This document shows, piece after piece, positions 1 to 64,000 of a stretch of DNA of 64,000 nt (position 1 is its first letter; each line of letters opens with the position of its first letter). The position numbers were made by a program, and so were the translations under genes. The stretch comes from Saccharicrinis fermentans DSM 9555 = JCM 21142 (GTDB taxonomy: Bacteria; Bacteroidota; Bacteroidia; Bacteroidales; Marinilabiliaceae). The notes beneath the pieces were generated by a model that saw only the letters and a list, made by a program, of their open reading frames with translations, had not been told where the DNA came from and made no database searches. Location: positions 2,663,980-2,727,979 of the forward strand of contig NZ_KI912107.1 of assembly GCF_000517085.1 (NCBI RefSeq). The letters are read 5' to 3'.

Positions 1-165
1 TTGATAGCTTTGTACATTAATGGAAGATATTTATTAAATGAGAAACACAACTATAACAACTCCACGACTTTAACAACTCCACGACTTTACCGGCTCGCCA
101 ATCTAACAAGCTAACGACCTAACAAGCTAACAACTTCAACAACTCTCCCTCCTTCTTCCACCAAA
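1..165. repeat. Dispersed repeat, short-period tract (plus orientation)
   Basis: The window opens inside a copy of the dispersed repeat also found at 19.4, 27.4, 29.3 and 60.8 kb. Bases 1-60 match the module with 'ggaagatatttattaaatg', and bases 61-160 are a degenerate 8-9 bp tract of 'aacaactccacgact' and 'ctaacaag' type units. No coding potential is seen; it lies just downstream of galT. Confidence 0.8.
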
Positions 166-183
166 AGAAAAATCCCTATAAGC

Positions 184-216
184 AAAAAGGGGTTACCTAC
201 CACAGCAACCCCTTTT
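184..216 (-). terminator. Rho-independent-type terminator of galT
   Basis: A 10-bp perfect stem (185-194 with 207-216, AAAAGGGGTT/AACCCCTTTT) lies 18 bp beyond the galT stop. On the minus strand it is followed by a short T run. Confidence 0.7.
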
Positions 217-233
217 ACTCTAAAACCAAAAAA

Positions 234-1277
234 CTACCTGTGCTTATAATGAACCTTAGACAGGTCACGAAGCCTTTTTGCACTTGTTTCGGCAGTTATA
301 TCACGTTGAGGAGTACCCAACATTTCATAACCTACCATAAACTTCTTCACGGTTGCTGAACGCAACAATGGTGGATAAAAACTCATATGCAAATGCCATT
401 CCGGATGATCCTCACCATCCGTTGGAGCCTGATGAATACCAGCCGAATAAGGGAATGACACCTCAAAAAGATTATCATACATCACCGTTAATTCCTTATA
501 GGCACTCGCAAATGCTTCTTTTTCTTCTTCTGTCAATTCTGTTAAATTTGAAACATGACGTTTACTCACAATCATAGCTTCAAATGGCCACACAGCCCAA
601 TAAGGAACCAAGCCTACAAAATGCTCGTTCTCAAAAAGAATACGTTCCTTCTTCTCTAACTCAGCAGCCAAATAATCACCCAACAGACTCTTTCCATTCT
701 TTTGGAAGTACTCTTTCATTTTTACCTGTTTTTTAGCAGGTTCATTAGGAATGGTGCTGTTAGACCATATTTGTCCGTGTGGGTGTGGATTACTACATCC
801 CATCACACTTCCTTTATTTTCAAATATTTGAACGTAATTAACAAAGTCGTTTTCTCCAATCGACTTATACTCCTGCGCCCATAAGTCAACCACTTTTTTA
901 ATTTCGGATACTTCCATTTCCGGAACCGTTAAATCGTGGCGAGGAGAAAAACAAATTACTTTACAAATACCACTTTCACTTCTTGCCTGAAACAATCCTT
1001 CATCAACGCCTCCCTCAGGAGTATCACTTAATAGTGCAGAAAAATCATTTACAAAAACATAGGGCTCTGTATATGACGGATTCATGTGACCACCAATACG
1101 CTCGTTGCCCGGACATAGGTAACACTTAGGATCGTATTCCGGTCTCTTCTCCTCCGATACTTTTTCAACCTGACCTTGCCAAGGACGCTTGGCCCTATGC
1201 GGAGATACTAAAACCCACTCTCCCGTTAATACATTTAGCCTTTTGTGAGGATGATCCTCCATGTTAAATTGTGCCAT
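234..1277 (-). CDS. galT: Galactose-1-phosphate uridylyltransferase
   Basis: Leloir-pathway enzyme that exchanges UMP between UDP-glucose and galactose-1-phosphate in the cytoplasm. The 347 residues match the usual length of class I GalT. A zinc-type CxxC pair is at C52/C55 (CYLCPGN) and the active-site HPHGQ motif at about 165-169 contains the uridylylated histidine. The start gives [15 protein letters not shown]; the methionine at position 6 is an alternative. It is monocistronic, ends at a clear hairpin, and its promoter carries an operator whose half-sites match that of the adjacent GntR gene, so galactose- or sugar-responsive control by that regulator is likely. No galK or galE lies next to it. 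Confidence 0.95.
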
Positions 1278-1346
1278 TCTATTCTTTAATTTAGTTACAA
1301 TGGTTTATATACTTGAAACTAGAAATCTATTCCTGCTACCTCTCAA

Positions 1347-1394
1347 CTGGTAGGTACTGGTAGGCAAATTTACACTTTATTTTTATTCCACAAA
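1347..1394 (-). promoter_or_regulatory. galT promoter with GntR-type operator
   Basis: Read on the minus strand, TTTG at 1394-1391, 18 bp, then TAAATTTG at 1372-1365 fits the Bacteroidota -33/-7 promoter. Directly next to the -7 box, 1347-1364 carries two direct copies of (A/T)ACTGGTA spaced 10 bp, covering the expected transcription start. The half-site is identical to that in the palindrome before the neighbouring GntR gene. Confidence 0.65.
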
Positions 1395-1472
1395 CAAAAA
1401 ACAACACTTTTTTAAGCTAAGAAACAAAGCAAACTTAAATAAAACCAGTCCTGTACGTAGCTGTAAGCGTAT

Positions 1473-2477
1473 TTATAAGGAATTACGCTGCGTAAACTTC
1501 GAGATATTTTTCACCTCTCCTGTCTTTTTATTTTCTACAAAATCGGCCAGGGTCTTTCCCATTTGTTTAAAGTCTGTTGATATGGTAGATATACCATTGG
1601 CAACCACCTCTTTTAATGCTGATTCATTAATGGATATAACACCTACATCCTCACCTAACTTCCAGCCCTTCTCCCAGCATCGTTTCACGAGGTTAATCAA
1701 ATTCCTATCGGATGGCAATATATATACCTCTCCTTTTTTTATGGGTCTGCCTTTGATCTGATCATACACATCGTAGTCCAAATTCTTATCCTCACAAAAG
1801 CGTTTAAACCCAATTAAAAAGCCTTCTGGTTCTTTTCCTCCAGGATAGGCCAATATCATTTTATGATATTTAGTCAGTAATTCATAACCCGCATTTAAGC
1901 CATTGTACATATCTTCATCAAACGACTGGTATATCACAGGATAACCCACAAGTTCATCCACCTTTCTATCCAATATATATACCTTATCCTGCGGCAACAA
2001 CTGAACCATCGGAAGAATACCTGATAAATTTGCCGGCATAATCACATAGGCAGAATACTTACCCACCCGTTCTTTAATCAATGAAGAAAAAACATGTATA
2101 TCAAAATGATGAAAATAAATATCTACTTGAGTATCACTGGACATACTTTCCAAAAATGAATTATATAACTCTTCCTTAAATGTATTTAATTCATCAAACA
2201 ACAATAGCACTCTCTTTTCGATGCCGATGTTATCACTCTCTACGAAATATCCCTTTCCGGGAACAGCTCCTAAGATCCCCCTTGCTTTCAATTCGTTAAA
2301 AGCCAACATAACCGTATCTCTCGAAAGGTTATATTCATTAGCTATCTCATTGATTGAAGGAACCTTATCTCCTTTTTTAATAACGCCATCGGCAATTGAA
2401 TTTATAACCGATTGTATAATCTGCCGGTATTTTGCCTGCGTATGCGCTGCTGATATCTTTATGATTTTTTTTACCAT
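1473..2477 (-). CDS. GntR-family transcriptional regulator with LacI-like sensor domain
   Basis: The N-terminal winged helix (about residues 10-75, including SINEIANEYNLSRDTVMLAFNE split over the recognition helix) is GntR-type. Residues about 85-330 look like a periplasmic-binding-protein/LacI-type sugar sensor, an architecture common in Bacteroidota sugar regulators. The gene lies upstream of galT on the same strand but as a separate unit. Its own promoter holds a perfect 18-bp palindrome, and galT has the same half-site, so autoregulation and control of galT are inferred. The effector cannot be read from the sequence; galactose or another sugar released during polysaccharide use is plausible. 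Confidence 0.85.
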   Translation of the reverse strand: MVKKIIKISAAHTQAKYRQIIQSVINSIADGVIKKGDKVPSINEIANEYNLSRDTVMLAFNELKARGILGAVPGKGYFVESDNIGIEKRVLLLFDELNTFKEELYNSFLESMSSDTQVDIYFHHFDIHVFSSLIKERVGKYSAYVIMPANLSGILPMVQLLPQDKVYILDRKVDELVGYPVIYQSFDEDMYNGLNAGYELLTKYHKMILAYPGGKEPEGFLIGFKRFCEDKNLDYDVYDQIKGRPIKKGEVYILPSDRNLINLVKRCWEKGWKLGEDVGVISINESALKEVVANGISTISTDFKQMGKTLADFVENKKTGEVKNISKFTQRNSL

Positions 2478-2490
2478 GAACCTTTTTACC

Positions 2491-2541
2491 TACTGGTATC
2501 TACCAGTACGCAAAATTAACTAATTTAAAACGATCTGCAAA
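2491..2541 (-). promoter_or_regulatory. GntR gene promoter with perfect palindromic operator
   Basis: On the minus strand, TTTG (2541-2538), exactly 19 bp, then TAATTTTG (2518-2511) form a textbook Bacteroidota promoter. Two bases further on lies TACTGGTATCTACCAGTA (2491-2508), a perfect 8+2+8 inverted repeat that ends 14 bp before the start codon. Binding there would block transcription initiation. Confidence 0.75.
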
Positions 2542-2646
2542 CTATTGTTTATCAAGCCTTGTCCATCATAAGCGAACTTTCTTTTTAGCTCCTTGTTTTT
2601 CAGTTCGATAAAAATCAGATCTTAAATACATTTAAATGTATACCTA

Positions 2647-2680
2647 ATTGATTCTAACCACAAACATTTTTCTATTTTTG
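2647..2680 (+). promoter_or_regulatory. Promoter of the HAD phosphatase gene
   Basis: ATTG at 2647-2650 and TATTTTTG at 2673-2680 are separated by 22 bp, close to the Bacteroidota -33/-7 arrangement. The ATG follows 18 bp after the -7 box. Confidence 0.4.
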
Positions 2681-2698
2681 CCACCTCAAAAATAATGA

Positions 2699-3505
2699 AT
2701 GATGACTTACAAGATGCTGGTGTTAGATTTAGACGACACGCTTTTAACAGATGATTACAAAATTTCAGAAAGAAACAAAGCCCGCCTGATGGAAGCGCAG
2801 GAGCAAGGCGTATTAGTAGTTTTAGCATCTGGCAGACCTACACAAGCCATCATGCAATATGCCAACGAGCTGGAGCTCGCCAAATATGGTTCGTACATTA
2901 TTTCGTACAATGGAGCCATTATCACCGACACCAAAAACAAGCTGGTAATTTTTGAACAAACACTAAGCAAGGATGAGATTCATGAATTACACGATTACAG
3001 TCGCGAGCATCATCTTCATATCCTTACCTACAAAGACAACCAAATTGTAAGCGATACCGAATCAAAATACATCGATATAGAAAAAGACTTAACAGGTCTT
3101 ACTATCAACAAAGTAAGCTGTTTTAAAAGCGAAATAAACCAATCTGCAGTAAAGTGCATCCTACTGGACGACCCCATTCGTCTAAAGGACTTTGAATCCA
3201 AACTTAAAAAAGCCAAGCAGCATCTAAGCGTAGCCATCTCCAAGCCCTTCTTTTTGGAAGTAATGCCCAAAGGAATTGACAAAGCAGCCAGCATTCAACG
3301 ACTAGCCGGCAAATTAGACATTCAACCCGAAGAAATTATTGCCGTTGGCAATGCTGGAAATGATTTATCCATGATTGAGTATGCCGGTCTGGGTGTATGG
3401 GTAGATAATGTTACGCCCGAATTAAGAGATAGGGCCAATGTCATTGTGGCCTCCAACAACAACGATGGCGTAGCCGAAGTGGTAGAAAAATATATTTTAA
3501 AATAA
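2699..3505 (+). CDS. Cof-type HAD-superfamily phosphatase
   Basis: 268-residue HAD hydrolase of the Cof/YidA type, which dephosphorylates small sugar or nucleotide phosphates in the cytoplasm. The nucleophile motif DLDDT has aspartates at 10 and 12, SGRP near residue 45 is motif II, and GNAGNDLSM near 218 is the metal-binding motif IV. The cap domain (about 85-190) is of the C2b type. It stands alone, convergent with the aminotransferase gene and sharing a bidirectional terminator. Substrate unknown. A second ATG follows immediately, so the start is uncertain by one codon. Confidence 0.88.
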   Translation: MMTYKMLVLDLDDTLLTDDYKISERNKARLMEAQEQGVLVVLASGRPTQAIMQYANELELAKYGSYIISYNGAIITDTKNKLVIFEQTLSKDEIHELHDYSREHHLHILTYKDNQIVSDTESKYIDIEKDLTGLTINKVSCFKSEINQSAVKCILLDDPIRLKDFESKLKKAKQHLSVAISKPFFLEVMPKGIDKAASIQRLAGKLDIQPEEIIAVGNAGNDLSMIEYAGLGVWVDNVTPELRDRANVIVASNNNDGVAEVVEKYILK

Positions 3506-3521
3506 CCTGTATAGACATTAT

Positions 3522-3558
3522 TTTTGGCTGTTAGCAACCGAATCACTAACAGCCAAAA
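3522..3558. terminator. Bidirectional terminator between convergent genes
   Basis: A perfect 13-bp stem TTTTGGCTGTTAG/CTAACAGCCAAAA with an 11-base loop sits between the HAD stop (3505) and the aminotransferase stop (3573). T- and A-rich flanks suit termination in both directions. Confidence 0.8.
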
Positions 3559-3572
3559 TCACAATTCCTTCC

Positions 3573-4769
3573 TTAAGCCAACTTATCCAGCGCACCTTTA
3601 ATCCTGCTCATGGCTTCCACCAACTTTTCATCCGATGTAGCATAGGAAAAACGCAAACACTTAGGACTACCAAACGCTTCTCCTGAAACCGTGGCTACAA
3701 ATACGGTTTCCAACAAATAGTTTGCTAAATCAGTAGCAGTACCGATGGTATAACCAGCATACGACTTACCAAAATAATTATCCACTTCCGGAAAAAGATA
3801 AAACGCTCCCTGAGGCACATTTATCTTCAGACCATCAATCTCCCTGGCCATCTTCACCACCAAATCTCTTCGGCGCAAAAACACCTCTTTCATTTCCAGA
3901 GACGGCTTCTGCGTTTGCGTCAATGCAGCAGCTGACGCCACTTGCGACACAGCACAAGCTCCGGAGGTATACTGTCCTTGTAATCTAACACAAGCGTCTG
4001 CAATAGACTGAGGAGCGGCCAGATAACCTATCCTCCAACCTGTCATCGCATAGCCTTTTGAGACCCCATTAACCACCACAACCCGGTCTTTTAATTCTTC
4101 AAACTGTGCAATACTCTCATGCGTACCACCAAAGGTAATTAATTCGTATATTTCGTCAGATATTATAACCACATGCGGATACTTAACAAACACATCTGCC
4201 AATGCCCGCAACTCCTCTTTTGTATATATGCTGCCGGTAGGATTAGAAGGCGAGCTAAATAAAAAAGCTTTGGTTTGTGGGCGAATGGCTGCTTCCAACT
4301 GTGCAGGAGTAATCTTAAAATCCTGATCTAAGCCAGCCTCCACAATCACATTCTTTCCTTGGGCCAGATTCACAATCTCGATGTAACTCACCCAATAAGG
4401 TGCTGGAATAATCACCTCATCACCAGGTCCAACCATGCTAAGAATGATATTGGCAATGGACTGCTTAGCACCATTGGACACCACTATTTGCGAAGGTTTA
4501 TACAGCAAATCGTTGTCTCGCTTCAACTTGGCACATACGGCCTCCCGGATGACAGGCAAGCCAGCAACAGGCGTATACTTAGAATAGTTATCATCAATGG
4601 CTTTTTTGGCGGCCTCCTTAATATGATCGGGTGTATTAAAGTCTGGCTGTCCAATGCTCAAATTAATAACATCGTGACCCTGCGCTTGCAAATCTCTGCT
4701 TTTTTGGGACATGGCCAATGTGGCCGATTCGTTTACATTAGCTAATCTTTCTGATATATACATATACAT
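3573..4769 (-). CDS. Aspartate aminotransferase, class I/II PLP enzyme
   Basis: 398 residues with full fold-type I aminotransferase features: substrate-loop region SIGQPDFNTP (38-47), PSNPTG (174-179), SDEIYEL (204-210) and the PLP lysine K238 in SKGYAMTGWRIGY, with a conserved arginine near the C-terminus (RFSYATSD). This is the subgroup Ib type found in most Bacteroidota, transferring amino groups between aspartate and 2-oxoglutarate. The start MYMYISERL allows either of two methionines. It is monocistronic. A broader specificity (for example prephenate) cannot be excluded. Confidence 0.9.
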   Translation of the reverse strand: MYMYISERLANVNESATLAMSQKSRDLQAQGHDVINLSIGQPDFNTPDHIKEAAKKAIDDNYSKYTPVAGLPVIREAVCAKLKRDNDLLYKPSQIVVSNGAKQSIANIILSMVGPGDEVIIPAPYWVSYIEIVNLAQGKNVIVEAGLDQDFKITPAQLEAAIRPQTKAFLFSSPSNPTGSIYTKEELRALADVFVKYPHVVIISDEIYELITFGGTHESIAQFEELKDRVVVVNGVSKGYAMTGWRIGYLAAPQSIADACVRLQGQYTSGACAVSQVASAAALTQTQKPSLEMKEVFLRRRDLVVKMAREIDGLKINVPQGAFYLFPEVDNYFGKSYAGYTIGTATDLANYLLETVFVATVSGEAFGSPKCLRFSYATSDEKLVEAMSRIKGALDKLA

Positions 4770-5022
4770 ATTTTATGGATACCCGGGTCTAAAACCATGA
4801 TTATTCAGACTGACAACCCGTGCTTATTGGTGCACAAAAATAAAAATTACTTCTCTCATTCAAGCCAATCATGGCATATTTAGTTTATAACATAGCCCAT
4901 CAGCATAAATATTTTAACCTGAATGTGCGAAGTATCGTTCGCTATGGTTGCAAATCAATGCAATTACCATTATTTTCACCGATTATTAATTTTAATTCTC
5001 AAAAATAATATTTTTCAATATT

Positions 5023-5550
5023 ATGGATGATTTTCTTGAACTGATGAAATATACAGTGCCAAGTTTGGTAGTTTTAATTTTCACCTTACTATTGGTCAGA
5101 TGGTTTTTAAAAAGCGAAAACGACAGGAGAAAGCAGGAATTGCTTATAGGGCAACGTAAAGATGCTTTACCTTTAAGAATAGTGGCCTATGAAAGACTGA
5201 CCCTTTTTCTGGAAAGAATTAGCGCAGAGTCCATTGTAATACGCGAGCAACCAAACACCTCAACCGTAAAGGAACTACAAGCAGCCCTTTTAGCCGCCAT
5301 CAGAACAGAATATGAGCACAATATGGCCATGCAGGTACACCTGCCTCCTTCCACATGGACACTGGTTCGCAATGCCAAAGAAGAAATGATTCGTACAGTA
5401 AACATTTCTGCAAGTATGGTAAAACCAGAAAACCCCTCCATAGCCTTGGGCAAAACTATTTTAGAGCAATACCCCAATGGCGCAGCCTATCATGTTAAAA
5501 AAGCCTTAGACAGCTTAAAGGTTGACGTACAGTCCTTTTACAGTCTATAA
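5023..5550 (+). CDS. DUF7935-type membrane-anchored protein of unknown function
   Basis: 175 residues. One N-terminal transmembrane helix (about 10-28) is followed by a charged stretch and a helical cytoplasmic domain with YERLTLFLERI and MAMQVHLPPSTW, features I associate with the Bacteroidota DUF7935 family. The function is not known. It lies 29 bp upstream of the Wzc-like kinase on the same strand and may be cotranscribed with it and murB. Confidence 0.7.
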   Translation: MDDFLELMKYTVPSLVVLIFTLLLVRWFLKSENDRRKQELLIGQRKDALPLRIVAYERLTLFLERISAESIVIREQPNTSTVKELQAALLAAIRTEYEHNMAMQVHLPPSTWTLVRNAKEEMIRTVNISASMVKPENPSIALGKTILEQYPNGAAYHVKKALDSLKVDVQSFYSL

Positions 5551-5579
5551 TCTTTTGAACCTTTTCAAAATTAAATGAC

Positions 5580-7967
5580 GTGGACAAAAACAACCCCAAT
5601 ACCTCATATTCCCACCCGCAAACAGTTTCAAATACACTTCCTGATTTTCGGAAGATTGTTCTACTGGCTAAGAAGAATTGGTATCTTTTTTTGATATCTT
5701 TTCCTTTTTTTGTTGGCTTAACGCACCTATACCACCGTTACACCCCCGTAATTTACAAAGGCTCGGTGACTGTTATGATGAAAAGCGATGAACGTCGAAC
5801 CATCTCTGGTGCCGGTATCATCGAGGGATTTGGGCTTTCTCCTGAAACAAAGAGCATCGAAAACCAGACGATCATATTAAGATCTAAAAAAATAGTTAAA
5901 CGGGTGATGGATCAGTTAGACTTTGGCGTGGAGATCTATAGCGATGGTCTGTTTAAAGACATGGATATGTACCACAAAAGTCCCTATGTCATATCCTTTG
6001 ACTCCTCTCATGTACAGCTCCTAAATACCCCCATATACATCGAACCTGTCAGTGCAACACAAATAAAGATTGAAATCAACACCGAAAATGCAGCACTGCA
6101 CACATACAAAGACGAAGAAAGCCATGGGGGCTCAGGTCCTATTACCTTTAGCAAAACCATCCAACTGGGCGACGAAATAATAACTCCTTTCTGTCATTTT
6201 AAAATTGACAGTAAAGCTGGCGCCGTTCCTGATGTGGACTATTACTTTTATTTCCGCTCCCACGATTGGCTGGCATCCAGCTATCGTCACAGGATATCAG
6301 TGAGTCCATACAAAGAAGGAAGTTCTATTATATACATCTCAGCCACGGGTACCAATACACAAAGAATAAACACCTTCTTAAGTGCCGTAACCAATATTTA
6401 CTTGGAACAAAGTCTGGAAAGAAAAAATGAGATTGCCGAACAGACCATTGCCTTTATAGAAACACAGTTGAAGGAAGTCGCTGACAGTCTGCGCGCAACG
6501 CAACGGAAAATGATGGAATTCCGACGACAACACATTTTCAATGCGCCTACCGAGTTATCTGAACGACTGACAGGACAATATTTCGAACTTGAAAAAGAGA
6601 TGAGTCAGCTGGGAGTACGCGAGAACTATTACAATACCCTTTCTAAACACTTGGTAAACGATCCGCTTAGCGATGATTATCTGCTGCCTGCATTTTCTCT
6701 GGATGCCAACAGCTTTGTTACCACCTTTGTTACCGAACTGTTGTCTCTTCATAACGAGCGCTCGCTACTGGAGTCTCAAACCAACAAAGATAATCCCCTT
6801 TTGACCGAACTAGACAAAAAAATTGAAGTCAGCAAGCAAAACTTATTACTAGCTCTGCGTAAAATTTTAAAAAACATAGCCATTCAAAAAGAAAAAATAA
6901 CCGCCCAAATGGATCGGGCGATTACTAAAATAAACAATTTACCCGAAACAGAGTTGGCGTACCTGGATATCGAGCGAAGTTACAACCTGAACAATGCTAT
7001 TTACACCTTTTTATTACAAAAACAGTCGGAAACAAAAATCACCAAGGCTTCTAACACGGGAGACAATGAAATACTGGATGATGCTAGCATCACAGGCATC
7101 GTATCACCCAACAAATCCAAAAACAACCGACAAGCATTGTTTCTGGCCCTCTTATTCCCCGTGGCCATTGTTGTTTTAAAAGAATACCTGAATAACAAAA
7201 TAAGAGATAAAAATGACCTAAACGCCTTGGCACCCCAAACTCCTATTCTAGGCTATATTCCTGAATACAAAGGCACCAGCAGAATTGTCATCGAATCTGA
7301 ACCCTTGTCTATTATCTCAGAGTCCTTCCGCGCCCTAAGAACCAAACTCAAATACATGACTCCTCCAGACGATAAACTGGTTTTATGCATTACTTCCACC
7401 GGAATGGGTGAAGGTAAAACATTTTGCGCACTCAACCTGGCTGCTATATTTGCCATTTCTGGTAAAAAGACTACACTGTTAGGTTTTGATCTCAGAAAAC
7501 CTAGACTCACCGAACTCTTTAATCACCAAAAACATACAGGTCTTTCACATTATTTAGCAGGACATGCCAAGCTAGATGAAATTAAATACACAGAAAGTAT
7601 TAAGCACTTAACCATCATACCTTCAGGAGAAATCCCTCCCAACCCTTCGGAACTGATTTCTTGCTGCAATACAAAAAAACTTTTTAGTCAACTTAAAGAA
7701 GAGTTTGATGTGATCGTGATAGACTCACCCCCCATTGGTATTGTTGCAGACGCCAGATTGCTAATGGAACACAGTAACTGCAATTTATTTGTAGTCAGAG
7801 AAAACAAAACCATCAAAGAACAATTTAAACACACACATCAAAGTCTCACAGAAGAAAAAATAGCCCACATGGGTATCATATTCAACAACATATCAAAAGA
7901 CAACGGTGGATATGGCCACTATTCTCAACAATATTATACCGACTCTAAAAAGTCATCTCAATCATGA
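5580..7967 (+). CDS. Polysaccharide co-polymerase / BY-kinase (Wzc-like)
   Basis: 795-residue inner-membrane tyrosine autokinase that controls chain length and export of surface polysaccharide. It has an N-terminal Wzz domain between TM1 (about 32-50) and TM2 (about 515-533), long periplasmic coiled coils, then a cytoplasmic BY-kinase: Walker A TSTGMGEGKT near 610, Walker A' LLGFDLRKPRL, and Walker B VIVIDSPP. The C-terminus is a tyrosine cluster (GGYGHYSQQYYTD) used for autophosphorylation. Translation must start at GTG 5580, because the ATG at 5575 is in another frame. No Wza-type outer-membrane partner is nearby; the polysaccharide locus at 33-60 kb is a possible client. Confidence 0.9.
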   Translation: MDKNNPNTSYSHPQTVSNTLPDFRKIVLLAKKNWYLFLISFPFFVGLTHLYHRYTPVIYKGSVTVMMKSDERRTISGAGIIEGFGLSPETKSIENQTIILRSKKIVKRVMDQLDFGVEIYSDGLFKDMDMYHKSPYVISFDSSHVQLLNTPIYIEPVSATQIKIEINTENAALHTYKDEESHGGSGPITFSKTIQLGDEIITPFCHFKIDSKAGAVPDVDYYFYFRSHDWLASSYRHRISVSPYKEGSSIIYISATGTNTQRINTFLSAVTNIYLEQSLERKNEIAEQTIAFIETQLKEVADSLRATQRKMMEFRRQHIFNAPTELSERLTGQYFELEKEMSQLGVRENYYNTLSKHLVNDPLSDDYLLPAFSLDANSFVTTFVTELLSLHNERSLLESQTNKDNPLLTELDKKIEVSKQNLLLALRKILKNIAIQKEKITAQMDRAITKINNLPETELAYLDIERSYNLNNAIYTFLLQKQSETKITKASNTGDNEILDDASITGIVSPNKSKNNRQALFLALLFPVAIVVLKEYLNNKIRDKNDLNALAPQTPILGYIPEYKGTSRIVIESEPLSIISESFRALRTKLKYMTPPDDKLVLCITSTGMGEGKTFCALNLAAIFAISGKKTTLLGFDLRKPRLTELFNHQKHTGLSHYLAGHAKLDEIKYTESIKHLTIIPSGEIPPNPSELISCCNTKKLFSQLKEEFDVIVIDSPPIGIVADARLLMEHSNCNLFVVRENKTIKEQFKHTHQSLTEEKIAHMGIIFNNISKDNGGYGHYSQQYYTDSKKSSQS

Positions 7968-8977
7968 TAATACAGGAACATTTTTCACTAAAACAGCATA
8001 ACTCTTTTCATTTTGACATCTACGCCGATTACTTTTCGGCACCACAAAATGAGGAGGAGATTATTGAGGTATTAAGTGATATAAAATTTAAAGATCTCCC
8101 ACTCTTTGTTCTAGGCGCAGGAAGCAATGTGCTCTTTAAGTCAGATTTCAAAGGTCTTATTATTAAACCCGATATACAATCCATCAGGCTTATCGATGAA
8201 AACGAACAAAGCATATGGGTAGAAATAGGGGCTGGTGTAGACTGGGATCACTTTGTTCAGTGGAGTGTTGAAAAAGGTTACTTTGGCATTGAGAACCTAT
8301 CCTTGATACCTGGTAATGTGGGGGCTTGTCCTGTGCAAAATATAGGAGCATATGGAGTGGAAGTAATGGACGTGATCACCCAGGTAAATGGCATTTATCT
8401 GGACACACTGGAACCCTTCAGCTTTAAAAATAAAGAATGCAAATTCTCTTACCGAAACAGTATTTTTAAGAATGGGTTAAAAGGCAAAACCATTATCACA
8501 TCTGTTCAGTTTCTATTGCACAAACAGGGAATCCTAAAAACCGATTATCGAGGCATCAACGAGGAACTGGAAAAGCTAGGTGAAACCAACCTTGCCAATG
8601 TAAGAAAAGCTATTGTCCATATCAGAGAGTCCAAATTACCCGATCCACAAACAACAGGAAATGCAGGAAGCTTCTTTAAAAACCCCGTAGTGGACAAAGA
8701 CACAGCTGCCAAAATACTGGCTGCATTTCCCGAAGCACCTTATTACGTAGTAGATAATCAACATACTAAAATTCCAGCGGCCTGGATGATTGACCAAAGT
8801 GGCTGGAAAGGTAAAGCAATGGGCAATGTGGCTGTGCACGATAAACAAGCATTGGTACTCATTAACAAAACAGGTAAGGCCAACGGCAACGAAATACTTA
8901 CCCTAGCTGCTGAAATACAGCAATCAGTAAAAAGTAAATTTGGAATAGAGATTGAAAAAGAAGTAAATGTGATTTAA
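7964..8977 (+). CDS. murB: UDP-N-acetylenolpyruvoylglucosamine reductase
   Basis: 337-residue FAD enzyme that reduces enolpyruvyl-UDP-GlcNAc to UDP-MurNAc, the second committed step of peptidoglycan synthesis. FAD-binding segments LFVLGAGSNVL (about 44-54) and IPGNVGACPVQNIGAYG (about 109-125) are present, with the catalytic serine region GNAGSFFKNP (about 228-237) and the C-terminal EIEKEVNVI glutamate. Length and motifs fit the E. coli-type (type I) MurB. Its ATG overlaps the kinase stop by 4 bp (ATGA), so the two genes are translationally coupled. Confidence 0.93.
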   Translation: MIIQEHFSLKQHNSFHFDIYADYFSAPQNEEEIIEVLSDIKFKDLPLFVLGAGSNVLFKSDFKGLIIKPDIQSIRLIDENEQSIWVEIGAGVDWDHFVQWSVEKGYFGIENLSLIPGNVGACPVQNIGAYGVEVMDVITQVNGIYLDTLEPFSFKNKECKFSYRNSIFKNGLKGKTIITSVQFLLHKQGILKTDYRGINEELEKLGETNLANVRKAIVHIRESKLPDPQTTGNAGSFFKNPVVDKDTAAKILAAFPEAPYYVVDNQHTKIPAAWMIDQSGWKGKAMGNVAVHDKQALVLINKTGKANGNEILTLAAEIQQSVKSKFGIEIEKEVNVI

Positions 8978-9319
8978 ATCCGAAAAATACATTCTCTAAT
9001 AAAAGGATTCTCATTAAGGCCATCCCCAGGGCTATTGTTCTGGCCAACCCTGCGGTTCATTAACTGATAGCTTTGTTCATTAATGAAATATATTCTTTAG
9101 ATGAGAGTTCTTGAATAAAGTTGTAACTACTTTTGTTTTACTTAAAGTCATTTCGATATTGAACAACAACTCCCAAAACAAAAAAAACATTGCAGCATTT
9201 CCTGAAGTAAAAACAAAGCATTTTATCAAATAATAAAAAACCTCAGGAAAGCCACAATGTTTGGAAACCCAGAAAATTGAATTGGCTAGAATGGAGTAAA
9301 ACTGTGCTTTACCAATATC
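8978..9319. repeat. Intergenic gap with dispersed-repeat core
   Basis: No gene is visible. Bases 9029-9057 are a copy of the 'ggctattgttctggcc' core, followed by the 'gatagctttgttcattaatg' flank that also begins the window. The segment 9117-9164 ('gttgtaactacttttgtttt...') recurs at 19202-19249. The rest is AT-rich without recognisable signals. Confidence 0.7.
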
Positions 9320-9760
9320 TTAACAATGGGCTGCTCTTTGACCTATGAGATCGTCCACAAAAGCCCTTGATAAACGTTGTCGGGCGAATTCAGGTACTGC
9401 CATCGGCAATCTTGATTCTTTATCCACAAAGACTACTTCAGATGTTCCTTTGCTAACAATTTTACCATCACTATTTTTTATTTCAAACTCCATACAAAAC
9501 CGAACCCTCGGCAATTCGCATATCTTGGTTGTTATGGTCAACACTTCATCATACCTGGCCGGCGTTTTATATTCAATATGAAAGGAGATAACAGGTAACA
9601 TATACCCTTTCTTCTCTAATAAATCGTCATGCAACTCATACTTACGCATTAACTCAGTACGTGCTTGATGACAATACGTAACATGATTGGCGTGATACAC
9701 ATATCCCATCCTATCTACTTCGTTATAGCGAGGCCTAATTTGAAAATGATCTACTATCAT
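9320..9760 (-). CDS. Acyl-CoA thioesterase, 4HBT/YbgC type
   Basis: 146-residue single hot-dog-fold protein. RYNEVDRMGYVYHANHVTYCHQAR near the N-terminus matches the 4-hydroxybenzoyl-CoA thioesterase/YbgC pattern, with the aspartate of EVDRMGY as the probable catalytic residue. It hydrolyses short acyl-CoA or acyl-ACP thioesters; the substrate is not determined. It is followed upstream by a 143-bp inverted-repeat element that separates it from the MinD-type ATPase gene. Confidence 0.88.
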   Translation of the reverse strand: MIVDHFQIRPRYNEVDRMGYVYHANHVTYCHQARTELMRKYELHDDLLEKKGYMLPVISFHIEYKTPARYDEVLTITTKICELPRVRFCMEFEIKNSDGKIVSKGTSEVVFVDKESRLPMAVPEFARQRLSRAFVDDLIGQRAAHC

Positions 9761-9811
9761 AATATCTTGAAATCTTCATTTACTATTCTACTACACTTTC
9801 TATTTAGTGGC

Positions 9812-9954
9812 TGCAAAAAAACTACTGTTTTTTCTGTCTTTGACAAGAAAGCTTCAGAGACAAGGCTTTCTATATTTTTGAAACCAAGAAGTTTACTGAT
9901 TGTAAATGACTGTTTCAAAAATGAGAATAACGCAGTATTTGAAATTTTCTTGCA
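9812..9954. repeat. 143-bp MITE-like element, copy 1
   Basis: Near-identical to 32809-32951. The ends form an 11-bp inverted repeat (9812-9822 with 9944-9954). Two internal hairpins are nested: 9835-9843 with 9854-9862, and the perfect 11-bp stem ATTTTTGAAAC (9874-9884) with GTTTCAAAAAT (9912-9922). Short ORFs here come only from the repeat. Confidence 0.75.
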
Positions 9955-9958
9955 AAGA

Positions 9959-10867
9959 CTATTTACCACTTTCTATTTCTGATGGCTTCAGCCAAAAGTC
10001 GTCTTGTTTAACCGCATTCCATATGTGATGGATACATTGCGCCATCACCGAATGATCATTAAACTCTGTAATGGTTTCTCCTTTCACCATAGCTTTCACC
10101 ACCTCCTTGTTAAAAGGAATTTTTGCCAACAGCGGTATATGTTTAGATGCAAAAAAAGCAACAATCTCGTCACTCATTTCCGTATTGATATCTTCCTTAT
10201 TAATCACTCCTCCAATAGGAATATCAAACGACTGCGCCAATTCCACCAATCTCTTGGCATCATACAAACCTGATTTCGAAGGTTCAGTAACCAACACAAC
10301 CAAGTCTGTTCCTGACAAAGCTGAAATGGCCGAACAACCAATGCCCGGAGGTCCGTCATTGATAATAAAATCCGCTGTATTTTCAGTTGCGATCTCCTTC
10401 GCTTTTTTGCGTACCACCGAAACCAGTTTACCAGAATTTTCCTCTCCAGGTCCCATTTTAGCATGCACCATGGATCCAAACCGCGTAGAAGAAACAAACC
10501 AATGGTTATTTTTACTTTGAACCGATGTAATAGCTTGGGCCGGACAGATACGCTCACAAAGCCGACATCCTTCACACTGAAAAGGATTCACTTCGGGATA
10601 GCCCTCCTTATTAAGATGAATAGCATCAAAACGACACTTCTCCATACAAAGTTGGCATTGCTCGCACTCGTCCTGATGAATACTAGCCTGCCATGCTCCT
10701 TCATACACATGCTCTTCTTGTATCTTAGGATCCAAAATCAAATGTAAATCAGCGGCATCCACATCATTATCGCACAGCACAGCATTACCGGCTAGTGAGG
10801 CCAAGGCCGCTGTAACGGTTGTCTTTCCCGTTCCGCCTTTACCGCTCAGTATGGTTATCTCTTTCAT
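9959..10867 (-). CDS. MinD-superfamily ATPase with inserted ferredoxin domain (1)
   Basis: 302 residues from the methionine of MKEITILSGKGGTGKTT; an upstream in-frame start (10909) would precede the Walker motif by too much. The P-loop GKGGTGKT, the switch region DNDVDAADL and the DGPPG motif are of the MinD/Mrp/NifH class. Between them lie two four-cysteine clusters (CEQCQLCMEKC and CEGCRLCERIC) that would bind two [4Fe-4S] centres. Such proteins occur in pairs in anaerobes and are thought to take part in iron-sulfur or molybdenum cofactor handling; the exact role is unproven. It forms an operon with the paralogue at 10953, 85 bp upstream. Confidence 0.85.
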   Translation of the reverse strand: MKEITILSGKGGTGKTTVTAALASLAGNAVLCDNDVDAADLHLILDPKIQEEHVYEGAWQASIHQDECEQCQLCMEKCRFDAIHLNKEGYPEVNPFQCEGCRLCERICPAQAITSVQSKNNHWFVSSTRFGSMVHAKMGPGEENSGKLVSVVRKKAKEIATENTADFIINDGPPGIGCSAISALSGTDLVVLVTEPSKSGLYDAKRLVELAQSFDIPIGGVINKEDINTEMSDEIVAFFASKHIPLLAKIPFNKEVVKAMVKGETITEFNDHSVMAQCIHHIWNAVKQDDFWLKPSEIESGK

Positions 10868-10952
10868 AAGATTAAATTTATCTTTCAATGTCCAAATGAA
10901 GTTCTTCAATAAAACGAATTCTCCGATGATTTAACAATCGCGATTCATTACT

Positions 10953-11840
10953 TTACAGACTGACTTTATCCACCAATAATCTATGTCGCAATTTTTCCAC
11001 AATAGCATTGAAGGCATCCGTTATTTCCATTGGCATGTCTTCCACCAAATTCCCTTGGGCATAACAGGAAGCAAACGCACTCACAAATGGAATTTCCCCT
11101 ACCAAATCAATCGCATTCTCCTCCACAAAACGATAAACATCATCATTTCCCATCCCTGCCTTATTGATGATTACACCAAAGTCTTTGCCCAATTCCTTCA
11201 TCAAATCCACAGTCAATTTCAAATCATGTAAACCAAAAGGAGTAGGCTCTGTCACCAGCAACACATAATCACTATCGTTGGTTGTTTCTACCACTGAACA
11301 ACTGGTACCTGGAGGCGCGTCATAAAGAATCATCTCAACATTTAAAGGTACTTTTTTCTTGAGCTCTTTGATGAGCAAGGTTTGCATGGCCGAGCCAATT
11401 TTTAGTCTCCCCTCCATCAATCCTTCCCCCACTGATGTTTGATAGCAAGATACTTTGCCGATAACTTGATCGTATTCGGTGATGGCACCATAATTACATG
11501 CTTCAAGACAAGCTCCACAGGAATGACATAAAGAAGAATTTACCTCGGCAAAACCCGCCGATGGCAACACCACGATGGCATTAAACTCGCAGTAGTCGGC
11601 ACATTGACGACAAAAAGTACAGTCAGCCACATTTATTTTAGGGATACGTTGACGCACTTCTTCCTCAGACACTTTCTTTGCTTCCGGAAAGAAAATTGAA
11701 TCATTGGGCTCTTCTACATCACAATCCACCAAACGAATCTGCCCCTCCAATTCCCGGCACAACATTTTATATAAACTCACAGCCACGGTCGTCTTTCCTG
11801 TTCCGCCCTTGCCGCTCGCTATCGCAATTTTATACGCCAT
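10953..11840 (-). CDS. MinD-superfamily ATPase with inserted ferredoxin domain (2)
   Basis: 295-residue paralogue of the preceding protein. It has the P-loop ASGKGGTGKTT at residues 8-18, the ferredoxin insert with CTFCRQCADYC and CHSCGACLEAC, and YDAPPGTSCSV as the later ATPase motif. The pair probably forms a heterodimer, as inferred for such tandem genes. The ATG overlaps the stop of the DUF89 gene (TAATG), so translation is coupled. Confidence 0.87.
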   Translation of the reverse strand: MAYKIAIASGKGGTGKTTVAVSLYKMLCRELEGQIRLVDCDVEEPNDSIFFPEAKKVSEEEVRQRIPKINVADCTFCRQCADYCEFNAIVVLPSAGFAEVNSSLCHSCGACLEACNYGAITEYDQVIGKVSCYQTSVGEGLMEGRLKIGSAMQTLLIKELKKKVPLNVEMILYDAPPGTSCSVVETTNDSDYVLLVTEPTPFGLHDLKLTVDLMKELGKDFGVIINKAGMGNDDVYRFVEENAIDLVGEIPFVSAFASCYAQGNLVEDMPMEITDAFNAIVEKLRHRLLVDKVSL

Positions 11841-12682
11841 TATCTATATTTTTTAATCACCAAATCACCTTTTGCTACATGTAACATCTGAGCAATAGGT
11901 TTACATTTCGCCATCAGCAAAAAATACAAATGGCTATGTTTTGCATGCATTAATCCTTCAAAATTACCCTGTCCTTTAGAAATAATCAGATCGGCAGAAT
12001 CATATGCTTTCTTAAATTCTGAAGAACAACATTCATACAAAGTGGATGGAGCATCATAACCGTTTGATATAACCCGACAAACCTGATCTATCCCCGTCTG
12101 CGCCACATCTTCCATGGTCACATCATTTATTACCGACTCCCCTCTAACCACATAAGTAACATGCGGATGGTGCATGATTTCTATGAGTAATTTATCAAAA
12201 ACTATTTCACCGGCATTATCACCCAAATAAAGTATCTTTTTTGCCTTCGTGATATCATGCTCCAATTGCAACACCGCCTGTTTCGATAAATTTTTTTTTG
12301 TCAATTCCTTAACACCTCTATTTATATCCTCAGGTACAGTATCAGCTCCATAATCAATAACATTTCCAGCCAGTGCCAGCTGTACCGCGGTAAAAAAAGG
12401 ATTTTCACTATTCAACACATAATCCTTCCAATATTTGTAATTCGACAACAAGACCTCATTGGCCCTTTGTTTCTCCTCACTATACAAATTATCCACCTGC
12501 ATCATGCCCTTCACCAGCCGCTGCATATAAGTAGCTACATAAGGATTAGGCAAATGTCCTTGAGCCGACAATACATTTCGGGCCTCCTCCTGTATCTTCT
12601 TGGCTATCTCCCGTGAAGGCTTAAACTTTGCTATCAGTTTATTCACCGATTTAAGATGACACTGAGAACATAACGCATCCAT
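11840..12682 (-). CDS. DUF89 / ARMT1-like metal-dependent phosphatase
   Basis: 280 residues. The N-terminal CSQCHLK cysteine pair, the LGDNAGEIVFDKLL metal-binding motif (about 155-168) and the KGQGNFEGL motif (about 236-244) identify DUF89, a family of metal-dependent damage-control phosphatases acting on phosphometabolites. Its substrate in this context is unknown. Its place between NifX-like and MinD/ferredoxin genes, with 2-bp spacing to the former and overlap with the latter, puts it in the same putative cofactor-related operon. Confidence 0.82.
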   Translation of the reverse strand: MDALCSQCHLKSVNKLIAKFKPSREIAKKIQEEARNVLSAQGHLPNPYVATYMQRLVKGMMQVDNLYSEEKQRANEVLLSNYKYWKDYVLNSENPFFTAVQLALAGNVIDYGADTVPEDINRGVKELTKKNLSKQAVLQLEHDITKAKKILYLGDNAGEIVFDKLLIEIMHHPHVTYVVRGESVINDVTMEDVAQTGIDQVCRVISNGYDAPSTLYECCSSEFKKAYDSADLIISKGQGNFEGLMHAKHSHLYFLLMAKCKPIAQMLHVAKGDLVIKKYR

Positions 12683-12684
12683 AT

Positions 12685-13026
12685 TTAATGATCACAATAA
12701 TTGGCTGTGAAACTTAACGATTTACTTAAAAAACCATTGACCAGTTCGTTGGCCTTAAGCTTGGGTGCTCCCACAAACACGTTCACATTATTGGCATTAA
12801 ATAATTGAATGGCTTTCTGTCCCATTCCTCCGGCTACTATATCAGTCACCGCTCTCTCTGCCAACCATTTGGGCAACAAACCTGGCTCATGTGGAGGGGG
12901 TACAATATTTTCTGTGGAAATAACTTTTCCATCACTTATATTCGCTATGTAAAAGAATTTACAGTGCCCAAAATGGGCATCCAATACATCCTCATTATCC
13001 ACTGGAATTGCAACTTTTTGATTCAT
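12685..13026 (-). CDS. NifX/NifB-associated cofactor-binding domain protein (1)
   Basis: 113 residues forming a single dinitrogenase iron-molybdenum cofactor-type domain (PF02579 fold): KVAIPVDNEDVLDAHFGHCKFFYIA at the start and a GGMGQKAIQLF loop in the middle. Family members bind iron-sulfur or iron-molybdenum clusters. Nothing else for nitrogen fixation is present, so nitrogenase work is not implied. The gene is 2 bp from the DUF89 gene. Confidence 0.85.
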   Translation of the reverse strand: MNQKVAIPVDNEDVLDAHFGHCKFFYIANISDGKVISTENIVPPPHEPGLLPKWLAERAVTDIVAGGMGQKAIQLFNANNVNVFVGAPKLKANELVNGFLSKSLSFTANYCDH

Positions 13027-13135
13027 ATTTAATAGTATTAATAATAATTTTACAATTAAAAATAAGGTAGTAGATTCTGCTTATATTCTGATCATAAACA
13101 AAAAACCACCACCTCATCCACATAACAAACCAATA

Positions 13136-13453
13136 CTAATTCTTCATTTTCTTCACAATATCACCGACCGACTGTCCCGTATTCTGAAGCACGACCATCT
13201 GCACATGGAACTTCTCTAATAATTCCTTTGCTTTGGGACCAAAATCGCCAGATACGGCCTTTTTAACACCCATCTCTATTAATTTTTCCGCCACCTTCGT
13301 CCCTGCGCCATGACTGTCGTCTTTGTTGACGTTTTCCAAAAATTCGGTACGACCACTCTCTTGGTCTAACACGCAGAAATAAGCAGCCCTTCCAAATCGC
13401 ATATCAAAGGACGATGCTAAACTTTCTCCTGATGATGTAATTACTGTCTTCAT
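13136..13453 (-). CDS. NifX/NifB-associated cofactor-binding domain protein (2)
   Basis: 105 residues from MKTVITSSGESLASSFDMRF. A longer reading to 13537 adds 28 residues with no family resemblance, so I chose the inner ATG. The domain matches the protein at 12685 (FGRAAYFCVLD and a GDFGPKAKELL loop). 110 bp separate the two genes. Confidence 0.82.
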   Translation of the reverse strand: MKTVITSSGESLASSFDMRFGRAAYFCVLDQESGRTEFLENVNKDDSHGAGTKVAEKLIEMGVKKAVSGDFGPKAKELLEKFHVQMVVLQNTGQSVGDIVKKMKN

Positions 13454-13753
13454 GTGTCTAAATTTATTTTCATTTATCGGATCATACTCGTCCAAACTAG
13501 TCATAACCCTGTGTGTACTATTATTTGGCCTGGCCATGCCAGTTTCATATGTCTAAAACTATACTTCTATGGATCTCATAAGCCCCCTCCCAACAACTCC
13601 AACCTTCTCAAGTGCAAAAACATGCTTATTGCTTAGTTTACCCTGATATTTCTATCATGTCCCCTATTACTACACTTTTCTTACTGAAAAAAACACAGTC
13701 ACATCTCATTATTCTCTATTAAAAAAATATGAACTCTGCTATACTTTTCGCAG
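13454..13753. other. Gap without a recognisable gene
   Basis: AT-rich 300-bp gap between the NifX-like gene and the DUF134 remnant. At 13707-13720 'tctcattattctct' resembles one half of the DUF134 operator palindrome; nothing else is supported. Confidence 0.4.
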
Positions 13754-14161
13754 CTATTCCGCCTGCAACAATTCTATTTCAGGTGCCTTGCACATAGGGC
13801 AATCTTTACTAATGACCGAAGGTGGCATAGTGAACTTTGCATGACACCTTGCACACATAAACCAGTTATCCAGCAATGTTGCATTTCCAAAAACCGATTT
13901 AATCTCTTTTGACTCTACCTAGGCCACCGCTATTTTCCTTCGGGCACTTTCGTATATTCTTGCAAAGGTGGGTCTGGAAACACCCATTAGCACAGCGGCC
14001 TCATGATGATTCATCAAGTCATAATCTGCCAATTTAATAGCCTCATATTCTTCATATAACAAATCAACAGCCCCTGTGGATTTACCAGTTGTACCATAAG
14101 GTTTATAACCTTGAAATTTAGGCGGTGCTACTACCTTTCTTAATCTTTTTCTTCTTGGCAT
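13754..14161 (-). pseudogene. DUF134 (UPF0251) regulator split by in-frame TAG
   Basis: The first 80 codons (14161-13919) encode a DUF134 DNA-binding protein: PRRKRLRK, then a sigma-like helix-turn-helix at about 48-75 (HEAAVLMGVSRPTFARIYESARRKIA). A TAG at 13921-13919 stops it. Reading on in the same frame gives 54 further codons (13918-13754) with a clear zinc ribbon, CARCH...DCPMC, and a stop at 13754. DUF134 proteins commonly carry such a C-terminal extension, so this looks like one gene broken by a point mutation, or two functional pieces, or a sequencing error. The family sits next to NifX-like genes in many anaerobes, matching the context here. Confidence 0.75.
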
Positions 14162-14184
14162 ATTCTAAAAACTATCTCATTACT

Positions 14185-14222
14185 GAGAATATTCTCGCAA
14201 CAAATATATTGAGAATATTCTC
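14185..14222. promoter_or_regulatory. Twin GAGAATATTCTC palindromes upstream of DUF134
   Basis: Two copies of the perfect 12-bp palindrome GAGAATATTCTC lie at 14185-14196 and 14211-14222, with 26 bp between centres (about 2.5 helical turns). They are 24 and 50 bp upstream of the DUF134 start and are probably its own operator. Confidence 0.65.
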
Positions 14223-14383
14223 ATTTAAAAATATTTTAACATTTATTGTTGATTTATACTACTAATCGCCCTTGTACACTACTACTGGTTACTGAAACAA
14301 CTCGTCACCTAATAGCCTCTCCCCAACAAAAGCAACCATTCAAACACAATGAAGACTTCGGACTAACTTTCGTTTTGCTTTTC

Positions 14384-15760
14384 TCACGACGCAAGCTTTT
14401 CGGATATGGCAATGGCTTTTTTTAACTTTCTAAACTCATTCACCATAAAAAACAGACATACCGTTGCCCCTAAGGTATCGGAAGCTGGAGCAGACAACCA
14501 CACCCCTTTCAGTCCGTAATATTGTGGAAGAATCAACAGCAATGGTATTAAGAAAATCACCTGACGCAACAGAGATAATAAAGCAGAGATACCTGCTTTA
14601 CCAATGGACTGATAATAATTGCCCATCACAATTTGAAAACCAACCAAAGGTAGCGCCATTAAAAATATTCGCAGGCCTTTGACTCCAATCTCCAACAATT
14701 CTCCATCCTCACGGTTAAACATCTTAATAATAGGACCTGGCAAGGTCTGTGCAACGATGAAACCAAGCAATGAGATGACCGTGGCAGAAATAATGGATAT
14801 GAACAAAGTCTGCTTAACCCTTTTATAGTTTTTGGCACCCACATTAAAACCAATAATAGGTTGGTTGGCCATGGTGATGGCCATCACCGTCATCACCAAC
14901 AACATGGTAACACTAATAATAACCCCCATGGCTCCAACGGCCATATCACTACCATGCTTTATCAACTGAATATTATAAACCCCAAATACTGCACTAGAAG
15001 CCAGCTGCATGCTAAATGGAGCAAAACCAATACTAATAATATACCATACAATTTCACCACTTAACTTAAGTCGACTCATCCGGAGTTTGATGACAGAACG
15101 TTTGCTATTAAAATGAGCGATTACCCAAATGGTAAGTACCACCTGCGATATAACAGTTGCTAAAGCCGCCCCCGTCACACCCATATCCATCCTCATAATA
15201 AAAATATAATCCAGCACAATATTCATCCCTGCACTGATCAACATGGAAAACATGGCAATATTGGCACTTCCTTCTGAACGAATTAAATTATTTAAGGCAT
15301 ACCCTAGAATATTAAAAATGGTTCCGGCCAGTATAATTTGCAGATACTCTTTTGCATACATATAGGTCTGCTCATTCACCCCAAAAAAACGAAGCAAAGG
15401 GTCACTAATCAGAAAGCCCACTACAGTAATAATACCCGAGACAATGATCATAAGCAAAAAAGCATTACCTAAAACCAATTCAGCCCTTTTATAATCCTTC
15501 TTACCCAGGTTAATAGAAATTCGCACTCCGGCTCCCATACCCACCAGCATACCAAAGGCCATCATGATGATCATAACCGGAAAGATAGCACTGAGGCCCG
15601 CCAAAGCCAACGAATCAACACCTTGACCAATAAATATCCTATCGACGATATTATATAAGGAGTTAATAATGACCCCTGCAAATGCCGGTAAAAAATATTT
15701 CCAAAGCAACTTTGGAATAGACTCAAATTCTAAATCATTTATTCTTCCCTCTTTTCGCAT
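14384..15760 (-). CDS. MATE-family efflux transporter
   Basis: 458 residues with 12 predicted transmembrane helices in two homologous halves. The start FLPAFAGVIINSLYNIVDRIFIGQGVDSLALAGLS is typical of Na+- or H+-driven MATE exporters. The substrate is likely cationic drugs or metabolites but cannot be inferred. It is monocistronic on the minus strand. No terminator stands out at its 3' end. Confidence 0.9.
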   Translation of the reverse strand: MRKEGRINDLEFESIPKLLWKYFLPAFAGVIINSLYNIVDRIFIGQGVDSLALAGLSAIFPVMIIMMAFGMLVGMGAGVRISINLGKKDYKRAELVLGNAFLLMIIVSGIITVVGFLISDPLLRFFGVNEQTYMYAKEYLQIILAGTIFNILGYALNNLIRSEGSANIAMFSMLISAGMNIVLDYIFIMRMDMGVTGAALATVISQVVLTIWVIAHFNSKRSVIKLRMSRLKLSGEIVWYIISIGFAPFSMQLASSAVFGVYNIQLIKHGSDMAVGAMGVIISVTMLLVMTVMAITMANQPIIGFNVGAKNYKRVKQTLFISIISATVISLLGFIVAQTLPGPIIKMFNREDGELLEIGVKGLRIFLMALPLVGFQIVMGNYYQSIGKAGISALLSLLRQVIFLIPLLLILPQYYGLKGVWLSAPASDTLGATVCLFFMVNEFRKLKKAIAISEKLAS

Positions 15761-16077
15761 GTATGTATATTAATCGTGAAAAAGTAACTAAAAAAAAGTG
15801 TACAAAGGTAACAATCCCATTTTTGTAAGGAGGGAAAAGATGGTTAAACTATTTTAAATATGGTTTAGACTGCACAGTAAGCGCCATAAACTAACTCCAA
15901 GCGCTCCTTCGCATATCCTGTGAAAGGTAACCGGACATCGCTGATCGTTCTCTTCCATAAAAAAAAAGACAGTGAATAGGGGTAAAATATAGCATGCATT
16001 GTCTTATAGGCAGAAACAGGAAGTCACACTAAAAAAATATCGCCATGAAACGAGCTACGATTCATTCTACCCCACAC
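15761..16077. other. Gap with one T-tailed hairpin
   Basis: Divergent gap between the MATE gene and the next plus-strand gene. AAGACAGTG (15966-15974) pairs with CATTGTCTT (15997-16005) at 8 of 9 positions; on the minus strand it is followed by a run of Ts, like a terminator, but no minus-strand gene precedes it. No gene is seen. Confidence 0.35.
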
Positions 16078-17388
16078 ATGAAAAATTCTTTTATAAAAAT
16101 TCGTCCAGCGTTGCTGCTCTCCATTTTTATCCTGGTCATAGGCATCATCCCTACCTCCATTTGCGCAACATCCTATCTTGAAGGAGAAGACATCTTACCT
16201 GACACCTTAAACACCATGCAGTATAAAGGTAGGATTACAGACAGCGACACACACCAACCATTGGTATTTGCCACGATCCTTATTGAGGGCACCAACATTG
16301 CCACAGTATCTAACTCCGAAGGGTATTTCTCTCTCAAGGTTCCCAAAGAATTACCTGCGAGCACAAAAATTACGGTATCCTATCTGGGCTATCAAAACCA
16401 AAGTCTTCAACTTTCAGCCTTGAAACCCAATAAGAATAAAATAGAACTCGATCTCTTATCCATCTCCATCTCTGAGATTAATGTGGCACCCAAAGATGCC
16501 CATCAGATTATGCGGGAAGTCATACATAATAAAAAAGAAAACTACATGCAGGAGCCTATACGCATGACTACCTTCTATCGTGAAACCATAAAACGTCGTC
16601 GCTCCTACGTATCATTGGCCGAAGCGGTAATAGATGTACACAAGCAAGCCTATTCCAACTATCGACAGGATGGGCTAAGGCTATACAAGGCCCGTAAAGA
16701 TGCTGATTATTCAAAAATGGACACCATTACTTTCAAATTACAGGGTGGCCCCTATTCAACCTTATTGCTGGATATCATGAAGGAACCCTACAGCATCATC
16801 ACCACCGAAGACCTGGATTATTACGACTTCAAACTGGATAACATCACCCAGGTAGACAATCAGATTATATATATCATCGACTTTAAACAAAAGGAATATA
16901 TAAATGAGCCTCTTTTTTATGGAAAATTATACGTGGATGCAGCATCAATGGCCATCACCAGCGCTAATTACAGCGTAAATATAGAAGATAAAAGTAAGGC
17001 ATCGGCCATGTTTATAAAACGCAAACCTTCCGGAGCTACCGTATACCCCACCGAAGCAAGCTATCTGGTAAAATACCGCAAGCAAGACGGAAAGTATATG
17101 TATGGCTATTCCAGAGGACAAATCACCTTTAAGATCAACTGGAAGAAAAAACTATTCAACACCTATTATACCTCAACCATAGAAATGGCCATGACCGATT
17201 GGGAAAAATCAGCCGAAAGACCGTTTAAAGTCAACGAACGGATCAAGCACAACATCGTTTTACAAGATCATGTAGATGGATTCTCTGACCCTCTGTTTTG
17301 GGGCGATTATAATGTGATTGAACCCGAAGCATCCATCGAATCTGTCATCAAAAAAATTCAAAAAAGATTGAACAAACGAAAAGAATAA
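16078..17388 (+). CDS. Secreted carboxypeptidase-regulatory-like domain protein
   Basis: About 436 residues from MKNSFIKIRPALLLSIF; the upstream ATG at 16045 adds 11 residues that do not suit a signal peptide. A signal peptide ends near SICA. Next comes a CarboxypepD_reg-like beta-sandwich (about 45-130: YKGRITDSDTHQPLVFATILIEGT), then a roughly 300-residue C-terminal domain of the DUF5686-like or unknown type seen in Bacteroidota surface proteins. It lacks a TonB-receptor barrel. It is monocistronic with a strong terminator. The function is unknown, probably at the cell envelope. Confidence 0.7.
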   Translation: MKNSFIKIRPALLLSIFILVIGIIPTSICATSYLEGEDILPDTLNTMQYKGRITDSDTHQPLVFATILIEGTNIATVSNSEGYFSLKVPKELPASTKITVSYLGYQNQSLQLSALKPNKNKIELDLLSISISEINVAPKDAHQIMREVIHNKKENYMQEPIRMTTFYRETIKRRRSYVSLAEAVIDVHKQAYSNYRQDGLRLYKARKDADYSKMDTITFKLQGGPYSTLLLDIMKEPYSIITTEDLDYYDFKLDNITQVDNQIIYIIDFKQKEYINEPLFYGKLYVDAASMAITSANYSVNIEDKSKASAMFIKRKPSGATVYPTEASYLVKYRKQDGKYMYGYSRGQITFKINWKKKLFNTYYTSTIEMAMTDWEKSAERPFKVNERIKHNIVLQDHVDGFSDPLFWGDYNVIEPEASIESVIKKIQKRLNKRKE

Positions 17389-17487
17389 GAAACCTTAACC
17401 ACTCTGCCCTTGTCATGGAATAAAAAACAAAGGCTGTCCCACCTTGCCACCAACGCAGCGCAACAACTAATCTCCAATTACTTACAG

Positions 17488-17523
17488 CCGACTCCCATCA
17501 TTTTTGCCATGGGAGTCGGTTTT
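17488..17523 (+). terminator. Rho-independent terminator
   Basis: A perfect 11-bp stem CCGACTCCCAT (17488-17498) / ATGGGAGTCGG (17509-17519) is followed by TTTTA, 100 bp after the surface-protein stop. Confidence 0.8.
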
Positions 17524-17652
17524 ACAAAACAAGAAATCGTTTAGATAAACATTTCCTTTCTAGCACAATACAGCTGTAGCAGCAGTATAATACAACTTCA
17601 GTACCATCCATAAAACATTTTGATGACAAATGCAAAAATTACTGTCAGGTGT

Positions 17653-17683
17653 TTTGCATAACAACAGGTATTAATTACCTTCG
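17653..17683 (+). promoter_or_regulatory. Promoter of the RNA methyltransferase gene
   Basis: TTTG (17653-17656), 19 bp, TACCTTCG (17676-17683) is a close match to the Bacteroidota -33/-7 promoter with one mismatch in the -7 box. Confidence 0.55.
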
Positions 17684-17740
17684 CACCGAAAATGGCAATG
17701 AACGATATTGCCTTGGAATAAATATAAAAGACATACTACA

Positions 17741-18892
17741 TTGAAACTGATTGCAAAAACATTTCATGGGCTGGAAGGAGTTCTGGCAGAAGAGCTGGAA
17801 GGTATAGGAGCCAAGGAAGTAAAAGCGGTAAACAGAGCCGTTGAGTTTGAAGGAGACAAGGAAATTTTATACAAAGCCAACTTGCAATTAAGAACGGCAA
17901 TCAGAATTTTACTTCCCATTCATCATTTCACAGCCAAAAACGATCAGGAACTATACGACGAAGTCAAAAAATTTGATTGGTCAACGATCATGAGCGTTCA
18001 TGAGACGCTGGCCATAGATCCGGTGGTTTTCTCCGAAATATTCACACACTCGCAATATGTGGCCCTAAAGATGAAGGATGCTATTGTGGATCAGTTTCGG
18101 GAGAAAGAAGGTAAGAGGCCTTCGGTAGATGTAGAAAACCCCAGCATTCGCCTGGTAATCCATCTGGCCAAAGAAAAAGCAACCATATCATTGGATAGCT
18201 CGGGAGATTCCTTGCACAAAAGAGGTTATCGCACAGGCCACCACAAAGCACCGCTCAATGAAGTACTGGCCGCAGGCATGGTTATGTTATCGGGATGGGA
18301 CAAAAAAATGCCCCTGATTGATCCCATGTGTGGTTCTGGTACCATTCTGATGGAAGCTGTTATGTTAGCTAAAAATTACCCTCCAGGTCTACACAAAAAA
18401 TCCTTTGGCTTTATGGGATGGAAAGATTACGATAAGAAGTTATGGAATAAGGTGGTTGATGAAGCCAAAGAAAAAATAACACATCCCCGTTTAAGAATAT
18501 TCGGAAGTGATGCCAACATTAAAGCCATTGACGTGGCTCGTGAGTCTGCATTGCAATTCAGATTCAACCGCGACATTAGCTTTTCAGTCACCTCTTTTGA
18601 GCGTCTGGAACCCGTATATCCCAAAGGTATGATTATCATGAATCCTCCCTACGGAGAACGTTTGATGAAAGACAAAGACATTGTTGACTTTTATCGGATG
18701 ATAGGAAATCAACTTAAACAAACATTTATCGGATATGATGCCTGGGTAATCACATCGGATAAGGAGGCCTTGAAAAACGTGGGTCTGAAACCGCTACAAA
18801 AACTAAAGCTTTTTAATGGTGGTCTGGAATGTGGTTTCCACAAATTCAACATCTATGATGGAACCATGAAAAAAATCATTAAGTTCAGATAG
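17741..18892 (+). CDS. THUMP-domain class I SAM-dependent RNA methyltransferase
   Basis: 383 residues from TTG at 17741 (KLIAKTFHGLEGVLAEEL); an in-frame TTG at 17708 is possible but adds residues absent from relatives. A THUMP RNA-binding domain (about 40-150) is followed by a Rossmann methyltransferase with DPMCGSGTILMEA (SAM motif I) and the catalytic MNPPYGERL motif. This is the RlmL/RlmKL N-terminal-half type that makes N2-methylguanosine in 23S rRNA. It stands alone with its own promoter and terminator. Confidence 0.9.
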   Translation: MKLIAKTFHGLEGVLAEELEGIGAKEVKAVNRAVEFEGDKEILYKANLQLRTAIRILLPIHHFTAKNDQELYDEVKKFDWSTIMSVHETLAIDPVVFSEIFTHSQYVALKMKDAIVDQFREKEGKRPSVDVENPSIRLVIHLAKEKATISLDSSGDSLHKRGYRTGHHKAPLNEVLAAGMVMLSGWDKKMPLIDPMCGSGTILMEAVMLAKNYPPGLHKKSFGFMGWKDYDKKLWNKVVDEAKEKITHPRLRIFGSDANIKAIDVARESALQFRFNRDISFSVTSFERLEPVYPKGMIIMNPPYGERLMKDKDIVDFYRMIGNQLKQTFIGYDAWVITSDKEALKNVGLKPLQKLKLFNGGLECGFHKFNIYDGTMKKIIKFR

Positions 18893-18975
18893 CTACATAC
18901 AAAAATCCTAATTCCTGCAAGCTCACTCCACAGTGCCTTGCAGTCTGTATAGAAAATAAGCTACATAGCATATAT

Positions 18976-19013
18976 AAAGAGTTGTAATTGAAAAATTACG
19001 ACTCTTTTTTTTG
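18976..19013 (+). terminator. Rho-independent terminator of the methyltransferase gene
   Basis: 14-bp stem AAAGAGTTGTAATT (18976-18989) / AATTACGACTCTTT (18994-19007) with a 4-base loop, one G-T pair, and a long T run. Confidence 0.85.
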
Positions 19014-19084
19014 CTCTTTGGCGGGAGATTCATTTTTTAAGCCTCCCCACCTCTAAACTAATGTACAACACATCATATCTAAAC

Positions 19085-19605
19085 AACGCATCAACTGAAC
19101 AGCTATTGTTCTGTCCCGCCCTGCGGTCTTTATTTTGAAAGTTGGGTATTTAAATGGGGATTACTTATTGATTGAGAATTACGAAATATGGTTAGGGATG
19201 AGTTGTAACTACTTTTGTTTTACTTGAAGTCTTTTCAATATTGAACTGTCTCCATATGTTCTTTTTGTCATTGCCACAAAAAGAACCCAAAAGGTCTAGA
19301 ACAATAGATCACTACCTCCCCCTACATCGAGCTCCAATTCCGTCCCCGGGGCTATTGTTCTATCCTGCCCTGCGGTCTTTTACTGATAGTTCCATATACG
19401 AATGGAAGGTATCTATTAAATGAGAAATACAACTTCAACAACTCCACGACTTTACCGGCTCGCCAACCTAACAAGCTAAAAAGCTAAAAACTTTACCAAC
19501 TTCAACAACTCGCCAACTTCAACAACTCGCCAACCTAACAACCTAACATGCTAACATGCTAACAGCTTTACCAACTCGCCAACTACAACAGCTCCACTAT
19601 CCTCC
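19085..19605. repeat. Dispersed-repeat block (two cores, one hairpin, short-period tract)
   Basis: Gap of about 700 bp without a gene. Cores of the dispersed repeat are at 19102-19131 and 19349-19380. Between them 19258-19286 is an 11-bp perfect hairpin (GTTCTTTTTGT/ACAAAAAGAAC). The tract 19430-19600 consists of degenerate 8-9 bp units ('ctaacaag', 'aactcgcca', 'ctaacatg') and ends a few bases from the serB stop. Confidence 0.8.
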
Positions 19606-19606
19606 A

Positions 19607-20830
19607 TTATTTATTGATCTCTCTATCACGAAAGCCGAGCATATACAATATAGCATCCAGGCCAATGGTAGAAATGGAGTTATCAGCTTCTGCTTTAACT
19701 TTAGGTTTGGCATGAAAAGCAATCCCCAAGCCTGCCAACTGCAACATCGGTAAATCATTGGAACCATCACCCACAGCAATTACCTGATCCAGATGAATAT
19801 CCTCCTTAAAAGCCAATAACTTCAGCAACTCTGCCTTACGCTTACCATCCACAATATCTCCTACATGCTTACCCGTCAACTTCCCTTTTTTAATCTCTAA
19901 CTCATTGGAAAATACATAATCAACACCTAATTTGGCCTTCAAATAATTACCAAAATAATTGAAACCACCAGACAAAATAGCTGTTCTGTAACCATATTTA
20001 TTCAAGGTCTTCATCAAACGCTCTGCCCCTTCCGTAATAGGTAGGTTCTCAGCCACCTCTTTCATTACATTTTCATTCAGCCCCTTCAGCAAGGACACAC
20101 GCTGAATAAAGCTCTGATTAAAATCTATTTCACCACGCATGGCCGCTTCGGTAATCTTTTTAACTTTTGCACCCACCCCCATTCTTTCGGCCAGCTCATC
20201 TATCACCTCGGCCTGAATAAGCGTAGAGTCCATATCAAAACATACCAGACGGCGGTTTCTACGAAATATATTATCTTCTTGAAAAGCAATATCAACGCCT
20301 ATCTTACCAGAAAGCTCCATAAAGTCACTTTTCATAATCTCCGCGTCTATGGGTGTTCCTCTTACCGAGAATTCAACCACTGCCTTATTATGCGTAGGCT
20401 CTCGATTCAAATCAATCCTACCCGACAAACGAGTGATGGTATCAATATTCAATTGCTGCGAAGAAATCACCCGCGTCACTTTAGCCAAATGTTCTGCCGT
20501 AATTTTACGAGCCAATAAAGTTATGATATACCGCTCTTTACCTTGATGCGACACCCACTCAGCATACCGCTCATCAGATATGGGAGTAAATTTAATTTTA
20601 ACACCTATTTCGTACGATTTAAACAACAAATCTTTTAAAATGGGTGCGGACTCATATGCCTGAGGTACTTCAAATAGAATTCCCAAACCCAAATCATCAT
20701 GAATTACAGCCTGACCAATATCCAATATTTGAACATTGTAGTGCGATAATATTTCTGTTAGGGAAGATGTTAGTCCAGGCTTGTCATCACCGGAAATATT
20801 TACAAGGATAATTTCTCTATTGCTAGCCAT
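19607..20830 (-). CDS. serB: Phosphoserine phosphatase with two ACT-type domains
   Basis: 407 residues from MASNREIILV; a longer start at 20857 adds nine residues without support. Two N-terminal ACT-like domains (about 5-85 and 98-180) probably sense serine. The HAD phosphatase domain begins at about 193 with the nucleophile motif FDMDST (D199, D201) and has SGGFNYF and GDGSNDLPML as motifs II and IV. It makes serine from phosphoserine. The last codons run up to the short-period repeat tract. A possible -7 box (TACATTTG) lies at 20862-20855 on the minus strand. Confidence 0.93.
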   Translation of the reverse strand: MASNREIILVNISGDDKPGLTSSLTEILSHYNVQILDIGQAVIHDDLGLGILFEVPQAYESAPILKDLLFKSYEIGVKIKFTPISDERYAEWVSHQGKERYIITLLARKITAEHLAKVTRVISSQQLNIDTITRLSGRIDLNREPTHNKAVVEFSVRGTPIDAEIMKSDFMELSGKIGVDIAFQEDNIFRRNRRLVCFDMDSTLIQAEVIDELAERMGVGAKVKKITEAAMRGEIDFNQSFIQRVSLLKGLNENVMKEVAENLPITEGAERLMKTLNKYGYRTAILSGGFNYFGNYLKAKLGVDYVFSNELEIKKGKLTGKHVGDIVDGKRKAELLKLLAFKEDIHLDQVIAVGDGSNDLPMLQLAGLGIAFHAKPKVKAEADNSISTIGLDAILYMLGFRDREINK

Positions 20831-21044
20831 GTTTAATTTAATGTTTACAATAAGCAAATGTAATAAATCAAAGTTTACGCTTCCTTTAGGAAGACATTAA
20901 AATATGACATATTTCATGTTTTTTAACATTGATCTGATTTATAAATTTTATAAGCAGCTGAATGCCCCATGCTAAATCTCATTTTTTAATGGTTTAAACC
21001 ATTCGCCTCCATACTTCATTCTTATCATCAACCTAAAAAATAGT

Positions 21045-21260
21045 TTACATTTTTCTGATCTCACGTAGCAGATACTCCAGCCCATTCAATTTAATTTCAT
21101 ACAGGGTAGATAACATCATCCCCAGTTTACCCTCCGGGAAACCTTTTTGTTGATACCAAGCCAAATAAAATTCAGGTAGATCACAAAGAATGGTTCCTTT
21201 GTACTTTCCATATGGCATGCGCATCCTCACTAATTCCAACAGTATATTCTTATCAACCAT
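21045..21260 (-). CDS. DUF3820 family small protein
   Basis: 71 residues. MPYGKYKGTILCDLPEFYLAWY is the DUF3820 signature, also seen fused to exonucleases in some bacteria. The function is unknown; nucleic-acid-related roles have been suggested for relatives. It is upstream of serB on the same strand, but 214 bp apart. Confidence 0.8.
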   Translation of the reverse strand: MVDKNILLELVRMRMPYGKYKGTILCDLPEFYLAWYQQKGFPEGKLGMMLSTLYEIKLNGLEYLLREIRKM

Positions 21261-21784
21261 TTATCATTCTTCGTATTATGCAATTGCAATTTTCATTCGT
21301 AACATAAAGCATAAGCTATGCTATTCATAAAAATTGCTACGACTAAAAAAAAACTCCGCAAATAAAATATTACGGAGTTTACCTTCCCAAATTTGATCGT
21401 CATCCCTTGAAATATAATCTAATATTTTTCTGCATTACGATTCCTCTCACAAATGTAAAAAAGTTATTGACTTAAGCCAATATTTAGGCAAGAAATATGC
21501 TTTATTACATATGCATTAAACTTTACCGTTGGTTTATATGTTCATAGCATATCGAAAACCATGATCGAATGGAACAAACCATGATAAAGTACGAATGTTC
21601 GTATGCGAAATTTTGCCTTGAAAAGCCACAAAAGAAAACCTGTAATTTTCATTACCTCGTGACTCTTCTAATACAAAGACGAATTTAAAACTGGCAACAG
21701 CACACGATGGCGGCATACGCATAGGAGGAGCAATAGAGTCATGGTGGTTCGATCAGATATATCACAATTTAAAATGATCATAAG
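21261..21784. other. 524-bp gap, no supported gene
   Basis: A 62-codon minus-strand ORF (21722-21534) has no recognisable family features. A hairpin with T run on the minus strand (21345-21380) suggests that some minus-strand transcript ends here. AGCATA/TATGCT (21308-21322 region) is a small palindrome. Nothing else is supported. Confidence 0.4.
21345..21380 (-). terminator. Terminator-like hairpin without an assigned gene
   Basis: AAACTCCG (21351-21358) pairs with CGGAGTTT (21373-21380). On the minus strand the stem is followed by TTTTTTTT. No convincing minus-strand gene lies upstream, so an unrecognised small RNA or short ORF (21722-21534) may be involved. Confidence 0.5.
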
Positions 21785-23812
21785 ATGAAGATGAATACCT
21801 GCACATATAAAAATGCCTTAAGCCAAGAAACAAGTCCTTACCTATTGATGCACGCTAACAATCCGGTAAATTGGCATCCTTGGAGCAAGGAAGCACTGGA
21901 GAAAGCAAAAAATAACAACCAACTAATCATCGTATCCATTGGGTATGCAGCCTGCCATTGGTGTCATGTGATGGAACAAGAGAGCTTCAGCGACCAACAG
22001 GTAGCAACTGTGATGAACAAAGATTTTTTATCCATAAAAATAGATAGAGAGGAACGTCCCGACCTGGATCAGCTATTTATGGATGTGGCTCATTTAACCA
22101 CCGGCAAAGGGGGATGGCCCCTCAACATCATCGCACTACCCGACGGAAGACCCATATTCGCAGGCACCTATTTCCAAAAACGTCAGTGGATGAATTTACT
22201 CAATGAAATACAGCAGATATTTCTCAAGTCTCCCGACAGGTTGGATCATCTGGCAAAACAAATAAAACAAGGCATCGAAAGAATGGATTTTGTGGGACTG
22301 GTCAAAGAATCTGTCCTGTTTACTGTGGATACCATGGATCAGATCGTGGAGTCATGGAAAGACAACCTGGATTTTGAATGGGGCGGTAACAAGGGCGCCC
22401 CCAAGTTTCCAATGCCTGTGGAATATAACTTCCTACTCACCTACCTCTTTAAAAAATCCAATACCGACATCGAACAATATATCAACCTATCCCTTTCCAG
22501 AATGGCCTGGGGGGGTATCTACGACCAGGTAGGCGGCGGTTTTTCACGATATGCAGTGGATGCCTATTGGAAAGTGCCTCACTTTGAAAAAATGCTGTAC
22601 GACCAGGGACAACTACTGGAAGTTTATGCCAACGCCTATCAACTCACCGGAAACCCTTTATTTAAACAGGTGGTGGAAGAAACGGTACAATTTGTCAACC
22701 GCGAACTCAAATCCCCCACAGGTGGCTACTATGCTTCCATTGATGCAGATAGCGAAGGTAGCGAGGGCAAATATTACGTATGGACAAAAAAGGAGGTGGA
22801 GCAACTTCTTCAACTGGATGCAGAACTCTTCTGTGCCTTTTACAACATCAGCCACAAGGGTAATTGGGAAGATGGTAACAATGTATTGTTTCAAACAAGC
22901 TCTATTGAACAGTTTGCTCACGACCACAAGCTAAACATAACAGATCTACAACGCCTGTTGAAAAATGGCAAAAGCATATTGTTTGAGGCCAGAAAAAAAA
23001 GAGAACACCCCCGCCTGGACGATAAAATACTTACTTCTTGGAACGCCATCATCATCAAAGGACTGGTGCATGCCTATAGAGCCACCGGCCATAGCGCCTA
23101 TTTGAATGATGCCATTGAAGCCTCCGAGTTCCTACAACGTAAAGCGGTCAAAAAAGATGGCGGACTATGGAGAAGCCTAAAGGGATCCCAAGCCAATATC
23201 AATGGCTTTCTGGACGACTATGCCTTATTGATTGATGCATGGATAGACCTATACCAAGTGACCTTTAACGAAGAGTGGCTTTTGAACGCTCGTGACCTAT
23301 GTGAATATGCTAGCTGTCACTTTTTTAACGAGGACAACCAACTGTTTTACTACACCTCTATTCTGGATGATCCGCTGATGATCAGAAAATCAGAACTATC
23401 GGATAACGTAATACCGGCTTCTAACTCTGTGATGGCACTTAACATGTACCGATTGAGTAAATATTTCCTGAACAAAGAAGCTTATTCAACCTCATCGCAA
23501 ATGCTTAAAAATCTGTCCGGAAGAATCGATCAACATGGAAAATACTATGCCAACTGGCAACGTCTTAAACTCTTCTTTATCCACGAAAATTATGAATTGG
23601 TCATTTCCGGTGAAGGTAAAGAAAAGGCTCGCGACGAATTCCTGACGGACTTTAATCCCTTTGTTTTTATTGCGGCTGAAAGTGATACAATACCCGTCGC
23701 CAAGGGAAAGCGTAGCAAACAACTCACTTTTCACCTATGCAAGAACAATTCCTGTAACTTGCCCATACGTTCAATTCTGGGACTAAAAAAACTGATGAAC
23801 CCAAGCCTATAA
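21785..23812 (+). CDS. DUF255 thioredoxin-domain protein (YyaL/spermatogenesis-associated 20 type)
   Basis: 675 residues. The N-terminal thioredoxin-like DUF255 domain (about 1-165) begins with [22 protein letters not shown] and contains the CHWC redox motif ([13 protein letters not shown]). An alpha/alpha6 barrel like N-acylglucosamine 2-epimerases follows (about 200-600). The length matches the family. The role is unknown; a link to redox or carbohydrate metabolism is often supposed. It is monocistronic; the ATG at 21785 or 21791 could be used. Confidence 0.88.
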
Positions 23813-23938
23813 TTTTTACACAAAAAATTATTTATTTAAATAGCTTTGCGTATATTTGAAGGTCTTTTATTTTTTTATATTATATTTATTGTTCACCCAC
23901 AACCATAGGGTAGACTATTTAAATAAAACAGCTTGTGT

Positions 23939-26371
23939 ATGCGTAAAGCGTTCCAATGTACGGCGGCAATACTCTGGTGCATCCTGACAACAGGAGCTGC
24001 CGGGGCGCAATCTTATAACGGATCCATAGATGGTCAAGTGCTGACAGCGGATGGAATGGCAGCATTGGAATACGTTAGCATTGCCATCTACCAATCCACA
24101 GATCAGGCCTTGGTGGGTGGCACCATCAGCAAGTCTGACGGCAGCTTTATAATAGACGGATTGGCTCCAGGCTCCTACTACCTAGAACTCAGCTTCATAG
24201 GCTATACTGCCCAAAGAATAAACGACATCGTAATTGAACATCCCAAGCAACACAAACATCTTGGGCAAATCACACTGGGAGCAGACACCCAAAGTCTGGA
24301 CGAAATAGAAGTGCTTGCTCATAGACCCGCCTTGGAATTTAAGTTAGACAAAAAGGTGATCAATGTGAGCAACCAATACACCACCGGGTCGGCTGTTAAC
24401 CTACTGGAGAACATTCCTTCCGTTGTGGTGGATATTGAAGGTAATGTATCCCTAAGAGGAAGCAGCGACTTTTCGGTTTTGGTGAACGGAGTCCCTTCAC
24501 TGCTTGAACCCTCCGAAGCTCTACAGCAGATCCCAGCCTCCACCATCGAAAAAATTGAAATCATCACCAACCCCTCGGCCAAATACAACCCCGATGGAAC
24601 CGCTGGAATCATCCATATCATCACCAAAAAAAATGGCACTAAGGGTCTGTCTGGTGTCTTTAACCTCAAAGGAGGTACAAACAATGCAGCTGGCGACTTC
24701 CTATTCAGCTTAAACAAAAACAGGTTGAGTTACTTTATATCTGCAGATTATTACTTGGGCAATTATTCGGGCGATAAATACGGGTATAGAAATACCTTTT
24801 CCGGCGACTCGGTATATAGCATAGAGCACGATGGTCATATCCACAACAAATTCGACAGGTACAATTTAAGAGGAGGAATGGAATTTAGAATAGACAACTT
24901 GAAAACAATCGATATAAACATGGCTTATGGTGGCAGAAAAAAATGGGACGATGCTGATCTGAGTTATGCTGAATATGACAATTTCACTTCCAGTCGCCTT
25001 GCCTATATGAGCGACGAAGATGCCTACCATAAAAGTCAGGGAGTGGCTGCCAATGCTTATTACACCCAACAATTTAACAGACAAGGAGAGGAATTACGAG
25101 CAACAATAACTTATCAACAAAGAGCGTCAGATGAATACAGTAAAAACATCTTACGAAACATGGATCAAACTGTCATTGAAGGAAAAAAGAACACGGAAGA
25201 AGGTCCCATGGAGCGCCTGGAAACAAAGCTGGACTATACCCGAACTTCTGGTCAATACGGCAAGATAGAAACAGGATACCAAAGCACCTTTTACAACAGC
25301 AAGGATCAAACAGAGCAACTGAATATACAAACGGCCACGGAACAGTTTCTAAACAATCCGGCTTACAACAATGAAATAAAATTCCGGCAAGACATCCATG
25401 CTTTATATTTTATATATGGCAATAAAAATGCGGCATTGGGCTATCAAATCGGAATGAGGGGTGAATATTCAAACAGAACTGTGAAAGCACTGCCCTCTGC
25501 GTCCAATGCCATCATTGGAGACACCAAGGTTAACATTCAACGATACGATTATTTTCCATCCTTACACCTTTCCTACCAATTACCCTTTCACCAGGAATTG
25601 ATGGCCAGCTATTCACGTAGAATAGAACGTTCTCGTAGTTATCATTTTGAACCTTTCTACACCTGGGTTGATGCCTATAATATCAGACACGGAAACAGCA
25701 GTTTACTTCCTGAATACATCAACACATATGAATTGAACTACCTGAAAAAGATGGAGAACGCATACTTCTCTCTGGAGACCTACTATACAATTACCAACAA
25801 CAAAGTGGAATGGATACGAAGTGTATATGATGACAATATCATACAGCGTTTTCCGGAAAATGTTGGGATGGACTACTATTTAGGCATGGACCTCAGTTAC
25901 AGTTTCAACATGACTAAATGGTGGAGATTCGACTTATCCGGGAGCCTGTTCGACTACCGGGTAAAAGGTCAATGGCAAGATAACGATTTCAATGAACACC
26001 TACTAACCTGGAGTTACCGCATCAACCAAACCCTTAGACTGAATGCCCTCACCCAACTGCAGGCTAATTGGCGTTATTACAGCAAAAGAATCACTTCGCA
26101 AGGAGTATACCAGCCCGTATACACCTTAGATATGGCACTGCGCAAAGAAATGATGAAGCGTAAATTGACTGGCGTCATTGAACTAAGGGACATCTTCTCT
26201 ACCAACAACCGGGAAAATACCAACACCGGAATCGACTTCAGAGACCATTATTTTCAAAAAATTCATACCCCGGTACTAACCTTTGTACTCACATATAGAT
26301 TTAACAACTACAAACCCAATAACAAGATAATAAACAACGATAGATTGAGTGATGATGAAACGATGGAATAG
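23939..26371 (+). CDS. TonB-dependent-receptor-like outer-membrane beta-barrel protein
   Basis: About 810 residues from ATG 23939; the TTG two codons upstream is an artefact. A signal peptide (about 1-24, ending GAAGAQ) precedes a CarboxypepD_reg-like domain (about 30-105), a plug domain (about 125-215, NVSLRGSSDFSVLVNGVPSLL, VEIITNPSAKYNPDGTAGIIHI pattern) and a large beta-barrel of the OMP_b-brl_2/3 type. No SusD partner is adjacent, so it is not a classical SusCD pair. The cargo is unknown; relatives are annotated as outer-membrane beta-barrel family proteins. TATATTTG at 23851-23858 may be its -7 box. Confidence 0.85.
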   Translation: MRKAFQCTAAILWCILTTGAAGAQSYNGSIDGQVLTADGMAALEYVSIAIYQSTDQALVGGTISKSDGSFIIDGLAPGSYYLELSFIGYTAQRINDIVIEHPKQHKHLGQITLGADTQSLDEIEVLAHRPALEFKLDKKVINVSNQYTTGSAVNLLENIPSVVVDIEGNVSLRGSSDFSVLVNGVPSLLEPSEALQQIPASTIEKIEIITNPSAKYNPDGTAGIIHIITKKNGTKGLSGVFNLKGGTNNAAGDFLFSLNKNRLSYFISADYYLGNYSGDKYGYRNTFSGDSVYSIEHDGHIHNKFDRYNLRGGMEFRIDNLKTIDINMAYGGRKKWDDADLSYAEYDNFTSSRLAYMSDEDAYHKSQGVAANAYYTQQFNRQGEELRATITYQQRASDEYSKNILRNMDQTVIEGKKNTEEGPMERLETKLDYTRTSGQYGKIETGYQSTFYNSKDQTEQLNIQTATEQFLNNPAYNNEIKFRQDIHALYFIYGNKNAALGYQIGMRGEYSNRTVKALPSASNAIIGDTKVNIQRYDYFPSLHLSYQLPFHQELMASYSRRIERSRSYHFEPFYTWVDAYNIRHGNSSLLPEYINTYELNYLKKMENAYFSLETYYTITNNKVEWIRSVYDDNIIQRFPENVGMDYYLGMDLSYSFNMTKWWRFDLSGSLFDYRVKGQWQDNDFNEHLLTWSYRINQTLRLNALTQLQANWRYYSKRITSQGVYQPVYTLDMALRKEMMKRKLTGVIELRDIFSTNNRENTNTGIDFRDHYFQKIHTPVLTFVLTYRFNNYKPNNKIINNDRLSDDETME

Positions 26372-26384
26372 ATGCAGAGGTGGC

Positions 26385-28085
26385 AAGATGGCGGGGTGTT
26401 GGAGGTGTTATAGTTGGCGAGCCGAAAGGCCTGAGGCATAAGGCTGATGGGGTTAGGACGTGAGCTTGAGGAGTTTAATCTTGTCTTTTTATAGCAATGA
26501 CAATGACGAAGTTATCATGAGGACTTTTGAAAATTTTACCTACCCGAGTAATTCGGCGAAGCCTGATCATGAGGGCCTTTTAAAATATACCTTCCCGAGT
26601 AATGACGAAGTTATCATGAGGGCCTTTGAAAATAAACCTCTCCGAATAAAAAGAACATATATAGAAATATTAAAAGCAAGCAATATACCATGTACGAAGT
26701 AAAGCATGATTCACTCTAAAGCGATAATTGTTTTTAAATTGCAAGCGTTGAGATATTTTCATCTTAGGACCCGTTATGCCTCGTCTCAGAAAAGTCTTCT
26801 TTTATTGCCATTTCAACGTTCATAACATATATATAAATGTAGTTTTTGCACTAAGGAACCCCTTTTTAATTTAAATTTCTTCATTGTCTCTAGCCGACGG
26901 GCTTTTACTTTTAGTTCACGAAGGTTTATAATTTAAGGTGTTCATGATTTCCGCTTCGCTCCAATTTTTCTACAGCAAAAAAAAGTAAACAAAAAATGCC
27001 GCCGCTGACCTGAAAAAGCTAAAAATGAGCGCACTCCGCTAAAAGGAACGCAAACTCGCTTCGCTCAGACAAGCATTCCTTTCTAAACGCTCCATTTGCC
27101 CATTTTTTTAACGCTTTTTCATGAAGGCGGAAGAACCTACTAATTAAACGATTCCACGTTTTACATGTAGATATTAGTCACAAAAATCTTACTCAATATC
27201 TCTCATTCAATGAGCAATTCCCATTAAAAAAAACATCTATCAGGGTAAAGACCGCAGGGCAGGCCAGAACAATAGCCGTGGCCGGTGGTGGTGAGAAGCT
27301 TGAGGATGGCGAGTTGGTAAAGCTTGTTAGCTTGTTAGCATGTTAGCATGTTAGCTTGTTAGGTTGGCGAGTTGTTAAAGTCGTGGAGTTGTTGAAGTTG
27401 TTATAGTTGTGTTTCTCATTTAATAAATATCTTCCATTAATGTACAAAGCTATCAATTAATGAACCGCAGGGCAGGCCAGAACAATAGCCCCAGGGCCGG
27501 CGCTGGAGAGAAGTTATAACCCGGAAAATGCATTAGAAAATCTATTACGAAGTTCTAATACATCATTTGAGTTGGTCGATGCGGGTCGGTAGTGATCTAT
27601 TGTTCTAGACCTTTTTGGTCCTTTTTATGGCAATGATAATGACGAAGTTATCATGAGGGCCTTTAAAAATAAACCTCTCCGAATAAAAAGGACGTATCGA
27701 TAAGCAGCAAGAGCAAGGTATGTATTAAAAGAATCAATCTATCCTCTCCATACAGAATCAATATTTCCAATTTAATAAATGCATTCAAGTAAAACATAGA
27801 AAGTTCTCAACTTATAAAAATCCATATTCAAATTTTCAATAAATGAATAATCCTCATTTAAATACCCAACCTCCAACAAATCGACTGCAGCGTTGGCCAG
27901 AACAATAGCCGTGGCCGGCGGTAGCGAGAAGCTATAAAATGGCGAGTTATTGGAGTTATTATAGTTAACAAGTTGTGTTTCCCAGTTATTGAAAGTCTTT
28001 CATTTAAACTTTCAATACTTATTACAATGCATACATATATAAAAACACTATTTCATCCCAATATATCGCAACACATCTTTATCTT
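26385..28085. repeat. Gene-free 1.7-kb block of dispersed repeats
   Basis: No gene is supported; an 80-codon reading at 26460-26702 is made of repeat units ('aatgacgaagttatcatgagg' occurs three times around 26500-26620). Contents in order: interrupted hairpin module (26483-26656), structured module of class 2 (26746-26818), a 185-bp long hairpin (26949-27133), core repeats at 27247-27277, 27463-27490 and 27883-27910, a period-8 tract (27325-27365), and another interrupted hairpin (27618-27693). Bases 27351-27550 are repeated exactly at 29301-29500. Confidence 0.85.
26949..27133. repeat. Long imperfect inverted repeat
   Basis: The left arm 27002-27033 (CCGCTGACCTGAAAAAGC...) pairs with the right arm 27095-27130 (...GCTTTTTCATGAAGGCGG). 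TTCCGC near 26949 pairs with GCGGAA near 27127. Inner segments also pair (AAGGAAcGC with GCaTTCCTT). It occurs once in this window. Confidence 0.6.
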
Positions 28086-28124
28086 TGTTTATTGAACTAA
28101 ACCCAGTTCTATGACCATTAAGGC

Positions 28125-29015
28125 ATGCACAAAATGACAATACGAAAAACAGCAATAATAACAGGAGCTACCAGTGGCATTGGGACAAGGTTCGCCAAAA
28201 CCCTGGCCAGTCAAGGCTGGGATTTAATAATCACAGGCAGACGCGTGGAGCGTTTAACTTCTTTAAGCAATGAGATGACAAGACAGCATCATATAAACGT
28301 ACAGTCTGTCGTCGCTGATTTTAGCAAGAAGGATGAGTTAGCACACTTTTTAGACATTATAGATCACAACACCAACATTGAACTATTAATTAACAATGCA
28401 GGCTTCGGCTCCATTGGTAACTATTTCGAAAACGACTATAGCAAGCAACAGGAAATGCTGAATGTACACATTACAGCCACCACCAAAATTATTTACCGTA
28501 CAGTACCCATAATGATTCAAAATGGCAAAGGAAGCATTATCAATGTGGCCTCCTTATCTGCTTTTTACCCGGGTCCTCACAGCTATTTTTATTGTTCTAC
28601 AAAAGCTTTTTTAGTGACTTTCTCAGAATGTTTACATATCGATCTATCGCACAAAAACATCAAAATACAGGTTCTTTGCCCTGGATTTACTAACACAGAG
28701 TTCCATAGTCGCCAAGGCATATCTCATTCCGACAGTTATATCAAACGCAGGTTATTTTGGAAATCTCCGCAACAAGTGGTAGACAAAAGCTTAAGATCCC
28801 TGGGACGAAAAAAAATCATTTGCATACCGGGCTACTTCAACCGCCTACTCTTACATATTTCTAAAATTATCCCAAGAACCTGGTATTATCGCATTGCAGA
28901 AAAAAATGCAGATATCTTTTTAAAACGTATCGAAAAACCAAGTCCACAAAACTCCCCCACCACAACATCCATCCCCGAAGTATGCACCGTTAAACAAAAA
29001 GTCCGAGGAATGTAA
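28125..29015 (+). CDS. Short-chain dehydrogenase/reductase (SDR)
   Basis: 296 residues (or 293 from the ATG at 28134). The NAD(P)-binding motif TGATSGIG is at about 14-21, the NNAG motif at about 91-94, the catalytic serine in NVASLSAF (about 144) and the tyrosine/lysine in YCSTK (about 158-162). Classical SDR of the YqjQ/DltE-like type acting on an unknown small substrate. A possible -7 box TATCTTTG is at 28080-28087. It is isolated between large repeat blocks, and exact 200-bp direct repeats lie on either side (27351-27550 and 29301-29500). Confidence 0.9.
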   Translation: MHKMTIRKTAIITGATSGIGTRFAKTLASQGWDLIITGRRVERLTSLSNEMTRQHHINVQSVVADFSKKDELAHFLDIIDHNTNIELLINNAGFGSIGNYFENDYSKQQEMLNVHITATTKIIYRTVPIMIQNGKGSIINVASLSAFYPGPHSYFYCSTKAFLVTFSECLHIDLSHKNIKIQVLCPGFTNTEFHSRQGISHSDSYIKRRLFWKSPQQVVDKSLRSLGRKKIICIPGYFNRLLLHISKIIPRTWYYRIAEKNADIFLKRIEKPSPQNSPTTTSIPEVCTVKQKVRGM

Positions 29016-29019
29016 AATT

Positions 29020-30700
29020 GGCAAAATGGAGAGGTATTAAGTTGGCGAGTTGTTAAGTTATTGAAGTTGTTGAATTCGGCAAGTTGATAAAGTTGTTAGC
29101 TTGTTAGCTTGGCGAGTTGGTAAAGTTGCGGAGTTGTTGAAGTCGTGGATTTGTTATAGTTGTGTTTCTCATTTAATCGATATCTTCCATTTATGTACGC
29201 AACTATCAGTAAAAGACCGCAGGGCAGGCCAGAACAATAGCCCCGGGGCCGGCGGTGGTGAGAAGCTTGAGGGTGGCGAGTTGGTAAAGCTGTTAGCTTG
29301 TTAGCTTGTTAGGTTGGCGAGTTGTTAAAGTCGTGGAGTTGTTGAAGTTGTTATAGTTGTGTTTCTCATTTAATAAATATCTTCCATTAATGTACAAAGC
29401 TATCAATTAATGAACCGCAGGGCAGGCCAGAACAATAGCCCCAGGGCCGGCGCTGGAGAGAAGTTATAACCCGGAAAATGCATTAGAAAATCTATTACGA
29501 ATTAAAATTGCTGCCAATCAAGTCGCCCGCTAACTGTTTCAATTCACCATAGCTGGTGCTATGCCTCATCTCAACAAGTTCTTGATTGATTGCACTTTTA
29601 ATTCTCATGACGAAGTTCTAATACATCATTTGAGTTGGTCGATGCGGGTCGGTAGTGATCTATTGCTCTAGACCTTTTTGGTCCTTTTTATGGCAATGAT
29701 AAAAAGGACGTATCGATAAGCAGCAAGAGCAAGGTATATATCAAAAGAATCAATCTATCCTCTCTATACAGAAACAATATTTTTCATCTTATGAACAATT
29801 TCAAGTAAAACATAGAAAGTTCTCAATTATAAAAATCCTTATTCAAGATCTCTCATCTAAAGAATATTTTCCATTTAAATATCCAACTATCAGTTAAAGA
29901 ACCGCAGGGTTGGCCAGAACAATAGCCCCGGGGCCGGCGGTGGCGAGAAAGCTTCAAGGGCGCACTTGAGGTGGTTGTGCGCCGGACGGAATTGGAGCTT
30001 GATGTAGGGGAGGTAGTGATCTATTGTTCTAGACTTTTTTGGTTCTTTTTGTGGCAATGACAAAAAGAACATATATAGATATATTAAAAGCAAGCAATGT
30101 ACCATGTACGTAGTAAAACATAGTTCACTCTAAAGCGATAATTGCTTTTTAAATTGCAAGCGTTGAGATATTTTCATCTTAGGACCCGTAATGCCTCGTC
30201 TCAGAAAAATCTTCTTTTATTGCCATTTCAACGTTCATAACGAAGTTCTAATACATCATTTGGGTTCGCTGATGCCGGGGAGGTAGTGATCTATTGTTCT
30301 AGACCTTTTTGGTCCTTTTTATGGCAATGATAAAAAGGACAATTATGGAAATTTAAGGAGCAAGATATATGTCATATAAGAGGAGATATTACTCTCGCTT
30401 TACAAACTATAGCTCCCTATTTATAGATGATATTCGATTAAAAAACAAATAGTTACAATTTACCCATAACCATATTTCGTAATTCTCAATCAATAAGTAA
30501 TCCCCATTTAAATACCCAACTTTCAAAATAAAGACCGCAGGGCAGGCCAGAACAATAGCCCCAGGGCCGGCATCGGCGAGAAGCTTGAGGATGGCGAGTT
30601 GTTAAGTTGTTGAATTCGGCAAGTTGATAAAGTTGTTAGCTTGTTAGGTTGGCGAGCTAAAAGCTTTAGAAGTTGAAAAATGATTAGATCTAATAATTCC
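29020..30700. repeat. Gene-free 1.7-kb block of dispersed repeats
   Basis: Contains core repeats at 29211-29242, 29413-29440, 29896-29927 and 30529-30560 (all minus orientation), period 8-9 tracts at 29025-29165, 29280-29365 and 30590-30680, the class 1 structured module (29501-29612), three intact hairpin modules (29681-29709, 30042-30070, 30312-30340), a class 2 structured module (30161-30233) and a GC-rich stem (29959-29983) nested in a longer one (29949-30000). No gene is supported. Confidence 0.85.
29501..29612. repeat. 112-bp structured insertion element (filled site)
   Basis: Absent from the otherwise matching copy at 27541-27560, so the sequence is present in one site and missing in the other. 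Four nested stems: 29501-29507/29596-29602, 29515-29522/29581-29588 (CAATCAAG/CTTGATTG), about 29532-29538/29572-29579, and the apical CATAGC/GCTATG (29548-29553/29558-29563). ACGA occurs on both sides. A diverged homologue lies at 60541-60660 on the other strand. Confidence 0.75.
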
Positions 30701-30868
30701 CAAGTTATCAAATAAAGGTGATCATTAACCTTAATAACTAAAAACCGGAATCCTATAGTATACTAAATTAGATAAAACATCCTTGGAAAGGAATACCAAA
30801 ACTTGGTACATAAACAAAAAAGCCGGTGATCAGCGATCAGCACCACAAAATCACCAGCCAATATCATA

Positions 30869-32476
30869 TTATTTCATATTTGCAAAAAAGTCATTTCCTT
30901 TATCATCCACAATGATAAAAGCAGGGAAATTCTCCACTCGTATCTTACGAACGGCTTCCATACCTAACTCTGGGAAATCAACTACTTCAACTGATTTAAT
31001 ACTTGTTTTTGCAAGTATAGCAGCAGGCCCACCAATCGATCCCAAATAAAATCCACCATTCTTTTTACAAGCATCAGTAACCTCTTGTGAACGATTTCCT
31101 TTTGCCAACATAATCATGGAACCACCTTTACTTTGGAATAAACCCACATACGGATCCATTCGACCAGCTGTGGTTGGCCCAAAACTACCTGATGGCATAC
31201 CCTCGGGTGTTTTCGCAGGTCCAGCATAGTAAACAGGATGATTCTTCAAATACTCCGGCATTTCTTTTCCTTCGTCCAGCATCTTCTTGATATTCGCATG
31301 TGCAATATCTCGTGCCACCACTAAGGTACCAGAAAGGTTCAAGCGCGTTTTTACTGGATATTTGGTCAACACCTTCAATACTTCTTCCATGGGCTGATCC
31401 AAATCAATATCTACCGCAGGAGCTAATTCAGGCGCTCTCTCAGGCACAAGACGCGAAGGATTCTTCTCTAACTGTTCCAAAAAGATACCTTCTTCGGTAA
31501 TCTTCGCTTTCACATTACGGTCGGCACTACAGCTCACACCCAGTCCCACAGGACAAGAAGCGGCATGTCGAGGCAGACGAATCACTCGTACATCATGTAC
31601 AAAATACTTACCACCAAACTGAGCACCTATCTCACTCTCCTGACATATTTTCAATACCTTTTCTTCCCATTCCAGGTCACGAAAAGCCTGTCCCAATTCA
31701 TTGCCTTCTGTTGGCAGATGATCCAGATATCCAGCTGATGCCTTTTTCACTGTTGCCAATGTAGCCTCTGCCGAAGTACCTCCAATGACCAAAGCCAAGT
31801 GATATGGAGGACAAGCTGAAGTTCCCAGATCCTTAATTTTTTCTGCAACGAATTTACTTAAGTTCTCCTCTGTCAGCAAGCTCTTGGTTTGTTGATACAA
31901 GAAAGTCTTATTACCGGACCCTCCCCCTTTGGTCAAAAACAAAAACTCATATTTATTACCCTGCTCAGCATAAATATCAATCTGTGCAGGCAAGTTATTA
32001 CCAGTATTTTTCTCCTGAAACATAGTCTGGGGAACCACCTGTGAGTAGCGTAAGTTTCTTTCCTGATAAGTCTCATAGATACCCTTAGAAAGATATTCCG
32101 CATCACATGCTCCCGTATACACATCTTCCCCTTTCTTAGCTACTACAATCGCAGTACCCGTATCCTGACAAGTGGGCAATGCTCCCTCGGCAGACACTAC
32201 CTGATTCATCAACATAGTATGTGCCACAAACTTATCATTATCAGAAGCCTCCTCATCCTTTAGTATGGAAGTAAGTTTTTCAAGATGAGCAGGACGCAAG
32301 TAAAATGACACATCGGCAATGGCCTCTTTCGCCAATAACTGTAGACCTTTAGGATCAACCTTTAATAATTTTCTTCCGTCCACATCAATGGTCGACACAT
32401 AATCCTTGGTCAGCAAACGATATTCGGTGTTATCTTCCTTGATGGGAAACGGTTTTTGATAGACAAATTCTGACAT
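30869..32476 (-). CDS. Class I fumarate hydratase ([4Fe-4S], FumA/FumB type)
   Basis: 535 residues, interconverting fumarate and malate in the TCA cycle or in reductive fumarate metabolism. The N-terminal alpha domain contains [17 protein letters not shown] and the later segments STRACPPYH-like [15 protein letters not shown] and [15 protein letters not shown], which supply the cluster cysteines. The C-terminal beta domain contains [12 protein letters not shown] and KGNRS. The length matches single-chain class I enzymes. The oxygen-labile cluster suits a low-oxygen lifestyle. It is monocistronic, with a TAACTTTG box at 32554-32547 as a possible -7 element. Confidence 0.93.
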
Positions 32477-32639
32477 CTTATCTAAATATTTTAGTATTAA
32501 TTTTTAGGGAGATCAGAAATCCATCCCCCATTCTATTTGCAAGCCCCAAAGTTAACAAAGAATGACAAACCACAGAGTTTTCATCCATGATATTATCAGA
32601 TGTTTTGGAGCAGAAAAATATTTCGTGGACATTAGTAAA

Positions 32640-32800
32640 CCTTTTGAGAAGGGGTTTTAGTTGGCGAGTTGGTAAAGTCATGGGGTTACTGAGTTGTATT
32701 TCTCATTTAATAAATATCTTCCGTTTATGTACGCAACTATCAGCAAAAGACCGCAGGGCAGGCCAGAACAATAGCCGTGGCCGGCGGTGGAGAGTTCTAT
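32640..32800. repeat. Dispersed-repeat copy with core
   Basis: Part of the 660-bp gap between fumarase and the UpxY gene. The core lies at 32745-32776 (minus orientation), preceded by the 'atttctcatttaataaatatcttcc' flank. It joins directly to the 143-bp MITE-like element. Bases 32952-33100 are AT-rich with no other recognisable feature. Confidence 0.75.
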
Positions 32801-32808
32801 ATAGTGGC

Positions 32809-32951
32809 TGCAAGAAAACGACTGTTTTTTCTGTCTTTGATAAGAAAGCTTCAAAGACAAGGCTTTCGATATTTTTGAAACCAAGGAGTTTACTGATTGT
32901 AAATGACTGTTTCAAAAATGAGAATAACGCAGTATTTGGAGTTTTCTTGCA
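32809..32951. repeat. 143-bp MITE-like element, copy 2
   Basis: Terminal inverted repeats TGCAAGAAAAC (32809-32819) and GTTTTCTTGCA (32941-32951) are perfect. Internal stems: TGTCTTTGA/TCAAAGACA (32832-32840/32851-32859) and ATTTTTGAAAC/GTTTCAAAAAT (32871-32881/32909-32919). About 90% identical to the copy at 9812. Confidence 0.78.
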
Positions 32952-33104
32952 AAGACTATATACATATTATTTTCCTTTGCATTATTTCCGCTTTCTTTCA
33001 CTAAATTTTAAACATATCTTCCTGGCTTCCAAACAATCCTCAGAACAGATCATTAAAAACGTCCTTTTTTACGGTTTAAAACCTTATGTATATTAAAAAT
33101 TTTC

Positions 33105-33112
33105 TAAATTTG
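33105..33112 (+). promoter_or_regulatory. Putative -7 box of the polysaccharide operon
   Basis: TAAATTTG matches the TAnnTTTG consensus and lies 22 bp before the TTG start of the UpxY gene. A -33 TTTG at the expected spacing is not obvious. Confidence 0.4.
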
Positions 33113-33134
33113 CCTATTCAAAAATCGCAGAGTT

Positions 33135-33647
33135 TTGAAAAAAGACACAACAACAACGCATACCTGGTATGCACTATATACCAAATCGAGAGCAGAAAAG
33201 AAGGTCGCGGAAGGACTGGAAAAACTGGGAGTTATCAATTACCTACCCCTCAAAAAGGAGCTCAAACAATGGAGCGACCGAAAAAAATGGGTGGAGGTTC
33301 CTGCTATCAGTTCATATATATTTATTAAAATCACCGCCGACCAGTACCGTTCTGTCTTTGCTGTGAACGGCGTTGTCGCCTACGTATCTCACAAGGGCAA
33401 TGCCCTCGCAATACCTGAGCATGAGATCATTGCCATGCAACGTACCATCGAAAATAAAATCAATTTTAATGTAGTTGCCGGAGATATTAAAAAAGGTGAA
33501 GAAATTACTGTAACCTCTGGACCATTATGTGGTATAAAAGGTATCGTTCAAACAGTACAGGGAACAAAAAAATTGTATCTTAACATCTCAAATATTGGTT
33601 ATACACTCGTGGTTGACTTGCAAGAGGCCTCCGTCGAAAAACAATAA
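33135..33647 (+). CDS. UpxY-family NusG-like antiterminator
   Basis: 170 residues beginning at TTG. A NusG N-terminal domain (about 9-105: TWYALYTKSRAEKKVAEGLEKLG, then SSYIFIKI) is followed by a KOW domain (about 115-150: GEEITVTSGPLCGIKGIVQTV). In Bacteroides, UpxY proteins are the first genes of capsule loci and let RNA polymerase read through the long operon. Its place directly upstream of the exopolysaccharide genes supports the same role for 33-55 kb. Confidence 0.9.
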   Translation: MKKDTTTTHTWYALYTKSRAEKKVAEGLEKLGVINYLPLKKELKQWSDRKKWVEVPAISSYIFIKITADQYRSVFAVNGVVAYVSHKGNALAIPEHEIIAMQRTIENKINFNVVAGDIKKGEEITVTSGPLCGIKGIVQTVQGTKKLYLNISNIGYTLVVDLQEASVEKQ

Positions 33648-33759
33648 CCACCTCAATATCCTGGCAAACAATATTTAAAGTCAGGATAATTACATGTTCA
33701 CAACCTCCTACTCACCCCAAAAATGGGACTGAGGGAGGCGAAGCCGTGGGAAAAGGGAG

Positions 33760-33838
33760 AGATGGCGAGGTGTTAAAGTTGGCGAGCTGGCGAGTTGACA
33801 ACTAAAACAACTAAAACAATTACAACAACTTAACAACC
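33760..33838. repeat. Short-period GT/CA tract before cysC
   Basis: Left half is 'ggcgaggtgttaaagttggcgag', right half 'caactaaaacaactaaaac'; the two are complementary in places (GTTG with CAAC). It sits between the UpxY and cysC genes. Confidence 0.6.
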
Positions 33839-34429
33839 ATGACCAATATCCATCCAACAAATATTTATTTAAGCAGATCCGACAAAGAACACTATTTACG
33901 TCAAAATGCCAAAATAATCTGGATTACAGGACTTTCTGGTTCAGGCAAAAGTACGCTGGCACACGGCTTAGAAAGAAAATTAGCTGAGAAAGGTTATTTT
34001 ACACAAGTATTAGATGGTGATAATATTAGAACAGGTATCAATAAAAATTTAGGGTTTTCTGACGAAGATCGCACTGAAAATGTCCGTCGTATTGCAGAGG
34101 TCAACAAACTATTTCTCAACTGCGGTATTATTACCATCAATGCTTTCGTATCACCCACCAATGATATCCGCCACATGGCACGTGAGATAATTGGTACCGA
34201 TAATTTTATCGAAATATTTGTAGATGCCAGTTTTGACACTTGCGCCAAACGCGATCCTAAAGGACTTTATAAAAAAGCACTCGCCGGAGAAATACTAAAC
34301 TTTACCGGACTTGATGCCCCCTTCGATCGCCCAGATGATGCTGAACTAACCATCAATACCGATACACTGACCATCGACGAAGGAATTGAAAAAGCATACG
34401 AGTATGTAAAAGCAGCAGTGAGATGGTGA
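33839..34429 (+). CDS. cysC: Adenylylsulfate (APS) kinase
   Basis: 196 residues. The P-loop GLSGSGKSTL is at 31-40, and DGDNIRTGINKNLGFSDEDRTENVRR and FVDASFDTCAKRDPKGLYKKA are APS-kinase hallmarks. It phosphorylates APS to PAPS, the universal sulfate donor. No ATP sulfurylase or PAPS reductase is nearby, and a PAPS-type sulfotransferase is encoded at 37801 in the same cluster, so the job here is most likely sulfation of the polysaccharide, not assimilation. Confidence 0.92.
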   Translation: MTNIHPTNIYLSRSDKEHYLRQNAKIIWITGLSGSGKSTLAHGLERKLAEKGYFTQVLDGDNIRTGINKNLGFSDEDRTENVRRIAEVNKLFLNCGIITINAFVSPTNDIRHMAREIIGTDNFIEIFVDASFDTCAKRDPKGLYKKALAGEILNFTGLDAPFDRPDDAELTINTDTLTIDEGIEKAYEYVKAAVRW

Positions 34430-34657
34430 AATGGCAAGCTGGCGAGTTGATAACCAAAACAACAAATAATACGGCGAGGTGCTAAAGGCGGCGAGGCGGC
34501 GAGTTGATAACCTAAACAACTTAACAACTACAACGACTATAACAACTCAACAAATAATACGGCGAGGTGTTAAAGCTGGCGAGTTGGCGAGTTGACGAAT
34601 GCATCAACTCAACAACTACAACAACTTAACAACTATTACAACTGTAACAACTCACAC
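34430..34657. repeat. Short-period tract between cysC and wzm
   Basis: Degenerate 8-9 bp units, with 'aacaaataatacggcgaggtg' occurring twice (from about 34460 and 34548) and many 'ggcgagttg'/'caactc' segments in both orientations. The reading frame of the ABC permease is open through part of it, but without family resemblance. Confidence 0.7.
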
Positions 34658-35503
34658 ATGAAAGAATACGATTTAATCATACGTCCCAAACGCCATGCGT
34701 TCGACATTAACTTTAAAGAGATATGGGATTATCGGGATTTGCTGTCCATGTTTGTCAAACGAGATATCGTTACCGTATACAAACAGACCATACTGGGACC
34801 CATCTGGTTTGTGGTACAACCTATCTTGACTACCCTTATCTATATGGTTGTCTTTGGACGCATCGCTAAAATCAGTACCGATGGAACGCCTCAGATACTC
34901 TTTTACCTAGCAGGCATCACCATCTGGAACTATTTTTCCGAGAGCTTTAATACAACCGCAAAAACCTTTACAGAAAACGCTAATATCTTTGGTAAGGTCT
35001 ATTTTCCAAGACTAATCATGCCCTTTGCTAAAGTGAGTAGTGGACTGATTAAATTTGGTATCCAGTTTGCCTTCTTTATGGTCGTATACATATACTACCT
35101 GACAACACAGGAAGGCGCTGTTCAACCTAACTGGACCATCGCATTATTACCCTTATATATATTATTAATGGCCATGTTCGGACTGGGAGCCGGTATCATC
35201 TTTACTTCCTGGACAACCAAATATCGTGACCTGACCTTTCTCTTGACCTTTGGTGTACAACTTTTAATGTATGCCTCTCCAGTCATATATCCGGTCAGCA
35301 CTATTGAACCCGGACTGATGAAAGATATTCTGTTACTTAACCCCTTCACCCCTATTCTCGAAGGATTTAAATATGCCTTTTTGGGAGCAGGTCATTTTAG
35401 TTGGAGCAGTCTGGCATACAGTGCAGGCGTAGCAAGTGCAATACTGTTTCTAGGAATTATCATCTTCCACAAAACAGAACGTAACTTTATAGATACAGTC
35501 TAG
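34658..35503 (+). CDS. ABC polysaccharide exporter, permease subunit (Wzm-like)
   Basis: 281 residues from MKEYDLIIRPKRH; upstream codons to 34592 are repeat-derived. Six predicted transmembrane helices of the ABC-2 type, starting with RDLLSMFVKRDIVTVYKQTILGPIWFVVQP, which is the typical Wzm N-terminus. With the ATPase at 36491 it would move lipid-linked polysaccharide across the inner membrane. A GxxExxY gene and a repeat array separate the two subunits, which are normally adjacent. Confidence 0.9.
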   Translation: MKEYDLIIRPKRHAFDINFKEIWDYRDLLSMFVKRDIVTVYKQTILGPIWFVVQPILTTLIYMVVFGRIAKISTDGTPQILFYLAGITIWNYFSESFNTTAKTFTENANIFGKVYFPRLIMPFAKVSSGLIKFGIQFAFFMVVYIYYLTTQEGAVQPNWTIALLPLYILLMAMFGLGAGIIFTSWTTKYRDLTFLLTFGVQLLMYASPVIYPVSTIEPGLMKDILLLNPFTPILEGFKYAFLGAGHFSWSSLAYSAGVASAILFLGIIIFHKTERNFIDTV

Positions 35504-35577
35504 TCATCTAATTTGTGCGAATTGTCACTAATGGCTCGTTTAATTAACACAACTTTTAGTGAATTAATTGCAAGATA

Positions 35578-35964
35578 ATGGTTGAAGGCATTTTGTATAA
35601 AGAAGAAGCTTATCGTATCATTGGTGCGGCAATGGAAGTGCATAAAGAACTAAAAAATGGTTTCCTAGAAACTGTCTATCAAGAAGCTCTTGCTAAAGAA
35701 TTTAAGATACAAGATATTCCTTTCGAAAAAGAAAGCCTGATAAATATATATTACAAAGGTGAAAAATTAGGTAAATATTATAAAGCGGATTTCATTTGTT
35801 ATGGTGAAATAATTATTGAACTAAAAGCACTAAGTGATCTAACAAAGGATCATGAATCACAATTAATCAACTACCTTAAAGCCACAAACAAAAAACTAGG
35901 AATCCTTATTAATTTTGGAAAAACCAGTTTACAATACAAAAGAATCATAAACACCTTACATTAA
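35578..35964 (+). CDS. GxxExxY protein (PD-(D/E)XK-type), copy 1
   Basis: 128 residues. The family motif GFLETVY is at 28-34, and D71 with ELK (E81, K83) makes a PD-(D/E)XK nuclease-like core; the fold assignment is from family knowledge and activity is unproven. It interrupts the wzm-wzt pair. Upstream, 35510-35538 is related, in inverted orientation, to the sequence before wzt; downstream a 52-bp tandem array starts 6 bp after the stop. Confidence 0.85.
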   Translation: MVEGILYKEEAYRIIGAAMEVHKELKNGFLETVYQEALAKEFKIQDIPFEKESLINIYYKGEKLGKYYKADFICYGEIIIELKALSDLTKDHESQLINYLKATNKKLGILINFGKTSLQYKRIINTLH

Positions 35965-35970
35965 TTCACG

Positions 35971-36375
35971 TTAATCTATGTAAATTCGATGACAACAACA
36001 CTACACAATAAGGTAATCTGCGTTAATCCGTGTAAATTCGATGACAACAACACTACACAATAAGATAATCTGTGTTAATCCGTGTAAATTCGATGACAAC
36101 AACACTGCACAATAAGATAATCTGCGTTAATCCGTGTAAATTCGATGACAACAACACTACAAAATAAGATAATCTGCGTTAATCCGTGTAAATTCGATGA
36201 CAACAACACTGCACAATAAGATAATCTGCGTTAATCTGTGTAAATTCGATGACAACAACACTACACAATAAGATAATCTGTGTTAATCCGTGTAAATTCG
36301 ATGACAACAACACTACAAAATAAGATAATCTGCGTTAATCTGTGTAAATTCGATGACAGCAACACTACAAAAGCA
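35971..36375. repeat. Tandem array, 52-bp unit, about 7.7 copies
   Basis: Units start at 35971, 36023, 36075, 36127, 36179, 36231, 36283 and 36335 (last partial), differing at only a few positions (for example cg/tg at the end, g/a in 'ctacac/ctgcac'). Each unit contains 'gtaaattcgatgac', resembling the wzt start region ('caattcgatgacc', 36484-36496). There are no spacers. Confidence 0.92.
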
Positions 36376-36490
36376 ATTAAATTCGTGTCAATTAGCGTAA
36401 ATTCAATGACCGAGATAACTGCGCAAGCAATAACATTTCATTAAGATTTTCGTTGAACTTTAAAAATTCGCATTAATTCGCGACAATTCG

Positions 36491-37765
36491 ATGACCAAGA
36501 CTGTAATAAAAATAGAAAACCTATCCAAAATATACCGCCTGGGTGAAGTAGGCACAGGAACCTTGTCCCACGACCTCAACCGTTGGTTTAAGATGAACCT
36601 ACTGGGGCAAGACGACCCCTATGCCAAGGTAGGTCAGGTAAACGACCGCACCCAGAAAGCCGAGAAAGGAGAATTAGTTGCCGCCCTACGCGACATCAAC
36701 CTGGAAGTCAAACAAGGCGAGGTGCTAGGTATCATTGGTAAAAACGGAGCAGGAAAATCCACCCTCCTCAAGCTACTCTCCCGCGTCACCTCCCCCACCA
36801 CCGGTAGCATCAAAGTAAAAGGCCGATTAGCCTCCCTGTTGGAAGTAGGCACCGGCTTTCACCCTGAGATGACTGGACGGGAGAATATATATATGAACGG
36901 CACCATCATGGGCATGCGTAAATGGGAGATAGACCGAAAGCTGGATGAGATAGTGGACTTTGCCGGCGTAGCCAAATACCTGGACACCCCCACCAAACGC
37001 TATAGCAGCGGCATGACCGTACGCCTTGGATTCGCCATCGCCGCCCACCTGGAACCAGAGATACTGGTAGTAGATGAAGTATTGGCCGTAGGCGATGCCG
37101 AATTTCAAAAGAAGGCCATCGGTAAAATGCAGGATGTGAGTACCAATGATGGTAGGACTGTGTTGTTTGTGAGTCATAATATGGCAAGTATTACACAATT
37201 ATGCACAAAAGGTTTTATACTAGAAAACGGTCAATCAGCATATCAAGGTTCAACTGACGATGCGATCAATTATTATTTATCTAACTCAAAAAATAATAAT
37301 GACAAAAACATTGAGCAACGTGCCGATAGAATAAATGGTAGTAATTTTAGATTTACAGAATTGGTTCTAAAAACCAGAGATAATAAAATTATTGAAAATG
37401 CAACTAGCGGATTACCCATAAAACTAAAAATAAGCTACTCATTAAAACACCCTTTAAAAAATGTTTCTATAAGAGCTCTATTTATAAACAATAAAGGGCA
37501 GGAACTATTTCTATGTAACAATGCATTTTGTGATAAAAGAATCGACATTGAAAAAAATGGTACAATTACCTACTTTATACCCAAATTACCATTACCTGAT
37601 GGCCAATACTATATACAGCTAACTGCTTATTCTGAAAATGGAATTGAAGATGACATTGAAGGAGCTTATGAGTTAAATGTTGATATAGGAGATTACTATA
37701 ACACGGGAAAAGTCCCTGTGAAAAAAGATGGTTTATATATTGACCATAACTGTACCTATGATTAA
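36491..37765 (+). CDS. ABC polysaccharide exporter, ATPase subunit (Wzt-like)
   Basis: 424 residues. The ATPase domain (about 1-245) has Walker A GKNGAGKST, signature YSSGMTVRLGFA and Walker B ILVVDEVLAVGD. A C-terminal beta-sandwich (about 270-424, ending in the DGQYYIQL...DIGDYYNTGK pattern) is the Wzt sugar-binding domain that recognises the finished chain. The first 700 bp are GC-richer and the rest is AT-rich, with the change near 37180, so the two halves appear to have different histories. Confidence 0.9.
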   Translation: MTKTVIKIENLSKIYRLGEVGTGTLSHDLNRWFKMNLLGQDDPYAKVGQVNDRTQKAEKGELVAALRDINLEVKQGEVLGIIGKNGAGKSTLLKLLSRVTSPTTGSIKVKGRLASLLEVGTGFHPEMTGRENIYMNGTIMGMRKWEIDRKLDEIVDFAGVAKYLDTPTKRYSSGMTVRLGFAIAAHLEPEILVVDEVLAVGDAEFQKKAIGKMQDVSTNDGRTVLFVSHNMASITQLCTKGFILENGQSAYQGSTDDAINYYLSNSKNNNDKNIEQRADRINGSNFRFTELVLKTRDNKIIENATSGLPIKLKISYSLKHPLKNVSIRALFINNKGQELFLCNNAFCDKRIDIEKNGTITYFIPKLPLPDGQYYIQLTAYSENGIEDDIEGAYELNVDIGDYYNTGKVPVKKDGLYIDHNCTYD

Positions 37766-37800
37766 ATACCGAACGCGAATACAAGACTCAAAACTATAAA

Positions 37801-38514
37801 ATGCAAACTATAAAAAACATTCTCCCACTATTCATAAAAGAACCGATTGAAGAATACCAACGAAGAAAGTATTGCGCCAATAAATACAAAGGCGAAGAAC
37901 TAAAACAACCAGGCACCTATTACTCTCTTAATGCATTTGATTTTTACAAATGTATCTTTATACATGTACCTAAAGCAGCAGGTGTATCCATTAATAAAAC
38001 TTTATTTGGAAACCTTGCCGGAGGTCATTACACTGTAAAAGATTATCAAAACATATACAAACCTTCGACGTTAAAAAAATACTTTAAATTCACCATTGTT
38101 CGCAATCCTTATGACAGACTTTTTTCTGCTTACACGTTCTTGAAAAAAGGTGGTTTTAATAAAAAAGATGCAGAATGGGTCAACAACAATCTTAGAGATA
38201 TTCATAGTTACGAGCAATTTGTAAAAGAGTGGTTAACAACCGAACATGCCTATACTAAAAACCACTTTACACCTCAATACGAATACCTCATTAACAATAA
38301 CGGAGACATTGGAGTTGACTTTATAGGCAAGCTAGAAACCATAGATGAAGATTTTCTTACCATTTGCAATAAAATAGGCGTAAAGCGTGAATTAGTGCAT
38401 GCCAATAAAACAGGCCCCAGAGAAAAAGTAGTACTCGATACTGAAATGAAAAAAATGATACAAGAAGTCTATGCCAAGGACTTTGAACTCTTAAACTATT
38501 CGTATGACTACTAA
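37801..38514 (+). CDS. Sulfotransferase (family 2-like), carbohydrate-type
   Basis: 237 residues. CIFIHVPKAAGVSINKTLFG (51-70) is the 5'-phosphosulfate loop and FTIVRNPYDRLFSAY (97-111) the 3'-phosphate loop of PAPS-dependent sulfotransferases. Together with cysC upstream it should add sulfate to the polysaccharide or its lipid-linked intermediate. It overlaps the next glycosyltransferase gene by 11 bp. Confidence 0.87.
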   Translation: MQTIKNILPLFIKEPIEEYQRRKYCANKYKGEELKQPGTYYSLNAFDFYKCIFIHVPKAAGVSINKTLFGNLAGGHYTVKDYQNIYKPSTLKKYFKFTIVRNPYDRLFSAYTFLKKGGFNKKDAEWVNNNLRDIHSYEQFVKEWLTTEHAYTKNHFTPQYEYLINNNGDIGVDFIGKLETIDEDFLTICNKIGVKRELVHANKTGPREKVVLDTEMKKMIQEVYAKDFELLNYSYDY

Positions 38515-39433
38515 GTCAAACTTTATCACCATTATTGTTTGCACCTACAACCGTGCTGACATACTTAAAGAATGCTTAGAAGCCCTTTTTAACCAAACAG
38601 CATCTCAAAATTCATATGAGGTATTGGTAGTAGACAACAATTCACACGACCATACCAAACAACTAGTAGAGAGTTTTCAGCTTACACATACCAACTTACG
38701 TTATTACCTAGAAGAAAAACAAGGGCTGAGCCATGCGCGTAATGCGGGTTACTTAAACACTAAAGCCGAATGGATAGGCTACATGGATGACGATGGGAAA
38801 GCACATACTGATTACATAGAAAAAACATTTGAGGTGATCAACAACCATGATTTTGACTGCTTTGGTGGACGATACCACGCTTGGTATAGAACCCCAAAAC
38901 CTAAATGGCTAAGTAGTGACTTTGGTACATCACCAATACTAAATAATACAGTTGGCATTTTAAAAGAAGAACACAACTCTGGTGGTATTATCTTCTTTAG
39001 AACAGATGCTTTAAAGGCTGTTAATGGTTTCTCTACCAAAGTGGGCATGAGTGGTAATACAATTGCCTATGGTGAAGAGACTATGGTGCAGAATGAAATG
39101 AGAAAACTTGGCTTTATCATTGGCTATTCTCCATTTATAAGGATGGACCACTTGGTAGCTGAACATAAGTTCAAAGTTTCATGGCATTTAAAAGCAACTT
39201 ATGCACATGGTAGAGATGGTTATACAATTTGGAATAGCCAACCTATTAGCTTCACATTCTTCTTAAAACAGCTCATTAAAAACTTTTCACGAGGGTTTAC
39301 TAGAAATTTATATAAATTTATAGGCTCTAAAAGTTATTGCATTCAGAATTTAATTTACGACACAATGCAACCAAACCTTTTGTTGTTAGGCAAATATATA
39401 TCCCAATATTCACAATCTAAACATAAAGTATAA
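38504..39433 (+). CDS. Glycosyltransferase family 2
   Basis: 309 residues. FITIIVCTYNRADIL near the N-terminus, VDNNSHD, and MDDDGKAH (a DDD metal/UDP-sugar site near 91-94) show a GT-A fold GT2 enzyme. Like others in the cluster it should add one sugar to a lipid-linked chain; donor and acceptor are unknown. Translationally coupled to the sulfotransferase. Confidence 0.88.
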   Translation: MTTKSNFITIIVCTYNRADILKECLEALFNQTASQNSYEVLVVDNNSHDHTKQLVESFQLTHTNLRYYLEEKQGLSHARNAGYLNTKAEWIGYMDDDGKAHTDYIEKTFEVINNHDFDCFGGRYHAWYRTPKPKWLSSDFGTSPILNNTVGILKEEHNSGGIIFFRTDALKAVNGFSTKVGMSGNTIAYGEETMVQNEMRKLGFIIGYSPFIRMDHLVAEHKFKVSWHLKATYAHGRDGYTIWNSQPISFTFFLKQLIKNFSRGFTRNLYKFIGSKSYCIQNLIYDTMQPNLLLLGKYISQYSQSKHKV

Positions 39434-39443
39434 TTACATTCTG

Positions 39444-40391
39444 ATGACTGATAATGCACCTATTATATTTATCCATTACGGGAATAATCCATATTTAAAG
39501 TATGTTTTTAAAACAGCTAAAACTACCAACCCCAATAAAAAAATAATATTATTAGGTGATAATTCAAATAAAGAACTTGCTATTAAAAATGGTGTTGAAC
39601 ATTATGATTTTAAAGACTATGATAGAGGCGAACAATTAAATATATTCGAAAAATCATATAAATTTATTGCAGGAACGACACATGGAAGGGAAAATTGGAC
39701 GAAATTTGTTTTTAAAAGGTGGTATATTATGCGAGTCTTTCTAAAAACACATAATATTAATAGCTTTTGGACTTTTGACTCTGACAATTTAATACTGTGC
39801 AACTTAGAAGACCTTGAACCTGTATTAAATAATTTTGACTGTACCGAACAGTGCAAAGGTAATTGTATGAATGGCTACATCAGCAATTTTAATGTTGTAG
39901 ATGGCTATATCAAAAAAATGAATGAGTTATTTAATAGAGAAGAGTATATATCGCACCAAATTGATAACTTATCAAAACATCCTGATTTTGCTTACACAGA
40001 GATGAGAGCTTATGCCACTTACAAGAAAGAGGAAGGCATAAAAAGCAAACGGCTTTCTATCATAGAAAAAAACAAAGTTTTTGATGATGCGGTTTGTATT
40101 CCTGAAAACATGGAAGCTTATAACAAAAAACTGGGTGGATATAATCTAAAAAAAATATATTTTGCCAATAATGGTGAAGTATACTGCATCGAGAAGAAAA
40201 CAGGGGAATATATAAAGATGATGAATCTGAATTTAAGCTGGGTTCCATTATACATATTTGAAGATATATGTAAGCACGTAACACGCGCGCCTCGTATTAA
40301 AACAATTAAGCTTTATAATATACACAACGAACCATTTATATATAAACTACGAAATAACATAGCACGGATAAAAACATTTATAAGCCACTAA
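39444..40391 (+). CDS. Putative glycosyltransferase, GT-A-like
   Basis: 315 residues of no clear family. IIFIHYGNNPYLKYVFKTAKTTNPNKKIILLGD at the start and FWTFDSDNLIL (about 110-120, a DxD-type site) suggest a nucleotide-sugar transferase related to GT8/GT32-like enzymes. Its position in the polysaccharide operon supports this. The acyltransferase gene follows with TAATG overlap. Confidence 0.6.
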   Translation: MTDNAPIIFIHYGNNPYLKYVFKTAKTTNPNKKIILLGDNSNKELAIKNGVEHYDFKDYDRGEQLNIFEKSYKFIAGTTHGRENWTKFVFKRWYIMRVFLKTHNINSFWTFDSDNLILCNLEDLEPVLNNFDCTEQCKGNCMNGYISNFNVVDGYIKKMNELFNREEYISHQIDNLSKHPDFAYTEMRAYATYKKEEGIKSKRLSIIEKNKVFDDAVCIPENMEAYNKKLGGYNLKKIYFANNGEVYCIEKKTGEYIKMMNLNLSWVPLYIFEDICKHVTRAPRIKTIKLYNIHNEPFIYKLRNNIARIKTFISH

Positions 40392-41419
40392 TGCATACTA
40401 CACAAAACACCCAATGGCTAAATAACCTAAGAGTTTTTGCAACTATAGCTGTTATTACATTGCATACATGTGATAGTGTCTATCTGTTTAACATTTATAA
40501 TCTAAATAAATGGTGGGTCGCAAATATTATCGACAGTAGTGTCAGATCTTGTGTTCCGCTATTTTTTATGCTATCAGGTGCACTTCTACTTAACAAGAAT
40601 GAAACCTTGCACATATTTTTAAAAAAGAGATTTATACGAATCATATTGCCTTTCGTTTTTTGGTCATTAATATATATAGCCTACTGGCAAATACTCAAAA
40701 TTATAAACGGAGAAGAATTTGCCCTAAAAACATTTGTGCTATTTGCAATAAATAAACTAAAAACGGGTGCGGCGGTTCACCTTTGGTATATTTATACAAT
40801 ATTAGGTCTATACTTTACATTTCCAATTCTATCTAAGTGGATTAAAAATTGCAAAGAGATAGAAATTAGGTATTTTTTGATCATATGGGCAATAATTATC
40901 ATTTCGAACCTACCCTTAATTTCCTTAATAAAGCCTAACATCAATATGATGTTCTTTACAGGTTATATAGGATTTCCTGTGCTAGGATACTATTTAGACC
41001 AACATATCTCATTATCCCAAAAACATTATCCATTGTTAATGTATATTATAGGAACCGTAATAACAATTGTGGGCACCTACATAATTTCAAAGACACATAA
41101 CTCATTTCAACATGCGTTTTACGACTACATAACTCCAAACGTTATACTATCATCAATCGGTATATTTTTATTTGCTAAATACCTTAAAATAGATAATTTA
41201 ATTGTTTTAAAAATTATTAACACTATAAGTAAAAACAGTTATGGAATGTATTTAGTTCATATATTAATACTTCTACTAATGTCTAAAATAGGAATAAATA
41301 ATTCATTTACACACCCTGCTGTTGGAATACCTCTTACAACAATAATTTGTATCATTACCTCATATAGTGCAATTTCATTTTTAAAGAGGATTCCTTGGGG
41401 TAAATATATATCAGGTTAA
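40391..41419 (+). CDS. Acyltransferase 3 family O-acetyltransferase
   Basis: 342 residues with about ten transmembrane helices. WLNNLRVFATIAVITLHTC at 9-27 is the acyltransferase-3 N-terminus (histidine of the LRxxA...H pattern), and SCVPLFFMLSGALL follows. It likely acetylates a sugar hydroxyl of the polysaccharide at the membrane. Confidence 0.88.
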   Translation: MHTTQNTQWLNNLRVFATIAVITLHTCDSVYLFNIYNLNKWWVANIIDSSVRSCVPLFFMLSGALLLNKNETLHIFLKKRFIRIILPFVFWSLIYIAYWQILKIINGEEFALKTFVLFAINKLKTGAAVHLWYIYTILGLYFTFPILSKWIKNCKEIEIRYFLIIWAIIIISNLPLISLIKPNINMMFFTGYIGFPVLGYYLDQHISLSQKHYPLLMYIIGTVITIVGTYIISKTHNSFQHAFYDYITPNVILSSIGIFLFAKYLKIDNLIVLKIINTISKNSYGMYLVHILILLLMSKIGINNSFTHPAVGIPLTTIICIITSYSAISFLKRIPWGKYISG

Positions 41420-41451
41420 AAGGCCAATAACGTAATTAATTGTATTTCCAA

Positions 41452-42348
41452 ATGAAAAAAAAACTTGCTCCAATAGTACTTTTTGTGTATAACAGGCCTA
41501 TACACACGTTAAAAACACTGGAAGCATTAACAAACAACACCTTGGCTAATGAGTCAACGCTATATATCATCGCTGATGGGCCAATGCAAAATGCAAGTGA
41601 CGAAAACATACTTGCAATAAAAAAAACAAGAGAAATAATAAGAAAAGAAAAGTGGTGTAAAGAAGTTATTATTGAAGAAAAAGAGAGCAATAAAGGTCTA
41701 GCTCCTTCTGTGATTGAAGGAGTAACAAATATTGTTAACAAACATGAAAAAATAATTGTACTTGAAGATGATTTAATAACGTCAATCCATTTTCTTGAGT
41801 TTATGAACGAAGGCCTTTATAAATATGAAAAAAAAGCAAATATATATTCTATAAATAGCCATATGTTTCCGATTGAAGCAAAGGAATCAAAATCAGTATT
41901 ATTACCAATGACTACAACATGGGGATGGGCAACTTGGAAGGAGAAGTGGAAATGTTTTGAAGTTAATACAGATATAAATACACCAATTTTCACTAATCCT
42001 CACCTACAAAATAGATTTAATCTACCTAGCTACGATTATACCCAAATGTTGCTAAAAGCAAAACATTCGTGGGGAATCCATTGGTATTATTCGGTATTTA
42101 AACGAAATGGCCTCGGTGTTTTTCCTACACAGTCTCTTGTTTCGAACATCGGTTTTGATGGAAGTGGAGTAAATTGCGGAACGGAGTTGACTAGTAGCTT
42201 TATACACCAAGGAAAAATTAAAGTATTAATTGAAGATACTATTGATATTTATTTTTACAGTCTTTATCTTAACTATTTCGACAAAAAAAGCAAGTCCAAA
42301 GCACTTTCTACAAGGATCATTCGCAGGATATTAAACAAACTAAAATGA
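41452..42348 (+). CDS. Glycosyltransferase, GNT-I/GT13-like or GT2-like
   Basis: 298 residues from the ATG at 41452; the TTG at 41440 is not needed. [23 protein letters not shown] and [11 protein letters not shown] (EDD metal site) followed by [13 protein letters not shown] match the sugar-transferase family common in Bacteroidota capsule loci. The ATG of the next gene overlaps its stop (ATGA). Confidence 0.82.
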
Positions 42349-42977
42349 TTAAACGAATTGTTTTATACCTTATTAAAAAGTTATTTCAGGTTGAAGGTGT
42401 AGCATCTGCCATACAGCGTCAACTTGATCTCAACAAAACAAACAACAACAACAATGCATGTTTGATTTACGGTAAAGAAACTGTGCTTCATTCAGATGCA
42501 ATAATATTAAATGGAACAAACAAAAAGGAAAACATTTCGCTTGGAGACAATTGTTTATGTAGAGGTACTCTTCTAACTTTCAACTATGGCGGAATAATAA
42601 GCATTGGTAACCATTGTTATATAGGTGATTTAGTTCGAATCTGGTCGGCAGAAAAAATTAGTATAGGTAATGATGTACTGATATCACATAATGTAAACAT
42701 AATAGATACAGATTCACATGAATTAAACAGCATAGAACGAAAAGAAAATGGCCGAAAAATTCTAAAGGATGGGCTAATTCTTCCTAAAGGAAACGTAAAA
42801 TCAGCCCCCATCATTATTGAAGACAATGTGTGGCTTAGTTTTAATGTAAGTGTTTTGAAAGGGGTAACAATTGGCAAAGGGGCAGTAGTGGCAGCAGGGT
42901 CCGTTGTAACTAAGAATGTAGCCTCTTATACATTAGTTGGAGGCACCCCCGCTAAATTCATAAAGAAACTATGTTAA
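42345..42977 (+). CDS. Acyltransferase with hexapeptide repeats (LbH), 1
   Basis: 210 residues with left-handed beta-helix repeats from about residue 60 ([27 protein letters not shown]). The active histidine region is [10 protein letters not shown] and a typical end is [20 protein letters not shown]. Serine O-acetyltransferase/WbbJ type; it probably acetylates a sugar. It overlaps its neighbours on both sides. Confidence 0.88.
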
Positions 42978-43585
42978 GAAAATATTGGACAAAGATTTTA
43001 AAAAAAAATGTAGCACAAGATCATTCATCTTACACAAATATTCACAAAACGTCAATTTTTCCAAAAAAACTTAAGCTTAGGTTCGACGTAATAAAAGAAA
43101 ATAGAATATATGTTACTATTGGTGAAAAATGTATTATTGTAGCAAATTTCATATTTGAATCTGCAAAAGGAGAAATTAGTATTGGTAACAATGTACATAT
43201 TGGCGGTGCCAACCTTATTTTGAGAAGCAAGATTACAATAGGCAATAATGTAACCATGGCATGGGACATTACCATTTACGACCATGACTCTCACAGTATA
43301 TATTGGAATTACCGAAGAAAAGATAACGAACAATGTTACAAAGATTATTTGGCCTACGAAGGAAATAATGTAATAAATAAGGATTGGGAACATGTTAACT
43401 CGCAACCAATAATAATCTCAGATAAGGTTTGGATAGGTTTTGGGGTCACAATATTAAAAGGCGTCACCATTGGAGAAGGTGCTATTGTCGGAGCCAAAAG
43501 CGTAGTAACCAAAAATGTGCCAGCATGGTGCATAGTTGCAGGAAATCCTGCACGCATAGTTAAACGATTAGAAGAACCTAAATAA
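42971..43585 (+). CDS. Acyltransferase with hexapeptide repeats (LbH), 2
   Basis: 204 residues, the same fold as the preceding gene: [20 protein letters not shown], catalytic-type [10 protein letters not shown], and [36 protein letters not shown]. WbbJ/maltose O-acetyltransferase type. Two adjacent paralogues suggest acetylation at two positions. Confidence 0.9.
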
Positions 43586-43587
43586 AC

Positions 43588-44478
43588 ATGAAAATACTAA
43601 TAGTTGGATCAAAAGGGTTTATTGGCTCACATGCCTTGCAATATTTTAGAGCGAGTGGACATATAGTGTATGGCTGCGATGTGGTAGTTGAGTATGAAGA
43701 CGAGCACTATTTTTTAGTAGATGCCACCCAACCCAATTTTCAAGAACCGTTTAAGGCAATTAAGTTTGATGTGTGCATCAATTGCTCGGGAGCAGCCAGT
43801 GTGCCACAATCTATTCAAAATCCATTACGCGACTTTCAACTCAATACGGCCAATGTGTTTCTCTTATTAGATAGCATTAGGCAGCACGCTCCAAGTTGCA
43901 AATTTATAAATATGTCGAGTGCTGCAGTATATGGTAACCCTATGAGTCTACCTATTAACGAAACACACAAAACCAAGCCAGTATCACCCTATGGCGAGCA
44001 CAAGCGCATGGCCGAAGAAGTATGTCAAGAGTTCTACACTCACTTCTCTATAGCATGTTGTAATTTGCGCATCTTTTCGGCTTATGGAGAGGGTTTAAAA
44101 AAGCAGTTGTTTTGGGATTTATACAAAAAGTCAAGTGATGAACACATCAAATTATTTGGAACTGGAGAAGAAACCCGAGATTTCATCTTTATATCAGACT
44201 TGCTTCAGGCTATCAATTTAGTCATGGTAAATGCACAATTTAAGGGCGAGGCCATTAACGTGGCCAATGGTAATCAATTAAAAATAAGAGATGTTGCAAT
44301 ACTGTTTTTCAAACTACTAAATTACCAAGGCAACATATCTTTTTTAGGCAATAATCGTAAAGGAGACCCATTAAACTGGGAGGCCGACATAACGCATTTA
44401 AAGACCTTGGGTTATAAAAATAAGGTTAGCCTTGAGGCTGGCTTAACATCATATATAAAATGGATAGAAAGCAAATAG
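43588..44478 (+). CDS. NAD-dependent epimerase/dehydratase (extended SDR)
   Basis: 296 residues. The KILIVGSKGFIGSHAL Rossmann motif (GxxGxxG) is at 2-17, the catalytic pair in SPYGEHK (about 132-138) and MSSAAVYG precedes it. It modifies a nucleotide sugar used by the cluster; the sugar is not predictable. It overlaps the next gene by 19 bp. Confidence 0.87.
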   Translation: MKILIVGSKGFIGSHALQYFRASGHIVYGCDVVVEYEDEHYFLVDATQPNFQEPFKAIKFDVCINCSGAASVPQSIQNPLRDFQLNTANVFLLLDSIRQHAPSCKFINMSSAAVYGNPMSLPINETHKTKPVSPYGEHKRMAEEVCQEFYTHFSIACCNLRIFSAYGEGLKKQLFWDLYKKSSDEHIKLFGTGEETRDFIFISDLLQAINLVMVNAQFKGEAINVANGNQLKIRDVAILFFKLLNYQGNISFLGNNRKGDPLNWEADITHLKTLGYKNKVSLEAGLTSYIKWIESK

Positions 44479-45602
44479 GCCTAATATATGCATACAATGA
44501 AACATGGATAGGTGGAACCTATTATGTTGAAAACATTATTAAAGCACTGGACGCTTTGCCTGATGGGGAAAAACCTTTTTTACACATTTTTACCAAAGAT
44601 GAAGATACATACCGTCAACTTCAAGAAAAAGTAAACTACCCTCATTGCAAGTATCATTCATTAACTGTAACGCTTGGTTTATTCAAACGTTTTATAAATT
44701 TCGTTTCTGTAAAAACGACAGGTAAAAACTACATTAGAGGCATAAAAAACGAAAAGGAAATTAGTTTTTATTACCCCAATCCTAATGCATTTATTTTTAA
44801 AGATGTATCTCCAAAAAAATTAGTCTATTGGATTCCCGATTTTCAGGAAATTCATTTGCCTCATTGTTTTTCCGAAGCTGAATTAGGCAATAAAGCACTA
44901 CAAAGATCACATATGGCTTTAACTGCGCAGAACATTGTTTTTAGCAGTTCCGACGCACTAAAGGATTTTCAGCAATTATATCCAGAATGTCAGGCAAAAT
45001 TAAACATTCTTCGTTTCACCGTTCATTCACAAGCTGATACAAATATTTCATCCGATATATGGGAAGCCATAAAAAGCAAGTACCAAATTACTGACGACTA
45101 TTTTTTATGCCCCAATCAATTGTGGATGCATAAAAATCACATAACGGTACTTAAAGCATTGCGCGAATTAAAAAACTCAACCATAAAAGTATTATTTTCG
45201 GGTAAAGAAGAAGATTACAGAAACCCAAATTTTCCGGCAGAACTAAAAACCCGAGTGGATGAATACGACATTAGTAATGTAGCCTCCTTCATTGGCTTTA
45301 TACCTAAAAGTGATTTAGACATTCTTATTCAAAATGCTACAGCAATCGTACAACCTTCTTTATTCGAAGGTTGGAATACTGGTCTTGAGGAAGCCAAATT
45401 AAAAAACAAGTTCATCATTGCATCAAACATTAACGTCCATCAAGAACAGTTAAATGACTACCCCAACAAGGTGTTTTTTGAAAAAGAAAATGACATACAG
45501 CTTGCTCAAATACTAAACACCTTAATAGTACAAATACAACCCTATAATTACCAAGAAAAAACACTTGCTTTTGCACGGCAGTTTGTGAATATAAATATCT
45601 AA
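44460..45602 (+). CDS. Glycosyltransferase family 4/1 (GT-B)
   Basis: 380 residues. CPNQLWMHKNHITVLKAL (about 217-234), and the donor-site motif QPSLFEGWNTGLEEAKLKNK, with the E(x7)E pattern, near 300-320 identify a retaining GT-B enzyme. It overlaps the epimerase gene, so translation is coupled. Confidence 0.87.
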   Translation: MDRKQIGLIYAYNETWIGGTYYVENIIKALDALPDGEKPFLHIFTKDEDTYRQLQEKVNYPHCKYHSLTVTLGLFKRFINFVSVKTTGKNYIRGIKNEKEISFYYPNPNAFIFKDVSPKKLVYWIPDFQEIHLPHCFSEAELGNKALQRSHMALTAQNIVFSSSDALKDFQQLYPECQAKLNILRFTVHSQADTNISSDIWEAIKSKYQITDDYFLCPNQLWMHKNHITVLKALRELKNSTIKVLFSGKEEDYRNPNFPAELKTRVDEYDISNVASFIGFIPKSDLDILIQNATAIVQPSLFEGWNTGLEEAKLKNKFIIASNINVHQEQLNDYPNKVFFEKENDIQLAQILNTLIVQIQPYNYQEKTLAFARQFVNINI

Positions 45603-45670
45603 TTACCCTTAAGCAGAAAATGGCTATAAGGAGTTTTAAACATGAGTAGCACTACTAATTTTAAGAGTTT

Positions 45671-46360
45671 ATGAATACATCCAATACACTACAACGAAAA
45701 AAGCCACCCAATTTAAAAAGTGAAGAACAGAGATTTTTTGAATACGACTTCACGTACATGCCGTACAAATCATTTTCTTGGAAAAAAAGAATATTCTAAT
45801 ATCAAATCTTTATCACCTTCAAAAAGGATTTATACTACTTGCTGAATCGTTTCGAAATGCTCAGCATATAAAAAATCAATTACGAATTAAGCGAATATAC
45901 GTCATAATAAAATTGTAGTACTCAAAAAAAAAGAGGTATTTATCGAGACTGGGGTGTATGCAATAAATCCGTGATCCACATTTTATTATCATTGGTTTGC
46001 AGAAACATTACCTCGATTATACTCTCAAAAGGAGGAAATAAAAAACCGATATCTAATACTCCCCTATCGATTTTAAAATTACAATTACATAGAGCCCAAC
46101 TATAATTCACTGAATATAAATGTATTAAATATCAAAAAAAAGATACTAACTTACTTGTAAAGGATTTGCTTTATATTAGTGAAGTATCAGAAAGTGGAAG
46201 TTTTAATAAAGCCATCTACATCTATAAAAAGACAAAACTTAAGGTGACAGAAAAAGATGCTATTCACGAACAATATAGGCAAAAGTTATTCCTGAATAAC
46301 GATATTGCAAGACCATATATATTCCCGCTGAATAAAAATACATACAGCTCAAATTATTAA
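45671..46360 (+). pseudogene. Decayed glycosyltransferase, possibly GT61-like
   Basis: The 766-bp gap contains protein fragments in shifting frames, all on the operon strand. They include about 42 codons from 45671, then a frame with VFIETGVYAINP, a stop, STFYYHWFAETLPRLYSQKEEIKNRYLILP (joined across lines, residues not contiguous in one frame before the stop), and a 64-codon open end at 46166-46360. The 'HWFAETLPRL' pattern recalls glycosyltransferase family 61. At least three frame breaks or stops make it non-functional. Confidence 0.5.
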
Positions 46361-46367
46361 ATATAAT

Positions 46368-47357
46368 ATGAAAATATCCATTATTACCCCATCATATAAT
46401 CAAGGTCAATTTATTGAAGAAACCATATTATCAGTACTTAATCAAAAATACCATAATTTAGAATTCATCATCATCGATGGTGGTAGTACAGATCAAACTG
46501 TTGAAATCATCAAAAAATATCAAGATAAGATTACCTACTGGGTGAGTGAAGAAGATAATGGTCAAACGCATGCAATTAATAAAGGATTTCAGAAAGCCAC
46601 AGGAGAAATTATTACTTGGATAAATAGTGATGATCTATTAATACCCGATTCTCTAAATAAAATAAATGCACATTTTAAGAACGATGAAAACTTGAAATGT
46701 CTATTTGGACAATGGATTGAGTTTGACGAACAAGGTGATCGACCTTTAAGGATATTTAAACAACCAACCCTTTGTGAATGGTTGTATACAAGCCCATATG
46801 CACAGCCATCTACTTATTACAAGCGGAGTTTGCTAAAAGATATTGGTTATTTAAACGAAGAGCTTCACTTTAGCATGGACAATGATTTTTTTAAACGAAT
46901 TATTTTATCCAATGTAAAATATAAATATGTTGATGAATTTTATAGCAAATTCAGATGGCATAGCACGTCAAAATCGAGCAATCTTATGGAGTTATGTCGA
47001 CAAAATGACAAATTAATATACATCACTATTCTTGAAAGTTACAAATCCTCAATAAGTCAAAAATTAATTACTTTCATAAAAGAAATAGGTCTTTATCAAC
47101 AACCTACAACAACTTACCAAATAAATATCCAAATAAATAATGATGATTTAATTGTAAGTTTTATCCATTACATCTCATTTTACATTGGCCGTTGGTATAA
47201 TGAAGGCAATTACAACAAAGTAGCTAAGTCCTTTTTTTTCATCAAAGAAATAGGTGCATTACCATTAATGAAAAAATTGCCTCTGAACACCATCTTTATA
47301 CGACACAAATACGTTCCACATAGCTTGATAAATCTAGTTCGTAAATTCACTCGTTAG
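46368..47357 (+). CDS. Glycosyltransferase family 2
   Basis: 329 residues. MKISIITPSYNQGQFIEETI, DGGSTDQTVEII and WINSDDLLIP (DD metal site, about 85-94) are typical. It starts 8 bp after the decayed gene. Specificity unknown. Confidence 0.9.
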   Translation: MKISIITPSYNQGQFIEETILSVLNQKYHNLEFIIIDGGSTDQTVEIIKKYQDKITYWVSEEDNGQTHAINKGFQKATGEIITWINSDDLLIPDSLNKINAHFKNDENLKCLFGQWIEFDEQGDRPLRIFKQPTLCEWLYTSPYAQPSTYYKRSLLKDIGYLNEELHFSMDNDFFKRIILSNVKYKYVDEFYSKFRWHSTSKSSNLMELCRQNDKLIYITILESYKSSISQKLITFIKEIGLYQQPTTTYQINIQINNDDLIVSFIHYISFYIGRWYNEGNYNKVAKSFFFIKEIGALPLMKKLPLNTIFIRHKYVPHSLINLVRKFTR

Positions 47358-47361
47358 TAAA

Positions 47362-48606
47362 ATGGATCGACCACTAAAAATTGCAGTTGTCACTGCTTTG
47401 TTTCCTAAAATATCTGAAACGTTTATATTAACACATGTTGCGGCTCTTATTGAAGCCGGCCATCAGGTAACCGTTTTTGCGACCGATTATAGGGAATCGG
47501 AAGATATTCACCCCATTTTTAGTGAATACAATATGAAAGCAAAAACGGTATACAAAATTGATGTGCGAAATCCAATAAAGAGGATCGCACTAATACCATT
47601 TTTATTTCTAAAAAACATTAAACATCATCGAGCTTTAATCAAATCATTTTCACCTAAATACTATGGCTCATATGCGTTAAAAGGCTATTTTTTCTATGAC
47701 GTATTATCATTTATTCACCCTGCAAAATTCGATATTATTCACTGTCATTTTGGACCCAATGCCTCCAAAGTCGCAATGATTAGGCAATTGGGCATACTCC
47801 AAGGTAAGTTAATATGCACATTTCATGGCCATGACATAAATGATCAAAGGGAAATTCAAGGTCAGTATAATTATAAATATTTAATGCCTGATTTATCCGC
47901 AGCCATTTGTGTTGTCGATTATATAAAATTTAAACTGGTCAGTTTATTTGCACCAAAATATAAGGTGTATAAAAATCCTGTAAGCGTAAACATTAATCAA
48001 TTCAAACTAAAACAATTTTCATCAGAGCATTCCCCTCTTTCATTTATAAGTGTTGGAAGAGTCATCGATTGGAAAGGGCAATTAGAAACCGTTAAAGCCT
48101 TTAAAAACATAAGCACTCAATATCCACAATTAGATTTTCAATACACCATTATAGGAGAAGGACCCGACTTGGATGAAATAAGAGAATTCATTGCAATAAA
48201 CAAGCTAGGCCATAAAATACATACAATTGGCTCTAAACCACAAGGAGAAGTAGTAAGCCAACTACAAAAATCAGATGTCTTAATTTTATTTGGAAGGAAG
48301 GATAAATATCAAAACATCGATGCACAAGGCACAGTTGTTCAAGAAGCACAAGCCACTGGCACTCCCGTAATTGTCTCGGATGCAGGTGGATTGCCTGAAG
48401 GAATGATTAATTACGTAACCGGTTTGGTTGTACCAGAAAACAACACCGATGAATTAGAAAATGCCATTCTTAATTTTTATAACAACCGTGATCAAATAAA
48501 AACCATGGGCTTAGCGGGTAGAAAATTTGTAGAAGAAAATTACGCTAATGAGGTTGTATATAAAAGGCTTTTCGAAATTTACAATCAAATGATAGAAAAT
48601 AATTAG
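47362..48606 (+). CDS. Glycosyltransferase family 4, WcaL/colanic-acid type
   Basis: 414 residues. IAVVTALFPKISETFILTHVAALIEAGH is the N-terminal pattern of colanic-acid-type GT4 enzymes, and ISVGRVIDWKGQLETVKAF plus EAQATGTPVIVSDAGGLPEG form the GT-B donor half. Predicted retaining transferase of lipid-linked chain extension. It is 4 bp from its upstream neighbour. Confidence 0.92.
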   Translation: MDRPLKIAVVTALFPKISETFILTHVAALIEAGHQVTVFATDYRESEDIHPIFSEYNMKAKTVYKIDVRNPIKRIALIPFLFLKNIKHHRALIKSFSPKYYGSYALKGYFFYDVLSFIHPAKFDIIHCHFGPNASKVAMIRQLGILQGKLICTFHGHDINDQREIQGQYNYKYLMPDLSAAICVVDYIKFKLVSLFAPKYKVYKNPVSVNINQFKLKQFSSEHSPLSFISVGRVIDWKGQLETVKAFKNISTQYPQLDFQYTIIGEGPDLDEIREFIAINKLGHKIHTIGSKPQGEVVSQLQKSDVLILFGRKDKYQNIDAQGTVVQEAQATGTPVIVSDAGGLPEGMINYVTGLVVPENNTDELENAILNFYNNRDQIKTMGLAGRKFVEENYANEVVYKRLFEIYNQMIENN

Positions 48607-48607
48607 T

Positions 48608-49552
48608 ATGCCAAAGGTTTCAATCCTAATTCCCCTCTATAATTCTGAAAAATATATTGCTGATACAATTCAATCGGCATTAAATCAAACCTATCCTAAC
48701 ATAGAGGTAATAATTGTAGATGACGGTTCTAGGGACAACAGCTTTTCCATTGCTAAACAATTTGAATCGAAACAAGTAACGGTACTTTCACAAAAGAACA
48801 AAGGGGCATCTACAGCCCGCAATAAAGCATTTGAAAATTGTACAGGTGAATTGATTCAATACCTTGATGCTGATGATTTATTACACCCAGATAAAATTAA
48901 ATTACAAGTTGAGGAATATTACAAACATCAAAACCCCGATATTCTTTTAAGTGGCACTTGGGGGCGTTTTACGCTTGATGAAAATCAGGTGCAATGGGAA
49001 AAACAAACTCTAAACAAAAACTATTCTCAACCCATTGAATGGCTTATTGACGCATGGAATGGCCTAGGTATGGCGCAACCAGGCACTTGGTTGACACCCC
49101 GAAAACTGATTGAGAAAGCGGGACCATGGAATGAAACCCTTTCATTAAATGACGATGGTGAGTTTTTCTCAAGAGTAATCCTTTCAGCAGAAAAAATTAT
49201 ACATATAGCAGAAAGTAAAGTATACTATCGATCTCAGTTAAGTGACAGTTTAAGTCAATGCCGAAGTAAGAAAGCCATTAAATCTGAGTTAAATTCGTAC
49301 AAATTATACGCCAAACATTGTTTAATACACACACAATCAATTGCCCTTAGAAAGGCACTTGCCAGTAACTTTCTAAATTTCAGCTATCAATACCATTCAA
49401 GTTTTAATGAATTAGTACTAGAGGCTAAAAATGAGTTTCAGTCCCTTAATATTGGCAAAATGTGGCCAGTAGGCCCTAGACGATTTAAATGTATAGCTTA
49501 TATTATTGGTTTTGAGAATACACTCAAATTAAAACAACTGTTAAGAATTTAA
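48608..49552 (+). CDS. Glycosyltransferase family 2
   Basis: 314 residues with VSILIPLYNSEKYIADTI, VDDGSRDNSF and YLDADDLLHPDK. GT-A fold. It is contiguous with flanking glycosyltransferases (1-2 bp spacing). Specificity unknown. Confidence 0.9.
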   Translation: MPKVSILIPLYNSEKYIADTIQSALNQTYPNIEVIIVDDGSRDNSFSIAKQFESKQVTVLSQKNKGASTARNKAFENCTGELIQYLDADDLLHPDKIKLQVEEYYKHQNPDILLSGTWGRFTLDENQVQWEKQTLNKNYSQPIEWLIDAWNGLGMAQPGTWLTPRKLIEKAGPWNETLSLNDDGEFFSRVILSAEKIIHIAESKVYYRSQLSDSLSQCRSKKAIKSELNSYKLYAKHCLIHTQSIALRKALASNFLNFSYQYHSSFNELVLEAKNEFQSLNIGKMWPVGPRRFKCIAYIIGFENTLKLKQLLRI

Positions 49553-49554
49553 AA

Positions 49555-50364
49555 ATGATTTCAATAGTCCCCGGTGGCGGTTTAGCCAATCGTATGAGAG
49601 CCATTGACTCGGCCATTGCTTTAACGAGAAATACAGTGAAAATTATCTGGTTAAAGAACAAAGACCTTAATTGTGACTTTTATCAACTCTTTAAACCTCA
49701 CCATTTGTTTAGGGTAGTAGATTTTAATTACTCCAAATTTTATGCCTATCCAAACTATCTATTTTGTAGGGCTAAAAAGTTAAAATATCTTCAAGAGATA
49801 GTACGTAAGTTTCTATTTAATCAAGTTTTCACAAACCCAGATATTGAAGAGATTAATTCAAAAGGGGGTAGTGGCATTAAAAATCTAAAATCCAACAAAA
49901 TGTTTATTGAGACGTGTGAACGTTTTGACAATACAAAAAAGATGCATGAAATATTTATCCCAACCGATGCAATTCAAAGTAGGGTCGATTCCATCATCAA
50001 TAATAATCATAATTTTATTGGAATTCATATTCGCAGAACCGATAATATATACGCTATCATTGAAAGTCCATTGTCTCTTTACTTGGAAGCCATAGAAAAA
50101 CAGCTTGCGCTGGATCCAAATGTTAAGTTCTTTTTAGCGACAGATGATAAAGACATAAAGAAAGAGCTGTTGGAGAAATATCCTAAACATATTTTTACAA
50201 ATGAAACTCCCCTATCTCGCAATTCAGCAGAAGGAATAAAAGGTGCATTGGTGGATTTTTTATGTTTATCAAATGCGAAATTAATCATTGGTTCCTCAAG
50301 CTCTTCTTTTTCATCAGAAGCAGCAAACTATGGCAACATTGATCTTACCATTCTTAAGAAGTAA
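49555..50364 (+). CDS. Fucosyltransferase-fold protein (GT11/GT23-like)
   Basis: 269 residues. PGGGLANRMRAIDSAIAL at 6-23 and GIHIRRTDN at about 157-165 match the GDP-fucose-binding HxRRxD motif of alpha-1,2/1,6 fucosyltransferases and related protein-O-fucosyltransferase folds, and IIGSSSSSFSSEA is the later motif. GDP-fucose is the likely donor, though no GDP-fucose synthesis genes are in this window. Confidence 0.7.
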   Translation: MISIVPGGGLANRMRAIDSAIALTRNTVKIIWLKNKDLNCDFYQLFKPHHLFRVVDFNYSKFYAYPNYLFCRAKKLKYLQEIVRKFLFNQVFTNPDIEEINSKGGSGIKNLKSNKMFIETCERFDNTKKMHEIFIPTDAIQSRVDSIINNNHNFIGIHIRRTDNIYAIIESPLSLYLEAIEKQLALDPNVKFFLATDDKDIKKELLEKYPKHIFTNETPLSRNSAEGIKGALVDFLCLSNAKLIIGSSSSSFSSEAANYGNIDLTILKK

Positions 50365-50393
50365 TATTTTATTTAACTAATAAATGTAGTAAT

Positions 50394-51443
50394 ATGAAAA
50401 GTATTATTGTTAGCCCATCGGGTTACTACTATGGTAGCGAGCAAATGTTACATGAATACCTCATTTATACCAAGAATATTTTTAAGGTTTATGTTAATAT
50501 TCCTGGAACATATCATACTAAATTAAAAGAATCAAAACTACAACATAAACTAATTGGTTTCAAATCAACAAAGCTTTTGTATGCAAAAATTGCACTATTA
50601 TTACTTTTCAGAAATTACGAATCTTTGTATGTCAATGAAGGAGGCCATATTAAATACATTAAACTACTTGCAAAAGTATTCAAATCTAAAAAATTCGTGG
50701 TACATATTCGTCTTGTTGAAGACACCAGAAACAATCGTTTAGATAATTTTATCTCCACTAACATTCAACTTATTTGTGTATCCAATTTTATTGAACAAGA
50801 AATTATACGAAACAACCCTAATATTAACCCACAACAGCTTTTAACAGTACACGACTATTATATCCCCAATATTATTACGCAACCAATCGAAAAAAAATTA
50901 GATATAATAAGAATTGGAATCATTGGCAGGGTATCTAAAGCAAAAGGTGTATCCAGAGCTAAAGAGTTGCTTCAATATTGGGATAATAACTATCAAGAGC
51001 CTATTGAGTTCTACTTCTATGGAGATATTATCGATGATTCTGAAGTACTTCTATTTAAAGATGCCATTAAATCGTTTAAAAGAATAAAAGTATTTTTCAA
51101 AGGATTTGTTTCTAACAAAGAATCATTTTTTAAGTCGTTTGATATGGTCATTCATTTCAATGCTTTTGAACCCTTTCCTAGAATATATTTTGATTCAATG
51201 GCCAGATTGAAGCCCGTATTAGGATTTGATTCCGGAGGGATTGGCGAACAAGCCAGAATATTTGGATTTGAAGATATTTTAGTAAATATTGACAATAATT
51301 GGCCTGAAAAAATGTGTAAAAAGATAATGTCCGTCTCAGAAAATTTGTATCAGCACCAACTTGCCATCTACAATAAGAAGAGCTTATTTTTAACAAAACT
51401 AAACGTTGAAACCTATATTAACATCATTGAATCATATCTTTAG
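50394..51443 (+). CDS. Glycosyltransferase family 4
   Basis: 349 residues. IRIGIIGRVSKAKGVSRAKELL (about 180-200) and FEPFPRIYFDSMARLKPVLGFDSGGIGE (about 257-285) represent the GT-B donor half, although the usual EG(F/A)G...E pattern is weakened. Specificity unknown. Confidence 0.8.
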   Translation: MKSIIVSPSGYYYGSEQMLHEYLIYTKNIFKVYVNIPGTYHTKLKESKLQHKLIGFKSTKLLYAKIALLLLFRNYESLYVNEGGHIKYIKLLAKVFKSKKFVVHIRLVEDTRNNRLDNFISTNIQLICVSNFIEQEIIRNNPNINPQQLLTVHDYYIPNIITQPIEKKLDIIRIGIIGRVSKAKGVSRAKELLQYWDNNYQEPIEFYFYGDIIDDSEVLLFKDAIKSFKRIKVFFKGFVSNKESFFKSFDMVIHFNAFEPFPRIYFDSMARLKPVLGFDSGGIGEQARIFGFEDILVNIDNNWPEKMCKKIMSVSENLYQHQLAIYNKKSLFLTKLNVETYINIIESYL

Positions 51444-51449
51444 ATAGCA

Positions 51450-52775
51450 ATGTCCAAACTAGCCATCCTCCACTACCTCCCCCTCGAATACTACCCACCT
51501 GTTACCAATTTAATCGATTATATTGCCAGTGAGCGAGCAGAAGATTTTACAAAGGTAAAGGTATTTAGTTGTTGGAATATAAAGGGACGCAAAGCATATA
51601 GATCATTATCTCAGAAGATCAATAGCAAAAATACAAATCAGCCTAAATACCAAAATTCTAATAATCTAAAAGCGGAGCGATCTAAACAGCTTATAAGCTT
51701 ATTTCGCTCTCCTTTCCCCAAAGAAACCGACAACAGCATCATCCGCCTCCTCAAGTACCTACATTACAACCTCTTCACGTTTTTGAACCTATTGATCTTT
51801 CGGCCTAATGCCCTTCTATACTACGAAAGCTACTCCGTCTGGCCAGCATATATTTACACCCGATATTTTAACCGCAAGTGCCGTATCTTTATCCATCATC
51901 ATGAGTATGCTTCAAAAGAATGGTATTCTAAAACCATGAAACAGGTAAAATTTTTTCATAAACTTGAAAAAAGATGGCTCTATCCTCGTGCACAATGGAT
52001 CAGTCAGACCAATGCAGATCGCTTAAACTTTTTTCATCAGGATCACCCTTATCTTAAAGCTGAACAATTAAGAATAATGCCCAATTATCCTCCAAAGAGT
52101 TGGCGCATTAAAGAATTAGCACAGCAACATATTTGCAAATTACATAATAAATCGGAAGCAAAAAGCCAACAAGCTAACCGGCTAATAAGCTCCAAAGCTA
52201 ATCCGCTAAAACTCATCTACGTGGGTTCTCTCTCTTTCCAGTCGACTTATTTAAAAGAATTATGTGAATGGGTACTTCAACAAGAAGGAAAAATCCAATT
52301 TGATGTATATGCCTATAATTTATATGATGATGTAAAGGCGTATTTAAGCGGGTTAAATTCATCGTGGATCAAATACTATGAAAAAGGCATAGAATATGAT
52401 GATCAACCTAAGCTATTGAGTCAATATGATGTGGGGTTAATTTTGTACAAAGCCCATAACCAAAACTACACCTACAATGCCCCAAATAAACTTTTTGAAT
52501 ACTTAGCATGCGATTTGGATGTTTGGTATCCTGATGTATTGCAGGGACCCAAGCCGTATAATACAGAAGATGTATTTCCTAAGGTAGTTCCTGTAAATTA
52601 TGAAAATCTGGAAAGCTTTGATTTTACTAAAGCTATTAATAAAGAAGGTTGTGGCTATAAACCATCAGAGTTTTTTTGTGAGGAAGTATACTCCGATCTG
52701 GTTGATGAAATAAATAAAACCACTAAGAAAAAAAATAACATTGCGACCTTCCCGGTAAAAAAAGGTAACCGCTAA
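51450..52775 (+). CDS. Glycosyltransferase-like protein with internal repeat tracts
   Basis: 441 residues. IFIHHHEYASKEWYSKTMKQ and KLIYVGSLSFQSTYLKEL suggest a GT-B enzyme of a type found in Bacteroidota capsule loci. Two short stretches look repeat-derived: 51657-51704 (residues about 70-85) and 52163-52212 (residues about 239-254), each made of degenerate 8-bp units such as 'gctaatcc' and 'gctaataa'. The C-terminus NIATFPVKKGNR reads into the GCTAAG/TTTGCGACC repeat that flanks the next gene, so the original stop may have been displaced. Confidence 0.7.
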   Translation: MSKLAILHYLPLEYYPPVTNLIDYIASERAEDFTKVKVFSCWNIKGRKAYRSLSQKINSKNTNQPKYQNSNNLKAERSKQLISLFRSPFPKETDNSIIRLLKYLHYNLFTFLNLLIFRPNALLYYESYSVWPAYIYTRYFNRKCRIFIHHHEYASKEWYSKTMKQVKFFHKLEKRWLYPRAQWISQTNADRLNFFHQDHPYLKAEQLRIMPNYPPKSWRIKELAQQHICKLHNKSEAKSQQANRLISSKANPLKLIYVGSLSFQSTYLKELCEWVLQQEGKIQFDVYAYNLYDDVKAYLSGLNSSWIKYYEKGIEYDDQPKLLSQYDVGLILYKAHNQNYTYNAPNKLFEYLACDLDVWYPDVLQGPKPYNTEDVFPKVVPVNYENLESFDFTKAINKEGCGYKPSEFFCEEVYSDLVDEINKTTKKKNNIATFPVKKGNR

Positions 52776-52837
52776 GACGCTGAGAAGGCGCTAAGTTCGC
52801 TGAGATAAAAAAAGAAACTTTGCGACCTCTGCGGTTA
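52767..52837. repeat. 71-bp direct repeat, left copy
   Basis: Exactly identical to 53340-53410. Begins 'aaccgctaagacgctgag' and ends 'gacctctgcggtta'. The left copy overlaps the last codons of the glycosyltransferase and ends 12 bp before the GxxExxY start. Confidence 0.95.
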
Positions 52838-52849
52838 AGAAAATAAACT

Positions 52850-53227
52850 ATGAATGAAAATGATATTGCTTCAAAAGTTATTGGTGCCGCTATAGATGTT
52901 CACAAAGCACTAGGCCCAGGACTTCTCGAAAAAGCCTATCAAGAATGTTTATATTACAAACTGATGCAAGCAGGTCTTCAAGTTGAAAAGGAAAAACCTA
53001 TGCCATTAACATTTGAAGACGTAAAACTTGAATGTGGATACAGGATTGATATTCTAGTTGAGAACAAAGTAGTTATTGAACTAAAGAGTGTAGAATCATT
53101 AAATGAAGTACATTTAGCACAAACTTTAACCTATATGAAATTAGGCAGCTATAAACTAGGCTTGCTCATTAACTTCAATGTAGCTTTATTAAAACAAGGC
53201 ATTAAAAGAGTTGTAAATAACTTATAA
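52850..53227 (+). CDS. GxxExxY protein (PD-(D/E)XK-type), copy 2
   Basis: 125 residues. GLLEKAY (24-30) is the family motif; D67 and IELK (E77, K79) are at the same spacing as in the copy at 35578 (D to E is 10 residues). The two copies are only distantly similar in sequence. It is bracketed by exact 71-bp direct repeats. DNA cleavage is inferred from the fold family, not shown. Confidence 0.87.
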   Translation: MNENDIASKVIGAAIDVHKALGPGLLEKAYQECLYYKLMQAGLQVEKEKPMPLTFEDVKLECGYRIDILVENKVVIELKSVESLNEVHLAQTLTYMKLGSYKLGLLINFNVALLKQGIKRVVNNL

Positions 53228-53242
53228 AAAGAACACTATAAT

Positions 53243-53337
53243 GAAACCGCTAAGGATACGTTAAGTGCGCTAAAAAAAAAGAAGCTTTGCGACCCCTGCG
53301 GTTAAATTTCTCCTCTCCGTCCTCTGCGGTTAAAAGA
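53243..53337. repeat. Diverged copies of the CGCTAAG/TTTGCG repeat
   Basis: 'accgctaaggatacgttaag', 'ctttgcgacccctgcggtta' and 'cgtcctctgcggttaaa' are variants of the 71-bp repeat segments, placed between the GxxExxY stop and the right 71-bp copy. Confidence 0.75.
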
Positions 53338-53339
53338 GG

Positions 53340-53410
53340 AACCGCTAAGACGCTGAGAAGGCGCTAAGTTCGCTGAGATAAAAAAAGAAACTTTGCGACC
53401 TCTGCGGTTA
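53340..53410. repeat. 71-bp direct repeat, right copy
   Basis: Exact copy of 52767-52837, 573 bp downstream, 43 bp before the next glycosyltransferase start. Confidence 0.95.
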
Positions 53411-53453
53411 TTTTTTTGCATGCTGGGTTATTTTTCACTTTACAATACACAAT

Positions 53454-54518
53454 ATGAATATCCTCTACATAGGCCAATATACTAGCGGAACCACCAGTAA
53501 GATGCGGGCTGATCAATTGAAGAAAATCCTTCAGCCAGATAACTTTCATATTATCAATACCCATATCCCCTTTTTCCAATGTCATCGAGTATGGCGTTCT
53601 TTTGGATTTCGATATAAGAGAGGCCCCCTTATTTCTAGGATCAACAAATATATTATAGATCAATTAAACAAATTAACTGCTGACCATAGGAATCAAAACT
53701 CAACAACACCACAATTTAATATGGTTTGGGCAGATAAAGCCATTTTCTTAACACCTAAAACAACAAAACACCTTAAGTCACTTACTGATAAACTAGTCCA
53801 CTTCACCCCTGACCCCGCTTTTACTTTTCATCAATCGCATCTATTCAGAAGGTCATTAACAAATTATGATTTTGCGATAACTACCAAAAAATATGAGCTA
53901 AGTTATTTTGAAGCTCACTTAAAAAAAGAACAGATTATATATGCTACTCAGGGATTTGACACAAATTTACACCAACCTATTACTAAATTCAATGAAAAAA
54001 AAGATGGTCTTCTATTTATCGGTCATCATGAAAAAGAACGTGAAATGTTCGTTCAAAAAATGATCGAATCAAAAATACCAGTTTCTATTGCTGGGATAAA
54101 GTGGGAACCTTTTGTCGCAAAAAACAAAGAAAATTTCTATTTAAATTATCTTGGTGATGGTATTTATGGGCAAGAATACGTTAAAGCCATATCAGCATTT
54201 CAATTCTCCTGGGGGTCTGTATCCAAATGGATTCCTGAACTCCACACCACTCGTACCTTTGAAATACCTGCCTGTGGCACTGCACTGATTACAGAGCGCA
54301 ACGAAGAGACTACATCTTTTTTTACAGAAGAAGAAGTAATATTTTACGACAGCATAGAAGAAATGATCGATAAAATAAAGTATTATCAATCCCATCCAGA
54401 TAAACTGGAATTACTTACCCTTAAGGGAACTAAAAGAGTAAATAAAGATGGAAGAGATTACGAATCTATTTTAAGGAAAGTACTCGAGGAGATAGGGGGG
54501 AGAGGGTTAGAGGGTTAG
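53454..54518 (+). CDS. Glycosyltransferase, CgeB-like (GT-B)
   Basis: 354 residues. NILYIGQYTSGTTSKMRADQL, then HFTPDPAFTF, LLFIGHHEKEREMF and TRTFEIPACGTALITERNEE, the pattern of CgeB/GT1_2 enzymes. The last ten residues (EEIGGRGLEG) are encoded by the start of a GAGGATTA-type repeat tract, so the native C-terminus has probably been altered. Confidence 0.82.
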   Translation: MNILYIGQYTSGTTSKMRADQLKKILQPDNFHIINTHIPFFQCHRVWRSFGFRYKRGPLISRINKYIIDQLNKLTADHRNQNSTTPQFNMVWADKAIFLTPKTTKHLKSLTDKLVHFTPDPAFTFHQSHLFRRSLTNYDFAITTKKYELSYFEAHLKKEQIIYATQGFDTNLHQPITKFNEKKDGLLFIGHHEKEREMFVQKMIESKIPVSIAGIKWEPFVAKNKENFYLNYLGDGIYGQEYVKAISAFQFSWGSVSKWIPELHTTRTFEIPACGTALITERNEETTSFFTEEEVIFYDSIEEMIDKIKYYQSHPDKLELLTLKGTKRVNKDGRDYESILRKVLEEIGGRGLEG

Positions 54519-54755
54519 AGGGTTAGAGGATTAGAGAGTTAGAGGATTAGAGGAATAGAGGAATAGAGGAAATAGAGGGGTAGATTATTAGAGGAAATAG
54601 AGGGGTAGATTATTAGAGGAGGTAGAGGATTAGAGAGGTAGAGGAATAGAGGATTAGCTTATTAGAGGGTTTACTAACTATACCGCTAACATGCTAACAC
54701 GCTAATCTGCTAACACGCTAATCTGCTAATATACTAATCCGCTAACAATTTCTTC
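54501..54755. repeat. Period-8 tract, left of the four-helix-bundle gene
   Basis: From 54501 to about 54672 units are of type 'agaggatt' (agagggtt, agaggaat and variants). From 54681 the units are 'gctaacat', 'gctaacac', 'gctaatct', 'gctaatcc', running into the 3' end of the next gene. Both halves have an 8-bp period. Confidence 0.85.
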
Positions 54756-55102
54756 CTTTCTTTTGATATTAAACTATTAAGCATTTTTGTGATTTCAATA
54801 CCTAAACCTTCCAGTTCTTCCAATTTGTTATCATCGATTAGATTGATATTGTGCAATAATAAAACTACGGTGATGGCTTCGTATAAAGAACCTCGTGAAA
54901 TATATAAAAAATGGATAAACTCTTTTGTTGAAACCCGTCCTTTACCTTCAGCTATATTTTGAGGTACTGAGGCTGCAGCAGCTTCGAGCTGTTCCAATAA
55001 TCGATAATGTCCTTTAATTTCATTTGTTAATGCTAGTATGATTTTGGTGAATTCTATAGCTTTTTGCCAAACCAAAAGATTTTTAAAGGAGTAAAAAGAC
55101 AT
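54734..55102 (-). CDS. Four-helix-bundle protein (S23/23S rRNA intervening-sequence type)
   Basis: About 122 residues from MSFYSFKNLLVWQKAIEFTK. The pattern KNLLVWQKA...LEQLEAAAASVPQNIAEGKGR...FLYISRGSLYEAIT is the standalone version of the S23 family known from rRNA intervening sequences. No rRNA gene is nearby, and the function is unknown. It is on the opposite strand to the operon and is flanked on both sides by period-8 GCTAA tracts; the left tract encodes its last codons. Confidence 0.85.
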   Translation of the reverse strand: MSFYSFKNLLVWQKAIEFTKIILALTNEIKGHYRLLEQLEAAAASVPQNIAEGKGRVSTKEFIHFLYISRGSLYEAITVVLLLHNINLIDDNKLEELEGLGIEITKMLNSLISKERKKLLAD

Positions 55103-55154
55103 CATTTCAAAATTTAACAGTTCATTCACTAGTAATTTACAACTTAATTATTTC

Positions 55155-55243
55155 AAAAACCAGTCCCTAATTTGCTAAAATGCTTATCCGCTAACAAGCT
55201 AATCTGCTATAACGCTAATCCGCTAAAATACTAACATGCTAAT
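55155..55243. repeat. Period-8 tract, right of the four-helix-bundle gene
   Basis: Units 'gctaaaat', 'gcttatcc', 'gctaacaa', 'gctaatct', 'gctaatcc' and 'actaacat' with an 8-bp period. They match the left-hand tract (54681-54750) in the same orientation. Confidence 0.8.
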
Positions 55244-55282
55244 CATCTTTTTCCCTATATTAGTCCACCACAAACAAACTAC

Positions 55283-56629
55283 ATGATTAAAAACATACAA
55301 CAAGAAAAAGGGTGGATTTGGATTATTCCAATAGCACTGATATTTAACATGGCAATGAGCATGCAGACGTGGACAGCCATTGGTGTGGCTTTTACCTGCT
55401 TTTATATTTACAGAGTTATTTCCAATATGGGGCATAAAATCCCTATCATTGATTTAATGACTACCCTAGCTGCCTTACAGTGGATAATTGGCCCCTATAT
55501 TGACTATCACAATACTGTAAGTCACTACAAATACCACATGTATGTACCCGAAGCCCAATACATGGCCTATGCCGTGCCTGCCATCATTATGTTTCGAATA
55601 GGCACCCTATTTTTTAAAGACGAATCGGACCTAAATGATATCGGCAACAAGGTTCTATCTCTCTTAAAATCCCATCCTCGCCTACCCTACATATTGGTTA
55701 TTGCGGGACTCGTGATACCCTATTTTAATACTTTTATTCCCCCCTCCTTGCGTTTTGTTTTCTTTCTACTGGCTAACATCAAATATGTAGGAGCTATTTA
55801 CCTCTTATTTGCTCCTAGTGCCAATCGATGGATTATCTTCGCGGTTGTCATGAGTCTAACAGCGATAGCCTCTATTGCTTCGGGTATGTTTCATGACTTA
55901 CTACTTTGGGCCATGCTTACCTTTACCTTCGTGGCCCGCGAATTAAAACTATCCATCGGTTCAAAAATTATCATTGCCCTGATGGGTATGTTTCTGGCCA
56001 TAACCATACAGTCCGTAAAACATGAGTATCGTACATATTTAAACAATGGATATGGGGGCAACAAAATATCCTTGTTTATTGGAATGGCTACAGAACAATG
56101 GTCCAGTGGTCGTATTGTGAACCCCAGTTCTGATGAAGATATGAATGCCCGCCTAAATCAAGGTTGGATTATCTCTGCGGTAATGAATAATGTACCTCTC
56201 AAAGAGCCCTTTGCGGCAGGTGCCACCATCTCGGAAGGTATAGAAGCCAGTCTACTACCCCGCTTTCTGGCCCCCAATAAGAAAAAAGCAGGTGGGCAAG
56301 AGAACTTTAAACGCTTTACCGGACTACCCTTAGGGGAAAGTACGAGCATGGGTATTAGTCTGGCAGGTGAAGGTTATGCCAACTATGGCCGCTGGGGTGG
56401 TATCTTTTTTATGTTTTGCTGGGGTCTTTTTATTGGTTGGTTTTGGAAAAAACTAAATCAGTGGAGCAATTTTTACCCTACCCTATTGATCTGGAGTCCC
56501 ATATTGTTTTTGCAGGTAATTAAAGCCGAGACCGAATTTGTGGTAGTACTTAATCATTTGGTAAAATCTTCTGTATTGGTTTTTGGTCTGTTGTGGTTCG
56601 TTAGAAGACAATGGGGAGTGAGGATTTAG
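55283..56629 (+). CDS. O-antigen/exopolysaccharide polymerase (Wzy-like)
   Basis: 448 residues with about 11 transmembrane helices and a large loop (about 250-370) with polar residues (EYRTYLNNGYGG, NARLNQGWIISAVMNN, SLLPRFLAP), as in Wzy-type polymerases that join repeat units at the outer face of the inner membrane. Its presence beside an ABC exporter is unusual, since ABC-dependent chains are normally finished inside the cell. Confidence 0.78.
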   Translation: MIKNIQQEKGWIWIIPIALIFNMAMSMQTWTAIGVAFTCFYIYRVISNMGHKIPIIDLMTTLAALQWIIGPYIDYHNTVSHYKYHMYVPEAQYMAYAVPAIIMFRIGTLFFKDESDLNDIGNKVLSLLKSHPRLPYILVIAGLVIPYFNTFIPPSLRFVFFLLANIKYVGAIYLLFAPSANRWIIFAVVMSLTAIASIASGMFHDLLLWAMLTFTFVARELKLSIGSKIIIALMGMFLAITIQSVKHEYRTYLNNGYGGNKISLFIGMATEQWSSGRIVNPSSDEDMNARLNQGWIISAVMNNVPLKEPFAAGATISEGIEASLLPRFLAPNKKKAGGQENFKRFTGLPLGESTSMGISLAGEGYANYGRWGGIFFMFCWGLFIGWFWKKLNQWSNFYPTLLIWSPILFLQVIKAETEFVVVLNHLVKSSVLVFGLLWFVRRQWGVRI

Positions 56630-56677
56630 AGAGGACGAGGTTAAGGATTGGGGCTTGCGATGATTATCTCATGCTAG

Positions 56678-57724
56678 CTATGAAAATTCATACAACTGCT
56701 TGTATAAACTGGAAATGTGATTGACTTTAAATTGTTGAATATTCCTAAGTCCTTCTGCTATTACTTTATTTCTTTGTGTGGGATTATGTAACAATGCTTC
56801 AATGGCCGCAGCAATTTGATGGCAGTCATGAGGATCAACCAAAAGGGCACCTGCTCCGGCTATTTCTTTCATCGCTCCAAAATCTGAAGTTATCACAGGC
56901 CTACCAATCGCTTGTGCCTCGATTATAGGCAAACCAAAACCTTCGTAGAAGCTAGGAAAACAGAGCAAATCACAAGATTGGTATGCATGCATAATCTGTT
57001 CATAAGGCACCTGCACCAGATTATCCACATCCAATTTATATTGCTTAGACAAAGCTTTTTGTTCCGGGTTCAAGTCACCCACAACCAATAGTTTAATACC
57101 TACAGGCAAGTATTTTGTGCCAAGCTCAGTCCGCTTCTTTTCCAACCACTGTTTTTTTAAGAGGTATACTGCCTTAAAAATTCCTTCCACATTTTTATTA
57201 GCTTTGGTACCCATGACTAATATAGTTGGGCATAAAACATTCAAGTTTTTAGGGCAATAATTGATATTTTCAGGCAAAGGATTATGAATAACAGTAATTT
57301 TATTCGAATTACAACCGGTCCATTGCAGCAATTGTTTTTTGGTATGTTCAGATATTACGGTGACCTCCTGCGCCCTTCTAACCGGAATATTTACCCATAG
57401 ATATTTCAGTATCATAAAACGCCATCCTTTATACTGAGCCAGCGATTCCATATCATGGAAGGTGACCACCAATCCCTTTTTAGGCAAAGCCAGAGCAACA
57501 AAAGTAATATCTCCGGTAATATGGTTAATACCACCCCTATTTCTCCAGACTTCCCAAAGTGCTTTCAACCTTCCCCACCAACCATTAGTTCCATTCTTTA
57601 GCTTATAGATAACAGGTTCAATATCCTTTGGCATATGAGCAATCACCTGTTCAAATACCTTCTCAATACTAAAGTATTGCGGCTGTGGCTTACGAAAGTA
57701 ATATGTAACTTTTGTTTTATTCAT
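56678..57724 (-). CDS. Glycosyltransferase family 4 (mannosyltransferase-like)
   Basis: 348 residues. VISEHTKKQLLQWTG and ILVMGTKANKNVEGIFKAVYLL precede SCDLLCFPSFYEGFGLPIIEAQAIGRPVITSDFGAMKE, the GT4 donor-site pattern with the E(x7)E motif. It is on the minus strand, convergent with the polymerase gene, and 154 bp from its upstream neighbour on the same strand. Confidence 0.9.
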   Translation of the reverse strand: MNKTKVTYYFRKPQPQYFSIEKVFEQVIAHMPKDIEPVIYKLKNGTNGWWGRLKALWEVWRNRGGINHITGDITFVALALPKKGLVVTFHDMESLAQYKGWRFMILKYLWVNIPVRRAQEVTVISEHTKKQLLQWTGCNSNKITVIHNPLPENINYCPKNLNVLCPTILVMGTKANKNVEGIFKAVYLLKKQWLEKKRTELGTKYLPVGIKLLVVGDLNPEQKALSKQYKLDVDNLVQVPYEQIMHAYQSCDLLCFPSFYEGFGLPIIEAQAIGRPVITSDFGAMKEIAGAGALLVDPHDCHQIAAAIEALLHNPTQRNKVIAEGLRNIQQFKVNHISSLYKQLYEFS

Positions 57725-57877
57725 TGCTACTGTTTTTATTATAGACTTGGGGATTTAAAAGCAAACCTTTACTTTTCACTCGTAACCTTTCCTCTTCACC
57801 TAACATTCCTGTTTCTTACTTGTATTAGACGGCACAACATTGAAGAAATACTTTTAAACTTTTTACCCTTAAACCTA

Positions 57878-59041
57878 TCAACCCAATAAGCCTTTATATT
57901 GCGCTCTCAACTCTGGATTATTGACAAATTGCACTGCCTTTTTTCTAGCTCCGGCACACCACAGGTCAAAATCTTCTTGGTTCATATCCATCAATAATTC
58001 CAATACCTCTTTCCAACCTTGTATCCCTGACGAGTCACTACTGTCCAATGCCAGGTCCCATCCACACTGTTCCTTAGCCAAGTCTCTCCAGGGCGTCTGA
58101 TCACTGATAAGCACAGGTCTTCCCGACATCAAACTTTCCAATATCACATGACCAAAATTCTCTCCTCGGGAAGGTAAAAACAGCACATGATAATGCTGTA
58201 TCTTCTCACCAACCAAGTCGGCATCAACCAATCCTTTATAACTTACTCGTATGTTTTCAGGCAAACGATCCATTACTTTTTGACAAGCTTCCCAATAGTC
58301 CGCATCATACACCTGTCCATATAAATCAAATACAATTTCCCCTTTTACATGTTCCAGTTTTGCCAGTTGCTCAATGGCAAACAATGTATTTTTTTCAGGA
58401 GAAATTCGAGCCAAGCTCACCAACCTTAATTTCCCCCCAACTTTATGTATACTCTTTTCTAGGGGCAACTCCTTCTTAGGAAGATTATCGGCCACTCGAA
58501 TACTCAAACCCAAACCCAGCGCCTCATTTACGTCTTCTTTTTCCTTGTCATTGGTAACATGAAAAACAACGTCTTTATACATGTTGAGGAATTTAGCCAG
58601 CTTTAAAAATATCTTCTTCTTCCCTCCCTTCACATCAATCGCACTCTGTGCCAACATACCCCTGGATGCCACTACTTTACGCCCCTTATAATTCCTTAAA
58701 GCCATGAGCGGAAGTATGGAAAACTTCCATGAATAAATACCATTAATATAAATGACATCAAAAACTTCGGCTTTACTTATTCTTTTAAAAGACGCTAGAT
58801 TTTGGTACTCAGGAGTAGTATAAAAGACCTTTACATTCTCTGAAAAATCAGTCCAAACATTGGGCTTTATACCTGTGTATGGAGTTGTTTCTGTATAATC
58901 TGTATTTCGGGTTACAATAAAAAACTGATAGGTATCCTTCAGGTACTCCACCATATTAGCCATGGAACGTACAGGTCCGCCAGCCTTATAACCAGGCAAA
59001 AACCAATCAATAAAAATAAGGATCTTTTTCTTGTGTTGCAT
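57878..59041 (-). CDS. Glycosyltransferase family 4
   Basis: 387 residues. ILIFIDWFLPGYKAGGPVRSMANMVEYL at the start is a conserved Bacteroidota GT4 N-terminus, and LVSLARISPEKNTLFAIEQL plus FLPSRGENFGHVILESLMSGRPVLISDQTPW forms the donor half. The stop lies next to a short gap before the 57724 start; both minus-strand glycosyltransferases are probably cotranscribed. Confidence 0.9.
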   Translation of the reverse strand: MQHKKKILIFIDWFLPGYKAGGPVRSMANMVEYLKDTYQFFIVTRNTDYTETTPYTGIKPNVWTDFSENVKVFYTTPEYQNLASFKRISKAEVFDVIYINGIYSWKFSILPLMALRNYKGRKVVASRGMLAQSAIDVKGGKKKIFLKLAKFLNMYKDVVFHVTNDKEKEDVNEALGLGLSIRVADNLPKKELPLEKSIHKVGGKLRLVSLARISPEKNTLFAIEQLAKLEHVKGEIVFDLYGQVYDADYWEACQKVMDRLPENIRVSYKGLVDADLVGEKIQHYHVLFLPSRGENFGHVILESLMSGRPVLISDQTPWRDLAKEQCGWDLALDSSDSSGIQGWKEVLELLMDMNQEDFDLWCAGARKKAVQFVNNPELRAQYKGLLG

Positions 59042-59213
59042 TTTTTCGATTATTGAGGCCTAAAGATACTTATTTAACTGAAAGTTTCATGAGCATATTT
59101 CAACAGGTTGTAAGGCTCTGTTGCGAAATAAACCACAAAGCAGCATACTATATCACGAATAAGTAATACATTGGTTTGCTTAAAAAACAAATTAGAATTA
59201 TTTTGCCCCCACT

Positions 59214-60320
59214 ATGACAGAGCAGTACCGTTTTACTTATGAAGAGTCACTTCTACTTACTTGGGTCAAAGGAGAAGAAACCATTCCTAACCGGAAGTTT
59301 GATATACCAAAACTACATCGCTTCGCCCAAAAAAACGGACTCGCTCCCTATTTATTTTTCATCACAAAAGACCTGAAAGAAGTCCTACCCAAGGAACTAA
59401 AAGCACTCCTTAAAAAAGATTTTTTTAATACATTGGTCCGCAACACCCTTATACAAAACACCTGGAAGAAGGTAAGAACATTGCTATCAGAACACCAAAT
59501 ACACTATGTTCCCTTAAAGGGTCTATTTATAGCACAGTATATTTATCCCGATTTTAACACCCGACCCATGAGCAATTTGGACATCTTGATCATGGGAGAA
59601 AAAGCAACACAAGCCTTTGATTTATTACTGAAAAATGGCGCCCAAGTATCGGGTGAAGGAGCGGCAGCGCACGATCTAAAAACAGGTCATCACCTCCCAC
59701 CTCTCCTATTTCAAGGGGTACTTATCGAGTTACACACCAGTCTATTTCCCCTGGATATGAATCATCAGATTCCTAACTCATTCATCGAACCCAGACTTAT
59801 ACAATATGATCAGGTCAGTACACTACCTCCCATGCTGAACTTCTGCTACCTTTGTCTGCATGCATACTCCACTATGCGTCGCGGAGGCATTCGTCTAAGC
59901 TGGTTCCTAGACCTAGTATTACTTTCCCGATCTGACTATTTTCAAAAAGATGAGACAAGTCTGTCGGCACTTCTCCAGCAGCTAAAAATAGAAAAACCCG
60001 TGATGGATATCATTCACAGGGCTGAATTTCTCTTTGATTATCGTTTCCCCTTCGTTCCCGCAGAGCTAAGAAGCACCATGTCGCCAGATGAGATTTCTGA
60101 TTTCATACACTTTATACACAGCTCTGGCCAGCAGGACACCCGTTACAGTTATGCCATTGCTTTTGAAAGGCTTAAAAATACCAAAGGGTTTATTAATAAA
60201 ATACGTTTTATCAAGAGTGTCATAATGAGAGGAGGTCATACCGATTTAGCTTCCATCATGCGTAGACTTGGAACCCTAAGTATAAGGTCTTTAAAAATGT
60301 TGTTTTTCCGGAGCAAGTAG
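59214..60320 (+). CDS. Nucleotidyltransferase family protein (PF14907-like)
   Basis: 368 residues. YVPLKGLFIAQYIYPDFNTRPMSNLDILI contains the DxD-like PMSNLDI motif of the uncharacterised nucleotidyltransferase family often found in capsule loci, and LIELHTSLF follows. The substrate is unknown. The next gene-free block begins 20 bp after the stop. Confidence 0.75.
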   Translation: MTEQYRFTYEESLLLTWVKGEETIPNRKFDIPKLHRFAQKNGLAPYLFFITKDLKEVLPKELKALLKKDFFNTLVRNTLIQNTWKKVRTLLSEHQIHYVPLKGLFIAQYIYPDFNTRPMSNLDILIMGEKATQAFDLLLKNGAQVSGEGAAAHDLKTGHHLPPLLFQGVLIELHTSLFPLDMNHQIPNSFIEPRLIQYDQVSTLPPMLNFCYLCLHAYSTMRRGGIRLSWFLDLVLLSRSDYFQKDETSLSALLQQLKIEKPVMDIIHRAEFLFDYRFPFVPAELRSTMSPDEISDFIHFIHSSGQQDTRYSYAIAFERLKNTKGFINKIRFIKSVIMRGGHTDLASIMRRLGTLSIRSLKMLFFRSK

Positions 60321-60334
60321 AATAGAGAAATAGC

Positions 60335-60985
60335 TCTTGCTTTTGACTTTTTTATAAATGTTCTTTTTATTCGGGGAGGTATATTTTTAAAGGTCCTCAT
60401 GATAACTTCGTCATTATAAATGATATAAAAAACAAAAGGTCTAGAACAATAGATCACTACCTCCCCTACATCAAGCTCCAATTCCGTCCGGCGCACAACC
60501 ACCTCAAGTGCGCCCTTGAACCCGGATGATGTATTAAAACTTCGTCATGAGCATTAAAATGGCAATAAAAGAAGGCTTTTCTGAGACGAGGCATAGTAAC
60601 TACTATGGTGAGTCGAAGAAAAGTAACGAAGTGACTTCTTTTGAAGTCATTTTAAGGCGTAATAGATTTTCTAATGCATTTTCCGGGTTACATCTCGCCA
60701 CCGCCGTCCCCGGCTATTGTTCTGGCCTGCCCTGCGGTCTTTTACTGATTGTTTCATATACGAATGGAAGATATCTATTAAATGAGAAATACAACTCAGC
60801 CACTCCACGACTTTACCGGCTCGCCAACCTAACAAGCTAACAAGCTAAAAACTTTACCAACTTCAACAACTCGCCAACCTAACAAGCTAACATGCTAACA
60901 AGCTAACAGCTTTACCAACTCGCCAACTTCAAGCTTCTCTCCAACGCTGGCCCCGGGGCTATTGTTCTGGCCAACCCTGCGGTCG
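60335..60985. repeat. Dispersed-repeat block
   Basis: Contents: an interrupted hairpin module (60360-60440), a GC-rich stem (60490-60496/60508-60514), the structured module (60541-60660), cores at 60712-60742 and 60957-60987, and a period 8-9 tract (60790-60940) of 'ctaacaag' and 'aactcgcca' units. No gene is supported. Confidence 0.85.
60541..60660. repeat. Structured module, diverged homologue of the 112-bp element
   Basis: Minus-strand counterpart of 29501-29612. Four nested perfect stems: 60554-60561/60648-60655 (8 bp), 60567-60574/60635-60642 (8 bp), 60576-60582/60617-60623 (7 bp) and 60592-60598/60601-60607 (CATAGTA/TACTATG). Stems keep their pairing but change sequence relative to the other copy. 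Confidence 0.75.
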
Positions 60986-61228
60986 TTATTCTGATAGTTG
61001 AGTACAGAAATAGAAATTATCGATTAAATGAGAAACACAACTCAGCAACTCCACAACTTTACCAACTCGCCAACTATAACACCTCCAACAACTCGCCATC
61101 CCAAAGCCATTACAATCACATATATCATCATTCTTTACATATTGCCTACGCAGTTGGTTCAATTCTTTATGGGTGCTACAGCCGACCATCCATACCAATA
61201 CTGTCAAAAATAAAATTACTCTTTTCAA
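60986..61228 (-). CDS. Small lipoprotein with repeat-derived C-terminus
   Basis: About 80 residues from TTG 61228 (KRVILFLTVLVWMVGCSTHKEL). A lipoprotein signal ends in a lipobox-type MVGC. Up to residue about 45 (KNDDICDCNGFGM) it reads like a genuine secreted protein; beyond that the frame is in the dispersed-repeat tract ('gcgagttgttggaggtg...'). The 3' part is therefore probably not native. It is 17 bp from the end of the MORN-type gene upstream. Confidence 0.45.
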   Translation of the reverse strand: MKRVILFLTVLVWMVGCSTHKELNQLRRQYVKNDDICDCNGFGMASCWRCYSWRVGKVVELLSCVSHLIDNFYFCTQLSE

Positions 61229-61245
61229 ATGAAATCCTTTATTTT

Positions 61246-61887
61246 TTAATAGTTGATACAAAAACCATTATCATAGGTCTCTACTTTTAAAACATTACCC
61301 TGCTTGTCGTATAAGTGCCATTGCCCAATTTTCTTTCCATGTTTAATTTGCCCATATTCTTTTAATGCTCCATTCTCATAATAAAAATCCATGTAAACTC
61401 CATTTCCATTCTTCAAAGAGGATGTCGTGAGAATTGTTATCAAAGGGTTATTTATTAAAGGCAATGTATTTCCATGAATATCATATACACAAAAATCACC
61501 ATCCAACAGTCCATTCTTATAATTCATCTCTTGAACTAAAACACTTTTCTTTCTTTTTGCATAAATTTTCTTTATCCAGCCACCTTCCTTTTTACCGTTT
61601 ATTATTATGCCATTAGACCAACCATAAACGGATTCTGGATCATCGCTTGTTGTCAGATATAAATAGACAATGCCAGTAAGCAAAGTTGAGTCGGAACGAA
61701 CATAAAGACCTTCTTCGTTTACGGTAATATTTTGACTCCCTTCAATCAGCGTATAATCGATCACATGATACACAGGTAGTGCCTTATTGGCTTTCTCAAG
61801 AGCTTTGTTTTTTGCGTAATGTTTCAGTTCTTGACCGAAGCTACTTATTGAGTATAATAATATACAGATAAACACTACAGATTTCAT
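61246..61887 (-). CDS. Secreted MORN-repeat-like protein, type A, copy 1
   Basis: 213 residues from MKSVVFICILLYSISSFGQ (the longer start at 61908 gives seven extra residues). A signal peptide ends at FGQ. MORN_2/YwqK-type repeats follow (NGLLDGDFCVYD, NGALKEYGQIKHGKKIGQWHLYDKQGNVLKVETYDNGF). Such domains occur in antitoxin-named YwqK proteins and in many Bacteroidota surface proteins; function unknown. Nearly identical to 62948-63589. Confidence 0.75.
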   Translation of the reverse strand: MKSVVFICILLYSISSFGQELKHYAKNKALEKANKALPVYHVIDYTLIEGSQNITVNEEGLYVRSDSTLLTGIVYLYLTTSDDPESVYGWSNGIIINGKKEGGWIKKIYAKRKKSVLVQEMNYKNGLLDGDFCVYDIHGNTLPLINNPLITILTTSSLKNGNGVYMDFYYENGALKEYGQIKHGKKIGQWHLYDKQGNVLKVETYDNGFCINY

Positions 61888-62087
61888 ATGTTTAAATTTA
61901 TCTTTCAATGGTCATATGGAACTCCCGATAAATTTTAATCATTCTTCTGTGTGTATTTTAGAATGCTAAAATTCATGTTCGTTTCATATGATTATAATTT
62001 GTTTTTTAGTTGCCATATGGAACTCGCCGGATAATCATCCCCCTGTGTATAAACTAATTCTCATGGCTCGTTTCATACTTCTTATAT

Positions 62088-62843
62088 TCATTGGGTGATA
62101 CAATAATCGTTTTTGTAAATCGCTGACCTAATCAATTCTCCTTCTTCATCGTAAAAATACCATCGTCCTTCTTTTTTCCCATTCACCAGCTGTCCCTTTT
62201 CTTTTAATACACCACTGGTAGAATAAAAATCTACATAATTACCAGTGCCCTGTTTAAATAAAGAGATCCCTAACGTATCACCTCGATCATTAAATACACA
62301 GTATTCACCATCCAAAAGACCATTAGTATAGTTCATGTTTTTAACATGAATTAAAGCTATTTCTCTCTCATAAGATCGATACTCAATCCAAAGACCTTCT
62401 TTTTTTCCCTTAATCACATCCCCTTCTAGTCTGCCTGTTAGCTCATTCTCCTCACTAAACGAATCATGTATATCTATAAAAGGTACTTCTTTTTTTCTTT
62501 TTTTTCTTTTAATCATTTTTCCTTCTAATCCACAATACAGATTATCATTTCTATACATCGTTAGTATATCCGTATCTTCAGTTGTATCAATAATTAAATA
62601 TGCAGTCAATAGAATAGAATCAACATGTTGATATAGCCCCTTAGCATTAATGTACATTTTAGGATCATTATACTCCCCAAAACCGATATTATAATCTTCT
62701 ATAAACTCTGGCATTAGCACCACTTCTCCCGTGTCTAACAGCATGATTTCCTCAATCATTAGGGTATCAGCATCACTAACCATCTGACTATGTGCATTTA
62801 TAGTAAAAAAAAGAGCGCATACTGATAAAAATAACAATTTCAT
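62088..62843 (-). CDS. Secreted MORN-repeat-like protein, type B, copy 1
   Basis: 251 residues from MKLLFLSVCALFFTINAHSQ; the longer start at 62861 is unlikely. A signal peptide is followed by DADTLMIEEIMLLDTGEVV and MORN_2-type repeats (NGLLDGEYCVFNDRGDTLGISLFKQG, KEKGQLVNGKKEGRWYFYDEEGELIRSAIYKNDYC). Paired with type A; its partial second copy is at the window end. Confidence 0.75.
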   Translation of the reverse strand: MKLLFLSVCALFFTINAHSQMVSDADTLMIEEIMLLDTGEVVLMPEFIEDYNIGFGEYNDPKMYINAKGLYQHVDSILLTAYLIIDTTEDTDILTMYRNDNLYCGLEGKMIKRKKRKKEVPFIDIHDSFSEENELTGRLEGDVIKGKKEGLWIEYRSYEREIALIHVKNMNYTNGLLDGEYCVFNDRGDTLGISLFKQGTGNYVDFYSTSGVLKEKGQLVNGKKEGRWYFYDEEGELIRSAIYKNDYCITQ

Positions 62844-62947
62844 ATGTTTATTTTCTTTCAATGGTAATATGGAACTCGCCAGAGTTAATCATTCCTCTAT
62901 GTGTGTGAACTCGTTCTCATGGCTCGTTTCATATACTTTAATTCTCT

Positions 62948-63589
62948 TTAGTAGTTGATACAAAATCCATTATCATAGGTCTCTACTTTTAATACATTAC
63001 CCTGCTTGTCATATAAGTGCCATTGACCAAGCTTTCTACCACGTCTCAATTTACCCTCTTCTTTTAATGCTCCATCCTCGTAATAAAAATCTACATAAGT
63101 TCCATTTCCATTTCTAAAAAAGGATGTAGTGTGATTTTTTACCTGCTGATTATTTATTAAAGGCAATGTGTTTCCATAAATATCGTATACATAAAAATCA
63201 CCATCCAACAGGCCATTCTTATACTTCATCTCTTGAACTAAAACACTTTTCTTTCTTTTTGCATAAATTTCCTTTCTCCAGCCACCTTCCTTTTTACCGT
63301 TTATTATTATGCCATTATACCAACCATAAACGGATTCTGGATCATCGCTTGTTGTCAGATATAAATAGACAATACCAGTAAGCAAGCTTGAGTCGGAACG
63401 AATATAAAGACCATCTTCGTTTAGGGTAATATTCTGACTCCCATCTATCAGCGTATAATCGATCACATGATACACAGGTAGTGCCTTATTGGTTTTCTCA
63501 AGGGCTTTGTTTTTTGCGTAGTGTTTCAGCTCTTGACCGAAGCTGCTTATTGAGCAAAGTAATATACAGATAATCAAAGTAGTTTTCAT
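62948..63589 (-). CDS. Secreted MORN-repeat-like protein, type A, copy 2
   Basis: 213 residues, starting MKTTLIICILLCSISSFGQ, and differing from the copy at 61246 at scattered positions (for example GHYGT-type region NNQQVKNHTTSFFRN). Same signal peptide and repeat content. The duplicated gene pair has a spacing of about 1.7 kb. Confidence 0.78.
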   Translation of the reverse strand: MKTTLIICILLCSISSFGQELKHYAKNKALEKTNKALPVYHVIDYTLIDGSQNITLNEDGLYIRSDSSLLTGIVYLYLTTSDDPESVYGWYNGIIINGKKEGGWRKEIYAKRKKSVLVQEMKYKNGLLDGDFYVYDIYGNTLPLINNQQVKNHTTSFFRNGNGTYVDFYYEDGALKEEGKLRRGRKLGQWHLYDKQGNVLKVETYDNGFCINY

Positions 63590-63690
63590 GTCTATAATTT
63601 TCTTTCAATGATCATATGGAACTCGCCAAAATTAAATATACTCCTGTGTATGAACTAATTTTCATGGCTCATTTCATATACTTCTTATTT

Positions 63691-64000
63691 TCATTGGGTA
63701 ATACAATAATCGTTTTTATAAATGGATGACTTAATCAGTTCTCCTTCTTCATCGTAAAAATACCATCGACCTTCTTTTTTCCCATTCACCAGCTGTCCCT
63801 TTTCTTTTAGTACACCACTGGTAGAATAAAAATCTACATAATTACCAGTGCCCTGTTTAAATAAAGAGATCCCTAACGTATCGCCTTGATTATTAAATAC
63901 ACAGTATTTACCATCCAAAAGACCATTAATATAGTTCATGTTTTTAATATGAATTAAAGCTATTTCACTCTCAAAAGATCGATGCTCAATCCAAAGACCT
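63691..64000 (-). CDS. Secreted MORN-repeat-like protein, type B, copy 2 (5' part beyond window)
   Basis: The frame is open from the stop at 63691 to the window edge (GLWIEHRSFESEIALIHIKNMNYINGLLDG...), matching the C-terminal 100 residues of the copy at 62088. The start lies outside the window, so the methionine at 63939 is internal. Confidence 0.75.
   Translation of the reverse strand, partial: GLWIEHRSFESEIALIHIKNMNYINGLLDGKYCVFNNQGDTLGISLFKQGTGNYVDFYSTSGVLKEKGQLVNGKKEGRWYFYDEEGELIKSSIYKNDYCITQ

Follow-up and report, generated by a model that had tools for sequence, protein, structure and literature searches.

The repeat-flanked small genes that interrupt a polysaccharide locus of Saccharicrinis fermentans are probably, together with their relatives in other bacteria, two families of minimal gain-and-loss elements that have the anatomy of 23S rRNA intervening sequences but sit in protein operons. 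Each element would consist of one open reading frame (ORF), encoding either a four-helix-bundle (FHB) protein of the 23S rRNA IVP/S23 family or a GxxExxY protein, with an arm on either side, the arms being built of short quasi-periodic units and inverted relative to each other. No description of such elements, and no occurrence of their arm-like words, was found in the open-access literature searched.

Repeat-flanked small genes in the window

An earlier note on the window (the whole 64-kb stretch of DNA analysed) had described three small-protein cassettes flanked by repeats. These are real: the genes are recognised by the TIGR04256 and TIGR02436 profiles, the repeats were detected again, and repeat density exceeds the background. 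The features are as follows.

33746..33838, +: tract GGCGAGTTG...CAACTTAACAACC without a gene, ahead of the adenylylsulfate kinase gene; hairpin score reaches the 99% level of shuffles and no more
34432..34657, +: tandem pair of gene-less tracts, GGCGAGTTG...CAACTTAACAACC type, 88-bp unit, separating the kinase gene from the ABC permease; hairpins do not clearly outscore shuffles
35504..35577, +: 5' flank of GxxExxY gene 1, decayed arm-like stretch TCATCTAATTTGTGCGAATTGTCACTAAT; pairs weakly with 36381-36409 (3% of shuffles reach this)
35578..35964, +: GxxExxY gene 1, PD-(D/E)XK nuclease family (TIGR04256 1.7e-43, 147.7 bits; PF13366 1.7e-39)
35969..36369, +: 52-bp tandem array GCGTTAATCCGTGTAAATTCG, 7.7 copies, 94%
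36370..36490, +: outer 3'-arm-like sequence ATTCGTGTCAATTAGCGTAAATTC...AATTCGCGACAATTCG
52759..52837, +: 79-nt copy 1, AACCGCTAAGACGC...GCGACCTCTGCGGTT; ORF 51450-52775 terminates inside
52850..53227, +: GxxExxY gene 2 (TIGR04256 9.7e-44, 148.5 bits; PF13366 2e-42)
53226..53304, +: diverged 79-nt copy, 61% to copy 1
53332..53410, +: 79-nt copy 2, 96% to copy 1
54501-54747 and 55173-55242: period-8 tracts near the FHB gene, from repeat detection
54501..54668, -: downstream inverted-type tract, CTCTAATCCTCTAACC in gene sense
54684..54747, -: downstream tract, TTAGCGGATTAGC-type 8-bp unit in direct orientation, TTAGCAGATTAGCG
54734..55129, -: FHB gene, 23S rRNA IVP/S23 family (TIGR02436 5.2e-28, 97.4 bits; PF05635 6.5e-29)
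55173..55242, -: 5' (upstream in gene sense) arm of the FHB element, 8-bp units TTAGCGGATTAGC

The claim that three cassettes interrupt a single operon holds for the layout, except that the FHB gene runs antisense to the plus-strand locus. Nine of the ten locus genes scanned match polysaccharide-type families and one matches none; GxxExxY gene 1 lies between an ABC permease ORF (end 35503) and a Wzt-like ATPase ORF (start 36491). The 5.98-Mb genome yielded two GxxExxY genes, both of them in the window, and three FHB genes, of which the window has one. Two ORFs end in repeats: ORF 51450-52775 (...KKGNR*), for which no family matched, and ORF 53454-54518 (...RGLEG*), which is glycosyltransferase-like.

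The 52-bp array may be amplified 3'-arm sequence of GxxExxY gene 1; a CRISPR array was rejected, since spacers are absent and the units are near identical throughout (94%). We read 79-nt copy 1 (52759..52837) as an arm pair without a gene, and its hairpin score is not above shuffles. Among the three cassettes, inverted arms are significant for the FHB element alone, 54580-54668 pairing with 55188-55282 (score reached by 0 of 300 shuffles under lenient scoring and by 1% under strict scoring). Those of GxxExxY genes 1 and 2 are marginal, with 3-14% of shuffles reaching the score, and these two copies are weak examples of the inverted-arm anatomy. The junction of GxxExxY gene 1 recurs in a congener (locus L161), where the arms are clearer by eye than in the 5' flank described here.

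Inverted arms flank both gene families

Inverted arms were scored in the window and in 100 stretches of related genomes picked by hand around the matches listed rather than covering all matches, with genes taken from simple ORF calls instead of a trained caller; two GxxExxY and two FHB ORFs lacking full flanks were left out. Median scores were 31 for GxxExxY (n=69) and 33 for FHB (n=61), against 19 for other genes of the same stretches (n=555), an excess corresponding to an AUC of 0.888 (p 1.5e-26) and 0.906 (p 4.4e-26), respectively. The 95% point of these 555 controls was exceeded by 43/69 GxxExxY and 43/61 FHB genes, and their 99% point was reached by 21 and 22. Compared with 259 genes taken from 20 stretches spread roughly evenly over one genome (G000), 53/69 GxxExxY and 47/61 FHB genes reached the 95% point, while none reached the 99% point, which is set by one repeated segment (109.5, L309). 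About one-third of the family genes have no clear inverted arms. Direct repeats were rejected as the main feature, their excess being weaker (AUC 0.74 for GxxExxY, 0.59 for FHB).

The statistical excess of flanking repeats on which the earlier note had staked its proposal is therefore present in both families (inverted-arm AUC 0.89/0.91), and a common layout of the cassettes is supported as well. Its idea of a general class of repeat-plus-small-protein element was largely right, but neither the confinement to surface loci nor the lack of relation among the repeats is supported. Arms are of one type in FHB and of another in GxxExxY elements, and what chiefly relates the two arms of an element is inversion rather than direct repetition.

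In FHB elements the arms consist of tandem units of 7-8 bp, whose sequence varies from element to element while the two arms remain complementary, own arms scoring 33 and swapped arms 18 (19 when swapped within one genome). The own arm pair ranked in the top 5% for 46/61 FHB genes, for 36/69 GxxExxY genes of the relatives and 26/76 of a wider genome-contig set, and for 8/150 controls. GxxExxY arms carry related motifs, CRCARAG and also CGAATT/CAGATT types, other phyla included. In the wider set (76 loci, after 4 of 80 were dropped), CGCAAAG occurs 69 times upstream and 19 downstream, and CTTTGCG 17 and 81 times; 58 of these 76 loci, including 7 of the 8 from Acidobacteria, Planctomycetota, Treponema and Ignavibacteriota, lie above the 99% point of shuffles, as do 19/28 FHB loci of the wider set (two fragment loci of 30 left out) and all 13 plasmid loci fetched (10 of 30 FHB records, 3 of 8 GxxExxY). 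Gene-less arm tracts have the same polarity as gene-bearing elements.

Could small accessory genes merely coincide with a repeat-rich, recombining surface locus? The window contains 14 merged tandem-repeat tracts in 64 kb (21.9 per 100 kb), seven times the density sampled elsewhere in the genome (12 in 400 kb, 3.0 per 100 kb, several belonging to one CRISPR-like array), and many short-period tracts have neither gene (46-133, 19429-19594, 27321-27410, 29048-29360, 33746-33838, 34432-34657, 60820-60927). However, the arm excess persists whether the control genes come from the same stretches or from other parts of the genome, the arms are specific to each element, and the same anatomy recurs outside surface loci and in other phyla. 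Coincidence is thus extremely improbable and is already contradicted by the present data.

Placement in operons

The elements (about 430-750 bp, 10-90% range) mostly occupy gaps between co-directional genes. In the relatives, 109 of 111 such copies are in sense orientation and the median distance from the upstream stop codon is 11 bp; the next start codon directly adjoins the arms. Two GxxExxY and three FHB genes lacked a neighbour on one side in this analysis. Sense orientation also prevails among ordinary genes whose two neighbours are co-directional (298/334), which we count against the element reading. Antisense copies, which likewise tell against it, make up 3 of 10 cyanobacterial plasmid copies (Nostoc nrdB/nrdA, Calothrix, Stanieria).

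Occupied junctions include mutA/mutB, hisA/hisF, prfA/pyrF, gmd/fcl, cas6/cas4 and fabD/fabG. The proposed restriction to surface loci fails, as many recurrent junctions are in housekeeping operons (mutA/mutB, hisA/hisF, prfA/pyrF, before ruvA) and plasmid copies lie in cas, nrd and fab operons. Just over half of the elements (65/129) have a junction in common with another element, and at three junctions FHB and GxxExxY, two unrelated protein families, alternate.

An RNA-level explanation, in which arm pairing takes place in the operon transcript, RNase III excises the cassette and selection acts on the RNA stem, would draw on the sense orientation in the relatives, on the identity of FHB as an S23 protein and on the 23S rRNA intervening sequence of Coxiella, whose terminal inverted repeats form a 28-bp stem, whose ORF is preceded by heptameric repeats and which is excised by RNase III (PMC4990558). 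We regard it as unlikely. Mismatches in FHB arms are G.U-type in 110 cases and A.C-type in 156 on the sense strand (p 0.006, opposite to the direction expected), and GxxExxY mismatches (G.U-type/A.C-type 103/125 and 148/158) have no G.U bias either, so that selection on a sense-strand RNA stem is not supported; the window FHB gene and the three plasmid copies, moreover, are antisense.

Empty sites and inheritance

Comparison of genomes and plasmids reveals presence and absence: empty sites occur within the genus, among loci read in the forward orientation, and among Nostoc plasmids (flanks 91-96% alike). The suggested rewriting of gene ends is likewise seen, at the junction before ruvA, where the empty site encodes QGWNALA* and occupied sites encode QGWNALTGNNEQ*, QGWNNE* and QGWNAIGKH*. 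Decayed copies and gene-less scars were recognised by eye at three loci (L165, L169, L341). Among three Nostoc junctions searched for target-site duplications, one has a 5-bp candidate (TTCTA) and the other two have no clear one.

In protein trees (FastTree, midpoint root, support values unused), FHB labels change 33 times by junction (46 when shuffled), with 6/10 junctions monophyletic, and 46 times by genome (43.6 shuffled). FHB proteins thus group by junction rather than by genome, so most copies seem, from the trees, to have been inherited in place, recent hopping being rare. GxxExxY is monophyletic at 0/7 shared junctions, and several separate arrivals at the same junctions are apparent. 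A copying burst within one genome was rejected, as the trees lack clear grouping by genome (FHB, 46 vs 43.6); the corresponding GxxExxY count is 49 against 51.6, with 45/500 shuffles as low. At locus L155, two GxxExxY copies are 84% alike over 461 bp including the arms, and their flanks are unrelated. No excision, copying or transposition of the elements was observed; this and the in-place inheritance of FHB weigh against the element reading. Carriage by phages or plasmids was rejected as an explanation: with one member of each family as tblastn query, 72,556 plasmid records yielded 8 with GxxExxY and 30 with FHB, and 50,697 phage records yielded no match to either.

If the cassettes were instead host-serving regulators, intercistronic hairpins retained for tuning the expression of partner genes, then recurrent use of junctions (65/129), frequent in-place inheritance of FHB and arms adjoining the next start codon would all be understandable. 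Against this stand junctions that are empty in congeners and sister plasmids, the alternation of two unrelated families at three junctions, and the decayed copies and scars, and we consider such a role decidedly unlikely.

The two proteins

GxxExxY is predicted, from profile and fold, to be a nuclease like Cas4 and lambda exonuclease: E27, D67, E77, K79, Q91 and Y95 are invariant in 64/64 long sequences, the family matches the PDDEXK_3 profile (PF13366), and the invariant E, D, ExK and QxxxY residues form a set that we take to resemble the Cas4 motifs. Foldseek gave weak matches, none of them at E <= 0.001 (best E 0.012, query TM 0.58), and the protein differs from that family in being a minimal 125-residue version in a cassette without a cas1 or recombinase partner. 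We know of no catalytic activity for FHB, which counts against the element reading; Avd of diversity-generating retroelements is presumably a relative. PADLOC defence models did not match FHB or GxxExxY-2, and GxxExxY-1 gave a single 40-residue match (6e-4), which does not place it among them. A family profile search found no transposase gene among the window cassette ORFs. The name GxxExxY occurs in two papers of the open-access literature searched, one of which places it beside a reverse transcriptase (PMC8934634).

Comparison with known systems

The elements share with 23S rRNA intervening sequences the Pfam family of the ORF (PF05635 6.5e-29; FHB element only, not GxxExxY), terminal inverted repeats around it, found at family level and in the window FHB element, and heptameric repeats ahead of the ORF. 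They differ in lying, where examined, between protein genes rather than inside the 23S rRNA gene, in having tandem 7-8-bp arms of element-specific sequence, and in that one of the two proteins, GxxExxY, is unrelated to S23 while sharing its lifestyle. We infer that the FHB form corresponds, in protein operons, to these sequences.

REP/RAYT (TnpA-REP) systems comprise short palindromic or inverted intergenic units, with many gene-less copies and few gene-bearing ones flanked by them. In contrast, no HUH (Y1) transposase was found here, the window cassette ORFs matching only PF13366 or PF05635, and the present arms are tandemly built and up to about 100 bp long.

In CPR bacteria, rRNA insertions occur both with and without ORFs (PMC11270868). 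Two sets of heptameric repeats resemble the present elements in period 7 and intergenic position. The GGGAATC / GGGGA(C/T)T repeats of Xanthomonas and Nostoc lie between aligned ORFs, <=50 bp after stops on the sense strand or ahead of starts on the antisense strand; two Xanthomonas genomes have 70 and 75 inverted pairs, whereas Nostoc PCC 7120 has few, none of them on plasmids (PMC4692102). They are described without an associated protein, and that text contains none of the terms S23, four-helix and intervening. TAACTGA repeats of Beggiatoaceae, cyanobacteria and Bacteroidetes occur mostly just before start codons, in a patchy distribution that suggests transfer by a mechanism not evident (PMC4679880); they differ in being direct repeats (one inverted set is reported), and S23 is unmentioned in the portions available.

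Proposed mechanism and implications

On the element reading, the DNA would enter an intergenic gap without breaking a gene, and its ORF would be read along with the operon. The paired arms may form a hairpin or cruciform that is processed by the element's protein or by host enzymes, leading to excision, copying or replacement, and repair driven by pairing would keep both arms alike. Loss of the ORF would leave arm tracts and altered gene ends.

More tentatively, FHB/S23 and GxxExxY might be the gene-bearing partners of two widespread intercistronic insertion systems, whose gene-less arms would be the heptameric repeats, long without explanation, that lie between genes in Xanthomonas, cyanobacteria and Beggiatoaceae, along with the CTTTGCG-type repeats of many genomes; several 'CRISPR-associated' S23 genes might then be mere cas-operon insertions. 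S23/IVP genes have been reported within cas loci (PMC3936711), and the three cas junctions fetched (cas6/cas4 twice, cmr2/cmr3) display insertion anatomy, which would call for caution over guilt by association. If true, the S23 family and the little-studied GxxExxY nucleases would gain a setting outside rRNA, some of the short repeats that lie unexplained between operon genes would be accounted for, and the entry of sequence into operons without breaking them would become testable.

Inverted arms flank the two gene families in excess

All three small genes and the repeats ascribed to them by the earlier note are present in the window:

35578-35964 (+), GxxExxY-1
52850-53227 (+), GxxExxY-2
54734-55129 (-), four-helix-bundle (FHB) gene

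The surrounding plus-strand polysaccharide locus encodes a Wzt-like ATPase, a sulfotransferase, glycosyltransferases, an acyltransferase and an epimerase. The 5.98-Mb genome (G000) holds two GxxExxY genes, both in the window, and three FHB genes, one of them there. Another FHB gene (stretch L003, 1468-1854; contig C3, ~1.31 Mb) lies out of frame within a 744-codon ORF that stays open through it; by eye, this ORF is methyltransferase-like, with repeat-rich stretches on both sides of the FHB ORF. The neighbours of the FHB gene in L004 resemble hsdM and hsdS by eye.

Both families recur among 60 relatives and G000, being above cut-off in 41 (GxxExxY) and 50 (FHB) of the 61 genomes. From 100 stretches chosen around listed matches in the relatives (not every match), plus the window, we obtained 71 GxxExxY and 63 FHB ORFs, and scored the 350 bp upstream against the reverse complement of the 350 bp downstream. 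The median arm score was 31 for GxxExxY (n=69) and 33 for FHB (n=61), against 19 for 555 other genes in the same stretches (AUC 0.888 and 0.906, respectively); 43/69 GxxExxY and 43/61 FHB genes exceeded the control 95% point of 25. A second control, 259 genes in 20 roughly evenly spaced stretches of G000, gave a median of 19 and a 95% point of 24, which was reached by 53/69 and 47/61. Its 99% point (109.5), reached by no family gene, owes its value to a single repeated segment (L309 11957-15134), where three called genes have near-identical flanking sequence (score ~200), probably an insertion-sequence repeat.

The earlier note had made its proposal of repeat-plus-small-protein elements in surface loci depend on an excess of flanking repeats over other small genes. 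Because the arm scores exceed both control sets, that excess holds for both families; the relation is inverted, not direct, and clear arms are missing from about one-third of the family genes. Some control genes also have strong inverted or direct flank matches (L126 8591-9110, L161 6949-8859, L141 2054-3281); they may represent additional gene types carried by such cassettes, or may lie beside gene-less tracts.

The copies in the window itself illustrate the element type poorly. The FHB gene is antisense, with significant arms; GxxExxY-2 has whole 79-nt copies on either side, whose hairpins do not exceed shuffles; and at GxxExxY-1 a 52-bp amplification stands where a clean 3' arm is expected.

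Arms are specific to each FHB element

FHB flanks show periods of 7 and 8 (lag identity 0.357 at 7, 0.326 at 8, 0.342 at 14 and 0.336 at 21; controls 0.283-0.290), and the unit varies by element (GGCAGAA, AGTATCA, TTAGGC, CAGTCTT and others). Own arm pairs score 33, compared with 18 when arms are swapped and 19 when swapped inside the same genome; the own pair was among the top 5% in 46/61 cases (controls 8/150). Thus, the arms of each FHB element match each other, unlike those of other elements, even in the same genome. GxxExxY arms are built on related motifs (CACAAAG, CACGGAG, CGCAAAG, plus CACAGATT and GCGAATTA types). Within 200 bp on each side of GxxExxY at 76 loci of close relatives (genome_contigs), CGCAAAG occurs 69 times upstream and 19 downstream, and CTTTGCG 17 times upstream and 81 downstream.

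Of these 76 loci, 58 exceed the shuffle 99% point, including 7 of the 8 from Acidobacteria, Planctomycetota, Treponema and Ignavibacteriota. All eight genomes carrying the latter also encode FHB, and 19/28 FHB loci tested there pass the pooled 99% point, with arms that are inverted and mostly heptameric. Thirteen plasmid copies were fetched, 10 from 30 FHB records (all cyanobacterial) and three from eight GxxExxY records (Bacteroides, Sphingomonas, Gemmatirosa); each of the 13 scores above the 99% point of its own shuffles.

Elements occupy recurrent operon gaps

Gaps between co-directional genes, which make up 66% of noncoding bases, host 57/69 GxxExxY (p 0.0018) and 54/60 FHB genes (p 1.8e-5). 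Sense orientation was found in 109/111 elements of such gaps; since ordinary genes in comparable places are also mostly sense (298/334), orientation counts only if the elements are insertions. On cyanobacterial plasmids, 3/10 copies are antisense. Among 63 clear-armed elements with co-directional neighbours, the median distance from the upstream stop to the start of the 5' arm is 11 bp (quartiles 1, 80), and that from the end of the 3' arm to the next ORF is 23 bp (quartiles 11, 126).

A junction (the neighbour-gene pair hosting an element) is common to more than one element for 65/129 elements:

Recurrent (names verified on one member each): mutA|mutB, prfA|pyrF, one before ruvA, hisA|hisF, gmd|fcl
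Recurrent: Wzm/Wzt-type transporter genes (six elements, the window's among them), others
Plasmid: cas6|cas4 (twice), cmr2|cmr3, nrdB|nrdA (antisense), Sphingomonas fabD|fabG

At three junctions, namely mutA|mutB, gmd|fcl and one resembling an RND adaptor|pump pair, the resident gene varies by genome, being either FHB or GxxExxY. At wzm|wzt, one GxxExxY element lies inside an apparent remnant of an older GxxExxY copy (L102 ~5515-5645), and L156 5696-7420 holds a tandem GxxExxY pair. L087 (G029:C4:16501-36500) has five GxxExxY matches in ~13 kb of one locus, two being 84% alike across 791 bp.

The comparison for presence or absence that the earlier note had called for revealed filled and empty sites both in the genus and among Nostoc plasmids. 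At mutA|mutB, six genomes of the genus carry FHB, the congener G006 a decayed GxxExxY with arms, and G000 nothing but a gap of 92 bp whose sequence looks arm-like by eye. At prfA|pyrF, G000 lacks an element (the gap is 93 bp) and G006 has a scar resembling a 3' arm. Congener G001 has an unoccupied junction before ruvA (39 bp), and the upstream protein's end is altered where that junction is occupied. Three Nostoc plasmid junctions are occupied in some records and empty in others, with flanks 91-96% alike; in one record (L341, 88%) the element's place is taken by arm-like sequence lacking a gene. At the Nostoc A|B junction, TTCTA borders the element on both sides and is present as a single copy in the empty site; comparison of occupied and empty records revealed no clear duplication at B|C or TraM, and at TraM about two dozen bases are replaced.

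Arm tracts without a gene

The window FHB arm unit (GCTAANNN three times) has 16 occurrences in G000, forming nine tracts, eight of which, FHB's own included, lie inside 108 kb around the window; it is absent from the eight congeners. AGTATCAAGTATCAAG, an FHB-element arm in several congeners, occurs once in G000 and 34, 8, 26, 10, 69, 10, 4 and 0 times in congeners G001 to G008, respectively. Twenty G005 stretches chosen among the listed AGTATCAAGTATCAAG matches contain no FHB or GxxExxY ORF. Of their 22 tracts, 15 lie between co-directional ORFs in 3'-arm orientation (13 at most 50 bp from the next start), two (L351) are reversed, four are in both-orientation stretches (L350, L355, L359) and one is between convergent ORFs. 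This placement agrees with that published for G-rich heptamers, found within 50 bp past stops on the sense strand or ahead of starts on the antisense strand, two Xanthomonas genomes having 70 and 75 inverted pairs (PMC4692102); S23 is absent from the text of that paper.

Other repeats were also seen. A dispersed gene-less module comprises CAACAACTCGCC and GCTAACAA tracts, several adjoining a conserved leader like ATGGAAGATATTTATTAAATGAGAAACACAACT:

1-150, 19400-19594, 27321-27440, 29048-29400, 60800-60927, 61010-61093 (both strands), gene-less module

A 47-bp tandem repeat (26502-26639, 2.8 copies) is unrelated in sequence to the other repeats, and L318 976-7062 (G000:C3 ~5.30 Mb) is a CRISPR-like array with repeat CCCTTAATCGTACCATACTGGAATTGAAAC.

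Proteins, novelty and mode of spread

FHB belongs to the S23/IVP family, members of which are known in 23S rRNA intervening sequences that have inverted repeats at their termini, plus heptamer repeats ahead of the ORF (PMC4990558), in insertions within the rRNA of CPR bacteria (PMC11270868) and in cas loci (PMC3936711); a CRISPR-linked 23S rRNA IVP is named in a figure legend (PMC10910872). In GxxExxY, H18, G24, E27, Y30, D67, E77, K79, Q91 and Y95 are invariant (64/64 long sequences of 71), and the closest PDB matches of its model (pLDDT 94.6), which are weak, are Cas4 SSO0001 (prob 0.99, E 0.012) and lambda exonuclease (0.94, 0.02).

S23 in rRNA intervening sequences, heptamer repeats and S23 in cas loci are each already known separately. 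In the open-access literature (subscription papers and most preprints being outside the scope), we found no description of S23 or GxxExxY genes that are bounded by inverted arms peculiar to each element and lie in operon gaps of different phyla; within the literature searched, it is this union that appears new.

Were the arms to act as a stem in sense RNA, G.U mismatches ought to be favoured in them, but no G.U excess was seen. We favour DNA-level elements that use arm pairing and that would move by a DNA-level step. The FHB tree clusters by junction (33 changes against a shuffled mean of 46, 0/500 as low; 6/10 junctions monophyletic) and not by genome, while the GxxExxY tree clusters by junction slightly (51 against 55.9, 0/500 as low; 0/7 monophyletic). 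On account of this clustering and monophyly, most FHB copies seem to have been inherited in place, arrivals being occasional; for GxxExxY, arrivals seem more frequent.
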